Below are positions 1 to 64,000 of a stretch of DNA of 64,000 nucleotides, one piece after another. The stretch comes from Echinarachnius parma (lineage: Eukaryota; Echinodermata; Echinoidea; Clypeasteroida; Echinarachniidae). The stretch spans positions 1 through 64,000 of the forward strand of contig JBAMJV010008427.1 of NCBI GenBank assembly GCA_037951105.1. Direction: 5' to 3'. Each line of letters begins with the position of its first letter. Positions within the stretch are counted from its first letter, which is position 1. The notes under the pieces were generated by a model, which worked only from the letters and a program-made list of their open reading frames with translations, was not told the origin of the DNA and ran no database searches. Position numbers and translations under genes: made by a program.

Positions 1-74
1 CTATTGAATAATTATTTGAACAAACATTAAATGCACAAATTTGTACGAAAAAGGCTAAAAGTAATACCAATGAT

Positions 75-262
75 TTCTGTTAAATAGCTCCCTCTTGAGT
101 TGTAGCGACTCTTTGAATGATAAGGGGGTGTTTATTTAGTCGTTTGTAATTGTGTATACTTTTCGAGCATGGTGAAGTTATAAATATTTTCTTTGTACTC
201 TAAATGGTGCATGTTTTGGTTACTAAAGTTAAGTTTGACCATTGCGTACTATAATAATCCCC
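75..262 (+). repeat. Partial copy of TA-flanked MITE family 1
   Basis: This stretch matches the right half of the element at 62,612-63,171. Shared words in the same order include a run about small-segment 'gaatgataa', 'cttagtc/ttagtcg' and 'gagcatgg', then a 'gttataa' block and 'ttactaaa'. The terminal inverted repeat is not preserved, so this is a truncated relic. No reading frame of interest overlaps it. Confidence 0.55.
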
Positions 263-1060
263 TTTAATCCCTTGAAAATGTTTTAGACCGCGCGACAGAG
301 AAAAAAGCACTGCCAAAATAACCCGGCCTGATTAGGGTTACACTAAAGTGTCAAATTCATGTCACATTTTATCCCATACTGCCCACTAATTTGAAACTAC
401 AAATGAAAAGCCCCCTGTGACATTGTTGTTCAGTCATATATATTTCTGGTCGCGTTTCTCTATATGTTTGAATACAGTTTTTATTTGTAATACATGTACT
501 AAGGAAAACATATGAGAGATACAATTCCTATTCAGTCTTTTGTTACCGCATAACAAAACAGCAAAGTACAAGGAAAGGTAAATTGTCAAATAGATTTGTA
601 TGAATTTTACAAAGATGAGCACTATGCTTGTAACTGTTACTTCTCTGAACTAAACTTATCTTTGTTGATATAGTAGAACCTCCTTACAAGCTCCGTTTTC
701 AGGGGGTACCGGACACAGTGAGTTAATTTCCAGGTACCTGATCTTTTTATTATAATATTTGTAATCCCAGGCACAAGATATCTGATGTAAGGAATGCAAT
801 CCAATTGTGCCCTTGATGATCCTTTAAAATTTAGGTTTTGCTGTATTATGATGGTTTGCAAAATTTGTTGGGTTTGGGTGGCCCCTGTCACGCTAAATTC
901 GTACGCACTGCGAAATTCGTACCCAGTCGCAAATGCGCATGCGCACCTGTGGGAAAATTGGCTTGCAAAATTCGTACCCCGTGGCGTAAAATGTGCGTTC
1001 ACGCGATGTTTCTATTATGACGTCATGTTCCATGGGTAATGAATATTCACGATAACGTAT

Positions 1061-1149
1061 CTTTACAATGCTGAATATTCATGAATTGTGAAGTCACAAT
1101 GCCATATCGCAACGATATCGCCGTACTTTACAATGCTGAATATTCATGA
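1061..1149. repeat. 24-bp direct repeat pair
   Basis: A 24-bp sequence (ctttacaatgctgaatattc plus atga) occurs at 1,061-1,084 and again exactly at 1,126-1,149. Several shorter gaatattcatga-like words lie around it. The surrounding 890-1,150 segment is richer in CpG than its flanks and has repeated 'aaattcgtac' words at about 895-980. It is probably a degenerate element, not a gene. Confidence 0.6.
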
Positions 1150-1446
1150 GATTGTGACGTAACATGGACGACTATTAACACACAACTTATCTTGTTTTAT
1201 CTGAACATCTCAATTATCAGTGAGTAGCACTCAGTCGTACATTGCACCGACCGCAAAAAAAACCCACCCAAACAATCAAGACAAGAAGAATATTATTCCT
1301 TAGACAAGTTTGACAATGATGAAGTTGAAATATTAAATCGATTCAAATTAATCAGCAGAGGGGTGGTGAGAGGGGGAGTGGAGGAGGGATGAGGGGGTAT
1401 GGGAGCGGGGGAAAAGTGGAGTATAGACGGCATGGACGTCGATCAC

Positions 1447-1477
1447 GGGGGATGGGGGATGGGGGGATGGGGGGGGG
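1447..1477 (+). other. G-quadruplex-prone tract
   Basis: Four guanine runs of 5, 5, 6 and 9 are separated only by AT dinucleotides. This fits the G3+N1-7 quadruplex rule with very short loops, so a stable intramolecular quadruplex is expected on the plus strand. It sits inside a wider G-rich strand asymmetry from about 1,355 to 1,480. Confidence 0.75.
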
Positions 1478-1499
1478 ATGGATGACATATCCCCCTAAA

Positions 1500-1553
1500 A
1501 ACAAACACAACAACAAACAAACAAACAAAAACAAACAAACAAACAAACAACCA
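1500..1553 (+). repeat. CAAA/CAA microsatellite
   Basis: A run of aaac, aac and aaaac words. Together with the G-rich tract before it, it forms a sharp G-rich to A-rich composition step with no coding signal. Confidence 0.85.
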
Positions 1554-2096
1554 CAATTATTTCAAGATGGGGTGATGCTTGTATTTATATCCTCAAATAG
1601 TTGGGGTTCAAAAATATATAACATTAAAATAAAGGGGAGCATTGCCCCCTCTCATCATACTGTGAAAGTTGATATTATAGTCCTTCTTTTAACCGCATTT
1701 TGATAGGGACTAGACTAGTCCCCAAATCCCAAAATATTCCGAAGCTGCGGCCCTTGGAACCCCAGTCCGGCCATGTACTCCTTGAATAGTTTGACTTCTC
1801 TATATGCCCACTCGAATTTAGCTATATACTATATACTATACAATAGTTAATTGTATTTCCTATAGACAACATCTTTATTTTTGGATAGTACAATTCCCAA
1901 AGCTTCTGATTTTATTCAGGGTTCCATCAGGATGCTTGCAATCTATGTATCTATCAGGTTAAAGTTCACCTATACTTGGACATAGCCCCCCCCACCCTCC
2001 CCCCCCCCCTCATAACATGATGCTTGCAATGTATAATTAATAACCTTCCGATTTCTAAACAGCTAAATCCAAAAGCTTGTTGGGCCACCTGTATAT

Positions 2097-2118
2097 CTCC
2101 CCCCCCCCCCCCCCCCCA
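2097..2118. repeat. Poly(C) tract
   Basis: Nearly uninterrupted cytosine run. Similar runs occur at about 1,986-2,010, 2,460-2,475, 2,686-2,702 and 3,222-3,236. These are the first of more than twenty such tracts in the window. Confidence 0.9.
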
Positions 2119-2149
2119 CCCCGATGGCGAGAAGAAATCAACGCCTATG

Positions 2150-2430
2150 ATAGACGGGAATGTATAAGGGGAAGGGGAATATAGGTGAGGTCGGGGAATG
2201 AAGGATGAATGACTGTGATGAGGAGAGGCAAGCGACTTGGAGAAGGTGGGGTAACGATGGAAATGAGAAGAGGGATGTGAGGGGTAGGGCCAAGGGAAAT
2301 GATATGTAAGTGGGAGGAGGGAGACGGGGGGGGGGGGGGGGAAAGGGGGCAGAGAGGGAAGAGGAGGTATATACAGAAAGGAAATGGAGGGGAGGGAGAG
2401 GTATGGGACGATCTATGGAGAGGTATAGAG
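2150..2430 (+). repeat. Polypurine-rich tract with poly(G) core
   Basis: The plus strand is strongly biased to G and A over about 280 bp, built from words such as gaggagg, gggaag and gagaggg around a poly(G) run near 2,327-2,341. Such polypurine/polypyrimidine DNA can form triplex (H-DNA). Open frames here on either strand are compositional artefacts. Confidence 0.7.
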
Positions 2431-2529
2431 ACCAATTAATGTTTCATCGCGGAGGGGGTGCCCCCCCCCCCTCCCCCTGTAGCTTCACCCCTTATTACGT
2501 TATCCGTGTAATCCGGGTCTTTTAATTTG

Positions 2530-5040
2530 AGGTGTTGGTGGGATCGGGTGCTCAAATATCTGTTCTTTGGGGGCCAATAATATTAAGTTTGTGTTGCCAT
2601 TAAAGGGTGATTTTGTGTGTGCATTGTCAAAGGGTATTTAGTGTGCAGCATTTTTGTTAATTATTAATTTGCTTGTCAGATGACTCCCCCCCCCCCCCCC
2701 CCGCACACACATACACACAAATATAAATGAATACAAACACAAAATTATAAAGCGGTTCTTGTGCCAAATGACTCAACCATCACTATCATCATAATATAAT
2801 GCCATCCTCATCATCACAATCAAACATAACAATGATTAATCATTACCACTGTCATTCACCATATCATACTGCACATGTTTGTTATCCCCATTGTAAGGAA
2901 TTTCAGGTTTGTTATAATGTAATGATTAATATAGTTTACAGCATTCATCTCTGATTATTGTCCATTCTTCCATTCGCATATACAAATACATGACAAATGC
3001 GCACAGTACATATTAACATTATTTTAATTTGCATAACATTGACAGCCCTATTTAGACCTTTCAAACATACATGAATAGACCCAAGAAAATTATTCCCCTC
3101 ATTGTGGCATGGAGGGGGTGGGGGTGGGAGCACGTGCCTCCCAATATGAGTACAACAAAAATAAAGACAAACATGAGATAATCTTCTTCTTTTAAAAATA
3201 AATATATAGAATATATATGTGCCCCCCCCCCCCCCCAAACAAAAAAATAGTTGCCATGGATCCTCAATCTGTCTTACCACACTACGTCACTATCTTTACA
3301 TCTGTGTTGTTTTAAGTTGTACATAATAATTATATTGTGTATATCTTCAATGCAATTCAGATCTATACAAATGTTAGCACATATAATGTATTGAGGGTCA
3401 CATGTAAGACAGTTTGTCAATTAAGCACGGTGTAGGTATCCTAGAATAGTGATGGGAAGGAACATAATATAAACATGTAAACATGTAAGAAAAAATAATA
3501 ACTTCTAGATACAGTGCATATAAATATACTATTAACAAGAAACAAAACAATTTTTAAATTTAAACAAATATTATGAGACATCAAGAGCTAAAGTTTCATG
3601 GAAAGAGAAGATAGGTACATAAAATCTAAATATACTGTATATATTATGCAATACAAATGATGCAATTAAAGAAATACAGATGATGCAATTAAAGAAATTA
3701 AAGTTGTATTATCCCATCAAAGACGAGAGCTATTTTAAGGCGAAATTTATCATTATTTTCCTCCACATATTGGCAACTCCTAATTTTGTTTGACCTTGTA
3801 ATGACATAACATTAGGTGGACAATATTTAGTTATCACAATTTAAGACAAATATGAAGTGACTTTGCCGCAAAGTTGCCAATTTGAACGCCAAAATTTATT
3901 TTTAAATACCATAATAAGTTGCCAATTTAAAGATTTTCCTAAATTATAGCGATTTATGCAATAATAAAAATCATCAACAAATAACTAAAGCAGGTAGAGT
4001 AATAAAAGTGTCTCTAAAAAAGAGAAATGTATGCTCTTTCTCCTTGTATATTTCAAAAGACTTTTTATCTTCTTCCTGAAGTGTACAACTAGCAACCCAC
4101 AACTATGTGGGACACCATCCTTTGTGGGTTATTGGTAGTTTGGTACTGTCCACCTTTTGTAAGCCAAAAGGTTCAAAAGTTGCAAGATAATTGTTGTATA
4201 TGATTAAAATACCACTTAAGAGCTTTCTTTTAAATGCGTTTATGGTCTGAGAAAATACGGATAATACCTTTTCAATGAAATTATATTAAATCTTAAAGCT
4301 CATAAAAGCAAATGGTCACGTGACCTGCGTCAGTTTAATAAATCTAGCATTCACAGACTCCTGATTACATTTTGTGTTTGTACCTGATATTCACAGACCA
4401 ATTATTACGTTTTGGTTACTGGTATAATCAAAGTAATGAAGATTCTTATGTAAAAGATTGATTTCCCTTTTACATGGTAATAGGATAAGCAATACTTAAA
4501 ACTACACAAGCTATCACGAATTTGGGAACTTAGAGAAAAGTGTGACTATTAAGAAAACTGTAACAAACTAGAAATGTGTGAACAGAACATAGGGAGTAGT
4601 CCGCACTGACACTATCAGAGTGTGTTGCAAATCTTCAAAGAGCCATGTTTGTTTCTTACCTGATTCTGCTTTAACTGTCGTAAATTATTCCTTTAAATAT
4701 ATTATAGTCAATGAAAGCAACATTCTGCTTATAGTTTTCATTGACCTTTATATCAATGATTAAACATTATGGACATTTTGTGCAGAAGAAGGTCTAACTA
4801 AATGAGAATAATTTATGACTATTCAATTGTTCAACAAAAACCTGTAAACATATTTTCAAGGAATCATTAAAAGCATATACAAATTACTTATTGGAGATTA
4901 TGATTATTTTAAAATTCATTCTGATGAAGAACAATATTATTATAAACCAATAAATGTGCACCAGAAAAAATTATTTTCAATGTTTCAATTTACTGTTATA
5001 AATAAAGTAGTGTTTGTACTGATGTGATACAAACGAATTA
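2530..5040. other. AT-rich stretch without a recognisable gene
   Basis: I see low-complexity AT-rich DNA with a poly(C) run at 2,686-2,702 followed by a CA-rich stretch, another poly(C) run near 3,222, and a short inverted repeat (aacccaca/tgtgggtt) around 4,096-4,131. No open frame with coding character, RNA gene or complete transposon was recognised. A possible minus-strand donor (CAG|gtaagaaac) lies at about 4,651-4,663 but has no convincing exon behind it. Confidence 0.5.
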
Positions 5041-5239
5041 AGTCCAAACCTGTCTTTACAGTGGCCACCTGTCTATTCAAACCAAAAGTGATCCCCTGCA
5101 GAGAAAGATATTGCAATATAATATGTCTGTATAGAGAACACAGGCATGTCTACAGTGTCCCTTTTCAAAAATCCTGCAAACATGGGAGATGTGTCCTCCA
5201 CATCAGCTCAAGAAGAAGACTTGTTTGAAAGGGTAACAT

Positions 5240-5380
5240 TTAAAAGTCGACTTGGATGAAACCCTTTCCCAAGTTATTGTGGAAGTTCAAGCGTTTGAAT
5301 TTCATCGTAATGTCATTGTGCGGATCCTCTTTTTTGCTGTCCATGCAGTCTGTTCTTCTGGATGCTTGTAGAACTTGGAT
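5240..5380 (-). CDS. Candidate terminal exon, minus strand (unidentified)
   Basis: On the minus strand a pyrimidine-rich stretch ending in CAG (acceptor at 5,381-5,383) is followed by 46 open codons and a TAA stop at 5,240-5,242. The frame begins IQVLQASRRTDCMDS, has a charged middle (KKEDPHND) and ends near KGFIQVDF. Codon use is unremarkable. I do not recognise the family. A second exon-like block lies upstream at 7,082-7,183, but its only open frame would join this exon in a different phase, reading 22 codons to a TGA. A diverged copy of the exon start occurs at the right edge of the window (to 63,984) with a 1-nt indel that breaks this frame. The block may therefore be untranslated or pseudogenic. 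Exon status is moderately supported and coding status weakly. Confidence 0.3.
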   Translation of the reverse strand: MQVLQASRRTDCMDSKKEDPHNDITMKFKRLNFHNNLGKGFIQVDF

Positions 5381-5569
5381 CTGTTAAATGAAGAAAAATA
5401 TCATAAACCAAAAAATCAAGTATTATTTAAATGTGTTTGGAATGCTTTATAATTGTAATACAGCGGCTTCCTCAAATATCGCTTCATGAAATGTGCAAAA
5501 CATAACATCAGTATCCAATAAAACAAATATACAAACAAAAAGTTCTCTGTAGTATGTGAGTAAAGCCCT

Positions 5570-6170
5570 AAAGAGATAGTTGAGTTCTGGTAAAGAGAGT
5601 ACAGTTTTGGTCAAAGTGAATTTTAGTAACCCAAACCTGCACCATTACATTACAAACTGATAGTTATAACTCCACCATGCTCCAAAGGAATACAAAATTA
5701 GTAATGACTAAGTAAAACGCCTGTTATCATTCAAAACGAGCCGTTAAAACTCAAGAGGGCGCTCTCTAAACACTCATCAGTTTTAACCATTTTTCAAATA
5801 TTGTGCATGTGATGTTTTGTTGAAATAGTGATTAGATAGAGAGATAATCAACAACTATATACAAACCTCTTTTGTACATTTTTTAAAAGAGGAAGCATTA
5901 ACAACAACAAAATAAACGGCTGGTTCAAAATGACCGATTAAGTGTGGGACCCATCGATATATCGATGGTGGGACCCCACAAGTATTACAAATGGTACATG
6001 GTATAATGTTTATGGATATTTCCTGCCATTTCTGAACCGATTTTGATAAAATAAAGTTTATTCTGCCATTAAAATGGTATGCTATTTCGAATTTGAATCT
6101 CAGTTTTTCATTATCTCACACAAAATTGTTTTGTGTAGCGCCCTCTATACCAAAACTCAACTATCCCTTT
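5570..6170 (-). mobile_element. TA-flanked MITE, family 1
   Basis: About 600 bp bounded by inverted termini: AAGAGATAGTTGAGTTCTGG on the left and the complement of AAGGGATAGTTGAGTTTTGG on the right, with TA at both outer edges. Interior words match the element at 62,612-63,171 in reverse orientation, and fragments at 75-262 and 58,043-58,440. No transposase is visible, so it is non-autonomous. The TA target suggests Tc1/mariner-type mobilisation (inference). Confidence 0.75.
5951..5968. repeat. Perfect 18-bp palindrome
   Basis: CCATCGATATATCGATGG is its own reverse complement and is flanked on both sides by GTGGGACC-type words. The corresponding position in the sister element near 62,800 lacks it, so it arose after the copies separated. 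Confidence 0.8.
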
Positions 6171-6171
6171 A

Positions 6172-6547
6172 AAGGGACTTAGTAACATTGTCCAAATTCT
6201 CAAAATAAAATTTTTATTCTAGCGGTTCCCTCATACCTTGTTTTATTCGTATTAACAATAGAATCATGGGACAAGTTTCGGTTTTTCAAATTTCCCTTTC
6301 GTTAAAAAGATATACATACGATCAAAGTATTCAGATAAGAAAAACTCCGGGCGAGTTTTTCTTCTGTGTACAAAGTGAGTGCAGTGAGAATATCACTTTG
6401 CATTTTCGCTCATTACTTGGCCATGCAATGTCCATTTGACTAGAAATGTTCACACAATACCCTGTGGACATATGAGATAACAATAATATACATTGCATCA
6501 ACCATTCATCACTTTTTGCACATGTCAACAAAGTTACTAGATCCCTT
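6172..6547. mobile_element. TA-flanked MITE, family 2
   Basis: A 376-bp element with termini AAGGGACTTAGTAAC and, as reverse complement, AAGGGATCTAGTAAC. It is flanked by TA at 6,170-6,171 and 6,548-6,549. The left TA is also the right TA of the preceding family 1 element, so the two are back to back. No coding sequence. Confidence 0.7.
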
Positions 6548-7081
6548 TAAGTTCAAATTAGATTAAACATCACATTTCTACACCAAAGGCACAAAGCATT
6601 TTAAAAATGATGAGGAATAAGTGGTAAATTGTACAAAATATGTGTCATTCTTCTAGAACTCCTTCTTCCATGTAGTATACCACAATCAACTAGCTGAGTA
6701 TTCTGTCACTTTAATGTGGTTGTGATATGCAGGATGTGGTAGGTATAATTAACAGGATTTAACACTCCACCCTTTTCGAGACTAGATTCTTTTCCATGGA
6801 TGAGATATGACTGTACAGGACCCCAATTTATCATCCTAACTGAGGGACGGATTGTTTTCCATACACATCCCTTACAAACTAAGAAATCACAAGGTAGGCC
6901 AATAACACACCAATACCACACAATGAGTTAGCTTGAAATTATTGCGTGATAAAAGATGCCTTGTCCCACGCATCTAAGTCAGACACACTCCCAACTGAGC
7001 TAACCCACCTTCATATTATTTGTAATAAAAAGGACACAAATATTTAAAGAAAAATTGTATAATAAAAACCAATAAATTTAC

Positions 7082-7183
7082 CTGTCAAGCATAATGAACA
7101 CATATCATGTATACATTGCTGATGTGTAAGAATAGAGAGAGGCGACGCAGCATGTATCCACAGGCAGCTCAAAAATGAAGTAT
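7082..7183 (-). other. Candidate internal exon, minus strand
   Basis: On the minus strand, ctgtccttttcag (acceptor) precedes 102 nt that end in GACAG followed by gtaaat (donor). Only one of the three frames is open throughout. The frame starting TAC (YFIFELPVDTCC...) reads well for 25 codons and then meets TGA. It may be a coding exon, a UTR exon or a chance arrangement. It lies 1.7 kb upstream of the 5,240-5,380 block on the same strand. Confidence 0.28.
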
Positions 7184-7469
7184 CTGAAAAGGACAGTAAT
7201 TGAGATACATTATATTATAAGTAAATCTATAGACAAACATCAATCCCTTTTTATCATTGTACAGAGTTAATTATTTATATACCATCGCATAGTAAAAACT
7301 GAATTAAACAGATAGATCTACAGCAAATACATTTGCAACTAATAATAGAAGATAATATACTTTAATTTTTATAACAGATCATTCACTTAATTTGAATCCC
7401 ACTACCATTATGTAAAAAACAAATTTGTGCGATTAGTTTAACTTCAAACATGTACATGTATCTCATCCA

Positions 7470-7965
7470 GTGGCGGGGGTTATTTTGTAAAAAATTCCAA
7501 GCCGAGACCAAGTACCTTTACAATTTTCGAGACCAAGACCAAGTACCTTCAAAGTTAAAAAACCCTCTCCGTGGGGGGGGGGGGGGGGGGATGTCCGTAA
7601 TTTTGTTTCGAAGCCGAGACCAAGTACTTTCAAAATTGTCCAGGCCGAAACCAAGTACGTAGTACCCTTATAGTTGAAAACCCCTCTCAGTGGGGTGGGG
7701 GAGGGGGGGGGGGGGGGGGGTGTCCGTGAATTTTGTTCTCAGTCAAGACCAAGTACTTTTTCGGCTTAGCCGAGACCGGGTTTTAGTCAGTCGAGACGTC
7801 ACCAGGTTTTAGTCGGTCGAGACCAGATTTAGCCAGACCGTTTAAAATTAGTCTCGAGACCGACTAAAATTTGAAAGGGTGGGGGTTCAACCCCCCAAGA
7901 CAGCATTTTTTTGGTCAAGGGGGGGGGGGGGGGTGTTTGAACCCCCCCCCCCCCCCCCTGGGTAC
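7470..7965. mobile_element. G-rich element with CAGTGGCG end
   Basis: It starts CAGTGGCGGGGG and ends in ...CTGGGTACGCCTATG, whose complement is CATAGGCGTACCCAG. Inside are three or more imperfect copies of a gccgagaccaagtac word, three poly(G) runs (near 7,567, 7,700 and 7,918) and one poly(C) run (7,938-7,954). CAGTGGCG-type ends are typical of hAT superfamily elements, but no 8-bp target duplication is evident, so the assignment is tentative. Confidence 0.4.
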
Positions 7966-8179
7966 GCCTATGAACTCATCTAACACAACCTTCTCTGGAC
8001 TTTGCACATGCAGCATATTTATCACCCTTCAATATTAGTTGTATAAACTATACTAGTCTTAGACTTTAGTCTCTAGACCAGGTCCAGTCCCAAATTTGAT
8101 ATGACCTGGCTACATACATTTCTATAAAGATTGTTTAATTATCATTAGTACTATTATTATTATAAGTATTACTATAATT

Positions 8180-8291
8180 AGGTGGGCTGTACATCATACA
8201 GACCACCTCATAATTTCGTTAGAATTGCCTTTATTATTATTAGGTGGGCTGTACATCATACAGACCACCTCATAATTTCGTTAGAATTGCC

Positions 8292-8295
<4 letters not shown>
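8180..8295 (+). repeat. 54-bp hairpin module x2 (unit 1)
   Basis: Modules at 8,180-8,233 and 8,242-8,295 are separated by TTATTATT. Each begins AGGTGGGCTG, has a 9-nt loop and then CAGACCACCT, a 10-bp imperfect stem with one mismatch, and ends near tagaattgccttta. The first ten bases are the exact reverse complement of CAGCCCACCT next to the 3' hairpin of every unit. Confidence 0.85.
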
Positions 8296-8325
<30 letters not shown>

Positions 8326-8467
8326 CTTTATTTTTCTTATTTCCAATCACTTTTTTGTTACCAAGATAACTTGAAAATGGCTCAATCAAGTGCCTTGAAA
8401 TTTGGCACACATATATATAGGCATATGGACAAAGCAAAATAAGGTTTTGAACCCTGACCTTGACTGA

Positions 8468-8475
8468 TGACGTCA
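8468..8475. promoter_or_regulatory. CRE octamer (first of two per unit)
   Basis: The palindrome TGACGTCA is the full CREB/ATF consensus. It recurs here and at 9,113-9,120 in unit 1, and at both equivalent places in the other units, so the array holds about 40 perfect sites. Binding in vivo cannot be judged from sequence. Confidence 0.5.
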
Positions 8476-8604
8476 TCTAGGCGCCATTTTGTAAAATTTT
8501 CTGAATATCTTCTCATGATCATATCTTCATAACGAAAAGTTGTTTCTCATTCATATTTATCATGATCAAGGTCAATATCCGTCCGGTCAATTTCAGGTCA
8601 AAAA

Positions 8605-8644
8605 ACGCGCGCGCATGCGTACGTGCGCGCGTCAGCGCGCGCGC
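8605..8644. other. Alternating purine-pyrimidine (Z-DNA-prone) tract
   Basis: About 40 bp of almost pure CG, CA and TG dinucleotides in the first unit, with a second tract at 8,722-8,758. Both recur in every unit, in an otherwise AT-rich background. This pattern favours left-handed Z-DNA under negative supercoiling. Confidence 0.65.
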
Positions 8645-9486
8645 AAAATTTTAAAATGTTCAAAATCGTCGCAAATTCATTTTGGATACGTTTTGGGCCA
8701 TTTTAAGCATTTTATGAAAAAACGCGCACACGCGCATGCGCGCGCGTTTTCGCGCGTACTGGCATTTTGCAACATAGAATCGCCGAATTTTCTCTGTTAT
8801 CATATTTAGCCCATCTTTCCAAGCATTTTGATACCTTGTTCACCTTTTTCTGACTAGTAAAAACGCAATGAGCTTCCGTTCAAGAAACATGTCCGTGCGC
8901 GCGAGCTCTTGTAATACATAGCATATATGGGCAAAAACATGCCTATACAAAATTCATTGTAACTCTTCAGAATGGATGGGAACTCCCAAGTTTTTTTTCA
9001 TATTTGGATAGATTATGAGTCGGAGATATGATTTCATGTCTCATTTGATCCTCAATTAACTCATGGCGTCATCATAACGGCCTTCCAACTCAAAATTTCA
9101 ATTAGCATATTATGACGTCAGCATATTTTTGGAAAATTGATTGTATCTCTGTAAATGTTGATCGATTTTCTTCCAAATTTTGATATGTTCTAGCTCAGAC
9201 AATTTTCTACAAATGTAATAATTACGATTTTTCATTTTGACAAAGGCATCATGGCGTTTTTTTGCGATTTAAGGAGGCATGTCATTTTTTAACATTTTGC
9301 GTGTATTCTCTATGGGACATGACTTTTTTTCAAAACTGGATTCTACATTCCCGTCTTTCGCAACCAATATCTTCTTCGTTTTAGCTTCGTTTACGCTGAA
9401 CTTCGAGTATGTTGTAGCTGAGACAATAAGCTATCTCAAATGAGCCCTTGATTATGTCTTTAATTTTAGTTCGACCAGCCCACCTA

Positions 9487-9517
9487 TACTTGTTCTAAAC
9501 AAGTATTACAATTCTAG
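9487..9517 (+). repeat. Helitron-like 3' terminus (first of 20)
   Basis: An 8-bp perfect stem TACTTGTT/AACAAGTA with a 3-nt loop occupies 9,487-9,505. Twelve nucleotides follow, ending in CTAG (9,514-9,517), and then T. Canonical Helitrons end CTRR with a short hairpin about 10-12 nt upstream and insert before T. The same block closes all 20 units, with only a loop change in unit 16. Confidence 0.7.
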
Positions 9518-10714
9518 TTATTCTTTATTTTTCTTATTTCCAATCACTTTTTTGTTACCAAGATAACTTGAAAATGGCTCAATCAAGTGCCTTGAAATTT
9601 GGCACACATATATATAGGCATATGGACAAAGCAAAATAAGGTTTTGAACCCTGACCTTGACTGATGACGTCATCTAGGCGCCATTTTGTAAAATTTTCTG
9701 AATATCTTCTCATGATCATATCTTCATAACGAAAAGTTGTTTCTCATTCATATTTATCATGATCAAGGTCAATATCCGTCCGGTCAATTTCAGGTCAAAA
9801 AACGCGCGCGCATGCGTACGTGCGCGCGTCAGCGCGCGCGCAAAATTTTAAAATGTTCAAAATCGTCGCAAATTCATTTTGGATACGTTTTAGGCCATTT
9901 TAAGCATTTTACGAAAAAACGCGCACACGCGCATGCGCGCGCGTTTTCGCGCGTACTGGCATTTTGCAACATAGAATCGCCGAATTTTCTCTGTTATCAT
10001 ATTTAGCCCATCTTTCCAAGCATTTTGATACCTTGTTCACCTTTTTCTGACTAGTAAAAACGCAATGAGCTTCCGTTCAAGAAACATGTCCGTGCGCGCG
10101 AGCTCTTGTAATACATAGCATATATGGGCAAAAACATGCCTATACAAAATTCATTGTAACTCTTCAGAATGGATGGGAACTCCCAAGTTTTTTTTTCATA
10201 TTTGGATAGATTATGAGTCGGAGATATGATTTCATGTCTCATTTGATCCTCAATTAACTCATGGCGTCATCATAACGGCCTTCCAACTCAAAATTTCAAT
10301 TAGCATATTATGACGTCAGCATATTTTTGGAAAATTGATTGTATCTCTGTAAATGTTGATCGATTTTCTTCCAAATGTTGATATGTTCTAGCTCAGACAA
10401 TTTTCTACAAATGTAATGACCACGATTTTTCATTTTGACAAAGGCATCATGGCGTATTTTTGCGATTTAAGGAGGCATGTCATTTTTTAACATTTTGCGT
10501 GTATTCTCTATGGGACATGACTTTTTTTCAAAACTGGATTCTACATTCCCGTCTTTCGCGACCAATATCTTTTCGTTTTAGCTTCGTTTACGCTGAACTT
10601 CGAGTATGTTGTAGCTGAGACAATAAGCTATCTCAAATGAGCCCTTGATTATGTCTTTAATTTTAGTTCGACCAGCCCACCTATACTTGTTCTAAACAAG
10701 TATTACAATTCTAG
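9518..10714 (+). repeat. Array unit 2
   Basis: 1,197 bp, no module, type A centre. It has lost three bases in the block 'aatatcttcttcg' (reads aatatcttttcg). Confidence 0.85.
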
Positions 10715-11911
10715 TTATTCTTTATTTTTCTTATTTCCAATCACTTTTTTGTTACCACGATAACTTGAAAATGGCTCAATCAAGTACCTTGAAATTTGGC
10801 ACACATATATATAGGCATATGGACAAAGCAAAATAAGGTTTTGAACCCTGACCTTGACTGATGACGTCATCTAGGCGCCATTTTGTAAAATTTTCTGAAT
10901 ATCTTCTCATGATCATATCTTCATAACGAAAAGTTGTTTCTCATTCATATTTATCATGATCAAGGTCAATATCCGTCCGGTCAATTTCAGGTCAAAAAAC
11001 GCGCGCGCATGCGTACGTGCGCGCGTCAGCGCGCGCGCAAAATTTTAAAATGTTCAAAATCGTCGCAAATTCATTTTGGATACGTTTTAGGCCATTTTAA
11101 GCATTTTACGAAAAAACGCGCACACGCGCATGCGCGCGCGTTTTCGCGCGTACTGGCATTTTGCAACATAGAATCGCCGAATTTTCTCTGTTATCATATT
11201 TAGCCCATCTTTCCAAGCATTTTGATACCTTGTTCACCTTTTTCTGACTAGTAAAAACGCAATGAGCTTCCGTTCAAGAAACATGTCCGTGCGCGCGAGC
11301 TCTTGTAATACATAGCATATATGGGCAAAAACATGCCTATACAATATTCATTGTAACTCTTCAGAATGGATGGGAACTCCCAAGTTTTTTTTCATATTTG
11401 GATAGATTATGAGTCGGAGATATGATTTCATGTCTCATTTGACCCTCAATTAACTCATGGCGTCATCATAATGGCCTCCGAACTCAAAATTTCAATTTGC
11501 ATATTATGACGTCAGCATATTTTTGAAAAATTGATTGTATCTCTGTAAATGTTGATCGATTTTCTTCCAAATTTTGATATGTTCTAGCTCAGACAATTTT
11601 CTACAAATGTAATAACTACGATTTTTCATTTTGACAAAGGCATCATGGCGTATTTTTGCGATTTAAGGAGGTATGTCATTTTTTCACATTTTGCGTGTAT
11701 TCTCTATGGGACATGACTTTTTTTCAAAACTGGATTCTACATTCCCGTCTTTCGCGACCAATATCTTCTTCGTTTTAGCTTCGTTTACGCTGAACTTCGA
11801 GTATGTTGTAGCTGAGACAATAAGCTATCTCAAATGAGCCCTTGATTATGTCTTTAATTTTAGTTCGACCAGCCCACCTATACTTGTTCTAAACAAGTAT
11901 TACAATTCTAG
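10715..11911 (+). repeat. Array unit 3
   Basis: 1,197 bp, no module. Type B centre (atggcctccg) followed by an A-type right block (gctcagac): a mosaic unit. Confidence 0.85.
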
Positions 11912-13226
11912 TTATTATTAGGTGGGCTGTACATCATACAGACCACCTCATAATTTCGTTAGAATTGCCTTTATTAGGTGGGCTGTACATCATACAGACC
12001 ACCTCATAATTTCGTTAGAATTGCCTTTATTATTCTTTATTTTTCTTATTTCCAATCACTTTTTTGTTACCAAGATAACTTGAAAATGGCTCAATCAAGT
12101 GCCTTGAAATTTGGCACACATATATATAGGCATATGGACAAAGCAAAATAAGGTTTTGAACCCTGACCTTGACTGATGACGTCATCTAGGCGCCATTTTG
12201 TAAAATTTTCTGAATATCTTCTCATGATCATATCTTCATAACGAAAAGTTGTTTCTCATTCATATTTATCATGATCAAGGTCAATATCCGTCCGGTCAAT
12301 TTCAGGTCAAAAAACGCGCGCGCATGCGTACGTGCGCGCGTCAGCGCGCGCGCAAAATTTTAAAATGTTCAAAATCGTCGCAAATTCATTTTGGATACGT
12401 TTTAGGCCATTTTAAGCATTTTACGAAAAAACGCGCACACGCGCATGCGCGCGCGTTTTCGCGCGTACTGGCATTTTGCAACATAGAATCGCCGAATTTT
12501 CTCTGTTATCATATTTAGCCCATCTTTCCAAGCATTTTGATACCTTGTTCACCTTTTTCTGACTAGTAAAAACGCAATGAGCTTCCGTTCAAGAAACATG
12601 TCCGTGCGCGCGAGCTCTTGTAATACATAGCATATATGGGCAAAAACATGCCTATACAAAATTCATTGTAACGCTTCAGAATGGATGGGAACTCCCAAGT
12701 TTTTTTTCATATTTGGATAGATTATGAGTCGGAGATATGATTTCATGTCTCATTTGACCCTCAATTAACTCATGGCGTCATCATAATGGCCTCCGAACTT
12801 AAAATTTCAATTTGCATATTATGACGTCAGCATATTTTTGGAAAATTGATTGTATCTCTGTAAATGTTGATCGATTTTCTTCCAAATTTTGATATGTTCT
12901 AGCTGAGACAATTCTCTACAAATGTGATAATCAGAATTTTTCATTTTGACAAAGGCATCATGGCGTATTTTTGCGATTTAAGGAGGCATGTCATTTTTTA
13001 ACATTTTGCGTGTATTCTCTATGGGACATGACTTTTTTTCAAAACTGGATTCTACATTCCCGTCTTTCGCGACCAATATCTTCTTCGTTTTAGCTTCGTT
13101 TACGCTGAACTTCGAGTATGTTGTAGCTGAGACAATAAGCTATCTCAAATGAGCCCTTGATTATGTCTTTAATTTTAGTTCGACCAGCCCACCTATACTT
13201 GTTCTAAACAAGTATTACAATTCTAG
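11912..13226 (+). repeat. Array unit 4
   Basis: 1,315 bp with two modules at its left end. Type B centre with an intermediate right block (gctgagacaattctc). Confidence 0.85.
11920..12029 (+). repeat. 54-bp hairpin module x2 (unit 4)
   Basis: Two copies at 11,920-11,973 and 11,976-12,029, separated by TT only. Confidence 0.85.
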
Positions 13227-14417
13227 TTTATTTTTCTTATTTCCAATCACTTTTTTGTTAGCAAGATAACTTGAAAATGGCTCAATCAAGTGCCTTGAAA
13301 TTTGGCACACATATATATAGGCATATGGACAAAGCAAAATAAGGTTTTGAACCCTGACCTTGACTGATGACGTCATCTAGGCGCCATTTTGTAAAATTTT
13401 CTGAATATCTTCTCATGATCATATCTTCATAACGAAAAGTTGTTTCTCATTCATATTTATCATGATCAAGGTCAATATCCGTCCGGTCAATTTCAGGTCA
13501 AAAAACGCGCGCGCATGCGTACGTGCGCGCGTCAGCGCGCGCGCAAAATTTTAAAATGTTCAAAATCGTCGCAAATTCATTTTGGATACGTTTTAGGCCA
13601 TTTTAAGCATTTTACGAAAAAACGCGCACACGCGCATGCGCGCGCGTTTTCGCGCGTACTGGCATTTTGCAACATAGAATCGCCGAATTTTCTCTGTTAT
13701 CATATTTAGCCCATCTTTCCAAGCATTTTGATACCTTGTTCACCTTTTTCTGACTAGTAAAAATGCAATGAGCTTCCGTTCAAGAAACATGTCCGTGCGC
13801 GCGAGCTCTTGTAATACATAGCATATATGGGCAAAAACATGCCTATACAAAATTCATTGTAACTCTTCAGAATGGATGGGAACTCCCAAGTTTTTTTTCA
13901 TATTTGGATAGATTATGAGTCGGAGATATGATTTCATGTCTCATTTGACCCTCAATTAACTCATGGCGTCATCATAATGGCCTCCGAACTCAAAATTTCA
14001 ATTTGCATATTATGACGTCAGCATATTTTTTGAAAATTTATTGTATCTCTGTAAATATTGATCGATTTTCTTCCAAATTTTGATATGTTCTATCTGAGAC
14101 AATTCTCTACAAATGTGATGATCACGATTTTTCATGTTGACAAAGGCATCATGGCGTATTTTTGCGATTTAAGGAGGTATGTCATTTTTTCACATTTTGC
14201 GTGTATTCTCTATGGGACATGACTTTTTTTCAAAACTGGATTCTACATTCCCGTCTTTCGCGACCAATATCTTCTTCGTTTTAGCTTCGTTTACGCTGAA
14301 CTTCGAGTATGTTGTAGCTGAGACAATAAGCTATCTCAAATGAGCCCTTGATTATGTCTTTAATTTTAGTTCGACCAGCCCACCTATACTTGTTCTAAAC
14401 AAGTATTACAATTCTAG
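13227..14417 (+). repeat. Array unit 5
   Basis: 1,191 bp. The junction is shortened to CTAG directly followed by tttatttttc. Type B centre and B right block (tatctgag). Confidence 0.85.
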
Positions 14418-15608
14418 TTTATTTTTCTTATTTCCAATCACTTTTTTGTTAGCAAGATAACTTGAAAATGGCTCAATCAAGTGCCTTGAAATTTGGCACA
14501 CATATATATAGGCATATGGACAAAGCAAAATAAGGTTTTGAACCCTGACCTTGACTGATGACGTCATCTAGGCGCCATTTTGTAAAATTTTCTGAATATC
14601 TTCTCATGATCATATCTTCATAACGAAAAGTTGTTTCTCATTCATATTTATCATGATCAAGGTCAATATCCGTCCGGTCAATTTCAGGTCAAAAAACGCG
14701 CGCGCATGCGTACGTGCGCGCGTCAGCGCGCGCGCAAAATTTGAAAATGTTCAAAATCGTCGCAAATTCATTTTGGATACGTTTTAGGCCATTTTAAGCA
14801 TTTTACGAAAAAACGCGCACACGCGCATGCGCGCGCGTTTTCGCGCGTACTGGCATTTTGCAACATAGAATCGCCGAATTTTCTCTGTTATCATATTTAG
14901 CCCATCTTTCCAAGCATTTTGATACCTTGTTCACCTTTTTCTGACTAGTAAAAACGCAATGAGCTTCCGTTCAAGAAACATGTCCGTGCGCGCGAGCTCT
15001 TGTAATACATAGCATATATGGGCAAAAACATGCCTATACAAAATTCATTGTAACTCTTCAGAATGGATGGGAACTCCCAAGTTTTTTTTCATATTTGGAT
15101 AGATTATGAGTCGGAGATATGATTTCATGTCTCATTTGACCCTCAATTAACTCATGGCGTCATCATAATGGCCTCCGAACTCAAAATTTCAATTTGCATA
15201 TTATGACGTCAGCATATTTTTGGAAAATTGATTGTATCTCTGTAAATGTTGATCGATTTTCTTCCAAATTTTGATATGTTCTATCTGAGACAATTTTCTA
15301 CAAATGTGATGATCACGATTTTTCATTTTGACAAAGGCATCATGGCGTATTTTTGCGATTTAAGGAGGCATGTCATTTTTTAACATTTTGCGTGTATTCT
15401 CTATGGGACATGACTTTTTTTCAAAACTGGATTCTACATTCCCGTCTTTCGCGACCAATATCTTCTTCGTTTTAGCTTCGTTTACGCTGAACTTCGAGTA
15501 TGTTGTAGCTGAGACAATAAGCTATCTCAAATGAGCCCTTGATTATGTCTTTAATTTTAGTTCGACCAGCCCACCTATACTTGTTCTAAACAAGTATTAC
15601 AATTCTAG
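14418..15608 (+). repeat. Array unit 6
   Basis: 1,191 bp, type B. One T to G change (aaatttgaaaatg) creates a stop in the frame that is open in most other units, evidence that the frame is not under protein selection. Confidence 0.85.
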
Positions 15609-16818
15609 TTTATTATTATTATTATTCTTTATTTTTCTTATTTCCAATCACTTTTTTGTTAGCAAGATAACTTGAAAATGGCTCAATCAAGTGCCTTGAA
15701 ATTTGGCACACATATATATAGGCATATGGACAAAGCAAAATAAGGTTTTGAACCCTGACCTTGACTGATGACGTCATCTAGGCGCCATTTTGTAAAATTT
15801 TCTGAATATCTTCTCATGATCATATCTTCATAACGAAAAGTTGTTTCTCATTCATATTTATCATGATCAAGGTCAATATCCGTCCGGTCAATTTCAGGTC
15901 AAAAAACGCGCGCGCATGCGTACGTGCGCGCGTCAGCGCGCGCGCAAAATTTTAAAATGTTCAAAATCGTCGCAAATTCATTTTGGATACGTTTTAGGCC
16001 ATTTTAAGCATTTTACGAAAAAACGCGCACACGCGCATGCGCGCGCGTTTTCGCGCGTACTGGCATTTTGCAACATAGAATCGCCGAATTTTCTCTGTTA
16101 TCATATTTAGCCCATCTTTCCAAGCATTTTGATACCTTGTTCACCTTTTTCTGACTAGTAAAAACGCAATGAGCTTCCGTTCAAGAAACATGTCCGTGCG
16201 CGCGAGCTCTTGTAATACATAGCATATATGGGCAAAAACATGCCTATACAAAATTCATTGTAACTCTTCAGAATGGATGGGAACTCCCAAGTTTTTTTTC
16301 ATATTTGGATAGATTATGAGTCGGAGATATGATTTCATGTCTCATTTGACCCTCAATTAACTCATGGCGTCATCATAATGGCCTCCGAACTCAAAATTTC
16401 AATTTGCATATTATGACGTCAGCATATTTTTGGAAAATTGATTGTATCTCTGTAAATGTTGATCGATTTTCTTCCAAATTTTGATATGTTCTAGCTCAGA
16501 CAATTTTCTACAAATGTAATAACCACGATTTTTCATTTTGACAAAGGCATCATGGCGTATTTTTGCGATTTAAGGAGGCATGTCATTTTTTAACATTTTG
16601 CGTGTATTCTCTATGGGACATGACTTTTTTTCAAAACTGGATTCTACATTCCCGTCTTTCGCGACCAATATCTTCTTCGTTTTAGCTTCGTTTACGCTGA
16701 ACTTCGAGTATGTTGTAGCTGAGACAATAAGCTATCTCAAATGAGCCCTTGATTATGTCTTTAATTTTAGTTCGACCAGCCCACCTATACTTGTTCTAAA
16801 CAAGTATTACAATTCTAG
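15609..16818 (+). repeat. Array unit 7
   Basis: 1,210 bp, type B centre with A-type right block. The junction carries an expanded TTA run. Confidence 0.85.
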
Positions 16819-18026
16819 TTTATTTATTATTATTCTTTATTTTTCTTATTTCCAATCACTTTTTTGTTAGCAAGATAACTTGAAAATGGCTCAATCAAGT
16901 GCCTTGAAATTTGGCACACATATATATAGGCATATGGACAAAGCAAAATAAGGTTTTGAACCCTGACCTTGACTGATGACGTCATCTAGGCGCCATTTTG
17001 TAAAATTTTCTGAATATCTTCTCATGATCATATCTTCATAACGAAAAGTTGTTTCTCATTCATATTTATCATGATCAAGGTCAATATCCGTCCGGTCAAT
17101 TTCAGGTCAAAAAACGCGCGCGCATGCGTACGTGCGCGCGTCAGCGCGCGCGCAAAATTTTAAAATGTTCAAAATCGTCGCAAATTCATTTTGGATACGT
17201 TTTAGGCCATTTTAAGCATTTTACGAAAAAACGCGCACACGCGCATGCGCGCGCGTTTTCGCGCGTACTGGCATTTTGCAACATAGAATCGCCGAATTTT
17301 CTCTGTTATCATATTTAGCCCATCTTTCCAAGCATTTTGATACCTTGTTCACCTTTTTCTGACTAGTAAAAACGCAATGAGCTTCCGTTCAAGAAACATG
17401 TCCGTGCGCGCGAGCTCTTGTAATACATAGCATATATGGGCAAAAACATGCCTATACAAAATTCATTGTAACTCTTCAGAATGGATGGGAACTCCCAAGT
17501 TTTTTTTCATATTTGGATAGATTATGAGTCGGAGATATGATTTCATGTCTCATTTGATCCTCAATTAACTCATGGCGTCATCATAATGGCCTCCGAACTC
17601 AAAATTTCAATTTGCATATTATGACGTCAGCATATTTTTGGAAAATTTATTGTATCTCTGTAAATATTGATCGATTTTCTTCCAAATTTTGATATGTTCT
17701 ATCTGAGACAATTCTCTACAAATGTGATGATCACGATTTTTCATTTTGACAAAGGCATCATGGCGTATTTTTGCGATTTAAGGAGGCATGTCATTTTTTT
17801 ACATTTTGCGTGTATTCTCTATGGGACATGACTTTTTTTCAAAACTGGATTCTACATTCCCGTCTTTCGCGACCAATATCTTCTTCGTTTTAGCTTCGTT
17901 TACGCTGAACTTCGAGTATGTTGTAGCTGAGACAATAAGCTATCTCAAATGAGCCCTTGATTATGTCTTTAATTTTAGTTCGACCAGCCCACCTATACTT
18001 GTTCTAAACAAGTATTACAATTCTAG
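16819..18026 (+). repeat. Array unit 8
   Basis: 1,208 bp, type B throughout. It shares aaatttattg, aatattgatc and tttttttacattt with unit 10, two units away. Confidence 0.85.
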
Positions 18027-19233
18027 TTTATTTATTATTATTCTTTATTTTTCTTATTTCCAATCACTTTTTTGTTAGCAAGATAACTTGAAAATGGCTC
18101 AATCAAGTGCCTTGAAATTTGACACACATATATATAGGCATGTGGACAAAGCAAAATAAGGTTTTGAACCCTGACCTTGACTGATGACGTCATCTAGGCG
18201 CCATTTTGTAAAATTTTCTGAATATCTTCTCATGATCATATCTTCATAACGAAAAGTTGTTTCTCATTCATATTTATCATGATCAAGGTCAATATCCGTC
18301 CGGTCAATTTCAGGTCAAAAAACGCGCGCGCATGCGTACGTGCGCGCGTCAGCGCGCGCGCAAAATTTTAAAATGTTCAAAATCGTCTCAAATTCATTTT
18401 GGATACGTTTTAGGCCATTTTAAGCATTTTACGAAAAAACGCGCACACGCGCATGCGCGCGCGTTTTCGCGCGTACTGGCATTTTGCAACATAGAATCGC
18501 CGAATTTTCTCTGTTATCATATTTAGCCCATCTTTCCAAGCATTTTGATACCTTGTTCACCTTTTTCTGACTAGTAAAAACGCAATGAGCTTCCGTTCAA
18601 GAAACATGTCCGTGCGCGCGAGCTCTTGTAATACATAGCATATATGGGCAAAAACATGCCTATACAAAAATCATTGTAATTCTTCAGAATGGATGGGAAC
18701 TCCCAATTTTTTTTCATATTTAGATAGATTATGAGTCGGAGATATGATTTCATGTCTCATTTGACCCTCAATTAACTCATGGCGTCATCATAACGGCCTT
18801 CCAACTCAAAATTTCAATTAGCATATTATGACGTCAGCATATTTTTGGAAAATTGATTGTATCTCTGTAAATGTTGATCGATTTTCTTCCAAATTTTGAT
18901 ATGTTCTAGCTCAGACAATTTTCTACAAATGTAATAACCACGATTTTTCATTTTGACAAAGGCATCATGGCGTATTTTTGCGATTTAAGGAGGCATGTCA
19001 TTTTTTAACATTTTGCGTGTATTCTCTATGGGACATGACTTTTTTTCAAAACTGGATTCTACATTCCCGTCTTTCGCGACCAATATCTTCTTCGTTTTAG
19101 CTTCGTTTACGCTGAACTTCGAGTATGTTGTAGCTGAGACAATAAGCTATCTCAAATGAGCCCTTGATTATGTCTTTAATTTTAGTTCGACCAGCCCACC
19201 TATACTTGTTCTAAACAAGTATTACAATTCTAG
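18027..19233 (+). repeat. Array unit 9
   Basis: 1,207 bp, type A. Its private changes (tttgacacac, aggcatgtgg, cgtctcaaatt, caaaaatcattg, atttagatag) recur together only in unit 15, marking a local block duplication. Confidence 0.85.
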
Positions 19234-20441
19234 TTTATTTATTATTATTCTTTATTTTTCTTATTTCCAATCACTTTTTTGTTAGCAAGATAACTTGAAA
19301 ATGGCTCAATCAAGTGCCTTGAAATTTGGCACACATATATATAGGCATATGGACAAAGCAAAATAAGGTTTTGAACCCTGACCTTGACTGATGACGTCAT
19401 CTAGGCGCCATTTTGTAAAATTTTCTGAATATCTTCTCATGATCATATCTTCATAACGAAAAGTTGTTTCTCATTCATATTTATCATGATCAAGGTCAAT
19501 ATCCGTCCGGTCAATTTCAGGTCAAAAAACGCGCGCGCATGCGTACGTGCGCGCGTCAGCGCGCGCGCAAAATTTTAAAATGTTCAAAATCGTCGCAAAT
19601 TCATTTTGGATACGTTTTAGGCCATTTTAAGCATTTTACGAAAAAACGCGCACACGCGCATGCGCGCGCGTTTTCGCGCGTACTGGCATTTTGCAACATA
19701 GAATCGCCGAATTTTCTCTGTTATCATATTTAGCCCATCTTTCCAAGCATTTTGATACCTTGTTCACCTTTTTCTGACTAGTAAAAACGCAATGAGCTTC
19801 CGTTCAAGAAACATGTCCGTGCGCGCGAGCTCTTGTAATACATAGCATATATGGGCAAAAACATGCCTATACAAAATTCATTGTAACTCTTCAGAATGGA
19901 TGGGAACTCCCAAGTTTTTTTTCATATTTGGATAGATTATGAGTCGGAGATATGATTTCATGTCTCATTTGATCCTCAATTAACTCATGGCGTCATCATA
20001 ATGGCCTCCGAACTCAAAATTTCAATTTGCATATTATGACGTCAGCATATTTTTGGAAAATTTATTGTATCTCTGTAAATATTGATCGATTTTCTTCCAA
20101 ATTTTGATATGTTCTATCTGAGACAATTCTCTACAAATGTGATGATCACGATTTTTCATTTTGACAAAGGCATCATGGCGTATTTTTGCGATTTAAGGAG
20201 GCATGTCATTTTTTTACATTTTGCGTGTATTCTCTATGGGACATGACTTTTTTTCAAAACTGGATTCTACATTCCCGTCTTTCGCGACCAATATCTTCTT
20301 CGTTTTAGCTTCGTTTACGCTGAACTTCGAGTATGTTGTAGCTGAGACAATAAGCTATCTCAAATGAGCCCTTGATTATGTCTTTAATTTTAGTTCGACC
20401 AGCCCACCTATACTTGTTCTAAACAAGTATTACAATTCTAG
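19234..20441 (+). repeat. Array unit 10
   Basis: 1,208 bp, type B, very close to unit 8. Confidence 0.85.
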
Positions 20442-21705
20442 TTTATTAGGTGGGCTGTACATCATACAGACCACCTCATAATTTCGTTAGAATTGCCTTT
20501 ATTTATTATTATTATTTATTTTTCTTATTTCCAATCACTTTTTTGTTAGCAAGATAACTTGAAAATGGCTCAATCAAGTGCCTTGAAATTTGGCACACAT
20601 ATATATAGGCATATGGACAAAGCAAAATAAGGTTTTGAACCCTGACCTTGACTGATGACGTCATCTAGGCGCCATTTTGTAAAATTTTCTGAATATCTTC
20701 TCATGATCATATCTTCATAACGAAAAGTTGTTTCTCATTCATATTTATCATGATCAAGGTCAATATCCGTCCGGTCAATTTCAGGTCAAAAAACGCGCGC
20801 GCATGCGTACGTGCGCGCGTCAGCGCGCGCGCAAAATTTTAAAATGTTCAAAATCGTCGCAAATTCATTTTGGATACGTTTTAGGCCATTTTAAGCATTT
20901 TACGAAAAAACGCGCACACGCGCATGCGCGCGCGTTTTCGCGCGTACTGGCATTTTGCAACATAGAATCGCCGAATTTTCTCTGTTATCATATTTAGCCC
21001 ATCTTTCCAAGCATTTTGATACCTTGTTCACCTTTTTCTGACTAGTAAAAACGCAATGAGCTTCCGTTCAAGAAACATGTCCGTGCGCGCGAGCTCTTGT
21101 AATACATAGCATATATGGGCAAAAACATGCCTATACAAAATTCATTGTAACTCTTCAGAATGGATGGGAACTCCCAAGTTTTTTTTCATATTTGGATAGA
21201 TTATGAGTCGGAGATATGATTTCATGTCTCATTTGACCCTCAATTAACTCATGGCGTCATCATAACGGCCTTCCAACTCAAAATTACAATTAGCATATTA
21301 TGACGTCAGCATATTTTTGGAAAATTGATTGTATCTCTGTAAATGTTGATCGATTTTCTTCCAAATTTTGATATGTTCTAGCTCAGACAATTTTCTACAA
21401 ATGTAATAACCACGATTTTTCATTTTGACAAAGGCATCATGGCGTATTTTTGCGATTTAAGGAGGCATGTCATTTTTTAACATTTTGCGTGTATTCTCTA
21501 TGGGACATGACTTTTTTTCAAAACTGGATTCTACATTCCCGTCTTTCGCGACCAATATCTTCTTCGTTTTAGCTTCGTTTACACTGAACTTCGAGTATGT
21601 TGTAGCTGAGACAATAAGCTATCTCAAATGAGCCCTTGATTATGTCTTTAATTTTAGTTCGACCAGCCCACCTATACTTGTTCTAAACAAGTATTACAAT
21701 TCTAG
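20442..21705 (+). repeat. Array unit 11
   Basis: 1,264 bp with one left-end module. Type A. Its junction with the module reads tttattattattatttatttttc. Confidence 0.85.
20448..20501 (+). repeat. 54-bp hairpin module x1 (unit 11)
   Basis: A single copy, directly after CTAG and a short TTA stretch. Confidence 0.85.
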
Positions 21706-22911
21706 TTATTATTATTATTCTTTATTTTTCTTATTTCCAATCACTTTTTTGTGAGCAAGATAACTTGAAAATGGCTCAATCAAGTGCCTTGAAATTTGGC
21801 ACACATATATATAGGCATATGGACAAAGCAAAATAAGGTTTTGAACCCTGACCTTGACTGATGACGTCATCTAGGCGCCATTTTGTAAAATTTTCTGAAT
21901 ATCTTCTCATGATCATATCTTCATAACGAAAAGTTGTTTCTCATTCATATTTATCATGATCAAGGTCAATATCCGTCCGGTCAATTTCAGGTCAAAAAAC
22001 GCGCGCGCATGCGTACGTGCGCGCATCAGCGCGCGCGCAAAATTTTAAAATGTTCAAAATCGTCGCAAATTCATTTTGGATACGTTTTAGGCCATTTTAA
22101 GCATTTTACGAAAAAACGCGCACACGCGCATGCGCGCGCGTTTTCGCGCGTACTGGCATTTTGCAACATAGAATCGCCGAATTTTCTCTGTTATCATATT
22201 TAGCCCATCTTTCCAAGCATTTTGATACCTTGTTCACCTTTTTCTGACTAGTAAAAACGCAATGAGCTTCCGTTCAAGAAACATGTCCGTGCGCGCGAGC
22301 TCTTGTAATACATAGCATATATGGGCAAAAACATGCCTATACAAAATTCATTGTAACTCTTCAGAATGGATGGGAACTCCCAAGTTTTTTTTCATATTTG
22401 GATAGATTATGAGTCGGAGATATGATTTCATGTCTCATTTGACCCTCAATTAACTCATGGCGTCATCATAATGGCCTCCGAACTCAAAATTTCAATTTGC
22501 ATATTATGACGTCAGCATATTTTTGGAAAATTTATTGTATCTCTGTAAATGTTGATCGATTTTCTTCCAAATTTTGATATGTTCTAGCTCAGACAATTTT
22601 CTACAAATGTAATAACCACGATTTTTCATTTTGACAAAGGCATCATGGCGTATTTTTGCGATTTAAGGAGGCATGTCATTTTTTAACATTTTGCGTGTAT
22701 TCTCTATGGGACATGACTTTTTTTCAAAACTGGATTCTACATTCCCGTCTTTCGCGACCAATATCTTCTTCGTTTTAGCTTCGTTTACGCTGAACTTCGA
22801 GTATGTTGTAGCTGAGACAATAAGCTATCTCAAATGAGCCCTTGATTATGTCTTTAATTTTAGTTCGACCAGCCCACCTATACTTGTTCTAAACAAGTAT
22901 TACAATTCTAG
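21706..22911 (+). repeat. Array unit 12
   Basis: 1,206 bp. B centre with A right block. It carries gcgcgcatcagcg where others have gcgcgcgtcagcg, slightly shortening the alternating CG tract. Confidence 0.85.
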
Positions 22912-24120
22912 TTATTATTATTATTATTCTTTATTTTTCTTATTTCCAATCACTTTTTTGTTAGCAAGATAACTTGAAAATGGCTCAATCAAGTGCCTTG
23001 AAATTTGGCACACATATATATAGGCATATGGACAAAGCAAAATAAGGTTTTGAACCCTGACCTTGACTGATGACGTCATCTAGGCGCCATTTTGTAAAAT
23101 TTTCTGAATATCTTCTCATGATCATATCTTCATAACGAAAAGTTGTTTCTCATTCATATTTATCATGATCAAGGTCAATATCCGTCCGGTCAATTTCAGG
23201 TCAAAAAACGCGCGCGCATGCGTACGTGCGCGCGTTAGCGCGCGCGCAAAATTTTAAAATGTTCAAAATCGTCGCAAATTCATTTTGGATACGTTTTAGG
23301 CCATTTTAAGCATTTTATGAAAAAACGCGCACACGCGCATGCGCGCGCGTTTTCGCGCGTACTGGCATTTTGCAACATAGAATCGCCGAATTTTCTCTGT
23401 TATCATATTTAGCCCATCTTTCCAAGCATTTTGATACCTTGTTCACCTTTTTCTGACTAGTAAAAACGCAATGAGCTTCCGTTCAAGAAACATGCCCGTG
23501 CGCGCGAGCTCTTGTAATACATAGCATATATGGGCAAAAACATGCCTATACAAAATTCATTGTAACTCTTCAGAATGGATGGGAACTCCCAAGTTTTTTT
23601 TCATATTTGGATAGATTATGAGTCGGAGATATGATTTCATGTCTCATTTGACCCTCAATTAACTCATGGCGTCATCATAATGGCCTCCGAACTCAAAATT
23701 TCAATTTGCATATTATGACGTCAGCATATTTTTGGAAAATTGATTGTATCTCTGTAAATGTTGATCGATTTTCTTCCAAATTTTGATATGTTCTAGCTGA
23801 GACAATTCTCTACAAATGTGATAATCACGATTTTTCATTTTGACAAAGGCATCATGGCGTATTTTTGCGATTTAAGGAGGCATGTCATTTTTTAACATTT
23901 TGCGTGTATTCTCTATGGGACATGACTTTTTTTCAAAACTGGATTCTACATTCCCCTCTTTCGCGACCAATATCTTCTTCGTTTTAGCTTCGTTTACGCT
24001 GAACTTCGAGTATGTTGTAGCTGAGACAATAAGCTATCTCAAATGAGACCTTGATTATGTCTTTAATTTTAGTTCGACCAGCCCACCTATACTTGTTCTA
24101 AACAAGTATTACAATTCTAG
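22912..24120 (+). repeat. Array unit 13
   Basis: 1,209 bp, type B. A C to T change (gcgcgttagcg) puts a stop in the otherwise shared frame. Confidence 0.85.
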
Positions 24121-25332
24121 TTATTATTATTATTATTATTCTTTATTTTTCTTATTTCCAATCACTTTTTTGTTAGCAAGATAACTTGAAAATGGCTCAA
24201 TCAAGTGCCTTGAAATTTGGCACACATATATATAGGCATATGGACAAAGCAAAATAAGGTTTTGAACCCTGACCTTGACTGATGACGTCATCTAGGCGCC
24301 ATTTTGTAAAATTTTCTGAATATCTTCTCATGATCATATCTTCATAACGAAAAGTTGTTTCTCATTCATATTTATCATGATTAAGGTCAATATCCGTCCG
24401 GTCAATTTCAGGTCAAAAAACGCGCGCGCATGCGTACGTGCGCGCGTCAGCGCGCGCGCAAAATTTTAAAATGTTCAAAATCGTCGCAAATTCATTTTGG
24501 ATACGTTTTAGGCCATTTTAAGCATTTTACGAAAAAACGCGCACACGCGCATGCGCGCGCGTTTTCGCGCGTACTGGCATTTTGCAACATAGAATCGCCG
24601 AATTTTCTCTGTTATCATATTTAGCCCATCTTTCCAAGCATTTTGATACCTTGTTCACCTTTTTCTGACTAGTAAAAACGCAATGAGCTTCCGTTCAAGA
24701 AACATGTCCGTGCGCGCGAGCTCTTGTAATACATAGCATATATGGGCAAAAACATGCCTATACAAAATTCATTGTAACTCTTCAGAATGGATGGGAACTC
24801 CCAAGTTTTTTTTCATATTTGGATAGATTATGAGTCGGAGATATGATTTCATGTCTCATTTGACCCTCAATTAACTCATGGCGTCATCATAATGGCCTCC
24901 GAACTCAAAATTTCAATTTGCATATTATGACGTCAGCATATTTTTGGAAAATTTATTGTATCTCTGTAAATATTGATCGATTTTCTTCCAAATTTTGATA
25001 TGTTCTAGCTCAGACAATTCTCTACAAATGTAATAATCACGATTTTTCATTTTGACAAAGGCATCATGGCGTATTTTTGCGATTTAAGGAGGCATGTCAT
25101 TTTTTAACATTTTGCGTGTATTCTCTATGGGACATGACTTTTTTTCAAAACTGGATTCTACATTCCCGTCTTTCGCGACCAATATCTTCTTCGTTTTAGC
25201 TTCGTTTACGCTGAACTTCGAGTATGTTGTAGCTGAGACAATAAGCTATCTCAAATGAGCCCTTGATTATGTCTTTAATTTTAGTTCGACCAGCCCACCT
25301 ATACTTGTTCTAAACAAGTATTACAATTCTAG
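24121..25332 (+). repeat. Array unit 14
   Basis: 1,212 bp, type B centre with a mixed right block. A change to catgattaagg puts a TAA into the shared frame. Confidence 0.85.
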
Positions 25333-26535
25333 TTTATTATTATTCTTTATTTTTCTTATTTCCAATCACTTTTTTGTTAGCAAGATAACTTGAAAATGGC
25401 TCAATCAAGTGCCTTGAAATTTGACACACATATATATAGGCATGTGGACAAAGCAAAATAAGGTTTTGAACCCTGACCTTGACTGATGACGTCATCTAGG
25501 CGCCATTTTGTAAAATTTTCTGAATATCTTCTCATGATCATATCTTCATAACGAAAAGTTGTTTCTCATTCATATTTATCATGATCAAGGTCAATATCCG
25601 TCCGGTCAATTTCAGGTCAAAAAACGCGCGCGCATGCGTACGTGCGCGCGTCAGCGCGCGCGCAAAATTTTAAAATGTTCAAAATCGTCTCAAATTCATT
25701 TTGGATACGTTTTAGGCCATTTTAAGCATTTTACGAAAAAACGCGCACACGCGCATGCGCGCGCGTTTTCGCGCGTACTGGCATTTTGCAACATAGAATC
25801 GCCGAATTTTCTCTGTTATCATATTTAGCCCATCTTTCCAAGCATTTTGATACCTTGTTCACCTTTTTCTGACTAGTAAAAACGCAATGAGCTTCCGTTC
25901 AAGAAACATGTCCGTGCGCGCGAGCTCTTGTAATACATAGCATATATGGGCAAAAACATGCCTATACAAAAATCATTGTAATTCTTCAGAATGGATGGGA
26001 ACTCCCAATTTTTTTTCATATTTAGATAGATTATGAGTCGGAGATATGATTTCATGTCTCATTTGACCCTCAATTAACTCATGGCGTCATCATAACGGCC
26101 TTCCAACTCAAAATTTCAATTAGCATATTATGACGTCAGCATATTTTTGGAAAATTGATTGTATCTCTGTAAATGTTGATCGATTTTCTTCCAAATTTTG
26201 ATATGTTCTAGCTCAGACAATTTTCTACAAATGTAATAACCACGATTTTTCATTTTGACAAAGGCATCATGGCGTATTTTTGCGATTTAAGGAGGCATGT
26301 CATTTGTTAACATTTTGCGTGTATTCTCTATGGGACATGACTTTTTTTCAAAACTGGATTCTACATTCCCGTCTTTCGCGACCAATATCTTCTTCGTTTT
26401 AGCTTCGTTTACGCTGAACTTCGAGTATGTTGTAGCTGAGACAATAAGCTATCTCAAATGAGCCCTTGATTATGTCTTTAATTTTAGTTCGACCAGCCCA
26501 CCTATACTTGTTCTAAACAAGTATTACAATTCTAG
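25333..26535 (+). repeat. Array unit 15
   Basis: 1,203 bp, type A, near twin of unit 9. First of six units (15-20) that alternate A, B, A, B, A, B. Confidence 0.85.
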
Positions 26536-27810
26536 TTATTATTAGGTGGGCTGTACATCATACAGACCACCTCATAATTTCGTTAGAATTGCCTTTATTT
26601 ATTTATTTATTTATTATTCTTTATTTTTCTTATTTCCAATCACTTTTTTGTTAGCAAGATAACTTGAAAATGGCTCAATCAAGTGCCTTGAAATTTGGCA
26701 CACATATATATAGGCATATGGACAAAGCAAAATAAGGTTTTGAACCCTGACCTTGACTGATGACGTCATCTAGGCGCCATTTTGTAAAATTTTCTGAATA
26801 TCTTCTCATGATCATATCTTCATAACGAAAAGTTGTTTCTCATTCATATTTATCATGATCAAGGTCAATATCCGTCCGGTCAATTTCAGGTCAAAAAACG
26901 CGCGCGCATGCGTACGTGCGCGCGTCAGCGCGCGCGCAAAATTTTAAAATGTTCAAAATCGTCGCAAATTCATTTTGGATACGTTTTAGGCCATTTTAAG
27001 CATTTTACGAAAAAACGCGCACACGCGCATGCGCGCGCGTTTTCGCGCGTACTGGCATTTTGCAACATAGAATCGCCGAATTTTCTCTGTTATCATATTT
27101 AGCCCATCTTTCCAAGCATTTTGATACCTTGTTCACCTTTTTCTGACTAGTAAAAACGCAATGAGCTTCCGTTCAAGAAACATGTCCGTGCGCGCGAGCT
27201 CTTGTAATACATAGCATATATGGGCAAAAACATGCCTATACAAAATTCATTGTAACTCTTCAGAATGGATGGGAACTCCCAAGTTTTTTTTCATATTTGG
27301 ATAGATTATGAGTCGGAGATATGATTTCATGTCTCATTTGATCCTCAATTAACTCATGGCGTCATCATAATGGCCTCCGAACTCAAAATTTCAATTTGCA
27401 TATTATGACGTCAGCATATTTTTGGAAAATTTATTGTATCTCTGTAAATGTTGATCGATTTTCTTCCAAATTTTGATATGTTCTATCTGAGACAATTCTC
27501 TACAAATGTGATGATCACGATTTTTCATTTTGACAAAGGCATCATGGCGTATTTTTGCGATTTAAGGAGGTATGTCATTTTTTCACATTTTGCGTGTATT
27601 CTCTATGGGACATGACTTTTTTTCAAAACTGGATTCTACATTCCCGTCTTTCGCGACCAATATCTTCTTCGTTTTAGCTTCGTTTACGCTAAACTTCGAG
27701 TATGTTGTAGCTGAGACAATAAGCTATCTCAAATGAGCCCTTGATTATGTCTTTAATTTTAGTTCGACCAGCCCACCTATACTTGTTCGAAACAAGTATT
27801 ACAATTCTAG
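26536..27810 (+). repeat. Array unit 16
   Basis: 1,275 bp with one module and an expanded TTTA run. Type B. The 3' hairpin loop is changed from CTA to CGA while both stem arms are intact. Confidence 0.85.
26544..26597 (+). repeat. 54-bp hairpin module x1 (unit 16)
   Basis: A single copy between CTAG-TTATTATT and a TTTA-type run. Confidence 0.85.
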
Positions 27811-29260
27811 TTATTATTATTAGGTGGGCTGTACATCATACAGACCACCTCATAATTTCGTTAGAATTGCCTTTATTTATTAGGTGGGCTGTACATCATA
27901 CAGACCACCTCATAATTTCGTTAGAATTGCCTTTATTAGGTGGGCTGTACATCATACAGACCACCTCATAATTTCGTTAGAATTGCCTTTATTAGGTGGG
28001 CTGTACATCATACAGACCACCTCATAATTTCGTTAGAATTGCCTTTATTTATTTATTATTATTATTATTCTTTATTTTTCTTATTTCCAATCACTTTTTT
28101 GTTAGCAAGAAAACTTGAAAATGGCTCAATCAAGTGCCTTGAAATTTGGCACACATATATATAGGCATATGGACAAAGCAAAATAAGGTTTTGAACCCTG
28201 ACCTTGACTGATGACGTCATCTAGGCGCCATTTTGTAAAATTTTCTGAATATCTTCTCATGATCATATCTTCATAACGAAAAGTTGTTTCTCATTCATAT
28301 TTATCATGATCAAGGTCAATATCCGTCCGGTCAATTTCAGGTCAAAAAACGCGCGCGCATGCGTACGTGCGCGCGTCAGCGCGCGCGCAAAATTTTAAAA
28401 TGTTCAAAATCGTCGCAAATTCATTTTGGATACGTTTTAGGCCATTTTAAGCATTTTACGAAAAAACGCGCACACGCGCATGCGCGCGCGTTTTCGCGCG
28501 TACTGGCATTTTGCAACATAGAATCGCCGAATTTTCTCTGTTATCATATTTAGCCCATCTTTCCAAGCATTTTGATACCTTGTTCACCTTTTTCTGACTA
28601 GTAAAAACGCAATGAGCTTCCGTTCAAGAAACATGTCCGTGCGCGCGAGCTCTTGTAATACATAGCATATATGGGCAAAAACATGCCTATACAAAATTCA
28701 TTGTAACTCTTCAGAATGGATGGGAACTCCCAATTTTTTTTCATATTTGGATAGATTATGAGTCGGAGATATGATTTCATGTCTCATTTGACCCTCAATT
28801 AACACATGGCGTCATCATAACGGCCTTCCAACTCAAAATTTCAATTAGCATATTATGACGTCAGCATATTTTTGGAAAATTGATTGTATCTCTGTAAATG
28901 TTGATCGATTTTCTTCCAAATTTTGATATGTTCTAGCTCAGACAATTTTCTACAAATATAATAACCACGATTTTTCATTTTGACAAAGGCATCATGGCGT
29001 ATTTTTGCGATTTAAGGAGGCATGTCATTTTTTAACATTTTGCGTGTATTCTCTATGGGACATGACTTTTTTTCAAAACTGGATTCTACATTCCCGTCTT
29101 TCGCGACCAATATCTTCTTCGTTTTAGCTTCGTTTACGCTGAACTTCGAGTATGTTGTAGCTGAGACAATAAGCTATCTCAAATGAGCCCTTGATTATGT
29201 CTTTAATTTTACTTCGACCAGCCCACCTATACTTGTTCTAAACAAGTATTACAATTCTAG
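27811..29260 (+). repeat. Array unit 17
   Basis: 1,450 bp, the longest unit, because its left end carries four tandem modules. Type A core. Confidence 0.85.
27822..28047 (+). repeat. 54-bp hairpin module x4 (unit 17)
   Basis: Four copies start at 27,822, 27,882, 27,938 and 27,994. The spacers vary by TTA/TTTA units, suggesting serial addition of a left end rather than one duplication. Confidence 0.85.
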
Positions 29261-30469
29261 TTATTATTATTATTATTCTTTATTTTTCTTATTTCCAATC
29301 ACTTTTTTGTTAGCAAGATAACTTGAAAATGGCTCAATCAAGTGCCTTGAAATTTGGCACACATATATATAGGCATATGGACAAAGCAAAATAAGGTTTT
29401 GAACCCTGACCTTGACTGATGACGTCATCTAGGCGCCATTTTGTAAAATTTTCTGAATATCTTCTCATGATCATATCTTCATAACGAAAAGTTGTTTCTC
29501 ATTCATATTTATCATGATCAAGGTCAATATCCGTCCGGTCAATTTCAGGTCAAAAAACGCGCGCGCATGCGTACGTGCGCGCGTCAGCGCGCGCGCAAAA
29601 TTTTAAAATGTTCAAAATCGTCGCAAATTCATTTTGGATACGTTTTAGGCCATTTTAAGCATTTTACGAAAAAACGCGCACACGCGCATGCGCGCGCGTT
29701 TTCGCGCGTACTGGCATTTTGCAACATAGAATCGCCGAATTTTCTCTGTTATCATATTTAGCCCATCTTTCCAAGCATTTTGATACCTTGTTCACCTTTT
29801 TCTGACTAGTAAAAACGCAATGAGCTTCCGTTCAAGAAACATGTCCGTGCGCGCGAGCTCTTGTAATACATAGCATATATGGGCAAAAACATGCCTATAC
29901 AAAATTCATTGTAACTCTTCAGAATGGATGGGAACTCCCAAGTTTTTTTTCATATTTGGATAGATTATGAGTCGGAGATATGATTTCATGTCTCATTTGA
30001 CCCTCAATTAACTCATGGCGTCATCATAATGGCCTCCGAACTCAAAATTTCAATTTGCATATTATGACGTCAGCATATTTTTGGAAAATTTATTGTATCT
30101 CTGTAAATATTGATTGATTTTCTTCCAAATTTTAATATGTTCTATCTGAGACAATTCTCTACAAATGTGATGATCACGATTTTTCATTTTGACAAAGGCA
30201 TCATGGCGTATTTTTGCGATTTAAGGAGGCATGTCATTTTTTAACATTTTGCGTGTATTCTCTATGGGACATGACTTTTTTTCAAAACTGGATTCTACAT
30301 TCCCGTCTTTCGCGACCAATATCTTCTTCGTTTTAGCTTCGTTTACGCTGAACTTCGAGTATGTTGTAGCTGAGACAATAAGCTATCTCAAATGAGCCCT
30401 TGATTATGTCTTTAATTTTAGTTCGACCAGCCCACCTATACTTGTTCTAAACAAGTATTACAATTCTAG
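29261..30469 (+). repeat. Array unit 18
   Basis: 1,209 bp, type B, no module. Confidence 0.85.
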
Positions 30470-31666
30470 TTATTCTTTATTTTTCTTATTTCCAATCACT
30501 TTTTTGTTAGCAAGATAACTTGAAAATGGCTCAATCAAGTGCCTTGAAATTTGGCACACATATATATAGGCATATGGACAAAGCAAAATAAGGTTTTGAA
30601 CCCTGACCTTGACTGATGACGTCATCTAGGCGCCATTTTGTAAAATTTTCTGAATATCTTCTCATGATCATATCTTCATAACGAAAAGTTGTTTCTCATT
30701 CATATTTATCATGATCAAGGTCAATATCCGTCCGGTCAATTTCAGGTCAAAAAACGCGCGCGCATGCGTACGTGCGCGCGTCAGCGCGCGCGCAAAATTT
30801 TAAAATGTTCAAAATCGTCGCAAATTCATTTTGGATACGTTTTAGGCCATTTTAAGCATTTTACGAAAAAACGCGCACACGCGCATGCGCGCGCGTTTTC
30901 GCGCGTACTGGCATTTTGCAACATAGAATCGCCGAATTTTCTCTGTTATCGTATTTAGCCCATCTTTCCAAGCATTTTGATACCTTGTTCACCTTTTTCT
31001 GACTAGTAAAAACGCAATGAGCTTCCGTTCAAGAAACATGTCCGTGCGCGCGAGCTCTTGTAATACATAGCATATATGGGCAAAAACATGCCTATACAAA
31101 ATTCATTGTAACTCTTCAGAATGGATGGGAACTCCCAAGTTTTTTTTCATATTTGGATAGATTATGAGTCGGAGATATGATTTCATGTCTCATTTGACCC
31201 TCAATTAACTCATGGCGTCATCATAACGGCCTTCCAACTCAAAATTTCAATTAACATATTATGACGTCAGCATATTTTTGGAAAATTGATTGTATCTCTG
31301 TAAATGTTGATCGATTTTCTTCCAAATTTTGATATGTTCTAGCTCAGACAATTTTCTACAAATGTAATAATCACGATTTTTCATTTTGACAAAGGCATCA
31401 TGGCGTATTTTTGCGATTTAAGGAGGCATGTCATTTTTTAACATTTTGCGTGTATTCTCTATGGGACATGACTTTTTTTCAAAACTGGATTCTACATTCC
31501 CGTCTTTCGCGACCAATATCTTCTTCGTTTTAGCTTCGTTTACGCTGAACTTCGAGTATGTTGTAGCTGAGACAATAAGCTATCTCAAATGAGCCCTTCA
31601 TTGTGTCTTTAATTTTAGTTCGACCAGCCCACCTATACTTGTTCTAAACAAGTATTACAATTCTAG
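30470..31666 (+). repeat. Array unit 19
   Basis: 1,197 bp, type A, no module, with several private changes (ttatcgtattt, ttaacatatt). Confidence 0.85.
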
Positions 31667-32863
31667 TTATTCTTTATTTTTCTTATTTCCAATCACTTTT
31701 TTGTTAGCAAGATAACTTGAAAATGGCTCAATCAAGTGCCTTGAAATTTGGCACACATATATATAGGCATATGGACAAAGCAAAATAAGGTTTTGAACCC
31801 TGACCTTGACTGATGACGTCATCTAGGCGCCATTTTGTAAAATTTTCTGAATATCTTCTCATGATCATATCTTCATAACGAAAAGTTGTTTCTCATTCAT
31901 ATTTATCATGATCAAGGTCAATATCCGTCCGGTCAATTTCAGGTCAAAAAACGCGCGCGCATGCGTACGTGCGCGCGTCAGCGCGCGCGCAAAATTTTAA
32001 AATGTTCAAAATCGTCGCAAATTCATTTTGGATACGTTTTAGGCCATTTTAAGCATTTTACGAAAAAACGCGCACACGCGCATGCGCGCGCGTTTTCGCG
32101 CGTACTGGCATTTTGCAACATAGAATCGCCGAATTTTCTCTGTTATCATATTTAGCCCATCTTTCCAAGCATTTTGATACCTTGTTCACCTTTTTCTGAC
32201 TAGTAAAAACGCAATGAGCTTCCGTTCAAGAAACATGTCCGTGCGCGCGAGCTCTTGTAATACATAGCATATATGGGCAAAAACATGCCTATACAAAATT
32301 CATTGTAACTCTTCAGAATGGATGGGAACTCCCAAGTTTTTTTTCATATTTGGATAGATTATGAGTCGGAGATATGATTTCATGTCTCATTTGATCCTCA
32401 ATTAACTCATGGCGTCATCATAATGGCCTCCGAACTCAAAATTTCAATTTGCATATTATGACGTCAGCATATTTTTGGAAAATTTATTGTATCTCTGTAA
32501 ATGTTGATTGATTTTCTTCCAAATTTTGATATGTTCTAGCTCAGACAATTTTCTACAAATGTATTAACCACGATTTTTCATTTTGACAAAAGCATCATGG
32601 CGTATTTTTGCGATTTAAGGAGGCATGTCATTTTTTAACATTTTGCGTGTATTCTCTATGGGACATGACTTTTTTTCAAAACTGGATTCTACATTCCCGT
32701 CTTTCGCGACTAATATCTTCTTCGTTTTAGCTTCGTTTACGCTGAACTTCGAGTATGTTGTAGCTGAGACAATAAGCTATCTCAAATGAGCCCTTGATTA
32801 TGTCTTTAATTTTAGTTCGACCAGCCCACCTATACTTGTTCTAAACAAGTATTACAATTCTAG
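31667..32863 (+). repeat. Array unit 20
   Basis: 1,197 bp, type B centre with A right block. Last unit. It ends in the normal CTAG and runs into the TTA microsatellite that borders the next element. Confidence 0.85.
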
Positions 32864-32889
32864 TTATTATTATTATTATTACTAGCTGT

Positions 32890-32909
32890 ACCCGCGGAAA
32901 TCCGCGGGT
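32890..32909 (+). repeat. Perfect GC-rich hairpin
   Basis: ACCCGCGGAAATCCGCGGGT: 8-bp perfect stem with a 4-nt loop. The identical 20-mer occurs at 50,445-50,464. Confidence 0.9.
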
Positions 32910-33229
32910 TTTTGTGAGAGAGAGGCGATGATGACATAACGATACTTTAAATCTTTACTATTCCCAGAGTCATAATTTAAATAGTATAAGACAAAATAAA
33001 CACGGGCGACTCAATCCCGTCCCACAACCCGTCGTTGGACGGGGCCCCGACGCATTAGGGTCCCGTCAAACGATATCTGGCCAATGTGATAGACATATGC
33101 ACACTATCACGGTGGTGTGGTAGCTCATTTTTCAATCTAGTTGGGTGAACAATTATAAACACATATTTGGGTAGATTCAAGCATAACCGTATTTAATTTG
33201 CAGAGGTACTGCACTATGGGATCATTTTT

Positions 33230-34540
33230 TACAATAGTCTTTTAAAACCGATTTGACAGAATCTGTCTTTCATTTCGTGTTTCTGTTCGTAATTCTAGCA
33301 TTCATTTCTGTAAATGTGTATGTGTATACTATTGGAAGTGATTTTAGTGACTTGTACATTCCACAAAAAATTAAGAGAACAGTCGTTTACTTTATTAAAT
33401 ATGTTTTATAACTCTTTAAAACGTCACGAAAAGCAGCAGGCTGAATTGTCGTATGGACGCTGTGCAGATATTGGGCCCCCTACGTCGGCGGTGAAATCTA
33501 AGTGCTGTTTGGTGCTTCGGCTAGAATGCCTACGCGCATTCTGTGACACTGGCTTGTAGCTTTATGGCGGTCCTACTAATCACCGCGAACACCGTGAATC
33601 ACTACGAAGCACTACGAAATCACTACTAAGCACTACTAAGCACTACGAAGAGCAAAAAGATAGCATTTGGAGCGCATGTAGAAGTAGATGAGCAAAAATG
33701 CAAAGTGATGTTCACCAACTCCTTGCACTTGTACACTGTTTCGACGATCAATTGGATAATTCAACATCTGAACACTTCAATCGTAAATATCATTTTAACG
33801 AAAGGGAAAGTCTGGCAGCTACCATAGTCTACCTCTACTACGTGCGCGCATTAAACGTAGTTTTTAGTACAGGGCGCTCTTCGCAGTGCAATCTTCGTCT
33901 TCGTAGTGCCTCGTAGTACTGCGAAGACATGCTCTTCGCGGTGCTTCGTAAGGGTATCGTAGTGCTTTGTAGTGTGCTTAGCAGTGCTTCGCAGTGCTTC
34001 GCAGTGCTTCGCAGTGCTTCGCAGTGCCTAGTACTGATCCTTGGCGATTAGTAGGACCCGCTTTATGGCATACCTGTACTGTCATGTGTAAAATACTTTG
34101 TATGTTACACATGACCCCACACACTTCGTGGTGCCTTTGTTCTATACCGCTAGCGTCCGGTCGTAACCATTAACAACTCATTGTCAACTGGGTCAAAGTG
34201 AATTCGCTCACACCGCTAGAACAATCAATTGCCCCGCCGAGCGAAAAAATAACGCACTACGTCAATGTGATTCTGTATGCTAAGCACAAACGGTATAAGT
34301 GGTGGTGCTGGTGCTTTATGGTATATAAAAACCAATTTAAAAGTGGTTAAGAATCATTTTAAAACTTGGTTTATACAAAGAAAACAATATTTCTCGACAT
34401 CTGATACGCATGAAATCCATCACGTCGAATACAATCCAGAATTCATACACGAAATATAGGATTATGGGACCGAACGGCGCTAGGAATTGGTGCATCATTC
34501 CCGGCCCGACGCCGACGGAGGCGGTCTACAGACTCTAATA
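33230..34540 (+). repeat. Dispersed repeat R48, copy 1 (interrupted)
   Basis: 33,230-33,560 and about 34,300-34,540 align with 48,480-49,075. Shared words include gaagtgattttagtgact, gccgcctgcgtcggcggtgaaat-like text, ctttatgg, tatataaa and gacggaggcggtct. The middle is broken by the MITE at 33,569-34,059 and a further 230 bp. Short open frames in both copies share a C-terminal run (HHVEYNPEFIHEI), but the upstream parts lie in different frames, so I do not call a gene. Confidence 0.65.
33569..34059. mobile_element. MITE with 10-mer repeat arms and 10-bp target duplication
   Basis: Termini GGTCCTACTAATC and, reversed, GGGTCCTACTAATC. The arms consist of tandem GCACTACGAA-type decamers on the left and their complements on the right, so the element can fold back. 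Identical GCTTTATGGC lies at 33,559-33,568 and 34,060-34,069. A 9-10 bp duplication suits Mutator-like elements and 8 bp would suit hAT. No transposase is present. Confidence 0.8.
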
Positions 34541-35263
34541 CACTCGTGAGACTTGGTGTGTTACTGGGTATAGGCAGAATCGGGACAGAAACACTCCCGT
34601 CAATCAGTCATTTCCTTCCTTATTCCAAAAAAAAAAATTATACTGTTGTACTCACCAGATGTGATTGATTTTCTCACCTAACTTTGCAGATCGTTCAGGA
34701 TTCCCCGGTCAAAATATCGCGTCATGTTGGCCCTAGATATCCCAGTTTTTAAAATGGGAATGTTCGCACATACTGTACACGTCCATCCCGTATCACTTTA
34801 CATACACAACATACGATCTTGTTTTGGTCGGAAGCCAACAATTCGCAAGCAAATTACGATAGTCTTAATTCAGGCGCACACAGCGGCACACGTGTTATTT
34901 CCGATTTGACAGGCATACGATAATGTGTGTAAGTAATTTACAACGTATCGATTCCAGGCTGAACAAAGACTACATAATGAAAGGTCATTTCAGCAACACA
35001 CTTTTCACGGTACTTCCGTCGCAAGCATGTGCGATGATCAGCGCTCGACGCGACTGCATGGCAAATGAACGTGGAATATTGGCCGATTCATAACTGACCA
35101 CTGGTCAAACTGACCCCGACCTGACCCAGACCACAAACCTCTATGGGTCATCACCAATCACTACCCAAAGTTTGATGTTGGTGCCTCAATGCACTACGAA
35201 ATGCATAGATGGACAGACAGACAGACAGACATACGTGATCGGCTACTTTAGTATAGTAGATTA

Positions 35264-35264
35264 A

Positions 35265-35300
<36 letters not shown>
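35264..35300. repeat. ATT microsatellite
   Basis: Pure TTA repeats at the right edge of the composite element. They match the TTA run at the array's right end, as if one microsatellite had been split. Confidence 0.9.
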
Positions 35301-35810
35301 ATTCTACAGCGTGGGTGACCAATTTAAGAATCAACAACACAAACTCTATATGATAAAGGATAATATCATTATCTATTTTAACTTATAACTATTTCACAAC
35401 AAAATGTATCAATTTCAAGATAGTAGTTCAAACATGCAATTAATTTTCCAAAAATTGCTTCTCATGAGAGGTAACATGCGTACCTTCAATAAGTAATAAA
35501 GTATTCCATAGGCGAGATTTGCATTGTCACAATGTACAGCAATAATAACATTCTTAAAATACCAAAATTGTAAAATATTAATGGGTATTGTTATAACTCC
35601 CATTTGTAATTAACAACTTTAACTAACTGATTTATTGCATACTTGTTCATGTAAGTGTCAAAATAATTATATCATTAAAATGTACATAATTGAATACTTA
35701 TTTAATGAGTATATAATACACATGTATATAACCCATTATCAATCTTCATTGAATCAAACAGCTTATATATTAGGAGAGGAACAGGCTGGATTTAAAAGTG
35801 GTTATTCCAC

Positions 35811-36000
35811 CAGTGGCGGACACAGGATTTTCCAGGGGGGGGGGGGGGGGCCCAAACAAAAAATTGATGGATGACCCCACGACGCGAGGGAGCGTAGCGA
35901 CCGAGCCCGAGGGAGCGAAGCGACTGAGGGGGGGAGGGTGTGGGAGTGGGGTGTCCCCCCTCCCACGGTGTGGAGCTTTTGCAATTTTTATGATAAAATG
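35811..36000 (+). mobile_element. CAGTGGCGGA-type element end with poly(G)
   Basis: CAGTGGCGGACACAGG at 35,811 is followed by a poly(G) run at about 35,837-35,850 and paired gagggagcg(t/a)agcgac words. The start matches hAT-type termini. No right end was found. Overlapping open frames begin at GTG or lack coding character. Confidence 0.4.
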
Positions 36001-36479
36001 GTGGGATTTGGTGCATACTTTGCAAGGTATTTTTGCATCCATCTTTTTCTTTACCTTTTCTTTACCATTCATCCGAATTAAAAGGAGAAAGAATAAAGGA
36101 TATAAGAAAGAAAAAATAGTCTTTAATTATTTGAAGGTAATTTGCATAAATATGAATAATGAGAGCGAGCGGAGCGAGCTTGAACATTTTAGCAATTTAA
36201 CATCGGAAATTGCCATTTGTTTCAATATTATTGTATAGGTATATTCGTGTTATGTGTTATGATATTGCGTTTTGAAGGGTAATATATAAACACCCATGGT
36301 TGTAGAATATTATATAATCTACGAATGCGAGCGGAGCGAGCTTGAAAATGTTAGCAATTTCACATCGGAACTATTTGTTTCAATATTATTGTATGGGTAT
36401 ATTCGTTTATGACTTATGATATGGCGTTTTGAAGGGTAATTATAAACACCCGAGGTTGTAAAATATTATATACTGTATA

Positions 36480-36898
36480 CCCGGGGGGGGGGTACTCACG
36501 TATATTGGGTATACGGGGATGTGCCGCTCGGAAGGGTGACTTTTTCAAGAAAGGTCCTTAGACATGGGTCCCCTTTTCATCAAAAAAATCCTTAGACATG
36601 GGTCCCCTTTTTCAAATTTCCCCTTTTTTTACACGGGATTGTTGGGTTTGCCGATGTGAAATTTAGCAAAAATGTTCAAGCTCGCTACGCTCGCTAACTT
36701 AAAACCACAAAATTTGCGGGAAATACGCCAAAACACATGCCCCGCAGCGGGAAATACGCCCAAAACATGCGCCGCAGGCGAAAAAAAATCCTTAGACATG
36801 GATCCCCTTTTCGCAAAAGGACCCTTAGATGTGGGTATGGGTTTGGAGGTCTCAGCCGCACACCCCCGTCCTACTATAATCTGAGTACCCCCCCCGGG
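36480..36898. mobile_element. hAT-like MITE with 8-bp target duplication
   Basis: Termini CCC-G(8-10)-TACTCA in inverted orientation. The 8-bp ACTGTATA is repeated exactly at 36,472-36,479 and 36,899-36,906. Inside are direct repeats of ccttagacatgggtcccc and of a gggaaatacgcc(c)aaaacat word. The 8-bp duplication points to hAT-type mobilisation. Confidence 0.85.
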
Positions 36899-36906
36899 AC
36901 TGTATA

Positions 36907-37641
36907 CCTCGCACACAAAGTTCCGCAATCGAGGTTTGCGCATTAATAACTTTTGTTATCACGCTATAGCCATTCATACATTTGGTATCATTGGAAAGCG
37001 TGAATTCTCCCCTTTACATTGGTATGAAATTTGCTATGAGTATTTTATCATGGAATGTGCATTGCATCCAAATGTAGGGCAAAGTCAAAAGTGAAATGTT
37101 GCAAAATGCACTGATTTTGTCAACAGAGTGCCTTCCTTGGCTTGAATGGGGGTGAGGTGATCATGCATTCAAGCCACGTTTTAATATTCAAACAAAATGA
37201 AGGCACACTGTTGACAAAATCAGTGCATTTTGCAACATTTCATTTTTTACTTTGCCCTACATTCGGATGTAATGCACATTCCATAATAAAAATATCCATA
37301 GCAAATGTTATATCAATGTAAAGGGGAGGGTTCACGCTTTCCAATGATACCAAATTTACGAATGATAATAACGTAATAGGCATTCAAGCCACGTTTTAAT
37401 CTTCAAACAAAAGGGAGGCCCTTTGTTGACAAAATCAGTGCATTTTGCAACATTTCACTTTTGACTTTGCACTGCATTTGGATGCAATGCACATTTCATG
37501 ATGAAATACTCATAGCAAATGTTATATCAATGTAAAGGAGAGAATGCACGCTTTCCAATGATACCAATTTTATCAATGGTAATAACCTAATAGAAAAGTT
37601 ATTAATGCTTAAACCTCGATTGCGGAACTTTTTGTGCGAAG
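36907..37641. mobile_element. Foldback element with a duplicated right arm
   Basis: Termini CCTCGCACACAAAGTTCCGC and, reversed, CTTCGCACAAAAAGTTCCGC, flanked by TATA on both sides. The left arm (to about 37,150) pairs with two successive right arms (about 37,170-37,375 and 37,380-37,641), each containing gacaaaatcagtgcattttg. One arm has therefore been copied after the element formed. Confidence 0.75.
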
Positions 37642-38306
37642 TATACATACGAATGCGAGCGGAGCGAGTTTTAAAATTTTTGCAATTTCACATCGGAAAA
37701 TTGCCATTTGTTTCAATATTATTGTATGGGTATATTCGTTTATGACTTATGATATGACGTCATTAAGGGTAAAATATAAACACCCTAGTTTATGAAATAT
37801 TATATATGCGACTGCGAGCGGAGCGAGCTTGAAAATTTCATCAGTTGGACATCGGAAATTGCGATTTGTTTCAATATTATTGTATGGGTATATTCGTGTT
37901 ATATTATTGCGTTTTGAAGGGTAATATATAAACACCCGAGGTTGTAGAATATAATATACGAATGCGAGCGGAGCGAGCTAAACATTTTTTGCAATTTAAC
38001 ATCGGAAATTGCCATTTGTTTCAATATTATTGTATGGGTATATTCGTGTTATGTTATTGCGATTTGAAGGGTAATATATAAACACCCGAGGTTGTAGAAT
38101 ACTATATATATACGAATGCGAGCGGAGCGAGCTTGAAAATTTTAGCAATTTCACATCGGAAAATTCAGCCATTTGTTTTATTATCTCTTAGTGGGCCATT
38201 TTGCTGTAATCTGATTGGTCAATTTGTCTTTGAGACAAACCCGTATTTACCTCATTTACTTGGTCAAAATGATCAAACGGGTAATATGAGCCCGTATTGG
38301 TTCCAT

Positions 38307-38750
38307 GACATATGCTCCGCCGACATATGCTCCGCCGACAATTACTCCGAAATATGCGACAAAAGCTCCGCGACAAATGCTCCGCGGCAAATGCTCCGCC
38401 GACATATGCTCCGCCGACAATTACTCCGCCGACAATTGCTCCGCCGACAAATGCTCCGCCGACAAATGCTCCGCCGACAAATGCTCCGCCGACAATTGCT
38501 CCGCCGACAGATGCTCCGAAGATGCGACAATTGCTCCGCGACAAATGCTCCGCGATATTTGCTCCGTCGACAAATGCTCCACCGACAAATGCTCCGCCGA
38601 CAAATGCTCCTCCGACATTTGCTCCGCCGACATTTGCTCCGCCGACAATTGCTCCGACGACAATTGCTCCGAAGATGCGACAATTGCTCCGCGACAAATG
38701 CTCCGCCGACATTTGCTCCGCCAACATTTGCTCCATCGAAATTTGCTCCT
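38307..38750 (+). repeat. 15-bp minisatellite array 1
   Basis: About 28 units of GCTCCGCCGACAAAT. Most variation is confined to two A/T positions (ACA-NN-TG giving aa, at, ta, tt), plus occasional longer units containing gaagatgcgac or gcgac only. Because 15 is a multiple of 3 and the unit lacks stops, all frames are open on both strands, giving false proteins up to about 200 residues (APPTN, CSADK, LLRRQ and complements). Confidence 0.9.
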
Positions 38751-38915
38751 ATCTGGATATGATTTAAGTCCCAAAATGCAAAAGCTCACACTCACAAAGA
38801 AATGGAGTTACATCATACTCCCGTAGATAAAAGGGTATAGAGAATTCATATGTTAATAGTTATAGGATCATACATTATATCATGGTTAACTGTTTCCTAT
38901 CAAATTGGTCACATA

Positions 38916-39864
38916 CAGTGCGAGTAAAAAAAACCCGACTTTGATGGCTTATAAATCCACAATTACAAACATATATATGTTGATATTGGTATCATGTTAA
39001 AGCTTGGGGAATAGCCTTTATAATGATACATTACACAAATTGATCACTTTACACATCATCGAGCACGACCTTATTATCCAAAGTCATGCGAAAACTACCC
39101 GTTTCTAAGTTGGCCGTTGTCTTGTTCTAAACACAACAAAAAATAATAGATCCCCCTATTCAAAATAGCATACCTTTTTAACGAAACGGTTTTTAACAAG
39201 ATAACTTGGCAGGATTGTTTCTACACTTATTGAGTAATGTATGCATTAAAATAGAATTGCTCCGTTGAGTCATGCATGAGTGAGCACACATAAAGGCAAC
39301 ATTGTCACTTTTGTACTCTTGTGATATTTGAAAAGTGATATTTTTGCCTTTAATGAGTGTTCAGTCATGCATGGCATGGCGGATCAATCTCATTTTCACG
39401 GAGCAGTTAGTCAATAAGTGTAGGAACAATCTTGCAAAGTTATTTTGCTCAACAACTTTTAATTTTTACGCTATTTTGATTAGAAGGAACTTTGGTTTTT
39501 TGTTGTGTTTATCATTAATGAATGAGTCTGTTTACGTTTTTTTTAATGAACATTTCAAGAATATCCTTAGGTGAATCACAGCAAAATATCAAGTGGTTGC
39601 CAGTGTCCCTGCATATGACATGCATGATGAAGTTATCTTTGACAATCCAACAACAAATGCAACCACTCACAAAACAAGAACACTACAAACTTGGACACGG
39701 GTAGTGTTTGCCTGCCTTTGGATAATTAGGTCGACTTCGGTGAAGCGTGAAGTGGTCATAGTGTATCCAATCTTTACGGTAATACCAATATGAAAATATA
39801 TATGTTTGTAATCGTGGAGTTATAAGCTATCCAAGTTTGGTTTGGTTTTGTATGACTCGCACTG
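38916..39864. mobile_element. 950-bp foldback MITE
   Basis: Inverted termini CAGTGCGAGT with TA outside each. Pairing runs far inward: the gcttataa(a/c)tccac, acaaacatatatat and aacacaacaaaaaa blocks all have complements on the other side, leaving a small centre near 39,310. The frames at 39,335-39,793 are parts of the arms. Confidence 0.75.
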
Positions 39865-39865
39865 T

Positions 39866-40780
39866 ATAGTTTCATTGAATAGCAAGCTGTCATGACTGAT
39901 TCTTCAAAATGGGGGACCATGTGAATCCTTCTTGATATTCAGAAGGCTTTTCGTTAGCCATGAATTTCTTCTACAGGTTTTACAGTATTTACATTTTGTT
40001 GATAAATTTATTATCTGGAGAAGAAGAATGTTTAATAGTAGGAAACATCGTTGTAAAGGAAATGGATTTTCTTCAATACAGCCATTAATATGGAAGTGGT
40101 TAACTTGCAAGGCTGTCCAATTTCACGTTATTTATTTGGATTTAAACTGTGCTGGTTGCACAATATTTCAATATTTCCTGTATAACCAGAAGTTGTAATG
40201 ACTGGGACTACTTACTTGTCTAATAATGCCCTTTTTTTTTACTGCATTTTCCCCCATAAGGCCCAAAGCACTTACAACAGTTTGAAATTGTTTCTGAAAT
40301 GGGATAATTCTAAGACACTTGGCAATCGTTATCTCTGCGGATTTATTTGTTATTAAAACTCAATTACATGGACCGCGGAACCGGGTGACTGGGGGACTGT
40401 GATGGTATGGTCGCTCCATGTGCTGCTCTTATGATAACATATATGGAAATGTTGTGGGAATGTGTCTTACTCTATTTAGATAATAGTTATGATGTGAACA
40501 ATCATTGAAATGTCTAACCTTGAGCAGTTTTATACTATAATATATATTTAATTGAAGTCTTTTAATCCTCTAAACAAAATGAAGTGCCAGACTTGCTGGT
40601 TCTTTGAGAGCGTTGTATTATTATTACTAGCAAATTACCCGTCACCAGATCTTTGAGTAAGATAATGTTGTATGTTGTATTTTTGTATTTCGTTATTTTT
40701 TGTATCTGTCCTGTAAAAAACATTTGGTCAATTAATGGAATCTCTGTTTGAATGGTTATGATATGATTTAATAAGTGTAT
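39866..40780. other. Stretch without a recognisable gene
   Basis: AT-rich DNA with no domain-bearing frame, RNA gene or clear terminal repeats. Overlapping frames on both strands at 39,904-40,198 look like chance. Confidence 0.4.
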
Positions 40781-41935
40781 AATTAAAAATACAATCTCAT
40801 ATTCACAGGCATATGCGTACACGGGGGGGGGGGGGGGGGGGGGGGGGGTCAAATTCCACTTTGATGAAAAAGGGCTGTTTTGGGGTTCCCCCCCCCCCTC
40901 AAAAACACATTCACGGACACCATGAACCCCCCTCACAAATTTTTCACCGACACCCCCGCCCCCTTTTGAAAGAATCTTCACCAGTACCCCCTCTCGAGAA
41001 AATCTTCATCGACACCCCCCTCGCGTCGAAAAATATTCACCGACAACCCCCCCCCCTCGAAAAATCTTCTCCTACACCCCCACCACCCCCCTTCGAAAGA
41101 ATCTTCACTGTTACCCCCTCTCGAAAAAATCTTTACTGACACCCCCCTAGAAAATTCTTCACCGACAACCCCCCCCTCCTCGAAAAATCTTCACAGACAC
41201 CCCCCCCCCCTTTCAAGATTCTTCACCGACACCCCCCCCCCCCCCCCCGGTGGTGATTCAATCTCATATTCACAGGCATATGGGTACCCGGGTGGTGGGG
41301 GGGGGGGGGGGGGGAGGGTGTGGTTCAAATCCCCCTCAAAAAATATTCACGGACACCCACCCCCCTTACAAATTCTTCACCGACACTCTCCCTCGAAAAT
41401 TCTTCACCGACAGCCCCCCCCCCCCTCCCCACTCGAAATACTTGACCGACACCCGACCCCTCAAAAATGTTGGTTGAGGAAATAACCACCCCCCCTCAAA
41501 AAATATTCACGGACACCCACTCCCCTCACAAATTCTTCAGCGACACCGAAAGAATCTTCACTGGTACCCCCTCTCGAAAAAATCTTCACTGACACCCCCC
41601 TCGAAAAATCCCCCACCCCCCTTCGAGATTCTTCACCAACATCCCTCCCCCCTTCAAAAGAGTCTTCACCGGTACCCCCTCTTGAAAAAATTGTCATCGA
41701 CACCCCCCTCGAAAATTCGTCACCGCCCCCCCCCCCCCCCCTACGAAATATTTGACCGACACGTACCACCCTCGAAAAATTCTTTACCGACACCCCCCTC
41801 GAAATACTTGACCAACACCCCCTCGAATTACTTGACCGACACCCCCCTCGAAATACTTGGCTGACACCCAGCCCCTGGAAAATTTTGGTTGACGCAATAA
41901 CCCCCCCCCCCCCCCCCCCCTTGTAAAAACCCTAG
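40780..41935 (-). repeat. C-rich minisatellite, about 27-32 bp unit
   Basis: Degenerate repeats of ttcaccgacacccccctcgaaaaa with many indels in the C runs. A flanking word (caatctcatattcacaggca) appears at about 40,790 and 41,260, followed each time by a long poly(G), so a block of about 465 bp was duplicated. A ttggttgaggaaataacc-type word at 41,470 and 41,887 marks a second block. Open frames here are repeat artefacts. Confidence 0.85.
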
Positions 41936-41939
41936 GTAT

Positions 41940-42850
41940 GCTGCCAACGATCACATGTCAAACAATAAACAGTATTAATTAAATCGTTGTCAAGTAGATC
42001 AATAACCCTAATTCCTTGCTCTTCTTGTTTACACATTATTTACAAAAAGCACACATTTTTTATACTTCAGTACAACAAAGTATGCACTTCGAGTAAACAT
42101 TTACAATTAGCCTTTATTCAGAAAATTAAACCAGTGACAGAGAGAAACCTATTTTGGTAGCCGTATACCTGTTTTGCCAATTTTGCGAATATCGTGTTGA
42201 AAATGTGAACAAAAATCACCGATCAAATTCAGTCATGCATATATACGGACATGTAAAATCACCCGAATGTGTGTACAATGTAGTAGATTGTGCGTTGACA
42301 ATGCACAGATGCCGGACCTACAATATTCCGCTATTCTGTGTATAGTCTATGCAAATTCCCCGCCCGACGGTCGCTTTCGCTTTTGGAATGTACTGTTACC
42401 GTAGATTGTCTGAGCATGTAAGACATCAATGCGATGTATAATTCCGCCACAGAAACTGGCTGTACCCAGCATGTCTGTACGCAGTATTATAAAATAGCTA
42501 TAGTATTTCAAGCATGGTAATTGGTCAAAACGCGTCACGTGACATTCAACTTTTTTGGCGCACTGCACGGGCGTGCAGCTAGACGCGCAAAATAAATGAT
42601 ATTGCACACTCCACAACTGTAAATGCGTTTTTGTGTTGGAAATTGGAGCGTTTCAGTTTTTGTTTGTGTACCCTTATGGATTATGGATTATACTCGATTA
42701 TACTCGACTCGAGCTTGCAGCAAAATGTGGAATCCCATGGACCTTTAATTCAGTAAGTAAGAATAGCTTATTTGTAATTTTGGATTTTTATTTGTTATCA
42801 AAACTCGATGTGTCGCTATTTTATAAAACCAATAGCGCACTTGCCCTAGT
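41940..42850. other. Stretch without a recognisable gene
   Basis: Moderately CpG-containing from about 42,150. A minus-strand open stretch at 42,347-42,616 starts at TTG and shows no recognisable domain. No splice-bounded frame stands out. Confidence 0.35.
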
Positions 42851-42851
42851 T

Positions 42852-42985
42852 GTTCGGCAATGTAAGTGCAGTACTCGCTCGGTATCTTTAGATGGTACGC
42901 ACTGCGCACTCGCCTAGCGGCTCGTGCACAGAGGCGGCACCAATCTAAAGAAACCTCGCGTGCACTGCACTTACACTACCGAACG
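42852..42985. mobile_element. Short CpG-rich inverted-repeat element
   Basis: GTTCGGCAATGTAAGTGCAG on the left pairs with the complement of CTGCACTTACACTACCGAAC on the right. The arms continue through tctttagat, leaving a short GC-rich loop. The length (134 bp) suits a small MITE. Confidence 0.65.
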
Positions 42986-44360
42986 CCGTGCCGTGCGCTA
43001 TTTGTATACTATATACCAATGCAAAACAGATCCCGTCCATCCCGTTTAGTGGACCAGCGAAATGTTCTGATATATCGCGAAATATAGTTAAAAAGGATAT
43101 CGCACATCTTGCGTACAAACGTCAGATCCATCGCCCAGCTAAAAATATACGCGAAAAGTACCGTGACGGACAGCAACACACGGACACCAACACCGTCCTC
43201 TTATTATAATATAGATGTAGAGATTGCAGCAAAAGTATAGCAAAGTTTGTTTTGTGTTTGTGTTGTTTGATTTTAAGCGTCAAAATCATTACAAGAGTGG
43301 TTTAAAAGGGAATGCTTAAACAATATCAATCATCTCCTCTTAGCTGTTTGTTGGATATTTTAACCGTTTCCCTTCCCCGTTGTTAGATAGATAAAGTGTT
43401 ATTGATTTTGATTTTGAATTTAAAAATGCGAAAACGCGACAAAGTGATTTTAAATGTAGGGTGGTATTAGTCGCATTACGCAGGTCGATTAAGACGTGAT
43501 TTTTCACGGGGCAGCAGGTGTTCACTATAAACAGGTGGTCGCATTAGCAGGTTTAACTGTAAAACAAAATGAATATAGTGTTTTTGATAACATGAAGTGC
43601 GAACAAATCGTGTGAACAATATTACAAGTACCATAGATCTTCGCCTACCCGCAGTGTTTCATATGACAATTGCCTTTAACGGTTAATCTCATAATTTTGA
43701 AGTTCGTTGAAATTTAGCAATTAGTTGCTGAGTTATTATACTCAATGTTACCGTCTTGATTCTGTAATGTTTTTTTTTTCTGATCTTGACGAATAAAAAT
43801 TTAAAGCAAATGTAGTTTCTTATTTATATCTGCCTATTTATTCACTTTCAGTAGAAATTAATTTTTTCTATCTATCACTTATTACACATCAAACAAGCTC
43901 TTGTAATGATGATGATTATCCTTAAATACATGCATACTGATGATGAGTGTGCATATTACACGGAGTAAGTGACTGGCAGGGGCATTAACTTGTTGGACGT
44001 TGTTATAAACTGCATCAATCATGGACCCCTTACGCAATTGCGAAATTCACTTAATGCTTAAAGGGGTAGTTTACTTTTTGTAGAGAGGGCACTGCACATC
44101 ACAAGCTATGGTTTAGCCATGATTCGTTAACCGTTGCAAAAGTTCCTTGAACGTTGCTAGAAAATTCGCAAACCATCGCAAACAGTTTGTCCTTGTCGCA
44201 AAGAAATTTTGAACATGTTCGAATCTTGGCCAAATCATAGATGTACGATCCATGGCTGGGCGTCGATCCGTAATTGATACCCATTGATCAATGAGGGAGG
44301 GGGGGGGGGGGGGGGGGGTGGACCATTCATTCATTTCCTCTAATGAATGGGTTTTACGTA

Positions 44361-44717
44361 AGGAGTGGTTACACTGAACACGAATCCCTACGACTAGACC
44401 CGCGAATGCAGTACGCATTGGTACAAATATATGGCAAGCCATTTTAAACATTTATTCCTATTTCTTGATATCAAGCATTCAATTCTTGATATCAAGAAAT
44501 TGAACTCTTGATATCAAGAAATGCATTATTGATATCAAGAAATAATTTTCTGTATTGGTAATAATTGATATCAAGAAATAAACTGATATCAATAATTCAA
44601 TTATTGATATCAAGAAATAGGAATAAATGTTAAAAACGGCTTGCCATAGATTTATACCAATGCGTACTGTATTCGCGGGTCTAGTCGTGGGGATTCGTGT
44701 CCAGTGTGACCACTACT
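44361..44717. mobile_element. Palindromic MITE, copy 1
   Basis: The whole 357 bp is one inverted repeat: an outer AGGAGTGGTTACACT arm, acgactagacccgcgaat, then repeated TTCTTGATATCAAGAA palindromes toward the centre. It is bordered by GTA/TTA. A 3-bp TTA/TWA target would suit PIF/Harbinger-type elements (inference). Confidence 0.8.
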
Positions 44718-44720
44718 TTA

Positions 44721-45094
44721 AGTAGTGGTCACATAGGACACGAATCCCCACGACTAGACCCACGAATGCAGTACGAATTGGTACAAATCTATGGCAAGCC
44801 GTTTTAAACATTTATTCCTATTTCTTGATATCAAGAATTCAATTCTTGATATCAAGAAATCGAAATCTTTAACTCAAGAAATCGAATTATTGATATCAAG
44901 AATGCATTGATATCAAGAAATACTTTTCTGTATTGGTAGTACTTGATATCAAGAAATAAACCGATATCAATAATTCAATTATTGATATCAAGAAATAGGA
45001 ATAAATGTTAAAATGGCTTGCCATAGATTTGTACCAATGCGTACTGCATTCGCGGGTCTAGTCGTGGGGATTCGTGCTCAGTGTGACCACTCCT
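44721..45094. mobile_element. Palindromic MITE, copy 2
   Basis: The same design as copy 1 and directly adjacent, sharing the TTA at 44,718-44,720 and followed by TTA at 45,095-45,097. The junction is itself a near-perfect palindrome (GTGACCACTACTT / AAGTAGTGGTCAC). Confidence 0.8.
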
Positions 45095-45653
45095 TTAGTA
45101 TCGACGCGCATGATCCATGGCGAAATCCCTAATTTGCAAAATTCGCAAACGTTCGCAAACGTTCGCCGCTCAGTGGGATAAGACCTTAAGCATTCGCCAT
45201 TCAATGGGTTGCTTATAAATGAATCATATAGTCATTTGGTTAGAACGTTAGCGACATGTCTTAAAACCGTTTGCAGAGGCTTGGGACTGTTTTGCAACAG
45301 TTTGTGAAAAATACGTTCGTAAAGAAATTTTGAACATGTTGAAACTTTCTTTGCGACAAGAAAAAACGTTTGCGACGGTTTGTGAATGTTCTTGCAACCT
45401 TTAACAAACTTTTGCAACGGTTAACGAATCTTGGCGAAATCCCGCGATTTCGCTATATTCGTAAACGTTCGCCAACGTTCGCCGCTCAATCGGAAAGGAC
45501 CTTTAGGTTAGTCATTCCGAAGGTTGGTTATTGCAAACACTTCAAAATAAATTCTGCTATTTTATAATGCTATAGTGCCAATTAAAAAAATGAAATAAAC
45601 TGAAATGTTGAATTGGTCTTGCCAAGGGAGGGGAAGGGGGAGAGGTATGCTTA

Positions 45654-45809
45654 AAGGGATAGTTGAGTTTCTCTTAACCAGAAATCAACCACAAATTTTA
45701 GTAACAAACCAGATTTCATTTTTGTATTGACGACCCTATTTTATTTTCGGACTAATATAACGAAACTTCGGAATAATTGAACCTTCGGAATTACGAACCT
45801 CTTAAACTG
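45654..45809. repeat. Solo family 1 end plus TTCGGA/CCGAA fragment
   Basis: 45,654 carries AAGGGATAGTTGAGTTT after TA, a family 1 terminus without its partner. 45,735-45,800 is the reverse complement of text found in the 57.1-57.5 kb foldback (tagtccgaaaataaaatagg). Confidence 0.6.
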
Positions 45810-46393
45810 AATTGTCGGCGGAGCAATTGTCGGTGGAGCAATTGTCGGCGGAGCAATTTTCGCGTCTTCGGAGCAATTGTCGCATCTTCGGAGCAATTGT
45901 CGGCGGAGCAAATGTCGGCGGAGCAATTGTCGGCGGAGCAAATGTCGGCGGAGCAAATGTCGGAGGAGCATTTGTCGCGGAGCAATTGTCGCATCTTCGG
46001 AGCAATTGTCGGCGGAGCAATTGTCGGCGGAGCAAATGTCGGCGGAGCAAATGTCGGCGGAGCAAATGTCGGAGGAGCATTTGTCGGTGGAGCATTTGTC
46101 GGCGGAGCAAATATCGCGGAGCATTTGTCGCGGAGCAATTGTCGCATCTTCGGAGCATCTGTCGGCGGAGCATTTGTCGGCGGAGCAATTGTCGGCGGAG
46201 CAATTGTCGGCGGAGCATTTGTCGGCGGAGCATTTGTCGGCGGAGCAATTGTCGGCGGAGCAATTGTCGGCGGAGCAATTGTCGGCGGAGCATATGTCGG
46301 CGGAGCATTTGCCGCGGAGCATTTGTCGCGGAGCATATGTCGCATATTTCGGAGCAATTGTCGGCGGAGCATATGTCGGCGGAGCATATGTCG
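45810..46393 (-). repeat. 15-bp minisatellite array 2 (inverted relative to array 1)
   Basis: About 38 units of the complement of GCTCCGCCGACAAAT. Read on the minus strand, the order of unusual units (opening catatg, catatg, then gaaatatgcgac; later agatgctccgaagatgcgac, gcgatatttgctccg, and a second gaagatgcgac) is the same as in array 1. The two arrays are therefore copies of one complex block. All frames are open, giving spurious ORFs above 200 codons. Confidence 0.9.
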
Positions 46394-46473
46394 TGTCACC
46401 AAAATATCGGAAGATTTTGCCGACCCATTTTCTCCAGTAATAATTGAAAATGTGTATGTTTGACAGTCCATTA

Positions 46474-47035
46474 AAGGGGTATTCCGGGCCTGATAAAACC
46501 ATTCGTTATTTGAATAAGCAGAATAAGAGGCATAATTGGTGAAAATTTGATCAGAATCGGACAAAAAACACGGGAGTCATTCCTATTTGAACATCATGTA
46601 GTAATGAGCGATCGTTTCAAAATTGCCGCCATATGCAACATCATTGACGAGCAACTCGCCATGGCTTTAGTACATGAAAATACACTTATTTCTCATTTTC
46701 GTTACTAAAAATTAATTTTTCTCTGCTTGTTTTCACGAACTCATAGAAGAATATCGATGGACCAACCTCTTTGGAATTTGTAAGCTCATAAATTTGCTTT
46801 GTTATTAAGAAAATTAAAATTTTTAAAAATTTCCATGTAGAAGTCAAAATGGCTGCAGCTCGCAAGTGACGTCACGATCGATAGCAATTGTGAACGATAC
46901 TAAAAATCGGAGCAAAGTTCATCATGTCATAACTTTTTTATTGCTCTACCGTTTTGGCTCAGATTTTCGATTATGATTCTTCATATTCACTTCATTTTAT
47001 AACAAACATCACATTTCTGGGGTGGAATTCCTCTT
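46474..47035. mobile_element. TA-flanked MITE, family 3
   Basis: Termini AAGGGGTATTCC and, reversed, AAGAGGAATTCC, with TA at 46,472-46,473 and 47,036-47,037. It is 562 bp and AT-rich with no coding frame. A lone AAGGGGTAGTTTAC end after TA at 44,061 may belong to a related element. Confidence 0.7.
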
Positions 47036-47039
47036 TAAG

Positions 47040-48000
47040 TAGTGTAATTTAAATAAAGAATGGGGGAATCAATATTGTTTACTTTATGAGTGGTTATTTT
47101 GGAGAAATTCTTGGTTCGTTAATTCATTTCGCAGTCGAAAATTGAACACCGGGATGCGCAAAATTGCTAGTCATTTGAACGATATTGCCGACGGAAATGC
47201 ACACAAAGTTAGGCCGACATTCTCGGGGAGACTTGATGTATATCTGTATGATCGAGCTGATCAGCCAGTGCATTCTAAAAGTAGCTCAAAATACATATTT
47301 TGGTTATTTGCACCATGTTTAAATGTTTTGATATTCTACTTACATGATTGCATGGCGTTTAAAAGCTGAACAGAAAAAAACTGAGCCCCAAATTAAAGCA
47401 ATGCAAAACAATTACTAAAAAAATCGGTAAATAACACATAATAGATCGCGCGCGGATGAATCCGGCGTATGAAACAAAGACCCGTACACGAGCGAATCGA
47501 ATATGCGTGAAACATGCCAGCGGCATCACGTACTCCCGGTTGCGTACATCGCCTATTCAGATTGAGCGCGCTGCCATTTTGACAGAGCGCGCTTCATTTT
47601 GACAAATCTGCACGCGCGGATGACGTCATCCACACACTAAGAAGCCCTTCAATCTTTTTTGATCAATCGTCCAGAGAGGGTCGATGAAAATCACTAAAAC
47701 ACCAGACTTACTTAATTAATGTCCATAATTAATGGTGGACATCATAATTTCAATGCATAGTTATCACTTTTTGTTCAAAGATTGTGTTTTTTTCGTTACT
47801 TGGGGGGGAATACAAATGTTTTAAAATGTGTGTAAAAATCATGTGAAATGACGCATTATTTTTTGCCTTAATTTTGTTCTTTTTAATTTTGTCAAATCAG
47901 TTTTTTGGATGTATTGTCTATTATATTCTGGTAAAAGAAGGTATGAACTACCTATATTTTGATTTTTATAAAGTCTCATAGTCTAGATTTTTTACAATAA
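47040..48000. other. Stretch without a recognisable gene
   Basis: A small CpG-containing zone at about 47,440-47,640 includes a gatgacgtcatcc CRE-like site near 47,619. The rest is AT-rich. The frame at 47,142-47,369 does not resemble a family I know. Confidence 0.4.
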
Positions 48001-48370
48001 TCATTTAAAAATGATATCTAAAACCGATTTTATGACAGAATCTGTCCTTCATTTCGCCGGAGCATGTTTCATGTCCGTAATCCTAGCATTTATTTCCGTA
48101 AATCTGTATTTGTCTAATATTGGAAGTGATTTTTGGGACATGTAAAATCCATAAAAGTTCATGAGACTAGTCATTTACTTCATTAAATCTGTTATATAAC
48201 TCTTTAAAAAGTGTCTAAAAGCAGCAGAATTGATCGTCGTACGGACACTGTAGAGACATTGGGCCGCCTGCGTGGGCGGTAAATCCCAAGCGCTGTCCGA
48301 TGCCTGGCCTAAAAAGGCCTAGTCGAATACGCGCATTTCGTGACACTGGCCTGCAGTCATTCATGGTTTG
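48000..48370 (+). repeat. Dispersed repeat R48, copy 2
   Basis: It matches 48,480-48,840 and 33,230-33,560 throughout (ttcatttcgccgga, gaagtgattttt, aaagcagcag, ttgggccgcctgcgt). It is diverged and carries frame-breaking indels. Confidence 0.75.
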
Positions 48371-48479
48371 TAATACCGAATAAAAAGTTCAAATCAGTTA
48401 TCTGGATGTATTTGCTATTTTATTCTGTTAAAAGAAGGTATGAACTACCTAAATATCGATTTTTTATACAATCTCATAG

Positions 48480-49075
48480 ACTAGATTTTATACAATAGTC
48501 TTTGAAAAATGATATCTAACTCAAGTTTTGTGACAGGATTTGATAATTCATTTCGCCGGAACATGTTTCTGTCCGTAATTCTAGCATTCATTTCCGTAAA
48601 TCTGTATTTGTATACTATTGGAAGTGATTTTAGTGACTTTTACATTCCACAAAAGTTCATGAGACCAGTCATTTACTTCATTAAATATGTTTTATAACTC
48701 TTTACAAAGTCACGGAAAGCAGCAGGCCGAATCGTCGAACGGACGCTGTGCGGAAATTGGGCCGCCTGCGTCGGCGGTGAAATCCAAGCGCTGTTCGGTG
48801 CTGGCCTAGAAGGCCTAGTTTAATCTACGCGCATTCTGTGACACTGGCTTGTTGCTTTATGGTATATAAAACCAATTTAAAAATTGTTTGGAATCATTTT
48901 AAAACTTGGTTTATACAAAGAAAACAATATTTCTCGACATCTGATACGCATGTAATCCAACAAATTGATGCAAGTATTTTAAATAAATGTTTTAAACATC
49001 ATGTCGAATACAATCCAGAGTTCATACACGAAATATAGGATATGGGACCGAGCGGCGCTTGGAATTCATCCCCGA
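48480..49075 (+). repeat. Dispersed repeat R48, copy 3
   Basis: The most complete copy, directly repeated about 480 bp after copy 2. It extends to gacggaggcggtctaa, as copy 1 does. Two short frames (48,509-48,697 and 48,838-49,038) lie in it. The second ends HHVEYNPEFIHEI as in copy 1. Neither resembles a known domain. Confidence 0.75.
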
Positions 49076-49194
49076 CGGAGGCGGTCTAATAACAGCTCCA
49101 CCTCCGTAAGGAATTTCAGTATGCTGCTTCTTGTGAACTTTCCAAGAGTTATAAATCTTTTTTGATGAAACAAATAATTGTTTTTAAGAGCTTT

Positions 49195-49270
49195 TATAAG
49201 TTCACTAAGTGTCTAAAATCACTTACCTGATTGAAAATCTTAAGATTTACGGAAATAAATGCATAAATTC
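49195..49270 (-). repeat. Inverted fragment of R48
   Basis: On the minus strand it reads catttatttccgtaaatct...aagtgattttag, matching the centre of copies 1-3. With copy 3 it forms an inverted pair about 600 bp apart. Confidence 0.55.
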
Positions 49271-49750
49271 GCCTACGAAAAAGAATCCGGCGAAAATTTT
49301 GACAAATTCGGCCGAAAATCGATTTCAGAACACCAACTTTCGCGAGATTTATTTTGAAACTAGCCCAATGAGACTTTTTCAAACAGTTATGAAAGTGTTG
49401 CCAATTGGTTGATCTACCAGAATATACCTAACAACAATTTCAAAAAACTGATTTGACAAAAATAAAAGAAAACAAATTATAGCGTAAAATAATGCGTATT
49501 TTTCAATGCATTTTATCATGAATTTTAGCCATTTTTAAACCTTTTTATTTTCCAAAATATTGCAAAATGAAGAAAAAAATTAAATCGGCAATGTCATGTG
49601 GGTAATACATTTATGATATCTACATTCATTTGGGAGTATGGCTGAATTAACCGACTCAATAACTGAACTTTGCTTGAACCTATGATCTCGAATGGGCAAA
49701 GAAGAAATTACAAGACATTTCGCACCGAGCGCCATGTGAAAACAACGAAC

Positions 49751-49927
49751 ATGGCTGCGCCCTCAGTCTGTTGCGTACGGGCGTACGTGGGCAGCAGTGC
49801 AGCGGCCCGAAAACTTGCTGCTATATACCGGTACCGTAACTACTTCAACCTTCCTCACGAACGTGCTTTGGAAATTTATCGATATATTCAGCGCAGTTTT
49901 TCATTGTTTTGGGGGTATTTTTTTTAA
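49751..49927 (+). CDS. CpG-rich 58-residue ATG frame, possible first exon
   Basis: The ATG lies in a good context (aacATGG) at the start of a GC/CpG-rich block in AT-rich DNA. The product begins MAAPSVCCVRAYVGSS and continues with a basic, aromatic stretch (KLAAIYRYRNYFNLPHERAL) to a stop in a T run. A CC pair near the N-terminus and a later F-x-LP-...-Y-x-x-I-x-R pattern loosely recall the start of THAP domains, but the Cys spacing is wrong, so this is not an assignment. A consensus donor (gtaagt) follows at about 49,959. A one-base error in the T8 run would change the C-terminus. No partner exon is established. Confidence 0.3.
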   Translation: MAAPSVCCVRAYVGSSAAARKLAAIYRYRNYFNLPHERALEIYRYIQRSFSLFWGYFF

Positions 49928-50436
49928 TCTGTTCAGCTTTCAAATGCCATGATATCATGTAAGTAGACTACCAAAATTGTGTTGTTCACAAAAAGGCTAA
50001 TTTATAGCCACTTTTTGAAGGCTCTCACCAAGAAGATCGTACATATTTTCATATGTGATGTTTCCCCGTGACTGGCCGGCTGAGTTCTGTGAATGTGTGG
50101 CGCGATGCTGAACAAACGATCGATTTCTAATTCTAGGCCCAATTCACTTCGGAAAAAAAACTTTTCTTGCGAAACTTAGTTAATTCTGAATAGTCTGTAA
50201 CTGTTTTTCTGTAAAGATTGATATGTGCATGCCTCAAAGCGTCAACATTGTTAATATTATTGGCCATATAAAACAAGAAAGATGTCTACAACGCTGCATT
50301 TTTTTCAGAGCAAATTGCAATATTATTTTTTTCCAAGATCCGATCCGATCCGAGAATCTCGTTAGCGATTTTGAATTCTACCGATCCGAGAACGATCCGG
50401 GATTTTTTCTTTACCTAACAGCATTATTAATTACTA

Positions 50437-50640
50437 CTAGCTGTACCCGCGGAAATCCGCGGGTTTTTGTAAGAGAAAGACGATGATGACATACACAACT
50501 TTAAAACTTTACTAAATATCCCACAGTCATCATTTAGTAAGACAAAATAGACTCGGGCGACTCAATCCCGCCCCGGCCTCAACCCGTTGGTGCCCCGTCC
50601 AACGATACATCCGCCCACTGTATAACAAAATCATGATGAT
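50437..50640 (+). mobile_element. Second copy of the GC-hairpin element (5' part)
   Basis: CTAGCTGT plus the same 20-nt hairpin (50,445-50,464), then gatgatgacata, a gacaaaata word and cgggcgactcaatcccg. About 200 bp match 32,883-33,090. It is preceded by attattaattacta, again AT-repeat-like. Confidence 0.75.
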
Positions 50641-50934
50641 TTAGTACCACGCAAAGTTATTCAGTTATCCCCCATATTTCATATGATCCATAATGTGTTC
50701 CGCTTGTATTAAAATAGATACAATATACACTATGTATGTGTTCTTGCTAATGAAGTAGCTTCGCCGCTTCCCCCCCCCCCCCTCCCCCCCCCCCCCCCAG
50801 CCCCCGCGGCTCCAATTGCCTGTATGACAAATAACCCGTCGTGTCCCCTACACATTTCATATAATAAACTAAGTTCTCCCGCAGATACCTTTGTTCATAT
50901 TTTTGTGAAACCTGATGATCATGATAAATTGATA

Positions 50935-50965
50935 CATGTATATTCCCTTGAAAGGAATATACATG
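50935..50965. repeat. 12-bp perfect hairpin
   Basis: CATGTATATTCC, a 7-nt loop, then GGAATATACATG. Confidence 0.8.
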
Positions 50966-51119
50966 CATTTGCATACTATCATGAGCAGATACTTCCCCCA
51001 TCCATTCTACCCCCACCCCCGATAATTTGTTACGCTTGTATCAAATTAGATACAGTACACTATGTTCGTGTTCTTGCTAGCTTCGCCGCTGCCCCCCCCC
51101 CCCCCCCCCCCCACCCCTA

Positions 51120-51910
51120 CAAGACAAGGGGTTAACAGCATGCTGCATTAAACCCTTACTCCATTGCCTTGAAAAAAGCCTGATAGTCAGCTGCCTTCAT
51201 TGTCCAAGTAAACAATGGGGAATTCCCCTGTCTACCTAGCCTTAAAACTAGATGTTTTTCACACTATTGATCAATTTAATGCTGTGTATGTCTGTATAAA
51301 TTGCATAATTGCTTTGGCCTTTGTTCAACAAACAATTATAGCATGCCTTCATTGAATCATTGTGTTAATCTGTTCAAAGCTGGTTGTAAAGAATTCCTTA
51401 GAGTCACAAATTGACCTATATTCATTGTTATATACTTTGGAATGTGATACAAAAGCCATATGTATTGACTATTGTCTTGTCCAGACACCTATTGAAATGC
51501 TGCACCCCTGCAAATAGTACAAGTCAGAGTACTTTGCAGAACCCATTGTCAGTTAGGTCATTCAGACACTAATCTCTGAAATAATCCCTTCAGCCTTTTG
51601 ATAATACTGGCTGGCAGACAAGCCTAAACATGTAAACAACTGTTCTAAAAATGGGGTTAAGGGCTGCACAGTCAGAAAGCTCAAGCTCAGATTGGAGCTT
51701 CAAGTCATAGATCAAATAATTTAAAAACTGGAATTTAAAGTGATTCTGACATTGGAAAGCTCATGTAAGTTTTAAATTATATTCAATTCTAACCCCCTGT
51801 TATGTTAAGTTTGATTAATTGGTGAGATTTTAGCTAGAAATGATTTTATGATTTTTGCCAGTCTCACAAATTTGTTTACTGCAGCCTGCCTATGAGAGTG
51901 ACCCTAGGGT
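51120..51910. other. Stretch without a recognisable gene
   Basis: Ordinary AT-rich, apparently unique sequence. No open frame above background and no terminal repeats were seen. Confidence 0.45.
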
Positions 51911-52564
51911 GCCCCCCCCCCCCCCCGTGTCTTCAATTGTCTGCATGACACATAACCCGTCGTGTCCCCTACACAATTCATATCCAAACTAAGTTCTCCC
52001 GCGTATACATTTTGTGTATATTCTTGTGAAACCCGATGATAGCCGTTTATACATGTATGCATTGCATAATAAATGAGCAGATACCTCCCCGTTCATTCTA
52101 CCCCCACCACCCACCCCCACCCCGTCGGCGTCTCTTCTGGTACTGCATGCTAGCTTCGTGGCTTACTTAATACATCTTACCACAAGCTGGCGCAATTATA
52201 GTATCGTGTACGGTAGGGCGAATAGAGACGATGGTCAGCAGGTCAGTGAGCTATGCAAATAAACTACGGTTCGGTGGGGTGATTAGATGACTCCGCGACG
52301 TGTATACACGGCTGTACAGCCATTGCGCGTTGTATAACCGCAGCTAAATTGAAGTTGTCGCATTTTGTCGTCGATGCACTTACAAACACAATGCCAATCG
52401 GCAATAGCGATCATTACCATACCATCCGCGTAATATAAATATTGATATTTATCAAAACCTGGGTAGATTCGCAACGTGTTATATCTAAAATGGTTTCTCA
52501 ATATATTATTTGTTTTATCTACTCCAATTTATATTCTTACAAATAATTTTACGGCGATAAATCG

Positions 52565-52768
52565 TTAGTCAGTGCTCGGCGCCTTAACTTTAGCAACCGG
52601 CATTGCTGACTTTCCCTTTTCTTCGATCTGGAGGACGACCACGGGGCGGGAGCGACTCGGGAATACCTTATTGTCCTCCGCAAAACGTATATCCTTCGAT
52701 CCCGACGGTCGGGGAGTCGCCGAATTCTCGGGGTGAGGATATCTCGAGTGGGACACATTTGGGGGATT
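52565..52768 (-). CDS. Candidate exon, minus strand (unidentified)
   Basis: A minus-strand frame of about 67 codons ends at TAA (52,565-52,567). It is proline/serine-rich at first (NPPNVSHSRYPHPENSATPR), then reads KDIRFAEDNKVFPSRSRP and ends in a charged tail. It is GC- and CpG-rich against AT-rich flanks and its composition is protein-like. KDIRF resembles the RVxF docking motif for protein phosphatase 1, which is an inference from five residues. No ATG opens this frame nearby and no strong acceptor is seen. A different frame of the same DNA starts at an ATG (52,756-52,758) but gives an arginine-rich product that looks like a shadow. Confidence 0.3.
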   Translation of the reverse strand, partial: NPPNVSHSRYPHPENSATPRPSGSKDIRFAEDNKVFPSRSRPVVVLQIEEKGKSAMPVAKVKAPSTD

Positions 52769-52906
52769 GAAGCTTACCGTATTAATATAATAGATATATA
52801 TAACTACTAATGTTGAATGCGCCAATGGTCCTGATAACCACCTGTGCTGTTCCTAAGTCGAGTTTTTATTCAGTTTTTCTTCTCTGTAACTTATTTTGCT
52901 TTTCAG

Positions 52907-52992
52907 GAATTTGCAAGTACTGTCTTACTCTTAGCTTAAGAGTAAGACAGAAATCAGTTCAAACAATGACGCTGCCGCGCCGGTTGCAGAAA
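52907..52992 (+). CDS. Candidate exon with CxYC motif, possibly RMP24/C18orf21-like
   Basis: A long pyrimidine tract (ttcttctctgtaac...tttgcttttcag) precedes 86 nt ending in AAA with donor gtaagc. The frame entered after two bases reads ICKYCLTLSLRVRQKSVQ then TMTLPRRLQK, with 28 open codons. Readthrough past the donor meets TAA two codons later, which supports splicing. The CxYC, the RVR-x-K block and the terminal LQK recall, from memory, the first zinc-knuckle region of the C18orf21/RMP24 family (RNase MRP protein subunit, Snm1-like), where CPYC is followed by RVR and QKLL. The match is short and I did not find the second CxxC exon. A 14-bp hairpin (52,920-52,950) lies inside the exon. Treat as a candidate only. 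Confidence 0.3.
52920..52950. repeat. 14-bp perfect hairpin
   Basis: CTGTCTTACTCTTA, loop GCT, then TAAGAGTAAGACAG. It lies within the exon candidate above. Confidence 0.85.
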
Positions 52993-53301
52993 GTAAGCTA
53001 AGACAGGTAAAAAGGATATAGTTCAACTTCAAGTCCCAGGAGGGGAATCTAGAGTGCCTGACCAGTTAATAAAGGAAGGTGAGTCTTTTTTGTGCTCTTC
53101 ATTTTTATTCTGTTCAGTAGTCAAAGAAAATATTTGGCAGAAGTGCAGGGAGAGAATCTATATTGTAACTTTTGTTGTTAAACCAAAAATACATAAAAAT
53201 ATACTTTCAAAAGAATACTTTTCTAATTCTAGATCTACTTTTTGGTGGTAGTTCTGAAACACAACAGACCAAATACAATGGATTAACAAACATGTAGAAG
53301 A

Positions 53302-53444
53302 CTAGATCGACAAATCTATCGCTTTCATGGCCTTTTTGACATTATTATTGTTATTTTCACTGTCGGCATAGCTAGAATGCCGACAGTGAAAATAACAATA
53401 ATAATGTCAAAAAGGCCATGAAAGCGATAGATTTGTCGATCTAG
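53302..53444. mobile_element. Perfect 68-bp inverted repeat with 7-bp flanking duplication
   Basis: Two arms (53,302-53,369 and 53,377-53,444) are exact reverse complements over 68 bp with a 7-nt centre (AGCTAGA). TAGAAGA lies directly outside on both sides (53,295-53,301 and 53,445-53,451), extendable to 8 bp with the overlapping G. It is either a very young palindromic MITE or a template-switch product. The complete lack of arm divergence shows it is recent. Confidence 0.85.
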
Positions 53445-53887
53445 TAGAAGACTAGAAATGTAGCTAATATGGACTGGAGTATTTGCAGAAGAACTTCATT
53501 CAGGCAGAAATAGCATCAAATCAGTATCATTGCATAACAATGTTGTGAGCAGCAGAACATTCTGAAAGAAGTTAACAGTGCACACAAAGATGTAGATTTA
53601 TGCTACTGTGTTGAATCATGAAGAAGGGAAATAATGGATGTCCAATGATTTGTGTTGCATTGTGTGCCTTACTTGAAGAAGAAGAGTAATTTTAAAAAAA
53701 GTCATATTTACCATACTTGCAGAAAGTAATTTAAATACATTTTTTTCTTCTAATGTTTAATGAAGGCCTATTCATACTGTTCTGTGCTGTTTTATGGCCT
53801 TGGTGGGGATTTTCATGAAAATGTTTCATCTCTGTGTGTTATCTGTGACCACCTTTTACAAATAATACACCCCAAAAATACTTTTTT

Positions 53888-53939
53888 TTTCACGAGGGCG
53901 ATTTCGAAAATTTTGAGGGAGAAAAACGCCCTCGTGAAA
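53888..53939. repeat. 13-bp hairpin in a GAGGGCG-rich block
   Basis: TTTCACGAGGGCG pairs with CGCCCTCGTGAAA. A further cacgagggc and cacgggggc follow, and a T run of about 23 lies at 54,107-54,129 with cgggggcg/cgccccc beside it. It is probably a small degenerate element. Confidence 0.6.
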
Positions 53940-54242
53940 TTATTCACGAGGGCTATTTTGGGGCTCACGGGGGCTCTTATTTTTGTTTACATCGTTTACA
54001 CTGCTCATGGGTATAATAAATTATAATCAATATTTATCATGATGTGACCTATCCGATTATGCCATGTTTGGGTACGTTTCTGGCGCTTTCCGATCATGCA
54101 GAAAGATTTTTTTTTTTTTTTTTTTTTTTCGGGGGCGAATCGCCCGTCGCCCCCATGTATTTTTTGGTGCAAATAGGGTACGTAGTATGTTTGTTTTGAG
54201 GAAAAAATTAGCCATTCAGTTTTTCATGCCTTTTCTCTACAG

Positions 54243-54280
54243 AAGAACCATGGAGCATTCTCCTACATGTAGATGTCCGG
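54243..54280 (+). other. Mini-exon-like block, plus strand
   Basis: The acceptor cttttctctacag is followed by about 37 nt (starting AAGAACCATGG) and the donor CCG|gtaagac. Two frames are open. Its phase does not join simply to the 52,907-52,992 exon. Weak evidence. Confidence 0.2.
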
Positions 54281-54299
54281 TAAGACAGACCAATATATG

Positions 54300-55200
54300 T
54301 TTGATTATTCTTAATTTGATCCATTTAAAAATATTAATTTAAATTTCCTATCATTCCCAAAGTCAATATTTTGAGTGGATAACAATCTTCATACGAATTC
54401 AAGTAATGCTAAATGCTTAATGACAGATATAATAAATGCTAAATATACAGTAATACCACTTTACCCCACATTCAATTTATTATTATTCTGACTTATATTG
54501 CATTGACTTGAATTGTTTGTGACTCAGGTTTATTTTTTCTTTGTTTCAAGTTTTGTATGGATTACAAGTAGCTAAATGTCAGGGTATTGAGGATGAATGG
54601 TTAACAACATTATATGAACAAAATCATTAATATATTCTGTTTTTGAAAGCATGATTATGGTTTAGGCTTGAGAATAAATAAATTTTTGTTTTTGCTCTCT
54701 TTGAATATTGGTCATATTTTGTCTTGCATGTTCATTTCACTGAGAGTTCTGTTGTGTTTCCTACTTTTCTTATCTCTGTAGTGTGTACCACTCTTCCATT
54801 TTATCTATCCATTCACTCTTTCTATATTTGACATTCTCTTACTCATTTCACTGCAACTGTATCTGACATCCATTCAATTCATTGTATTTGATATATTGCA
54901 GTCAATCATACTCGTTCATATCTTCCCATATTTTATTTGAATATTTCATTAAATGTAATTGCTTGAGATTGATTGTAAACAAAACAAATATCAAAAACCC
55001 AACCGCTCTATTTTGTAAACCATTGTGTGTTTTTTTTTATATATTGGTAAACCAAATATTATTATTATTCTTTCACTAGAGACAAGATTTAAAGGCTGAA
55101 ATTCTTAAATGTGGTGGGTTGAAGACACGCATGCAGCATTTGCATATAATGCGGTTATTTGCTTGCCAGTATACCTTGGCTTATTCCAAACTGCATGCTA
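54300..55200. other. Stretch without a recognisable gene
   Basis: AT-rich, T-rich intron-like sequence with many short pyrimidine runs. No open frame with coding character. Confidence 0.4.
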
Positions 55201-55218
55201 GTAATAGAGTGGTGAAGT

Positions 55219-55585
55219 GTGACGTCATCAAAGATCTATTTTTAGAATTTCCAAGTTTGAACTTCATTTTACGAAAAAAGAGCATAACAAATAATGTCTA
55301 AATGTTGAAAATCAATCAAATATGTTAAGTATTGGCTGAGATATGCCCATCCGAATCAATTTATTTCAATAGGAAATCACTGTTATTTTGCTGTGGTTCA
55401 TAATGTTACGAACCAAAGCAAGTACAAGTGATTTCCTATTGAAATCTATTTATTCGGGTGGTCATATCTCGGCCAATACGTCACATGTTTGATTGATTTT
55501 CAACATTTGGACATTATTTTTTATGCTCTTTTGGAAAATGAAGTTCAAATTGAGAAATGTAAAAAAAAGATTGTTATGATGTCAC
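55219..55585. mobile_element. Foldback MITE of about 370 bp
   Basis: Left words gtgacgtcat, gaacttcatttt, aacatgttgaaaatcaatc-like text, gagatatg and caataggaaatcac have complements in the right half in reverse order. Arms of about 170 bp surround a centre near 55,390-55,425. No coding frame. Confidence 0.75.
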
Positions 55586-55975
55586 AGCTTCGGTACTCTA
55601 TAAGTGTACTGTAGGCTCCAATTTGCTACAAATAATTCACCGCTTATTAAAGGCATGCTTGGCTGTCATGGTAGATCTACATGTATTTACAGAAAGATTT
55701 TCAAAAATGTAGATTAAAATTTCAAGATGGGCCTTGAATGTGCACTAACAGATAAACATTTGACAGATCTGCAGGGTTAAATACAATTATTTCTTCAAAA
55801 TACTTTCAATGTATCAAATCTGAAAATAGATTTTAAAAACTATTGCTATAATTAATCACTGTTTTCTTTCTTACAAAAAAGCACCATATTCACTGATCTG
55901 TCAAATTGTTTAAAACTCGAACCAGGGAGCTATTAGTCACTCTGTTTCTCTGGAGTATCTATTCCTTGGTTAAAG

Positions 55976-56010
55976 CAGAGAGGTGGGAAGACGTCCTTCC
56001 CACCTCTCTG
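55976..56010. repeat. 35-bp perfect hairpin with 7-bp flanking duplication
   Basis: CAGAGAGGTGGGAAG, loop ACGTC, CTTCCCACCTCTCTG. GTTAAAG lies immediately outside both ends (55,969-55,975 and 56,011-56,017). Too small for an ordinary transposon. Confidence 0.85.
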
Positions 56011-56516
56011 GTTAAAGTAAGACATATTATAAGGGGAAAATGCATGAAAAATTATACAGCTGCTTTTTATAATCTTCACTGTGTATGTACTGTCCATGAC
56101 GTAATGTCCCTGATGTCATTTCTGGACAAACCATCTGCTCTTGATATATTATATTATATCACATTCTAGCTTTAATAATGAATTTTGAACTAAATTGAAT
56201 TAAAACTCATGCTTCTACAAAAACTTGTATATATTTAAAACATCACGGACATCCGGGACATTACACATCAATGTTGTAAAAATAAAGATTTTGTTTCCAA
56301 AAAGTAGAGATTTTCAAACAGTTTCCTTTTACATAATATTAAAACAAGACCTAAACTAAACCCTAGAAGTAGAATTATTGTTCTGAAGTGATCCATATTT
56401 GTTATTTTTTATTTTACAACAATGCATGCAAATTTGATCATTTTGGGGGGTAATGCATACAAATTTTGGCAAAATTGTTTGTATTCTGCATTGAATTTCA
56501 AACTTTCTTCTTTTAG

Positions 56517-56641
56517 TCATCAAAAGTTGGTCCTTCCTCATTACTATCCAGTAGTTAAAGTGATCCAAGTAAACTGTCTTAACTCCACGAAAATTACTTG
56601 GAGCTTCCTCGTTTCTCTTCTGCCGTGTTGTTTAGCTTATG
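56517..56641 (+). CDS. Candidate internal exon, plus strand (unidentified)
   Basis: Strong splice context on both sides: ttcaaactttcttcttttag before, and TTATG|gtaagag after 125 nt. One frame is open throughout (HQKLVLPHYYPVVKVIQVNC, then a hydrophobic LVSLLPCCLAY tail). The frame from the first base reads SSKVGPSSLLSSS and stops. The block ggagcttcctcgtttct recurs at about 59,040, so part of it may be repeat-derived. Family not recognised. Confidence 0.28.
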
Positions 56642-56716
56642 GTAAGAGAAGAATAAAATAGGGTTAGATCTTTTCAAATGTCCCTTTAGTATGAAGATAA
56701 TTATCATTGATAATCA

Positions 56717-56927
56717 TCATCTCAAAAGTGTTGGGCAACGCTTTTGATAAAAAGTACAATTGCTGTAGCTGAACACGTCCGGCCAGTGCGTGTGCGAAAC
56801 CTTCCCGACCCGACTGTTGAGCCGAGCGCGCGCAAATTCTGTACCATCTGTATACACGGGTGCGGATATCGTCAAACGGACGATTATTACTGCGACAAAT
56901 CTACGGCAGGCCATCAGTATTTGGTGA
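56717..56927. CDS. CpG-rich block open on both strands, possible exon
   Basis: On the plus strand, gctgtag| precedes a 52-codon frame at 56,769-56,927 that begins LNTSGQCVCETFPTRLLSRA and ends with TGA. On the minus strand, an ATG at 56,914 opens 65 codons beginning MACRRFVAVIIVRLTISAPV, with a hydrophobic start, to a stop at 56,717. High CpG in AT-rich surroundings suggests selection or a promoter-type island. I cannot decide which strand, if either, is coding. Confidence 0.25.
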
Positions 56928-57104
56928 TAAAATATGAACTCAATATTCGTTTTTTCACTAGGTAAACAGTGTTCGTTTTCTTTCAAACTTTCACAAATCT
57001 TTCAATTGTATTTTATAATGATATTGATATAGGATTGAAGTCTCAAATGTCATTTTGTGCAATATCTGACACTTTACAGTGATCACTTTTAACATGTGCG
57101 GTTC

Positions 57105-57490
57105 GTTATTTCGAACACACAAATTTTGAGGGTTCATTAATCCGAAAATGAAATAGGCTTCGTTAATCCGAACAATTGTTGCATTAGTCCGAAGGTTCGT
57201 TTATACGAAAATAAAATAGGGTTCGATATTACAATGGTTCGTTTATCCGAAAATGAAATCGGGTTCGATATTCCGAAGGTTCGTTAATCTGAAAATGAAA
57301 TGGGGTTTATCTGAAGATGAAATGAGGTTCGTTAGCCCGAAAATGCAATAGGATATAAACGAACCTCATTTCATTTTCGGATTAACTAACCATCGGAATA
57401 TTGAACCAGATTTCATTTTCGGAGAAACGAACCTTCGATCGGAATAACGAATCTCCGGAATAACGATCCTTCAGAATAAACGAACCTCCG
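57105..57490. mobile_element. Foldback element with GGTTCGTTAATCCGAAA-type arms
   Basis: Roughly ten degenerate copies of ggttcgtt(a)atccgaaaatgaaat run forward to about 57,355. Their complement (cctcatttcattttcggatt, cgaacct) runs to 57,490. The arms thus consist of short tandem repeats in inverted orientation. A fragment of the same family borders minisatellite array 2. Confidence 0.75.
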
Positions 57491-57584
57491 GAATAATGAG
57501 CTGTAACCGTAGTTAACAAGACTGTCACATGAATTTCATTTTTTCACCCTTGGGTTACCTACATTTTCCATGGAATTGCCCATA

Positions 57585-57779
57585 TGCTGTAAACGTGGTA
57601 ATGTTCGCGGATTTTGCGCTGAAGTCGGCGTCCGCGAATATTAAAACCTGCGAATATAAATGCGCGATTTGCAATGCGTGTGAACACTTGCTCGGCCGCG
57701 AAATTAAAAAAAAGCCGCGAATGTGTTTTTGTGTCGCTCACCGCAAAATATTAATCACGCGAAAATAACGTTTACAGTA
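57585..57779. mobile_element. CpG-rich MITE with CTGTAAACG ends
   Basis: The left TGCTGTAAACGTGGTAATG and the complement of the right end (TACTGTAAACGTTATTTTCG) match, and both are followed by cgcg. The interior has gcgaat/attcgc words. The open frames on both strands are MITE sequence. Confidence 0.65.
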
Positions 57780-58042
57780 CCTTTTTACCATATCAGTGCA
57801 CATAAAATGTTTGAGTACACATGCAAAAAAAAGACCCCTTTTGCATACATATAGCCAATGTGTACCAAGGCACTAGCAGCATCTCATGTTGACTAAATAA
57901 TTGGGGATAAAGTTATTCCAGCAATTTTGACGTGTGATGCAAAAACAAATTTGTATTATAAATATTCTTATCATATGGCATGCATTTTATGTATATAGTA
58001 ATAATAATTATACACAATTATAATATTGTATGGCAAAAAAGT

Positions 58043-58440
58043 GATAGTACAGTTTTGGTTTAGAGGGCGCTTCAAGATATAATTAATTTGCGAGTTAATG
58101 AAAAACTAAGTGTAATATTATTTGGAATAGCACAGGTTAAAAAAACATAAAACAAACACTGTTTGATCAAAATCGGTTCAGAAAGAGCTGATCTATCAAT
58201 GAATATCAGATTTCAATAAATGTCAGTGGGACCTACATTTATTCAACAGTTTTAGAAAAATTTTCAAAAATCCCTACACTTTTCCAAAAATATACTGAAG
58301 AGGTTTTTAAATAGTTGTTGATTCTCTCTCTATTGAAACATCACATTCACATACATTTTTTAAAAGAAAGGGTTGAAGCCAATAGGTTTTTAGAGAGTGC
58401 TCTCTTGTATGTTAATGGCTGCTTTTTTAATGGTACCATC
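58043..58440 (+). repeat. Family 1 MITE, left part
   Basis: It aligns with the first two thirds of 62,612-63,171: ttttggtttagagggcgc, taatgaaaaact, ttgatcaaaatcggttcaga and cacattcac-like words in order. The termini are degraded. Confidence 0.65.
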
Positions 58441-58444
58441 CTTT

Positions 58445-60780
58445 TAAGTTAGCTGTTGAAAGTTTTTCTACCTTTTGGGAAAATTAGTTTGAAACAATGT
58501 GGTGCAAGTTGTGGCTACTAAAATATAGCTTGACCAGAACATTAATGACCTCTCTTTAATGCAGATATTTCTAAGTGTAACTTGTGATACCTTACACAAT
58601 CCAATGGTCTCAACATCCAAGAAGGCTTTTTCTCCCGCCCTCTCCCTCTATAGTTTCTTTACAGCATTATTTGGTTTTGCACATTATGTCATTTATATTT
58701 ACTTACTAGTTTTCATACCTGTATGATCTGTCCGGATACAATCTGGTCCAGTTCAACATGTTGAATCGGCCACGACTAGCTCGGACTAATCCGGCTTGCC
58801 TAAGAACTTCAACCAATCACAATGCTCGACAATGACATATATTTTGGCAATGAATGTTCAGCTGAAAGGTGACAATATTTTACCATTGCATGAATGCATT
58901 GTCCTTTATTTGTTGACTTGGAAGTTGGATATGCATGACCAAAAGGACCAATGGCTATACGTATTGAATATATATAGAGCATCAAGTCTTTAAGTCATGC
59001 ATGCCAAGTCGTGGGCATGTCTTTTAGAGAATGCAGTTGGAGCTTCCTCGTTTCTGCCCAACAATCGGTCAGGCCAAGCTATGCCCATGGAGCCCGGGGG
59101 TAAAAAGGGCAACCCCCACCAAAGAGAAAAGCCTAGCTTGAGGAATCATTCTGGGTGTAATACTGGTTGGGGGGGGGGGGGGGGGGGAGGGTATGGCATT
59201 AGTGGTGGTATCAGATTTTAGCATTAGATGGAGGGGGGAACGAATTGTTACCGTCAATACACGTACATGTACCTTCACCTAAAGTTTAATACATTTTTCA
59301 TCCCCATGTCAATTGCAAAACCCCCTCCAAAATTTACTGTGGCTCATGATAGTCCTATAGAGGAAATTTATACACCTTTTAATTGCTTTGGGGATTGTTA
59401 TTTATGTTAAGGTTTGTTAGTTGCCCACATTATTTTGTCCAGAAACTGGAAAACTGTCTCTTCAATATTCTTTTTATTGAAATAACACAACCATTCCTTT
59501 AATATAGATGTTTTATTATTTAATTTATCATAGTTGTTATATCGTTCATCCCATATCATATCAGCCTTGCTCTAGGAGGATACCTTCAATGATGATTGGT
59601 ACTTACATAGATTATTCAATGAGCTATTTACTTTCCAATGCATTTATTATTAGTAGTAGTAGTATTTTAAACATGTGAGCCCTCCCCACCCCATCATCAC
59701 CATACTACGGCACCTCTCAAATATCCTCTTGAATATTTAGTTTTTAAAAATTACATTTTTGCCGCCCCCTCCCCAAGGAAAAAATTAGTCCTGTACCATG
59801 ATACGCCTCTGAAATTAACGTGTGCCTCCCTGTCCCGTCCGTCCCCCCACCCCAACTGCATAATGTAGGACCATGCTACGCCACTACATCTTATATTGCA
59901 TGGTTTATTCTCAATCTTGAAATTTTCATACTCAGAAAGAAGTTTGTGTTGGTGGCATGCTTCAATTTCAATGGGCAAGGGAAAATTGTAATTGTTTTAC
60001 CAAATACCATGACCGGACAAAGATCTAACCTGGATCATAACTGGAAAATGTCTTTTTTATTTTTTTATTTTTTTATTTTACTGACTTCACATTCCAATAG
60101 AAAAACATACTTTGACACTGCAACTGGATGACGTTCTGCAGCTGATCTTTATTCTGTCATCTGAAGAATCCCCAAATATTTGTTGGTCTGGTTGCTCAGA
60201 ACATAGAGTAACTATAATATAAAGACTAGAGAGTGAACTCGGCCAAAAAATCTGTCAAATTAGAAGCGATTTATCTAGGTCTTGAATATTCATGAGGCGC
60301 CGGATGATCCCATGTAATGCTATTTCTCACGTAAAAGTATTTGAAGTGTTTTGAAACTGTACAGCAGCGAAATTCTACTGAGCATGCGCAGTTCAACTTG
60401 CGCGCTGTATTTATATGATTTGCATATTTACGCACAAATTTTCTCATTAGCATATCATTATTATTCATGAGATGTTTTTTCTCTCATAAAAGCACGTGTA
60501 GTGTTTATGTACTACGATGTTGATTATGCTCTCCAATTTATACAGTATGTTTTTTTTTTCATCAGTTAACTATTTCCCTTGCTAAATGTACCATGTACAG
60601 CTTTGAGTTCTAATTTAGTCTGCATATTAAAGACAAAAATCCTACTGTTATGGGGCCAATTGTGTATGGGGGTGTACGTTGGCATGCTAAACTGTTTTAT
60701 AATTGGTGGAAATTGTTCTTATGGATTAGGCAATTTAATGGTTTAGATTATTGTCTTTATTGTCAACAAGACTAGAGAGC
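58445..60780. other. Stretch without a recognisable gene
   Basis: AT-rich DNA with a poly(G) run at 59,168-59,187. A T-rich run lies near 60,050-60,080 and a CpG/aatattcatga-rich patch at 60,280-60,430. Frames on both strands are short and non-overlapping with any splice pair I trust. Confidence 0.4.
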
Positions 60781-60796
60781 AGCAATTAAGTTGTTG

Positions 60797-60860
60797 ACCC
60801 CCCCCCCCCCCCCAAAAAAAAAAAACAACAACAACAACAAACAAACAAACAACAACAAAT
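60797..60860. repeat. Poly(C), poly(A) and CAA/CAAA microsatellite
   Basis: Sixteen or so C, then a run of A, then caa and caaa repeats: an abrupt three-step simple sequence. Confidence 0.9.
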
Positions 60861-61229
60861 TCACCTAAATTAATCCAACAGGTTACTTCTGGTTTGTCTA
60901 ATGTGTGCCACCACCAACATCACTATCAAACTTATCACTGATTATAAACCATCACAACTTAATTGATGTCATTCGATCACCATTGTAGTCATATTATTAC
61001 TGCACATGCATGTCATCATAGCCTGTATCTAAGTAATTGTAGGCCTGTCAGAATACACATCTAAACAGCATTCACTTTTCATTGCACACCCTCTCATACC
61101 ACACATACATAAATATACTTGATAAATGTTCATTATAGGTTTCCATTAACATTTAATTTAAAAACAACAACAGTCATATATAAATTAAACAGACCAAAGA
61201 AAATATAACCAACCCAGTATAACTCCGGG

Positions 61230-61525
61230 CAGGCGCGGATCTACGGGGGGGGGGGGGGGGGTTAGGGGGTTTAAACCCCCCCCCCCCCCCCTTGGGCTGC
61301 CAAGTGAAAATGTATCAGTGAAAAAAGTGACAAAAAATCACTTACGGGGGTTCAAAATAGCAAAAAAATTCGCCGCTTCGCGGCTATCAGTGAAAAAAGT
61401 TAACATAAATCACTTACGGAGGTTCAATATAGCAAAAAAAAATTCGCCGCTTCGCGGCTCGTGGACGATGCTCCGCATCGTCATTGGGTCAAACCCCCCT
61501 TAGCAAAAAGCGAGATCCGCCCCTG
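61230..61525. mobile_element. hAT-like MITE with duplicated 75-bp core
   Basis: The left CAGGCGCGGATCT and the complement of the right end (CAGGGGCGGATCT) pair. Poly(G) and poly(C) runs lie at 61,244-61,261 and 61,276-61,292. A core with tcagtgaaaaaagt...ttcgccgcttcgcggct is repeated twice (about 61,314-61,386 and 61,387-61,459). A poly(G) of about 30 follows at 61,541. Confidence 0.6.
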
Positions 61526-61537
61526 CCGGGGGAGAGG

Positions 61538-61573
<36 letters not shown>

Positions 61574-61574
61574 G

Positions 61575-62605
61575 CTCCCCAATTATTTTACAAAAACAAT
61601 AAAAGTCATATCTAGACCATAAAAAGATTATAAATGGGCAACTTGCCCCATGCAATTATTTGACACAAAAAACTAGGAGAAAGATAAGACACAAATATAA
61701 GTCTGCCCCACAACAATCTATGTGCCTTCCCAATCTTTTTGACCACACTATGTTACTGACTCCATATTTCTTCAATTTACATTTATAATTATGATCTTTT
61801 AATGCAAGTTATACAGTTCACTATTTGAAATCTCAAATTCAATTCAGTGTTGTTGTTTTTTTTTCAAACAGAATTCAGACACAAAATGTACACATAAAAT
61901 GTAACGGCTAGCACCTAAAAGAGGCATGAAGCAAGTAGCTTAATCGTCGAGTTGGCAGGTAAAGGCTGATTGGGAAAATATACAAAATCTAACATTAAAA
62001 TACATGCAGAGCAATTGAAACATTGCATTGAAAATAATAGCATCCAAACATGATAAAATACAATAAAATAATTGAGGTCTACTATATACACATACACTTT
62101 GATATAAGATTAAAACGCACACAAAATATTATGTAACTAATAATTTGGTTAACCAAAAAAAAAAACATTATTTTGTTTAAAGTTACATGAATAATCAAAA
62201 CTGTATAATTATACTTTTAAAAAAAAGAAGAATATATACACATTCACTAACAATAAATAAGTATAAATGTTAATTCAATAAAGTACTAATTATTATATAA
62301 TACGAGTTATGGTCGGGAGAATTGACAAATTCAAAACTATAGTCATATTGGAATTTAACAAAATGGGTTCATATAATCAAAATATAGATTACACAAGATG
62401 GATGGGGCAATGCAAGAAATTTATTTTGGTTGATTAAGTATATCAAATTATTGATTCATTATAGCTATACTGTTTGAAATATTAACACCATAAATCCTGA
62501 TGTATTAAGTCTGTGCAAAAGTATTCTGAAATAAATGAGAATGTTACTAACCCCTTTGCTATTATATGATAAATATTGCATCAATATATTGTTTAACAAA
62601 AAACA
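61575..62605. other. Stretch without a recognisable gene
   Basis: Very AT-rich sequence. No coding frame, RNA gene or terminal repeat recognised. Confidence 0.45.
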
Positions 62606-62611
62606 TCTGTA

Positions 62612-63171
62612 AAGGGATAGTTGAGTTTTGGTTGAGAGGGCGCTACACAAAATAATTTTGTTGTGAGAAAATGAAAAACTGAGTGTCAAATTTGAAAGAG
62701 AATACAATTTTAATGGAAGAATAAACTTTATTTGATCAAAATCGGTTCAGAAACGGCTAAAATATACATAAACATAACCATTTGTAATAATTGTGGCCGG
62801 GCCCCACAAGAATCCGATAATTTTGAACCAGCCGTTAAAATTCGTTTTAAAATGCCTCCTCTTTTCAAAAGATTTTTTTTAGATAGTTTTTTTTATTATC
62901 TCTCTAATTACTATTTTAACAAAACATCACATGCACAATATTTTATTTAAAATGGTTTAAACAAATGCGTTGTTTGAAAGCGCCCTCTTCAGTTTAAACA
63001 GCTCTTTTTGAATGATAACAGGCTTTTTACTTAGTCATTTGTAAATTTGTATTCCTTTTGAGCATGGCGGAGTTATAATTATTAGTTAGTAATGTAATGG
63101 TGTAGGTTTTGATTACTAAAATTCAGTTTGACTTAAACTGTACTCTCTCTACCAGAACTCAACTATCACTT
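62612..63171 (+). mobile_element. TA-flanked MITE, family 1, near-complete
   Basis: AAGGGATAGTTGAGTTTTGG at the left and the complement AAGTGATAGTTGAGTTCTGG at the right, 560 bp, with TA on the left edge and TC on the right (one change). It is the reference copy for fragments at 75-262 and 58,043-58,440 and the inverse of 5,570-6,170. Confidence 0.8.
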
Positions 63172-63639
63172 TCATAATTCCCGGCAGTAACTTGTGATTT
63201 AATTATTACATTAAAAAATGTGAATTTTTAAATATTTAATCTAATGAAGACTTTGTTAAAATGAACCAATACTTTAGCACCAGTAAAAAAAATAATAATA
63301 ACCAGGGTCGGTATTCAATTCAATACTTTAAAATACAAATTTACTTAGCATTTTTCTAGGCTGAGAACTTGTATTAAAATCATTTTTTTAGAATTTTACT
63401 TCAGTTAGTCTGAATTAAATATTTGAAGACATAATGACACCAAAATTTGGGCAACATTTTCAGTTGATGAAACAATCAAAGCTGAGTTTTGGCCAAGTAA
63501 TCTACATTTGTACTTGTATGGAATCAAATACCGTCCCAGAATTAAACCTCTCGCCTTATTTAACATTTTGTTGGCTGTCTTGCCATGTGTAATTACAAAC
63601 AAAAAGAGGTAAAACCTGTCTTTTAGAAACCACCTGTTA

Positions 63640-63984
63640 ATAGCAACCATATCCTGTCTGCAATGGCCACAAAAGTGATCTAATGCAGAGGAAAAGGTAG
63701 AGAACCTATGTAGAGATCACCTGTCCACACTCTACAGTGGCCTATTTTCTTAGTTCCATGGATGGCCACTATACACAGGTTTTTACTGTGTATAACAAAT
63801 GACTCACTCGACCGCATGGTCAATATCATTTTCTGTTTTTATAATTGTCCTGATGTGAGTGTGCCTATTCAGCACCATATTTGTAGACATGGCCGATCTT
63901 CCATGGGCTCCCTTAAATCATTGCTCGAGTCCTCTGGCTTGCTGTCCATGCAGTCTGTTCACCTTGATACTGGTAGAACTTGAT
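63640..63984 (-). pseudogene. Diverged duplicate of the 5.3-kb exon-like block
   Basis: On the minus strand, cttgattcaacag (acceptor) is followed by ATCAAGTTCTACC and gaacagactgcatggacagc, closely matching the block ending at 5,380. One base is missing relative to that block, so the frame open there meets TGA after a few codons. Downstream, gccac, acctgt and agtgatc...tgcagag words recur in both places. Either a non-coding exon or a decayed paralogue. The window edge hides what lies upstream. Confidence 0.35.
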
Positions 63985-64000
63985 CTGTTGAATCAAGAAA

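Follow-up and report, generated by a model that had tools for sequence, protein, structure and literature searches.

Head-to-tail arrays of a probable non-autonomous Helentron in the genome of Echinarachnius parma

Tandem Cen-Helitrons were reportedly found in plants by Xiong and colleagues in 2016, and the target of canonical Helitrons is AT. As reviewed, the plant elements are rolling-circle transposons in tandem arrays, many of which have multiple 5′ ends and a single 3′ end (available text of PMC12628747). Helraiser, a canonical Helitron, has a 3′ hairpin followed by CTAG (available text of PMC5876387). HINE/DINE-1 elements combine subterminal inverted repeats (subTIRs) with a microsatellite and a 3′ palindrome, and the available part of that account also describes an inverted repeat nested in the 5′ subTIR of DINE-1, a TT target with Ts on both ends and no target duplication, and a near-identical autonomous partner (Thomas et al. 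2014, PMC4067079). In the Pacific oyster, Cg_HINE has HINE anatomy together with tandem repeats and a T-rich target at which TT is preferred; there the repeats, of 138-181 nt by consensus, form an internal array enclosed by flanks on the left and right (available text of PMC7492417).

The window considered here is a stretch of 64,000 nt, and the units arrayed within it share the HINE/DINE-1 features just listed. They differ from those elements, as far as the available accounts go, in that whole units stand in long head-to-tail arrays, most of them without the 5′ module, and in that the partner itself stands in such arrays. Unlike in Cg_HINE, the repeated unit contains the 3′ end; the oyster authors could not relate an autonomous element to theirs in the text available, whereas here a partner is identified. 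The layout is the opposite of that reviewed for plant Cen-Helitrons, 3′ ends being numerous and 5′ ends fewer. The 3′ hairpin and CTAG recall Helraiser, but there is no 5′ TC, the target is TT, subTIRs are present and the partner has an endonuclease domain. We read the unit as a HINE, that is a non-autonomous Helentron, and the array as a composite of HINE copies that grew stepwise, with a probability of roughly two in three. The preliminary description had proposed an array of units of a rolling-circle transposon family, Helitron-like or possibly Helentron-like; HINE anatomy, solo copies and a partner bear out the proposal, and of its two options the second was right. Its placing of twenty head-to-tail units was also correct in coordinates and orientation. 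The features of the array are as follows.

8180..32863, + strand: whole array of 20 units, with one outer 5′ end and one outer 3′ end
8180..8229, + strand: left module at the array's outer 5′ end, with the 5′ subTIR AGGTGGGCTG within an imperfect inverted repeat
8242..8291, + strand: second left module
8292..8323, + strand: TTTATT/ATT microsatellite separating the left module of unit 1 from its body
8324..9517, + strand: body and 3′ end of unit 1 (1188 nt counted from 8330)
9476..9517, + strand: 3′ end module of unit 1, made up of the 3′ subTIR CAGCCCACCT, a 9-bp hairpin, TACAATT and CTAG
11920..12025, + strand: two internal left modules
20448..20497, + strand: internal left module
26544..26593, + strand: internal left module
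27769..27810, + strand: 3′ end of the 16th unit, with one loop change
27822..28043, + strand: run of four left modules
32822..32863, + strand: the array's outer 3′ end

The other units of the window are 1187-1188 nt long. The 42-nt 3′ end is identical in nineteen units, and that of the 16th differs by one base in the hairpin loop. A listing of exact matches therefore gave nineteen 3′ ends, and the unit-length table has nineteen rows because the change merged two units (row 16, where the 44 per cent identity is false). Against these twenty 3′ ends stand ten exact left modules, starting at 8180, 8242, 11920, 11976, 20448, 26544, 27822, 27882, 27938 and 27994. ATAATT precedes the left module at the outer 5′ end, and the outer 3′ end reads CTAG, then TTATTATT. 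The minus strand of the window has no match to any of the three modules at up to eight differences.

Each complete unit consists of a 5′ subterminal repeat with its inverted repeat, a TTATT microsatellite, a 1.19-kb body, a 3′ subterminal repeat, a hairpin and CTAG. The 3′ end (CAGCCCACCT, hairpin, TACAATTCTAG) occurs in nineteen exact copies in the array. As the preliminary description had noted, the sequence beside the hairpin is the exact reverse complement of the first ten bases of the left module; these 10 bp pair perfectly, and the match reaches 11 bp when the T preceding the left module is counted. Identical 5′ and 3′ subterminal inverted repeats of 11 bp are described for one HINE family in the available part of PMC4067079. 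CTAG does follow a hairpin as first described, but folding gives a 9-bp stem, a 3-nt loop and a 7-nt spacer rather than 8 bp and 12 nt, and the hairpin ends 11 nt short of the element's 3′ end. Both end modules fold better than any of 200 shuffles (z = -4.96 for the 3′ module, z = -5.05 for the left module). Translating one unit (9504-10699) in six frames gave no Pfam match at E ≤ 0.1, and to judge from its sequence the unit is without coding capacity. The canonical Helitron pattern of a 3′ hairpin followed by CTRR is present. A canonical 5′ TC and an A/T insertion site are absent, the element starting with AGG after TT, and we rejected this class on target and 5′ end.

Across the genome the left module occurs 1420 times (up to three mismatches) and the 3′ end 1443 times. 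Reversed-pattern controls for both gave no matches genome-wide, and a chance origin of the modules is excluded. We do not take the near-equal totals as a rule, since left modules multiply in runs. Dispersed solo copies exist, eight of which were read; their absence would, according to the preliminary description, have made this an ordinary satellite. An automatic list of flanks at the loci read had TT at 19/19 5′ flanks and 14/14 3′ flanks. From these we dropped two 5′ flanks (L003, which follows a diverged left module, and the L056 group, which lies inside an array behind a 3′ end that has mutated), as well as one 3′ flank (L005, also internal). TT then stands at 17/17 outer 5′ and 13/13 outer 3′ flanks, against a TT frequency of 0.11 in the window outside the array; only three of the thirteen outer 3′ flanks begin with an ATT microsatellite. 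A pattern for 3′ ends with another base before them matched at one place, which proved to be a normal copy, two or more units long, carrying a single change.

One solo copy (L021) lies in a repeat whose other copies provide empty sites. Its joined flanks match over their full length at 98-99 per cent in 40/40 scored candidates, which were taken from 1056 in a first look. Three empty sites that were read have GTTATATTTATGG, compared with GTTATATTT, the element and TTATGG at the filled site, a difference of one TT with no other change to the target. The preliminary description had expected borders between A and T, or T and T, without target duplication; the second part holds at this clean site, and the target is TT instead of A/T. 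A TT target with at least two Ts on each side and no further target change, as in HINEs, is thus what the outer flanks and this one clean insertion show.

The same genome contains a 31.5-kb Helentron encoding Rep, PIF1 and an endonuclease, with ends 96-99.5 per cent identical to the unit. On contig C2449, the left end and 1.13 kb of body are 96.2-98.5 per cent identical to window units; the unit's last 592 nt, with the CTAG end, follow 31.5 kb from the left end at 97.8 per cent. Between the two ends lies a Rep match on the opposite strand, and a partner with a reverse-oriented gene is also described for the HINE/DINE-1 class in the available part of PMC4067079. Copies on four other contigs are closed by the unit's 3′ end: C379 (215 nt, 99.5 per cent), C7572 (603 nt, 96.7 per cent), C2953 (215 nt, 99.5 per cent) and C3745 (159 nt, 99.4 per cent). 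The last 159-603 nt are thus shared at 96.7-99.5 per cent in five Helentron copies, where the HINE class calls for at least 80 per cent over the last 60 bp. The ends and the gene were pieced together from several copies rather than read from one continuous copy: the 5′ parts of C2953 and C7572 are 99.5 and 99.2 per cent identical to C2449 over about 3.2 kb, and the region upstream of the 3′ end is 96.5-98.9 per cent identical to C379 in three other copies. C379 has Rep (PF14214), PIF1 (PF05970) and OTU matches, with an endonuclease (PF03372, 1.3e-13) downstream of the helicase in the same open frame, which spans stretches L069 and L071. Rep motif 2 of the partner, EFQQRGSPHVH, has the Helentron S before PH. 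The insertion site on C2449 shows TT but differs from uninserted relatives by a further 81 nt; C2449 and C3745 have their right flank in common. The preliminary description had supposed that the unit depends on a partner and had suggested looking for a Rep/helicase element with shared ends, which this Helentron is. The unit looks like a deletion derivative of it, as far as their sequences allow that to be judged.

Besides C2449-type copies, the partner search covered six other contigs with Rep matches. The Rep families on C501 and C623 were rejected: the scanned frames encode PIF1 but no endonuclease, and neither strand of the 5.4 and 4.0 kb examined shares ends with the unit. No shared ends were found on either strand in 3.0-3.5 kb beside each Rep gene of C659, C136, C7174 and C12471, nor was an end found in L075, the first stretch examined for the partner's other end. 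A both-strand scan showed that the match in stretch L074 is a left module without mismatches, lying on the minus strand; ARAGORN finds no tRNA in the tRNA-like part of that stretch.

The Helentron adjoins HINE arrays in register on three contigs, with HINE units directly after its 3′ end (L010 on C379, L081 on C7572, L082 on C2953). On C7572 and C2953 units also lie 5′ of the Helentron, joined as 3′ end-TT(ATT)n-body, and there the Helentron has no left module of its own. These three contigs may not be independent events.

We counted junctions genome-wide by exact letters with gaps of up to 30 nt, finding 307 from 3′ end to left module, 853 from 3′ end directly to body and 760 from left module to left module. 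About 74 per cent of the exact unit-to-unit junctions (853/1160) therefore keep the 3′ end and have no 5′ module, and all 1160 share one register. Subtraction leaves 353 outer 5′ and 283 outer 3′ ends. Left modules stand in runs of up to seventeen copies (C975), which shows local multiplication of these modules as well. Two or more left modules were found at none of eight solo copies and at seven of eight array 5′ ends (Fisher's P = 0.0014), counting arrays whose 5′ end was read and leaving out C9767 (a diverged module in front) and C3745 (unit number unknown). A suffix (ballot) test of array order is non-discriminating, as 83 per cent of random orders pass; the two segments that failed were lists of exact matches only.

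Such junctions could arise by self-targeted nested insertion alone, with copies entering the TTATT microsatellite between left module and body, so that left modules accumulate at the front and are missing from later units. This would explain the junctions without a left module, the mixed unit sequences described below, the multiple modules at array ends but not at solos, the in-array Helentrons without a left module and a two-unit copy with two left modules (C554). However, each array should then have as many left modules as 3′ ends, whereas the window has ten and twenty, an imbalance that insertion alone leaves unaccounted for. It also needs a strong preference for the microsatellite, at odds with the few ATT-type outer 3′ flanks, and all twenty window bodies are uninterrupted despite their many TT sites. 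We consider it rather unlikely as the whole explanation.

Relatedness among units bears on two further explanations. For ninety-nine units, counted by position and taken, beyond the window, from the stretches read, identity within arrays exceeds that between arrays by 0.056 points, and 444/2000 permutations were as high (579/2000 without C201). A set of ninety-two bodies, from which identical units of one contig had been removed, gave the same outcome, though this removal lowers within-array identity. Window units differ by up to 2.1 per cent, adjacent ones show no greater likeness than those far apart (permutation P = 0.95), and eight of the twenty have their nearest relative in their own array. 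In the ninety-two-body set, both alleles at 21/25 sites polymorphic in the window are present elsewhere, and the window units are mosaics, with at least eleven recombination intervals at twenty-four sites. Local duplication occurs on C201: its array repeats with a period of six units (7.2 kb), six pairs of units are identical, and 19/36 units have their nearest relative in the same array.

Under ordinary satellite dynamics, a HINE insertion would multiply through unequal crossing-over and be homogenized through gene conversion, and arrays would grow without transposition. C201 fits this, as do the mosaic units and a weak two-unit periodicity (window units separated by an even number of steps exceed odd-spaced ones in likeness by 0.19 points, 53/5000 permutations, post hoc). 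Against it, there is no excess likeness within arrays or between window neighbours, and arrays stand on many contigs with TT at each outer end read. We regard growth by this route alone as unlikely, and with eight solo copies and equal identity within and between arrays, the array is not an ordinary satellite.

The preliminary description suggested that rolling-circle replication running past its terminator could leave such arrays. In the simple form of this idea, a HINE circle would be copied many times past the 3′ hairpin and the multimer inserted once, giving an array in one step. Minimal joined ends (CTAG-TT-AGGTGG) exist and, like the 307 junctions from 3′ end to left module, look like circle joints; in the accounts available, joined-end circles have been described for Helraiser, and PCR results suggest them for FoHeli1. 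The process predicts identical starting units with a left module in each. Instead, window units are no more alike than those of other arrays, and this speaks for addition in steps rather than for a single recent read-through concatemer; most exact internal junctions have no left module. The first of these objections could carry less weight if the template had several units, but in its simple form the idea is not borne out and we consider it improbable. False chaining of solo copies during assembly is conceivable in a genome of 14,790 contigs, but it is very hard to reconcile with unit counts and sequences that vary among arrays on many contigs and with junctions in a single register.

Returning to a composite of HINE copies, the manner of unit addition is one we infer. 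The Helentron protein would nick at a 5′ module, displace a strand and end at one of the 3′ hairpins, so that one or several units could move as one insertion, beginning with a 5′ module and finishing in CTAG. Existing arrays would then gain new copies or circles one step at a time at the TT(ATT)n that separates 3′ end from body, either through self-targeted insertion or through homologous exchange involving circles. Exchange between flanking TTATT tracts may remove or multiply 5′ modules, and unequal exchange may supply local duplications. Untargeted insertion into many TT sites would not predict the uninterrupted bodies of the window.

It is possible, and we suggest it only tentatively, that this rolling-circle transposon builds its own satellite. 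The TT-rich microsatellite and the 3′ junction would be a preferred dock for copies and circles, and the array a growing composite that draws its units from across the genome, sometimes perhaps with an autonomous Helentron among them, and that may be movable as a block starting at any 5′ module and stopping at any 3′ hairpin. Links between Helentrons and satellites are common, and the partner of the oyster HINE was left unresolved in the available text of PMC7492417. With partner, solo copies, empty site and arrays in one genome and near-identical ends, the passage from transposon to satellite becomes directly testable. Many 3′ ends with fewer 5′ ends do not fit the terminator-loss model as reviewed in the available text of PMC12628747. 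The arrays are an example of a transposon family that makes satellite-like DNA yet retains intact-looking ends.

The window carries a long array of HINEs (non-autonomous Helentrons), together with other tandem repeats:

8180-32863, plus strand, array of 20 HINE units of about 1.2 kb, head-to-tail
38297-38749 and 45869-46402, in opposite orientation, two large arrays of the 15-nt unit GACAAATGCTCCGCC
40888-41869, degenerate C-rich tandem repeats around CCCCCCTCGAAAAATCTTCACCGACA

Unit bodies in the HINE array are 97.9-100 per cent identical. Its 42-nt 3′ module, with a hairpin and CTAG, occurs in nineteen exact copies and a twentieth with one hairpin-loop change. Each 3′ end is separated from the next body by a short TT(ATT)n-like tract, and in some of these spacers there is also a 50-nt left module, present once or up to four times, giving a ratio of left modules to units of 10:20. 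A six-frame search of one window unit found no Pfam match at E ≤ 0.1. The GACAAATGCTCCGCC arrays, which lie 7.2-7.7 kb apart and are 94-95 per cent complementary over 222-365 nt, look like a foldback-type element.

Elsewhere in the source genome (1.2 Gb, 14,790 contigs), we examined eight single-unit copies (L020, L021, L040-L045), each with one left module and all with different flanks. The order of a solo copy is TT, left module (holding AGGTGGGCTG within an imperfect inverted repeat), TTTATT/ATT microsatellite, body, CAGCCCACCT, hairpin, TACAATT, CTAG, and TT. The preliminary description, which gave the hairpin an 8-bp stem and a 12-nt spacing, was slightly off; folding gives 9 bp, ending 7 nt before CTAG. 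This anatomy is the same as that of HINEs and DINE-1 in the excerpts consulted of PMC4067079 and PMC7492417. In one fetched locus (L003), a diverged left module (AGGTGGGCTATATGACCCATACAGACCACC), belonging to an older related subfamily, stands immediately 5′ of a young one, just before position 1501.

TT adjoins both element ends: once three internal rows are dropped, the loci fetched show it in 17/17 and 13/13 distinct outer flanks (19/19 and 14/14 in the raw lists). For L021, we joined the two flanks and searched with them as a single sequence. Among 1056 candidates at first look, all forty that were scored match the full 178 nt at 98-99 per cent. Three were examined in sequence and are uninserted sites with one TT fewer. 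Apart from the element itself, then, the insertion at this site added only a TT, either as a target duplication or as a pair of Ts brought by the element.

A genome search for the Rep family (PF14214) returned fifty-two matches, one group of which has an open frame reaching roughly 4,700 codons at its longest. On contig C379 this frame matches OTU, Rep, and PIF1 and includes a fused endonuclease (PF03372); Rep motif 2 has the Helentron form. On C2449, the minus strand carries, past the stop codon, a left end and body with 96.2-98.5 per cent identity to window units. The corresponding 3′ end (97.8 per cent over its last 592 nt) is 31.5 kb from the left end, and the Rep match falls between the two ends on the plus strand. 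This autonomous partner leaves the unit sequence 82 nt before the unit's end, and unit sequence resumes before the partner's 3′ end at 215 nt (C379 and C2953), 592 nt (C2449), or 603 nt (C7572), a pattern suggesting that the HINE derives from the Helentron by deletion. Because their right flanks are identical over 250 nt, the Helentrons on C2449 and C3745 may be duplicate assemblies of a single insertion; the left side of C3745 differs. The C2449 Helentron, the second insertion site tested, sits in a copy of a palindromic satellite built of inverted repeats with a spacing of about 346 nt; satellite copies that lack the insertion show an additional difference of 81 nt. The satellite was also seen in L090 (C1832:210440-210940), L089 (C13634), and C1832:244040-249877.

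The C379 frame (L069, C379:154000-163500) has a duplicated N-terminal part, with two OTU and two Herpes_teg_N-like matches, and a repeated YANPHFRQQHKA peptide array. Inside the C2449 Helentron (L074, minus strand, past the unit-like part) is a segment that by eye resembles a tRNA and has a B-box-like motif; ARAGORN found no tRNA in it. Eleven Rep matches with near-equal top scores (226.5-226.8 bits; C501, C1260, C2757, and eight other contigs) are a separate Helitron-type family, with PIF1 present and the endonuclease absent in the scanned C501 frames.

The partner also stands inside arrays. On C379, C7572, and C2953, the Helentron CTAG runs directly into a TT(ATT)n tract followed by HINE bodies, and on the latter two contigs HINE units lie upstream as well. 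There the Helentron body begins right after the upstream CTAG and TT(ATT)n, with no left module, and about 3.2 kb from its start is 99.2-99.5 per cent identical to C2449; the C379 contig ends before the left end. This layout places the 31.5-kb and 1.2-kb elements in one register. The three contigs, whose spacers differ, may or may not represent independent events.

Allowing up to three mismatches, the genome contains 1420 left modules and 1443 3′ ends. Exact junctions with gaps of up to 30 nt number 307 from 3′ end to left module, 853 from 3′ end to body, and 760 from left module to left module, with reversed-pattern controls at 0 in all. Arrays lose left modules but not 3′ ends: the left module is missing from 853/1160 internal junctions (74 per cent), and about 353 5′ and 283 3′ outer ends are left by subtraction, all rough figures since they combine exact and three-mismatch counts. 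On C396, two pairs of left modules (28201/36739 and 29460/37998) share a spacing of 8538 nt, a possible higher-order repeat resembling a 7.2-kb one on C201.

Nested insertion predicts runs of several left modules, and these occur at 7/8 array ends versus 0/8 solos. However, left modules also multiply by themselves (seventeen consecutive copies at C975:74251-75209, with a repeating spacer pattern, form a minisatellite of the 5′ module) and the window bodies are uninterrupted, so nested insertion does not suffice by itself to explain the arrays. A single recent concatemer is also disfavoured: it predicts that units are most alike within their own array, whereas ninety-nine units from twenty-three places (window 20, C201 36, others 1-10) are on average a mere 0.056 points more alike within arrays than between them, a difference reached or surpassed in 444/2000 permutations (579/2000 with C201 left out).

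The units are instead of mixed origin. Window neighbours are no more alike than other units (permutation P = 0.95), the bodies are mosaics with at least eleven recombination intervals (twenty-four sites), and both alleles were found elsewhere for 21/25 window polymorphisms. Local duplication also occurs. The C201 array has a 7.2-kb, six-unit period and six identical unit pairs, and the nearest relative lies in the same array for 19/36 C201 units and 8/20 window units. Window units at even steps are slightly more alike than those at odd steps (0.19 points, 53/5000 permutations), a weak periodicity noticed after the fact among eight lags inspected, and a hint that the window array grew by pairs.

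In the excerpts consulted, HINEs with inner tandem repeats have already been described, as have Helitrons arranged in tandem in plants and in bats (PMC5876387), three tandem copies in a fungus (PMC5148889), Helitron-like satellite monomers of the oyster that correspond to central repeats (PMC11136912), and plant arrays in which many 5′ ends accompany a single 3′ end, attributed to terminator loss (Xiong et al. 2016, as told in PMC12628747). In the open-licence literature searched, we found no earlier description of an array that has an autonomous Helentron inside it and is made of units lacking the 5′ module but retaining the 3′ end. Such arrays may grow stepwise, with units joining at the TT(ATT)n junction either through self-targeted insertion or through circle exchange, and left modules could be lost or gained through the TTATT tracts on their flanks. 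Initiation would take place at a left module, and any of the 3′ hairpins could serve for termination, which would let blocks of any length move.
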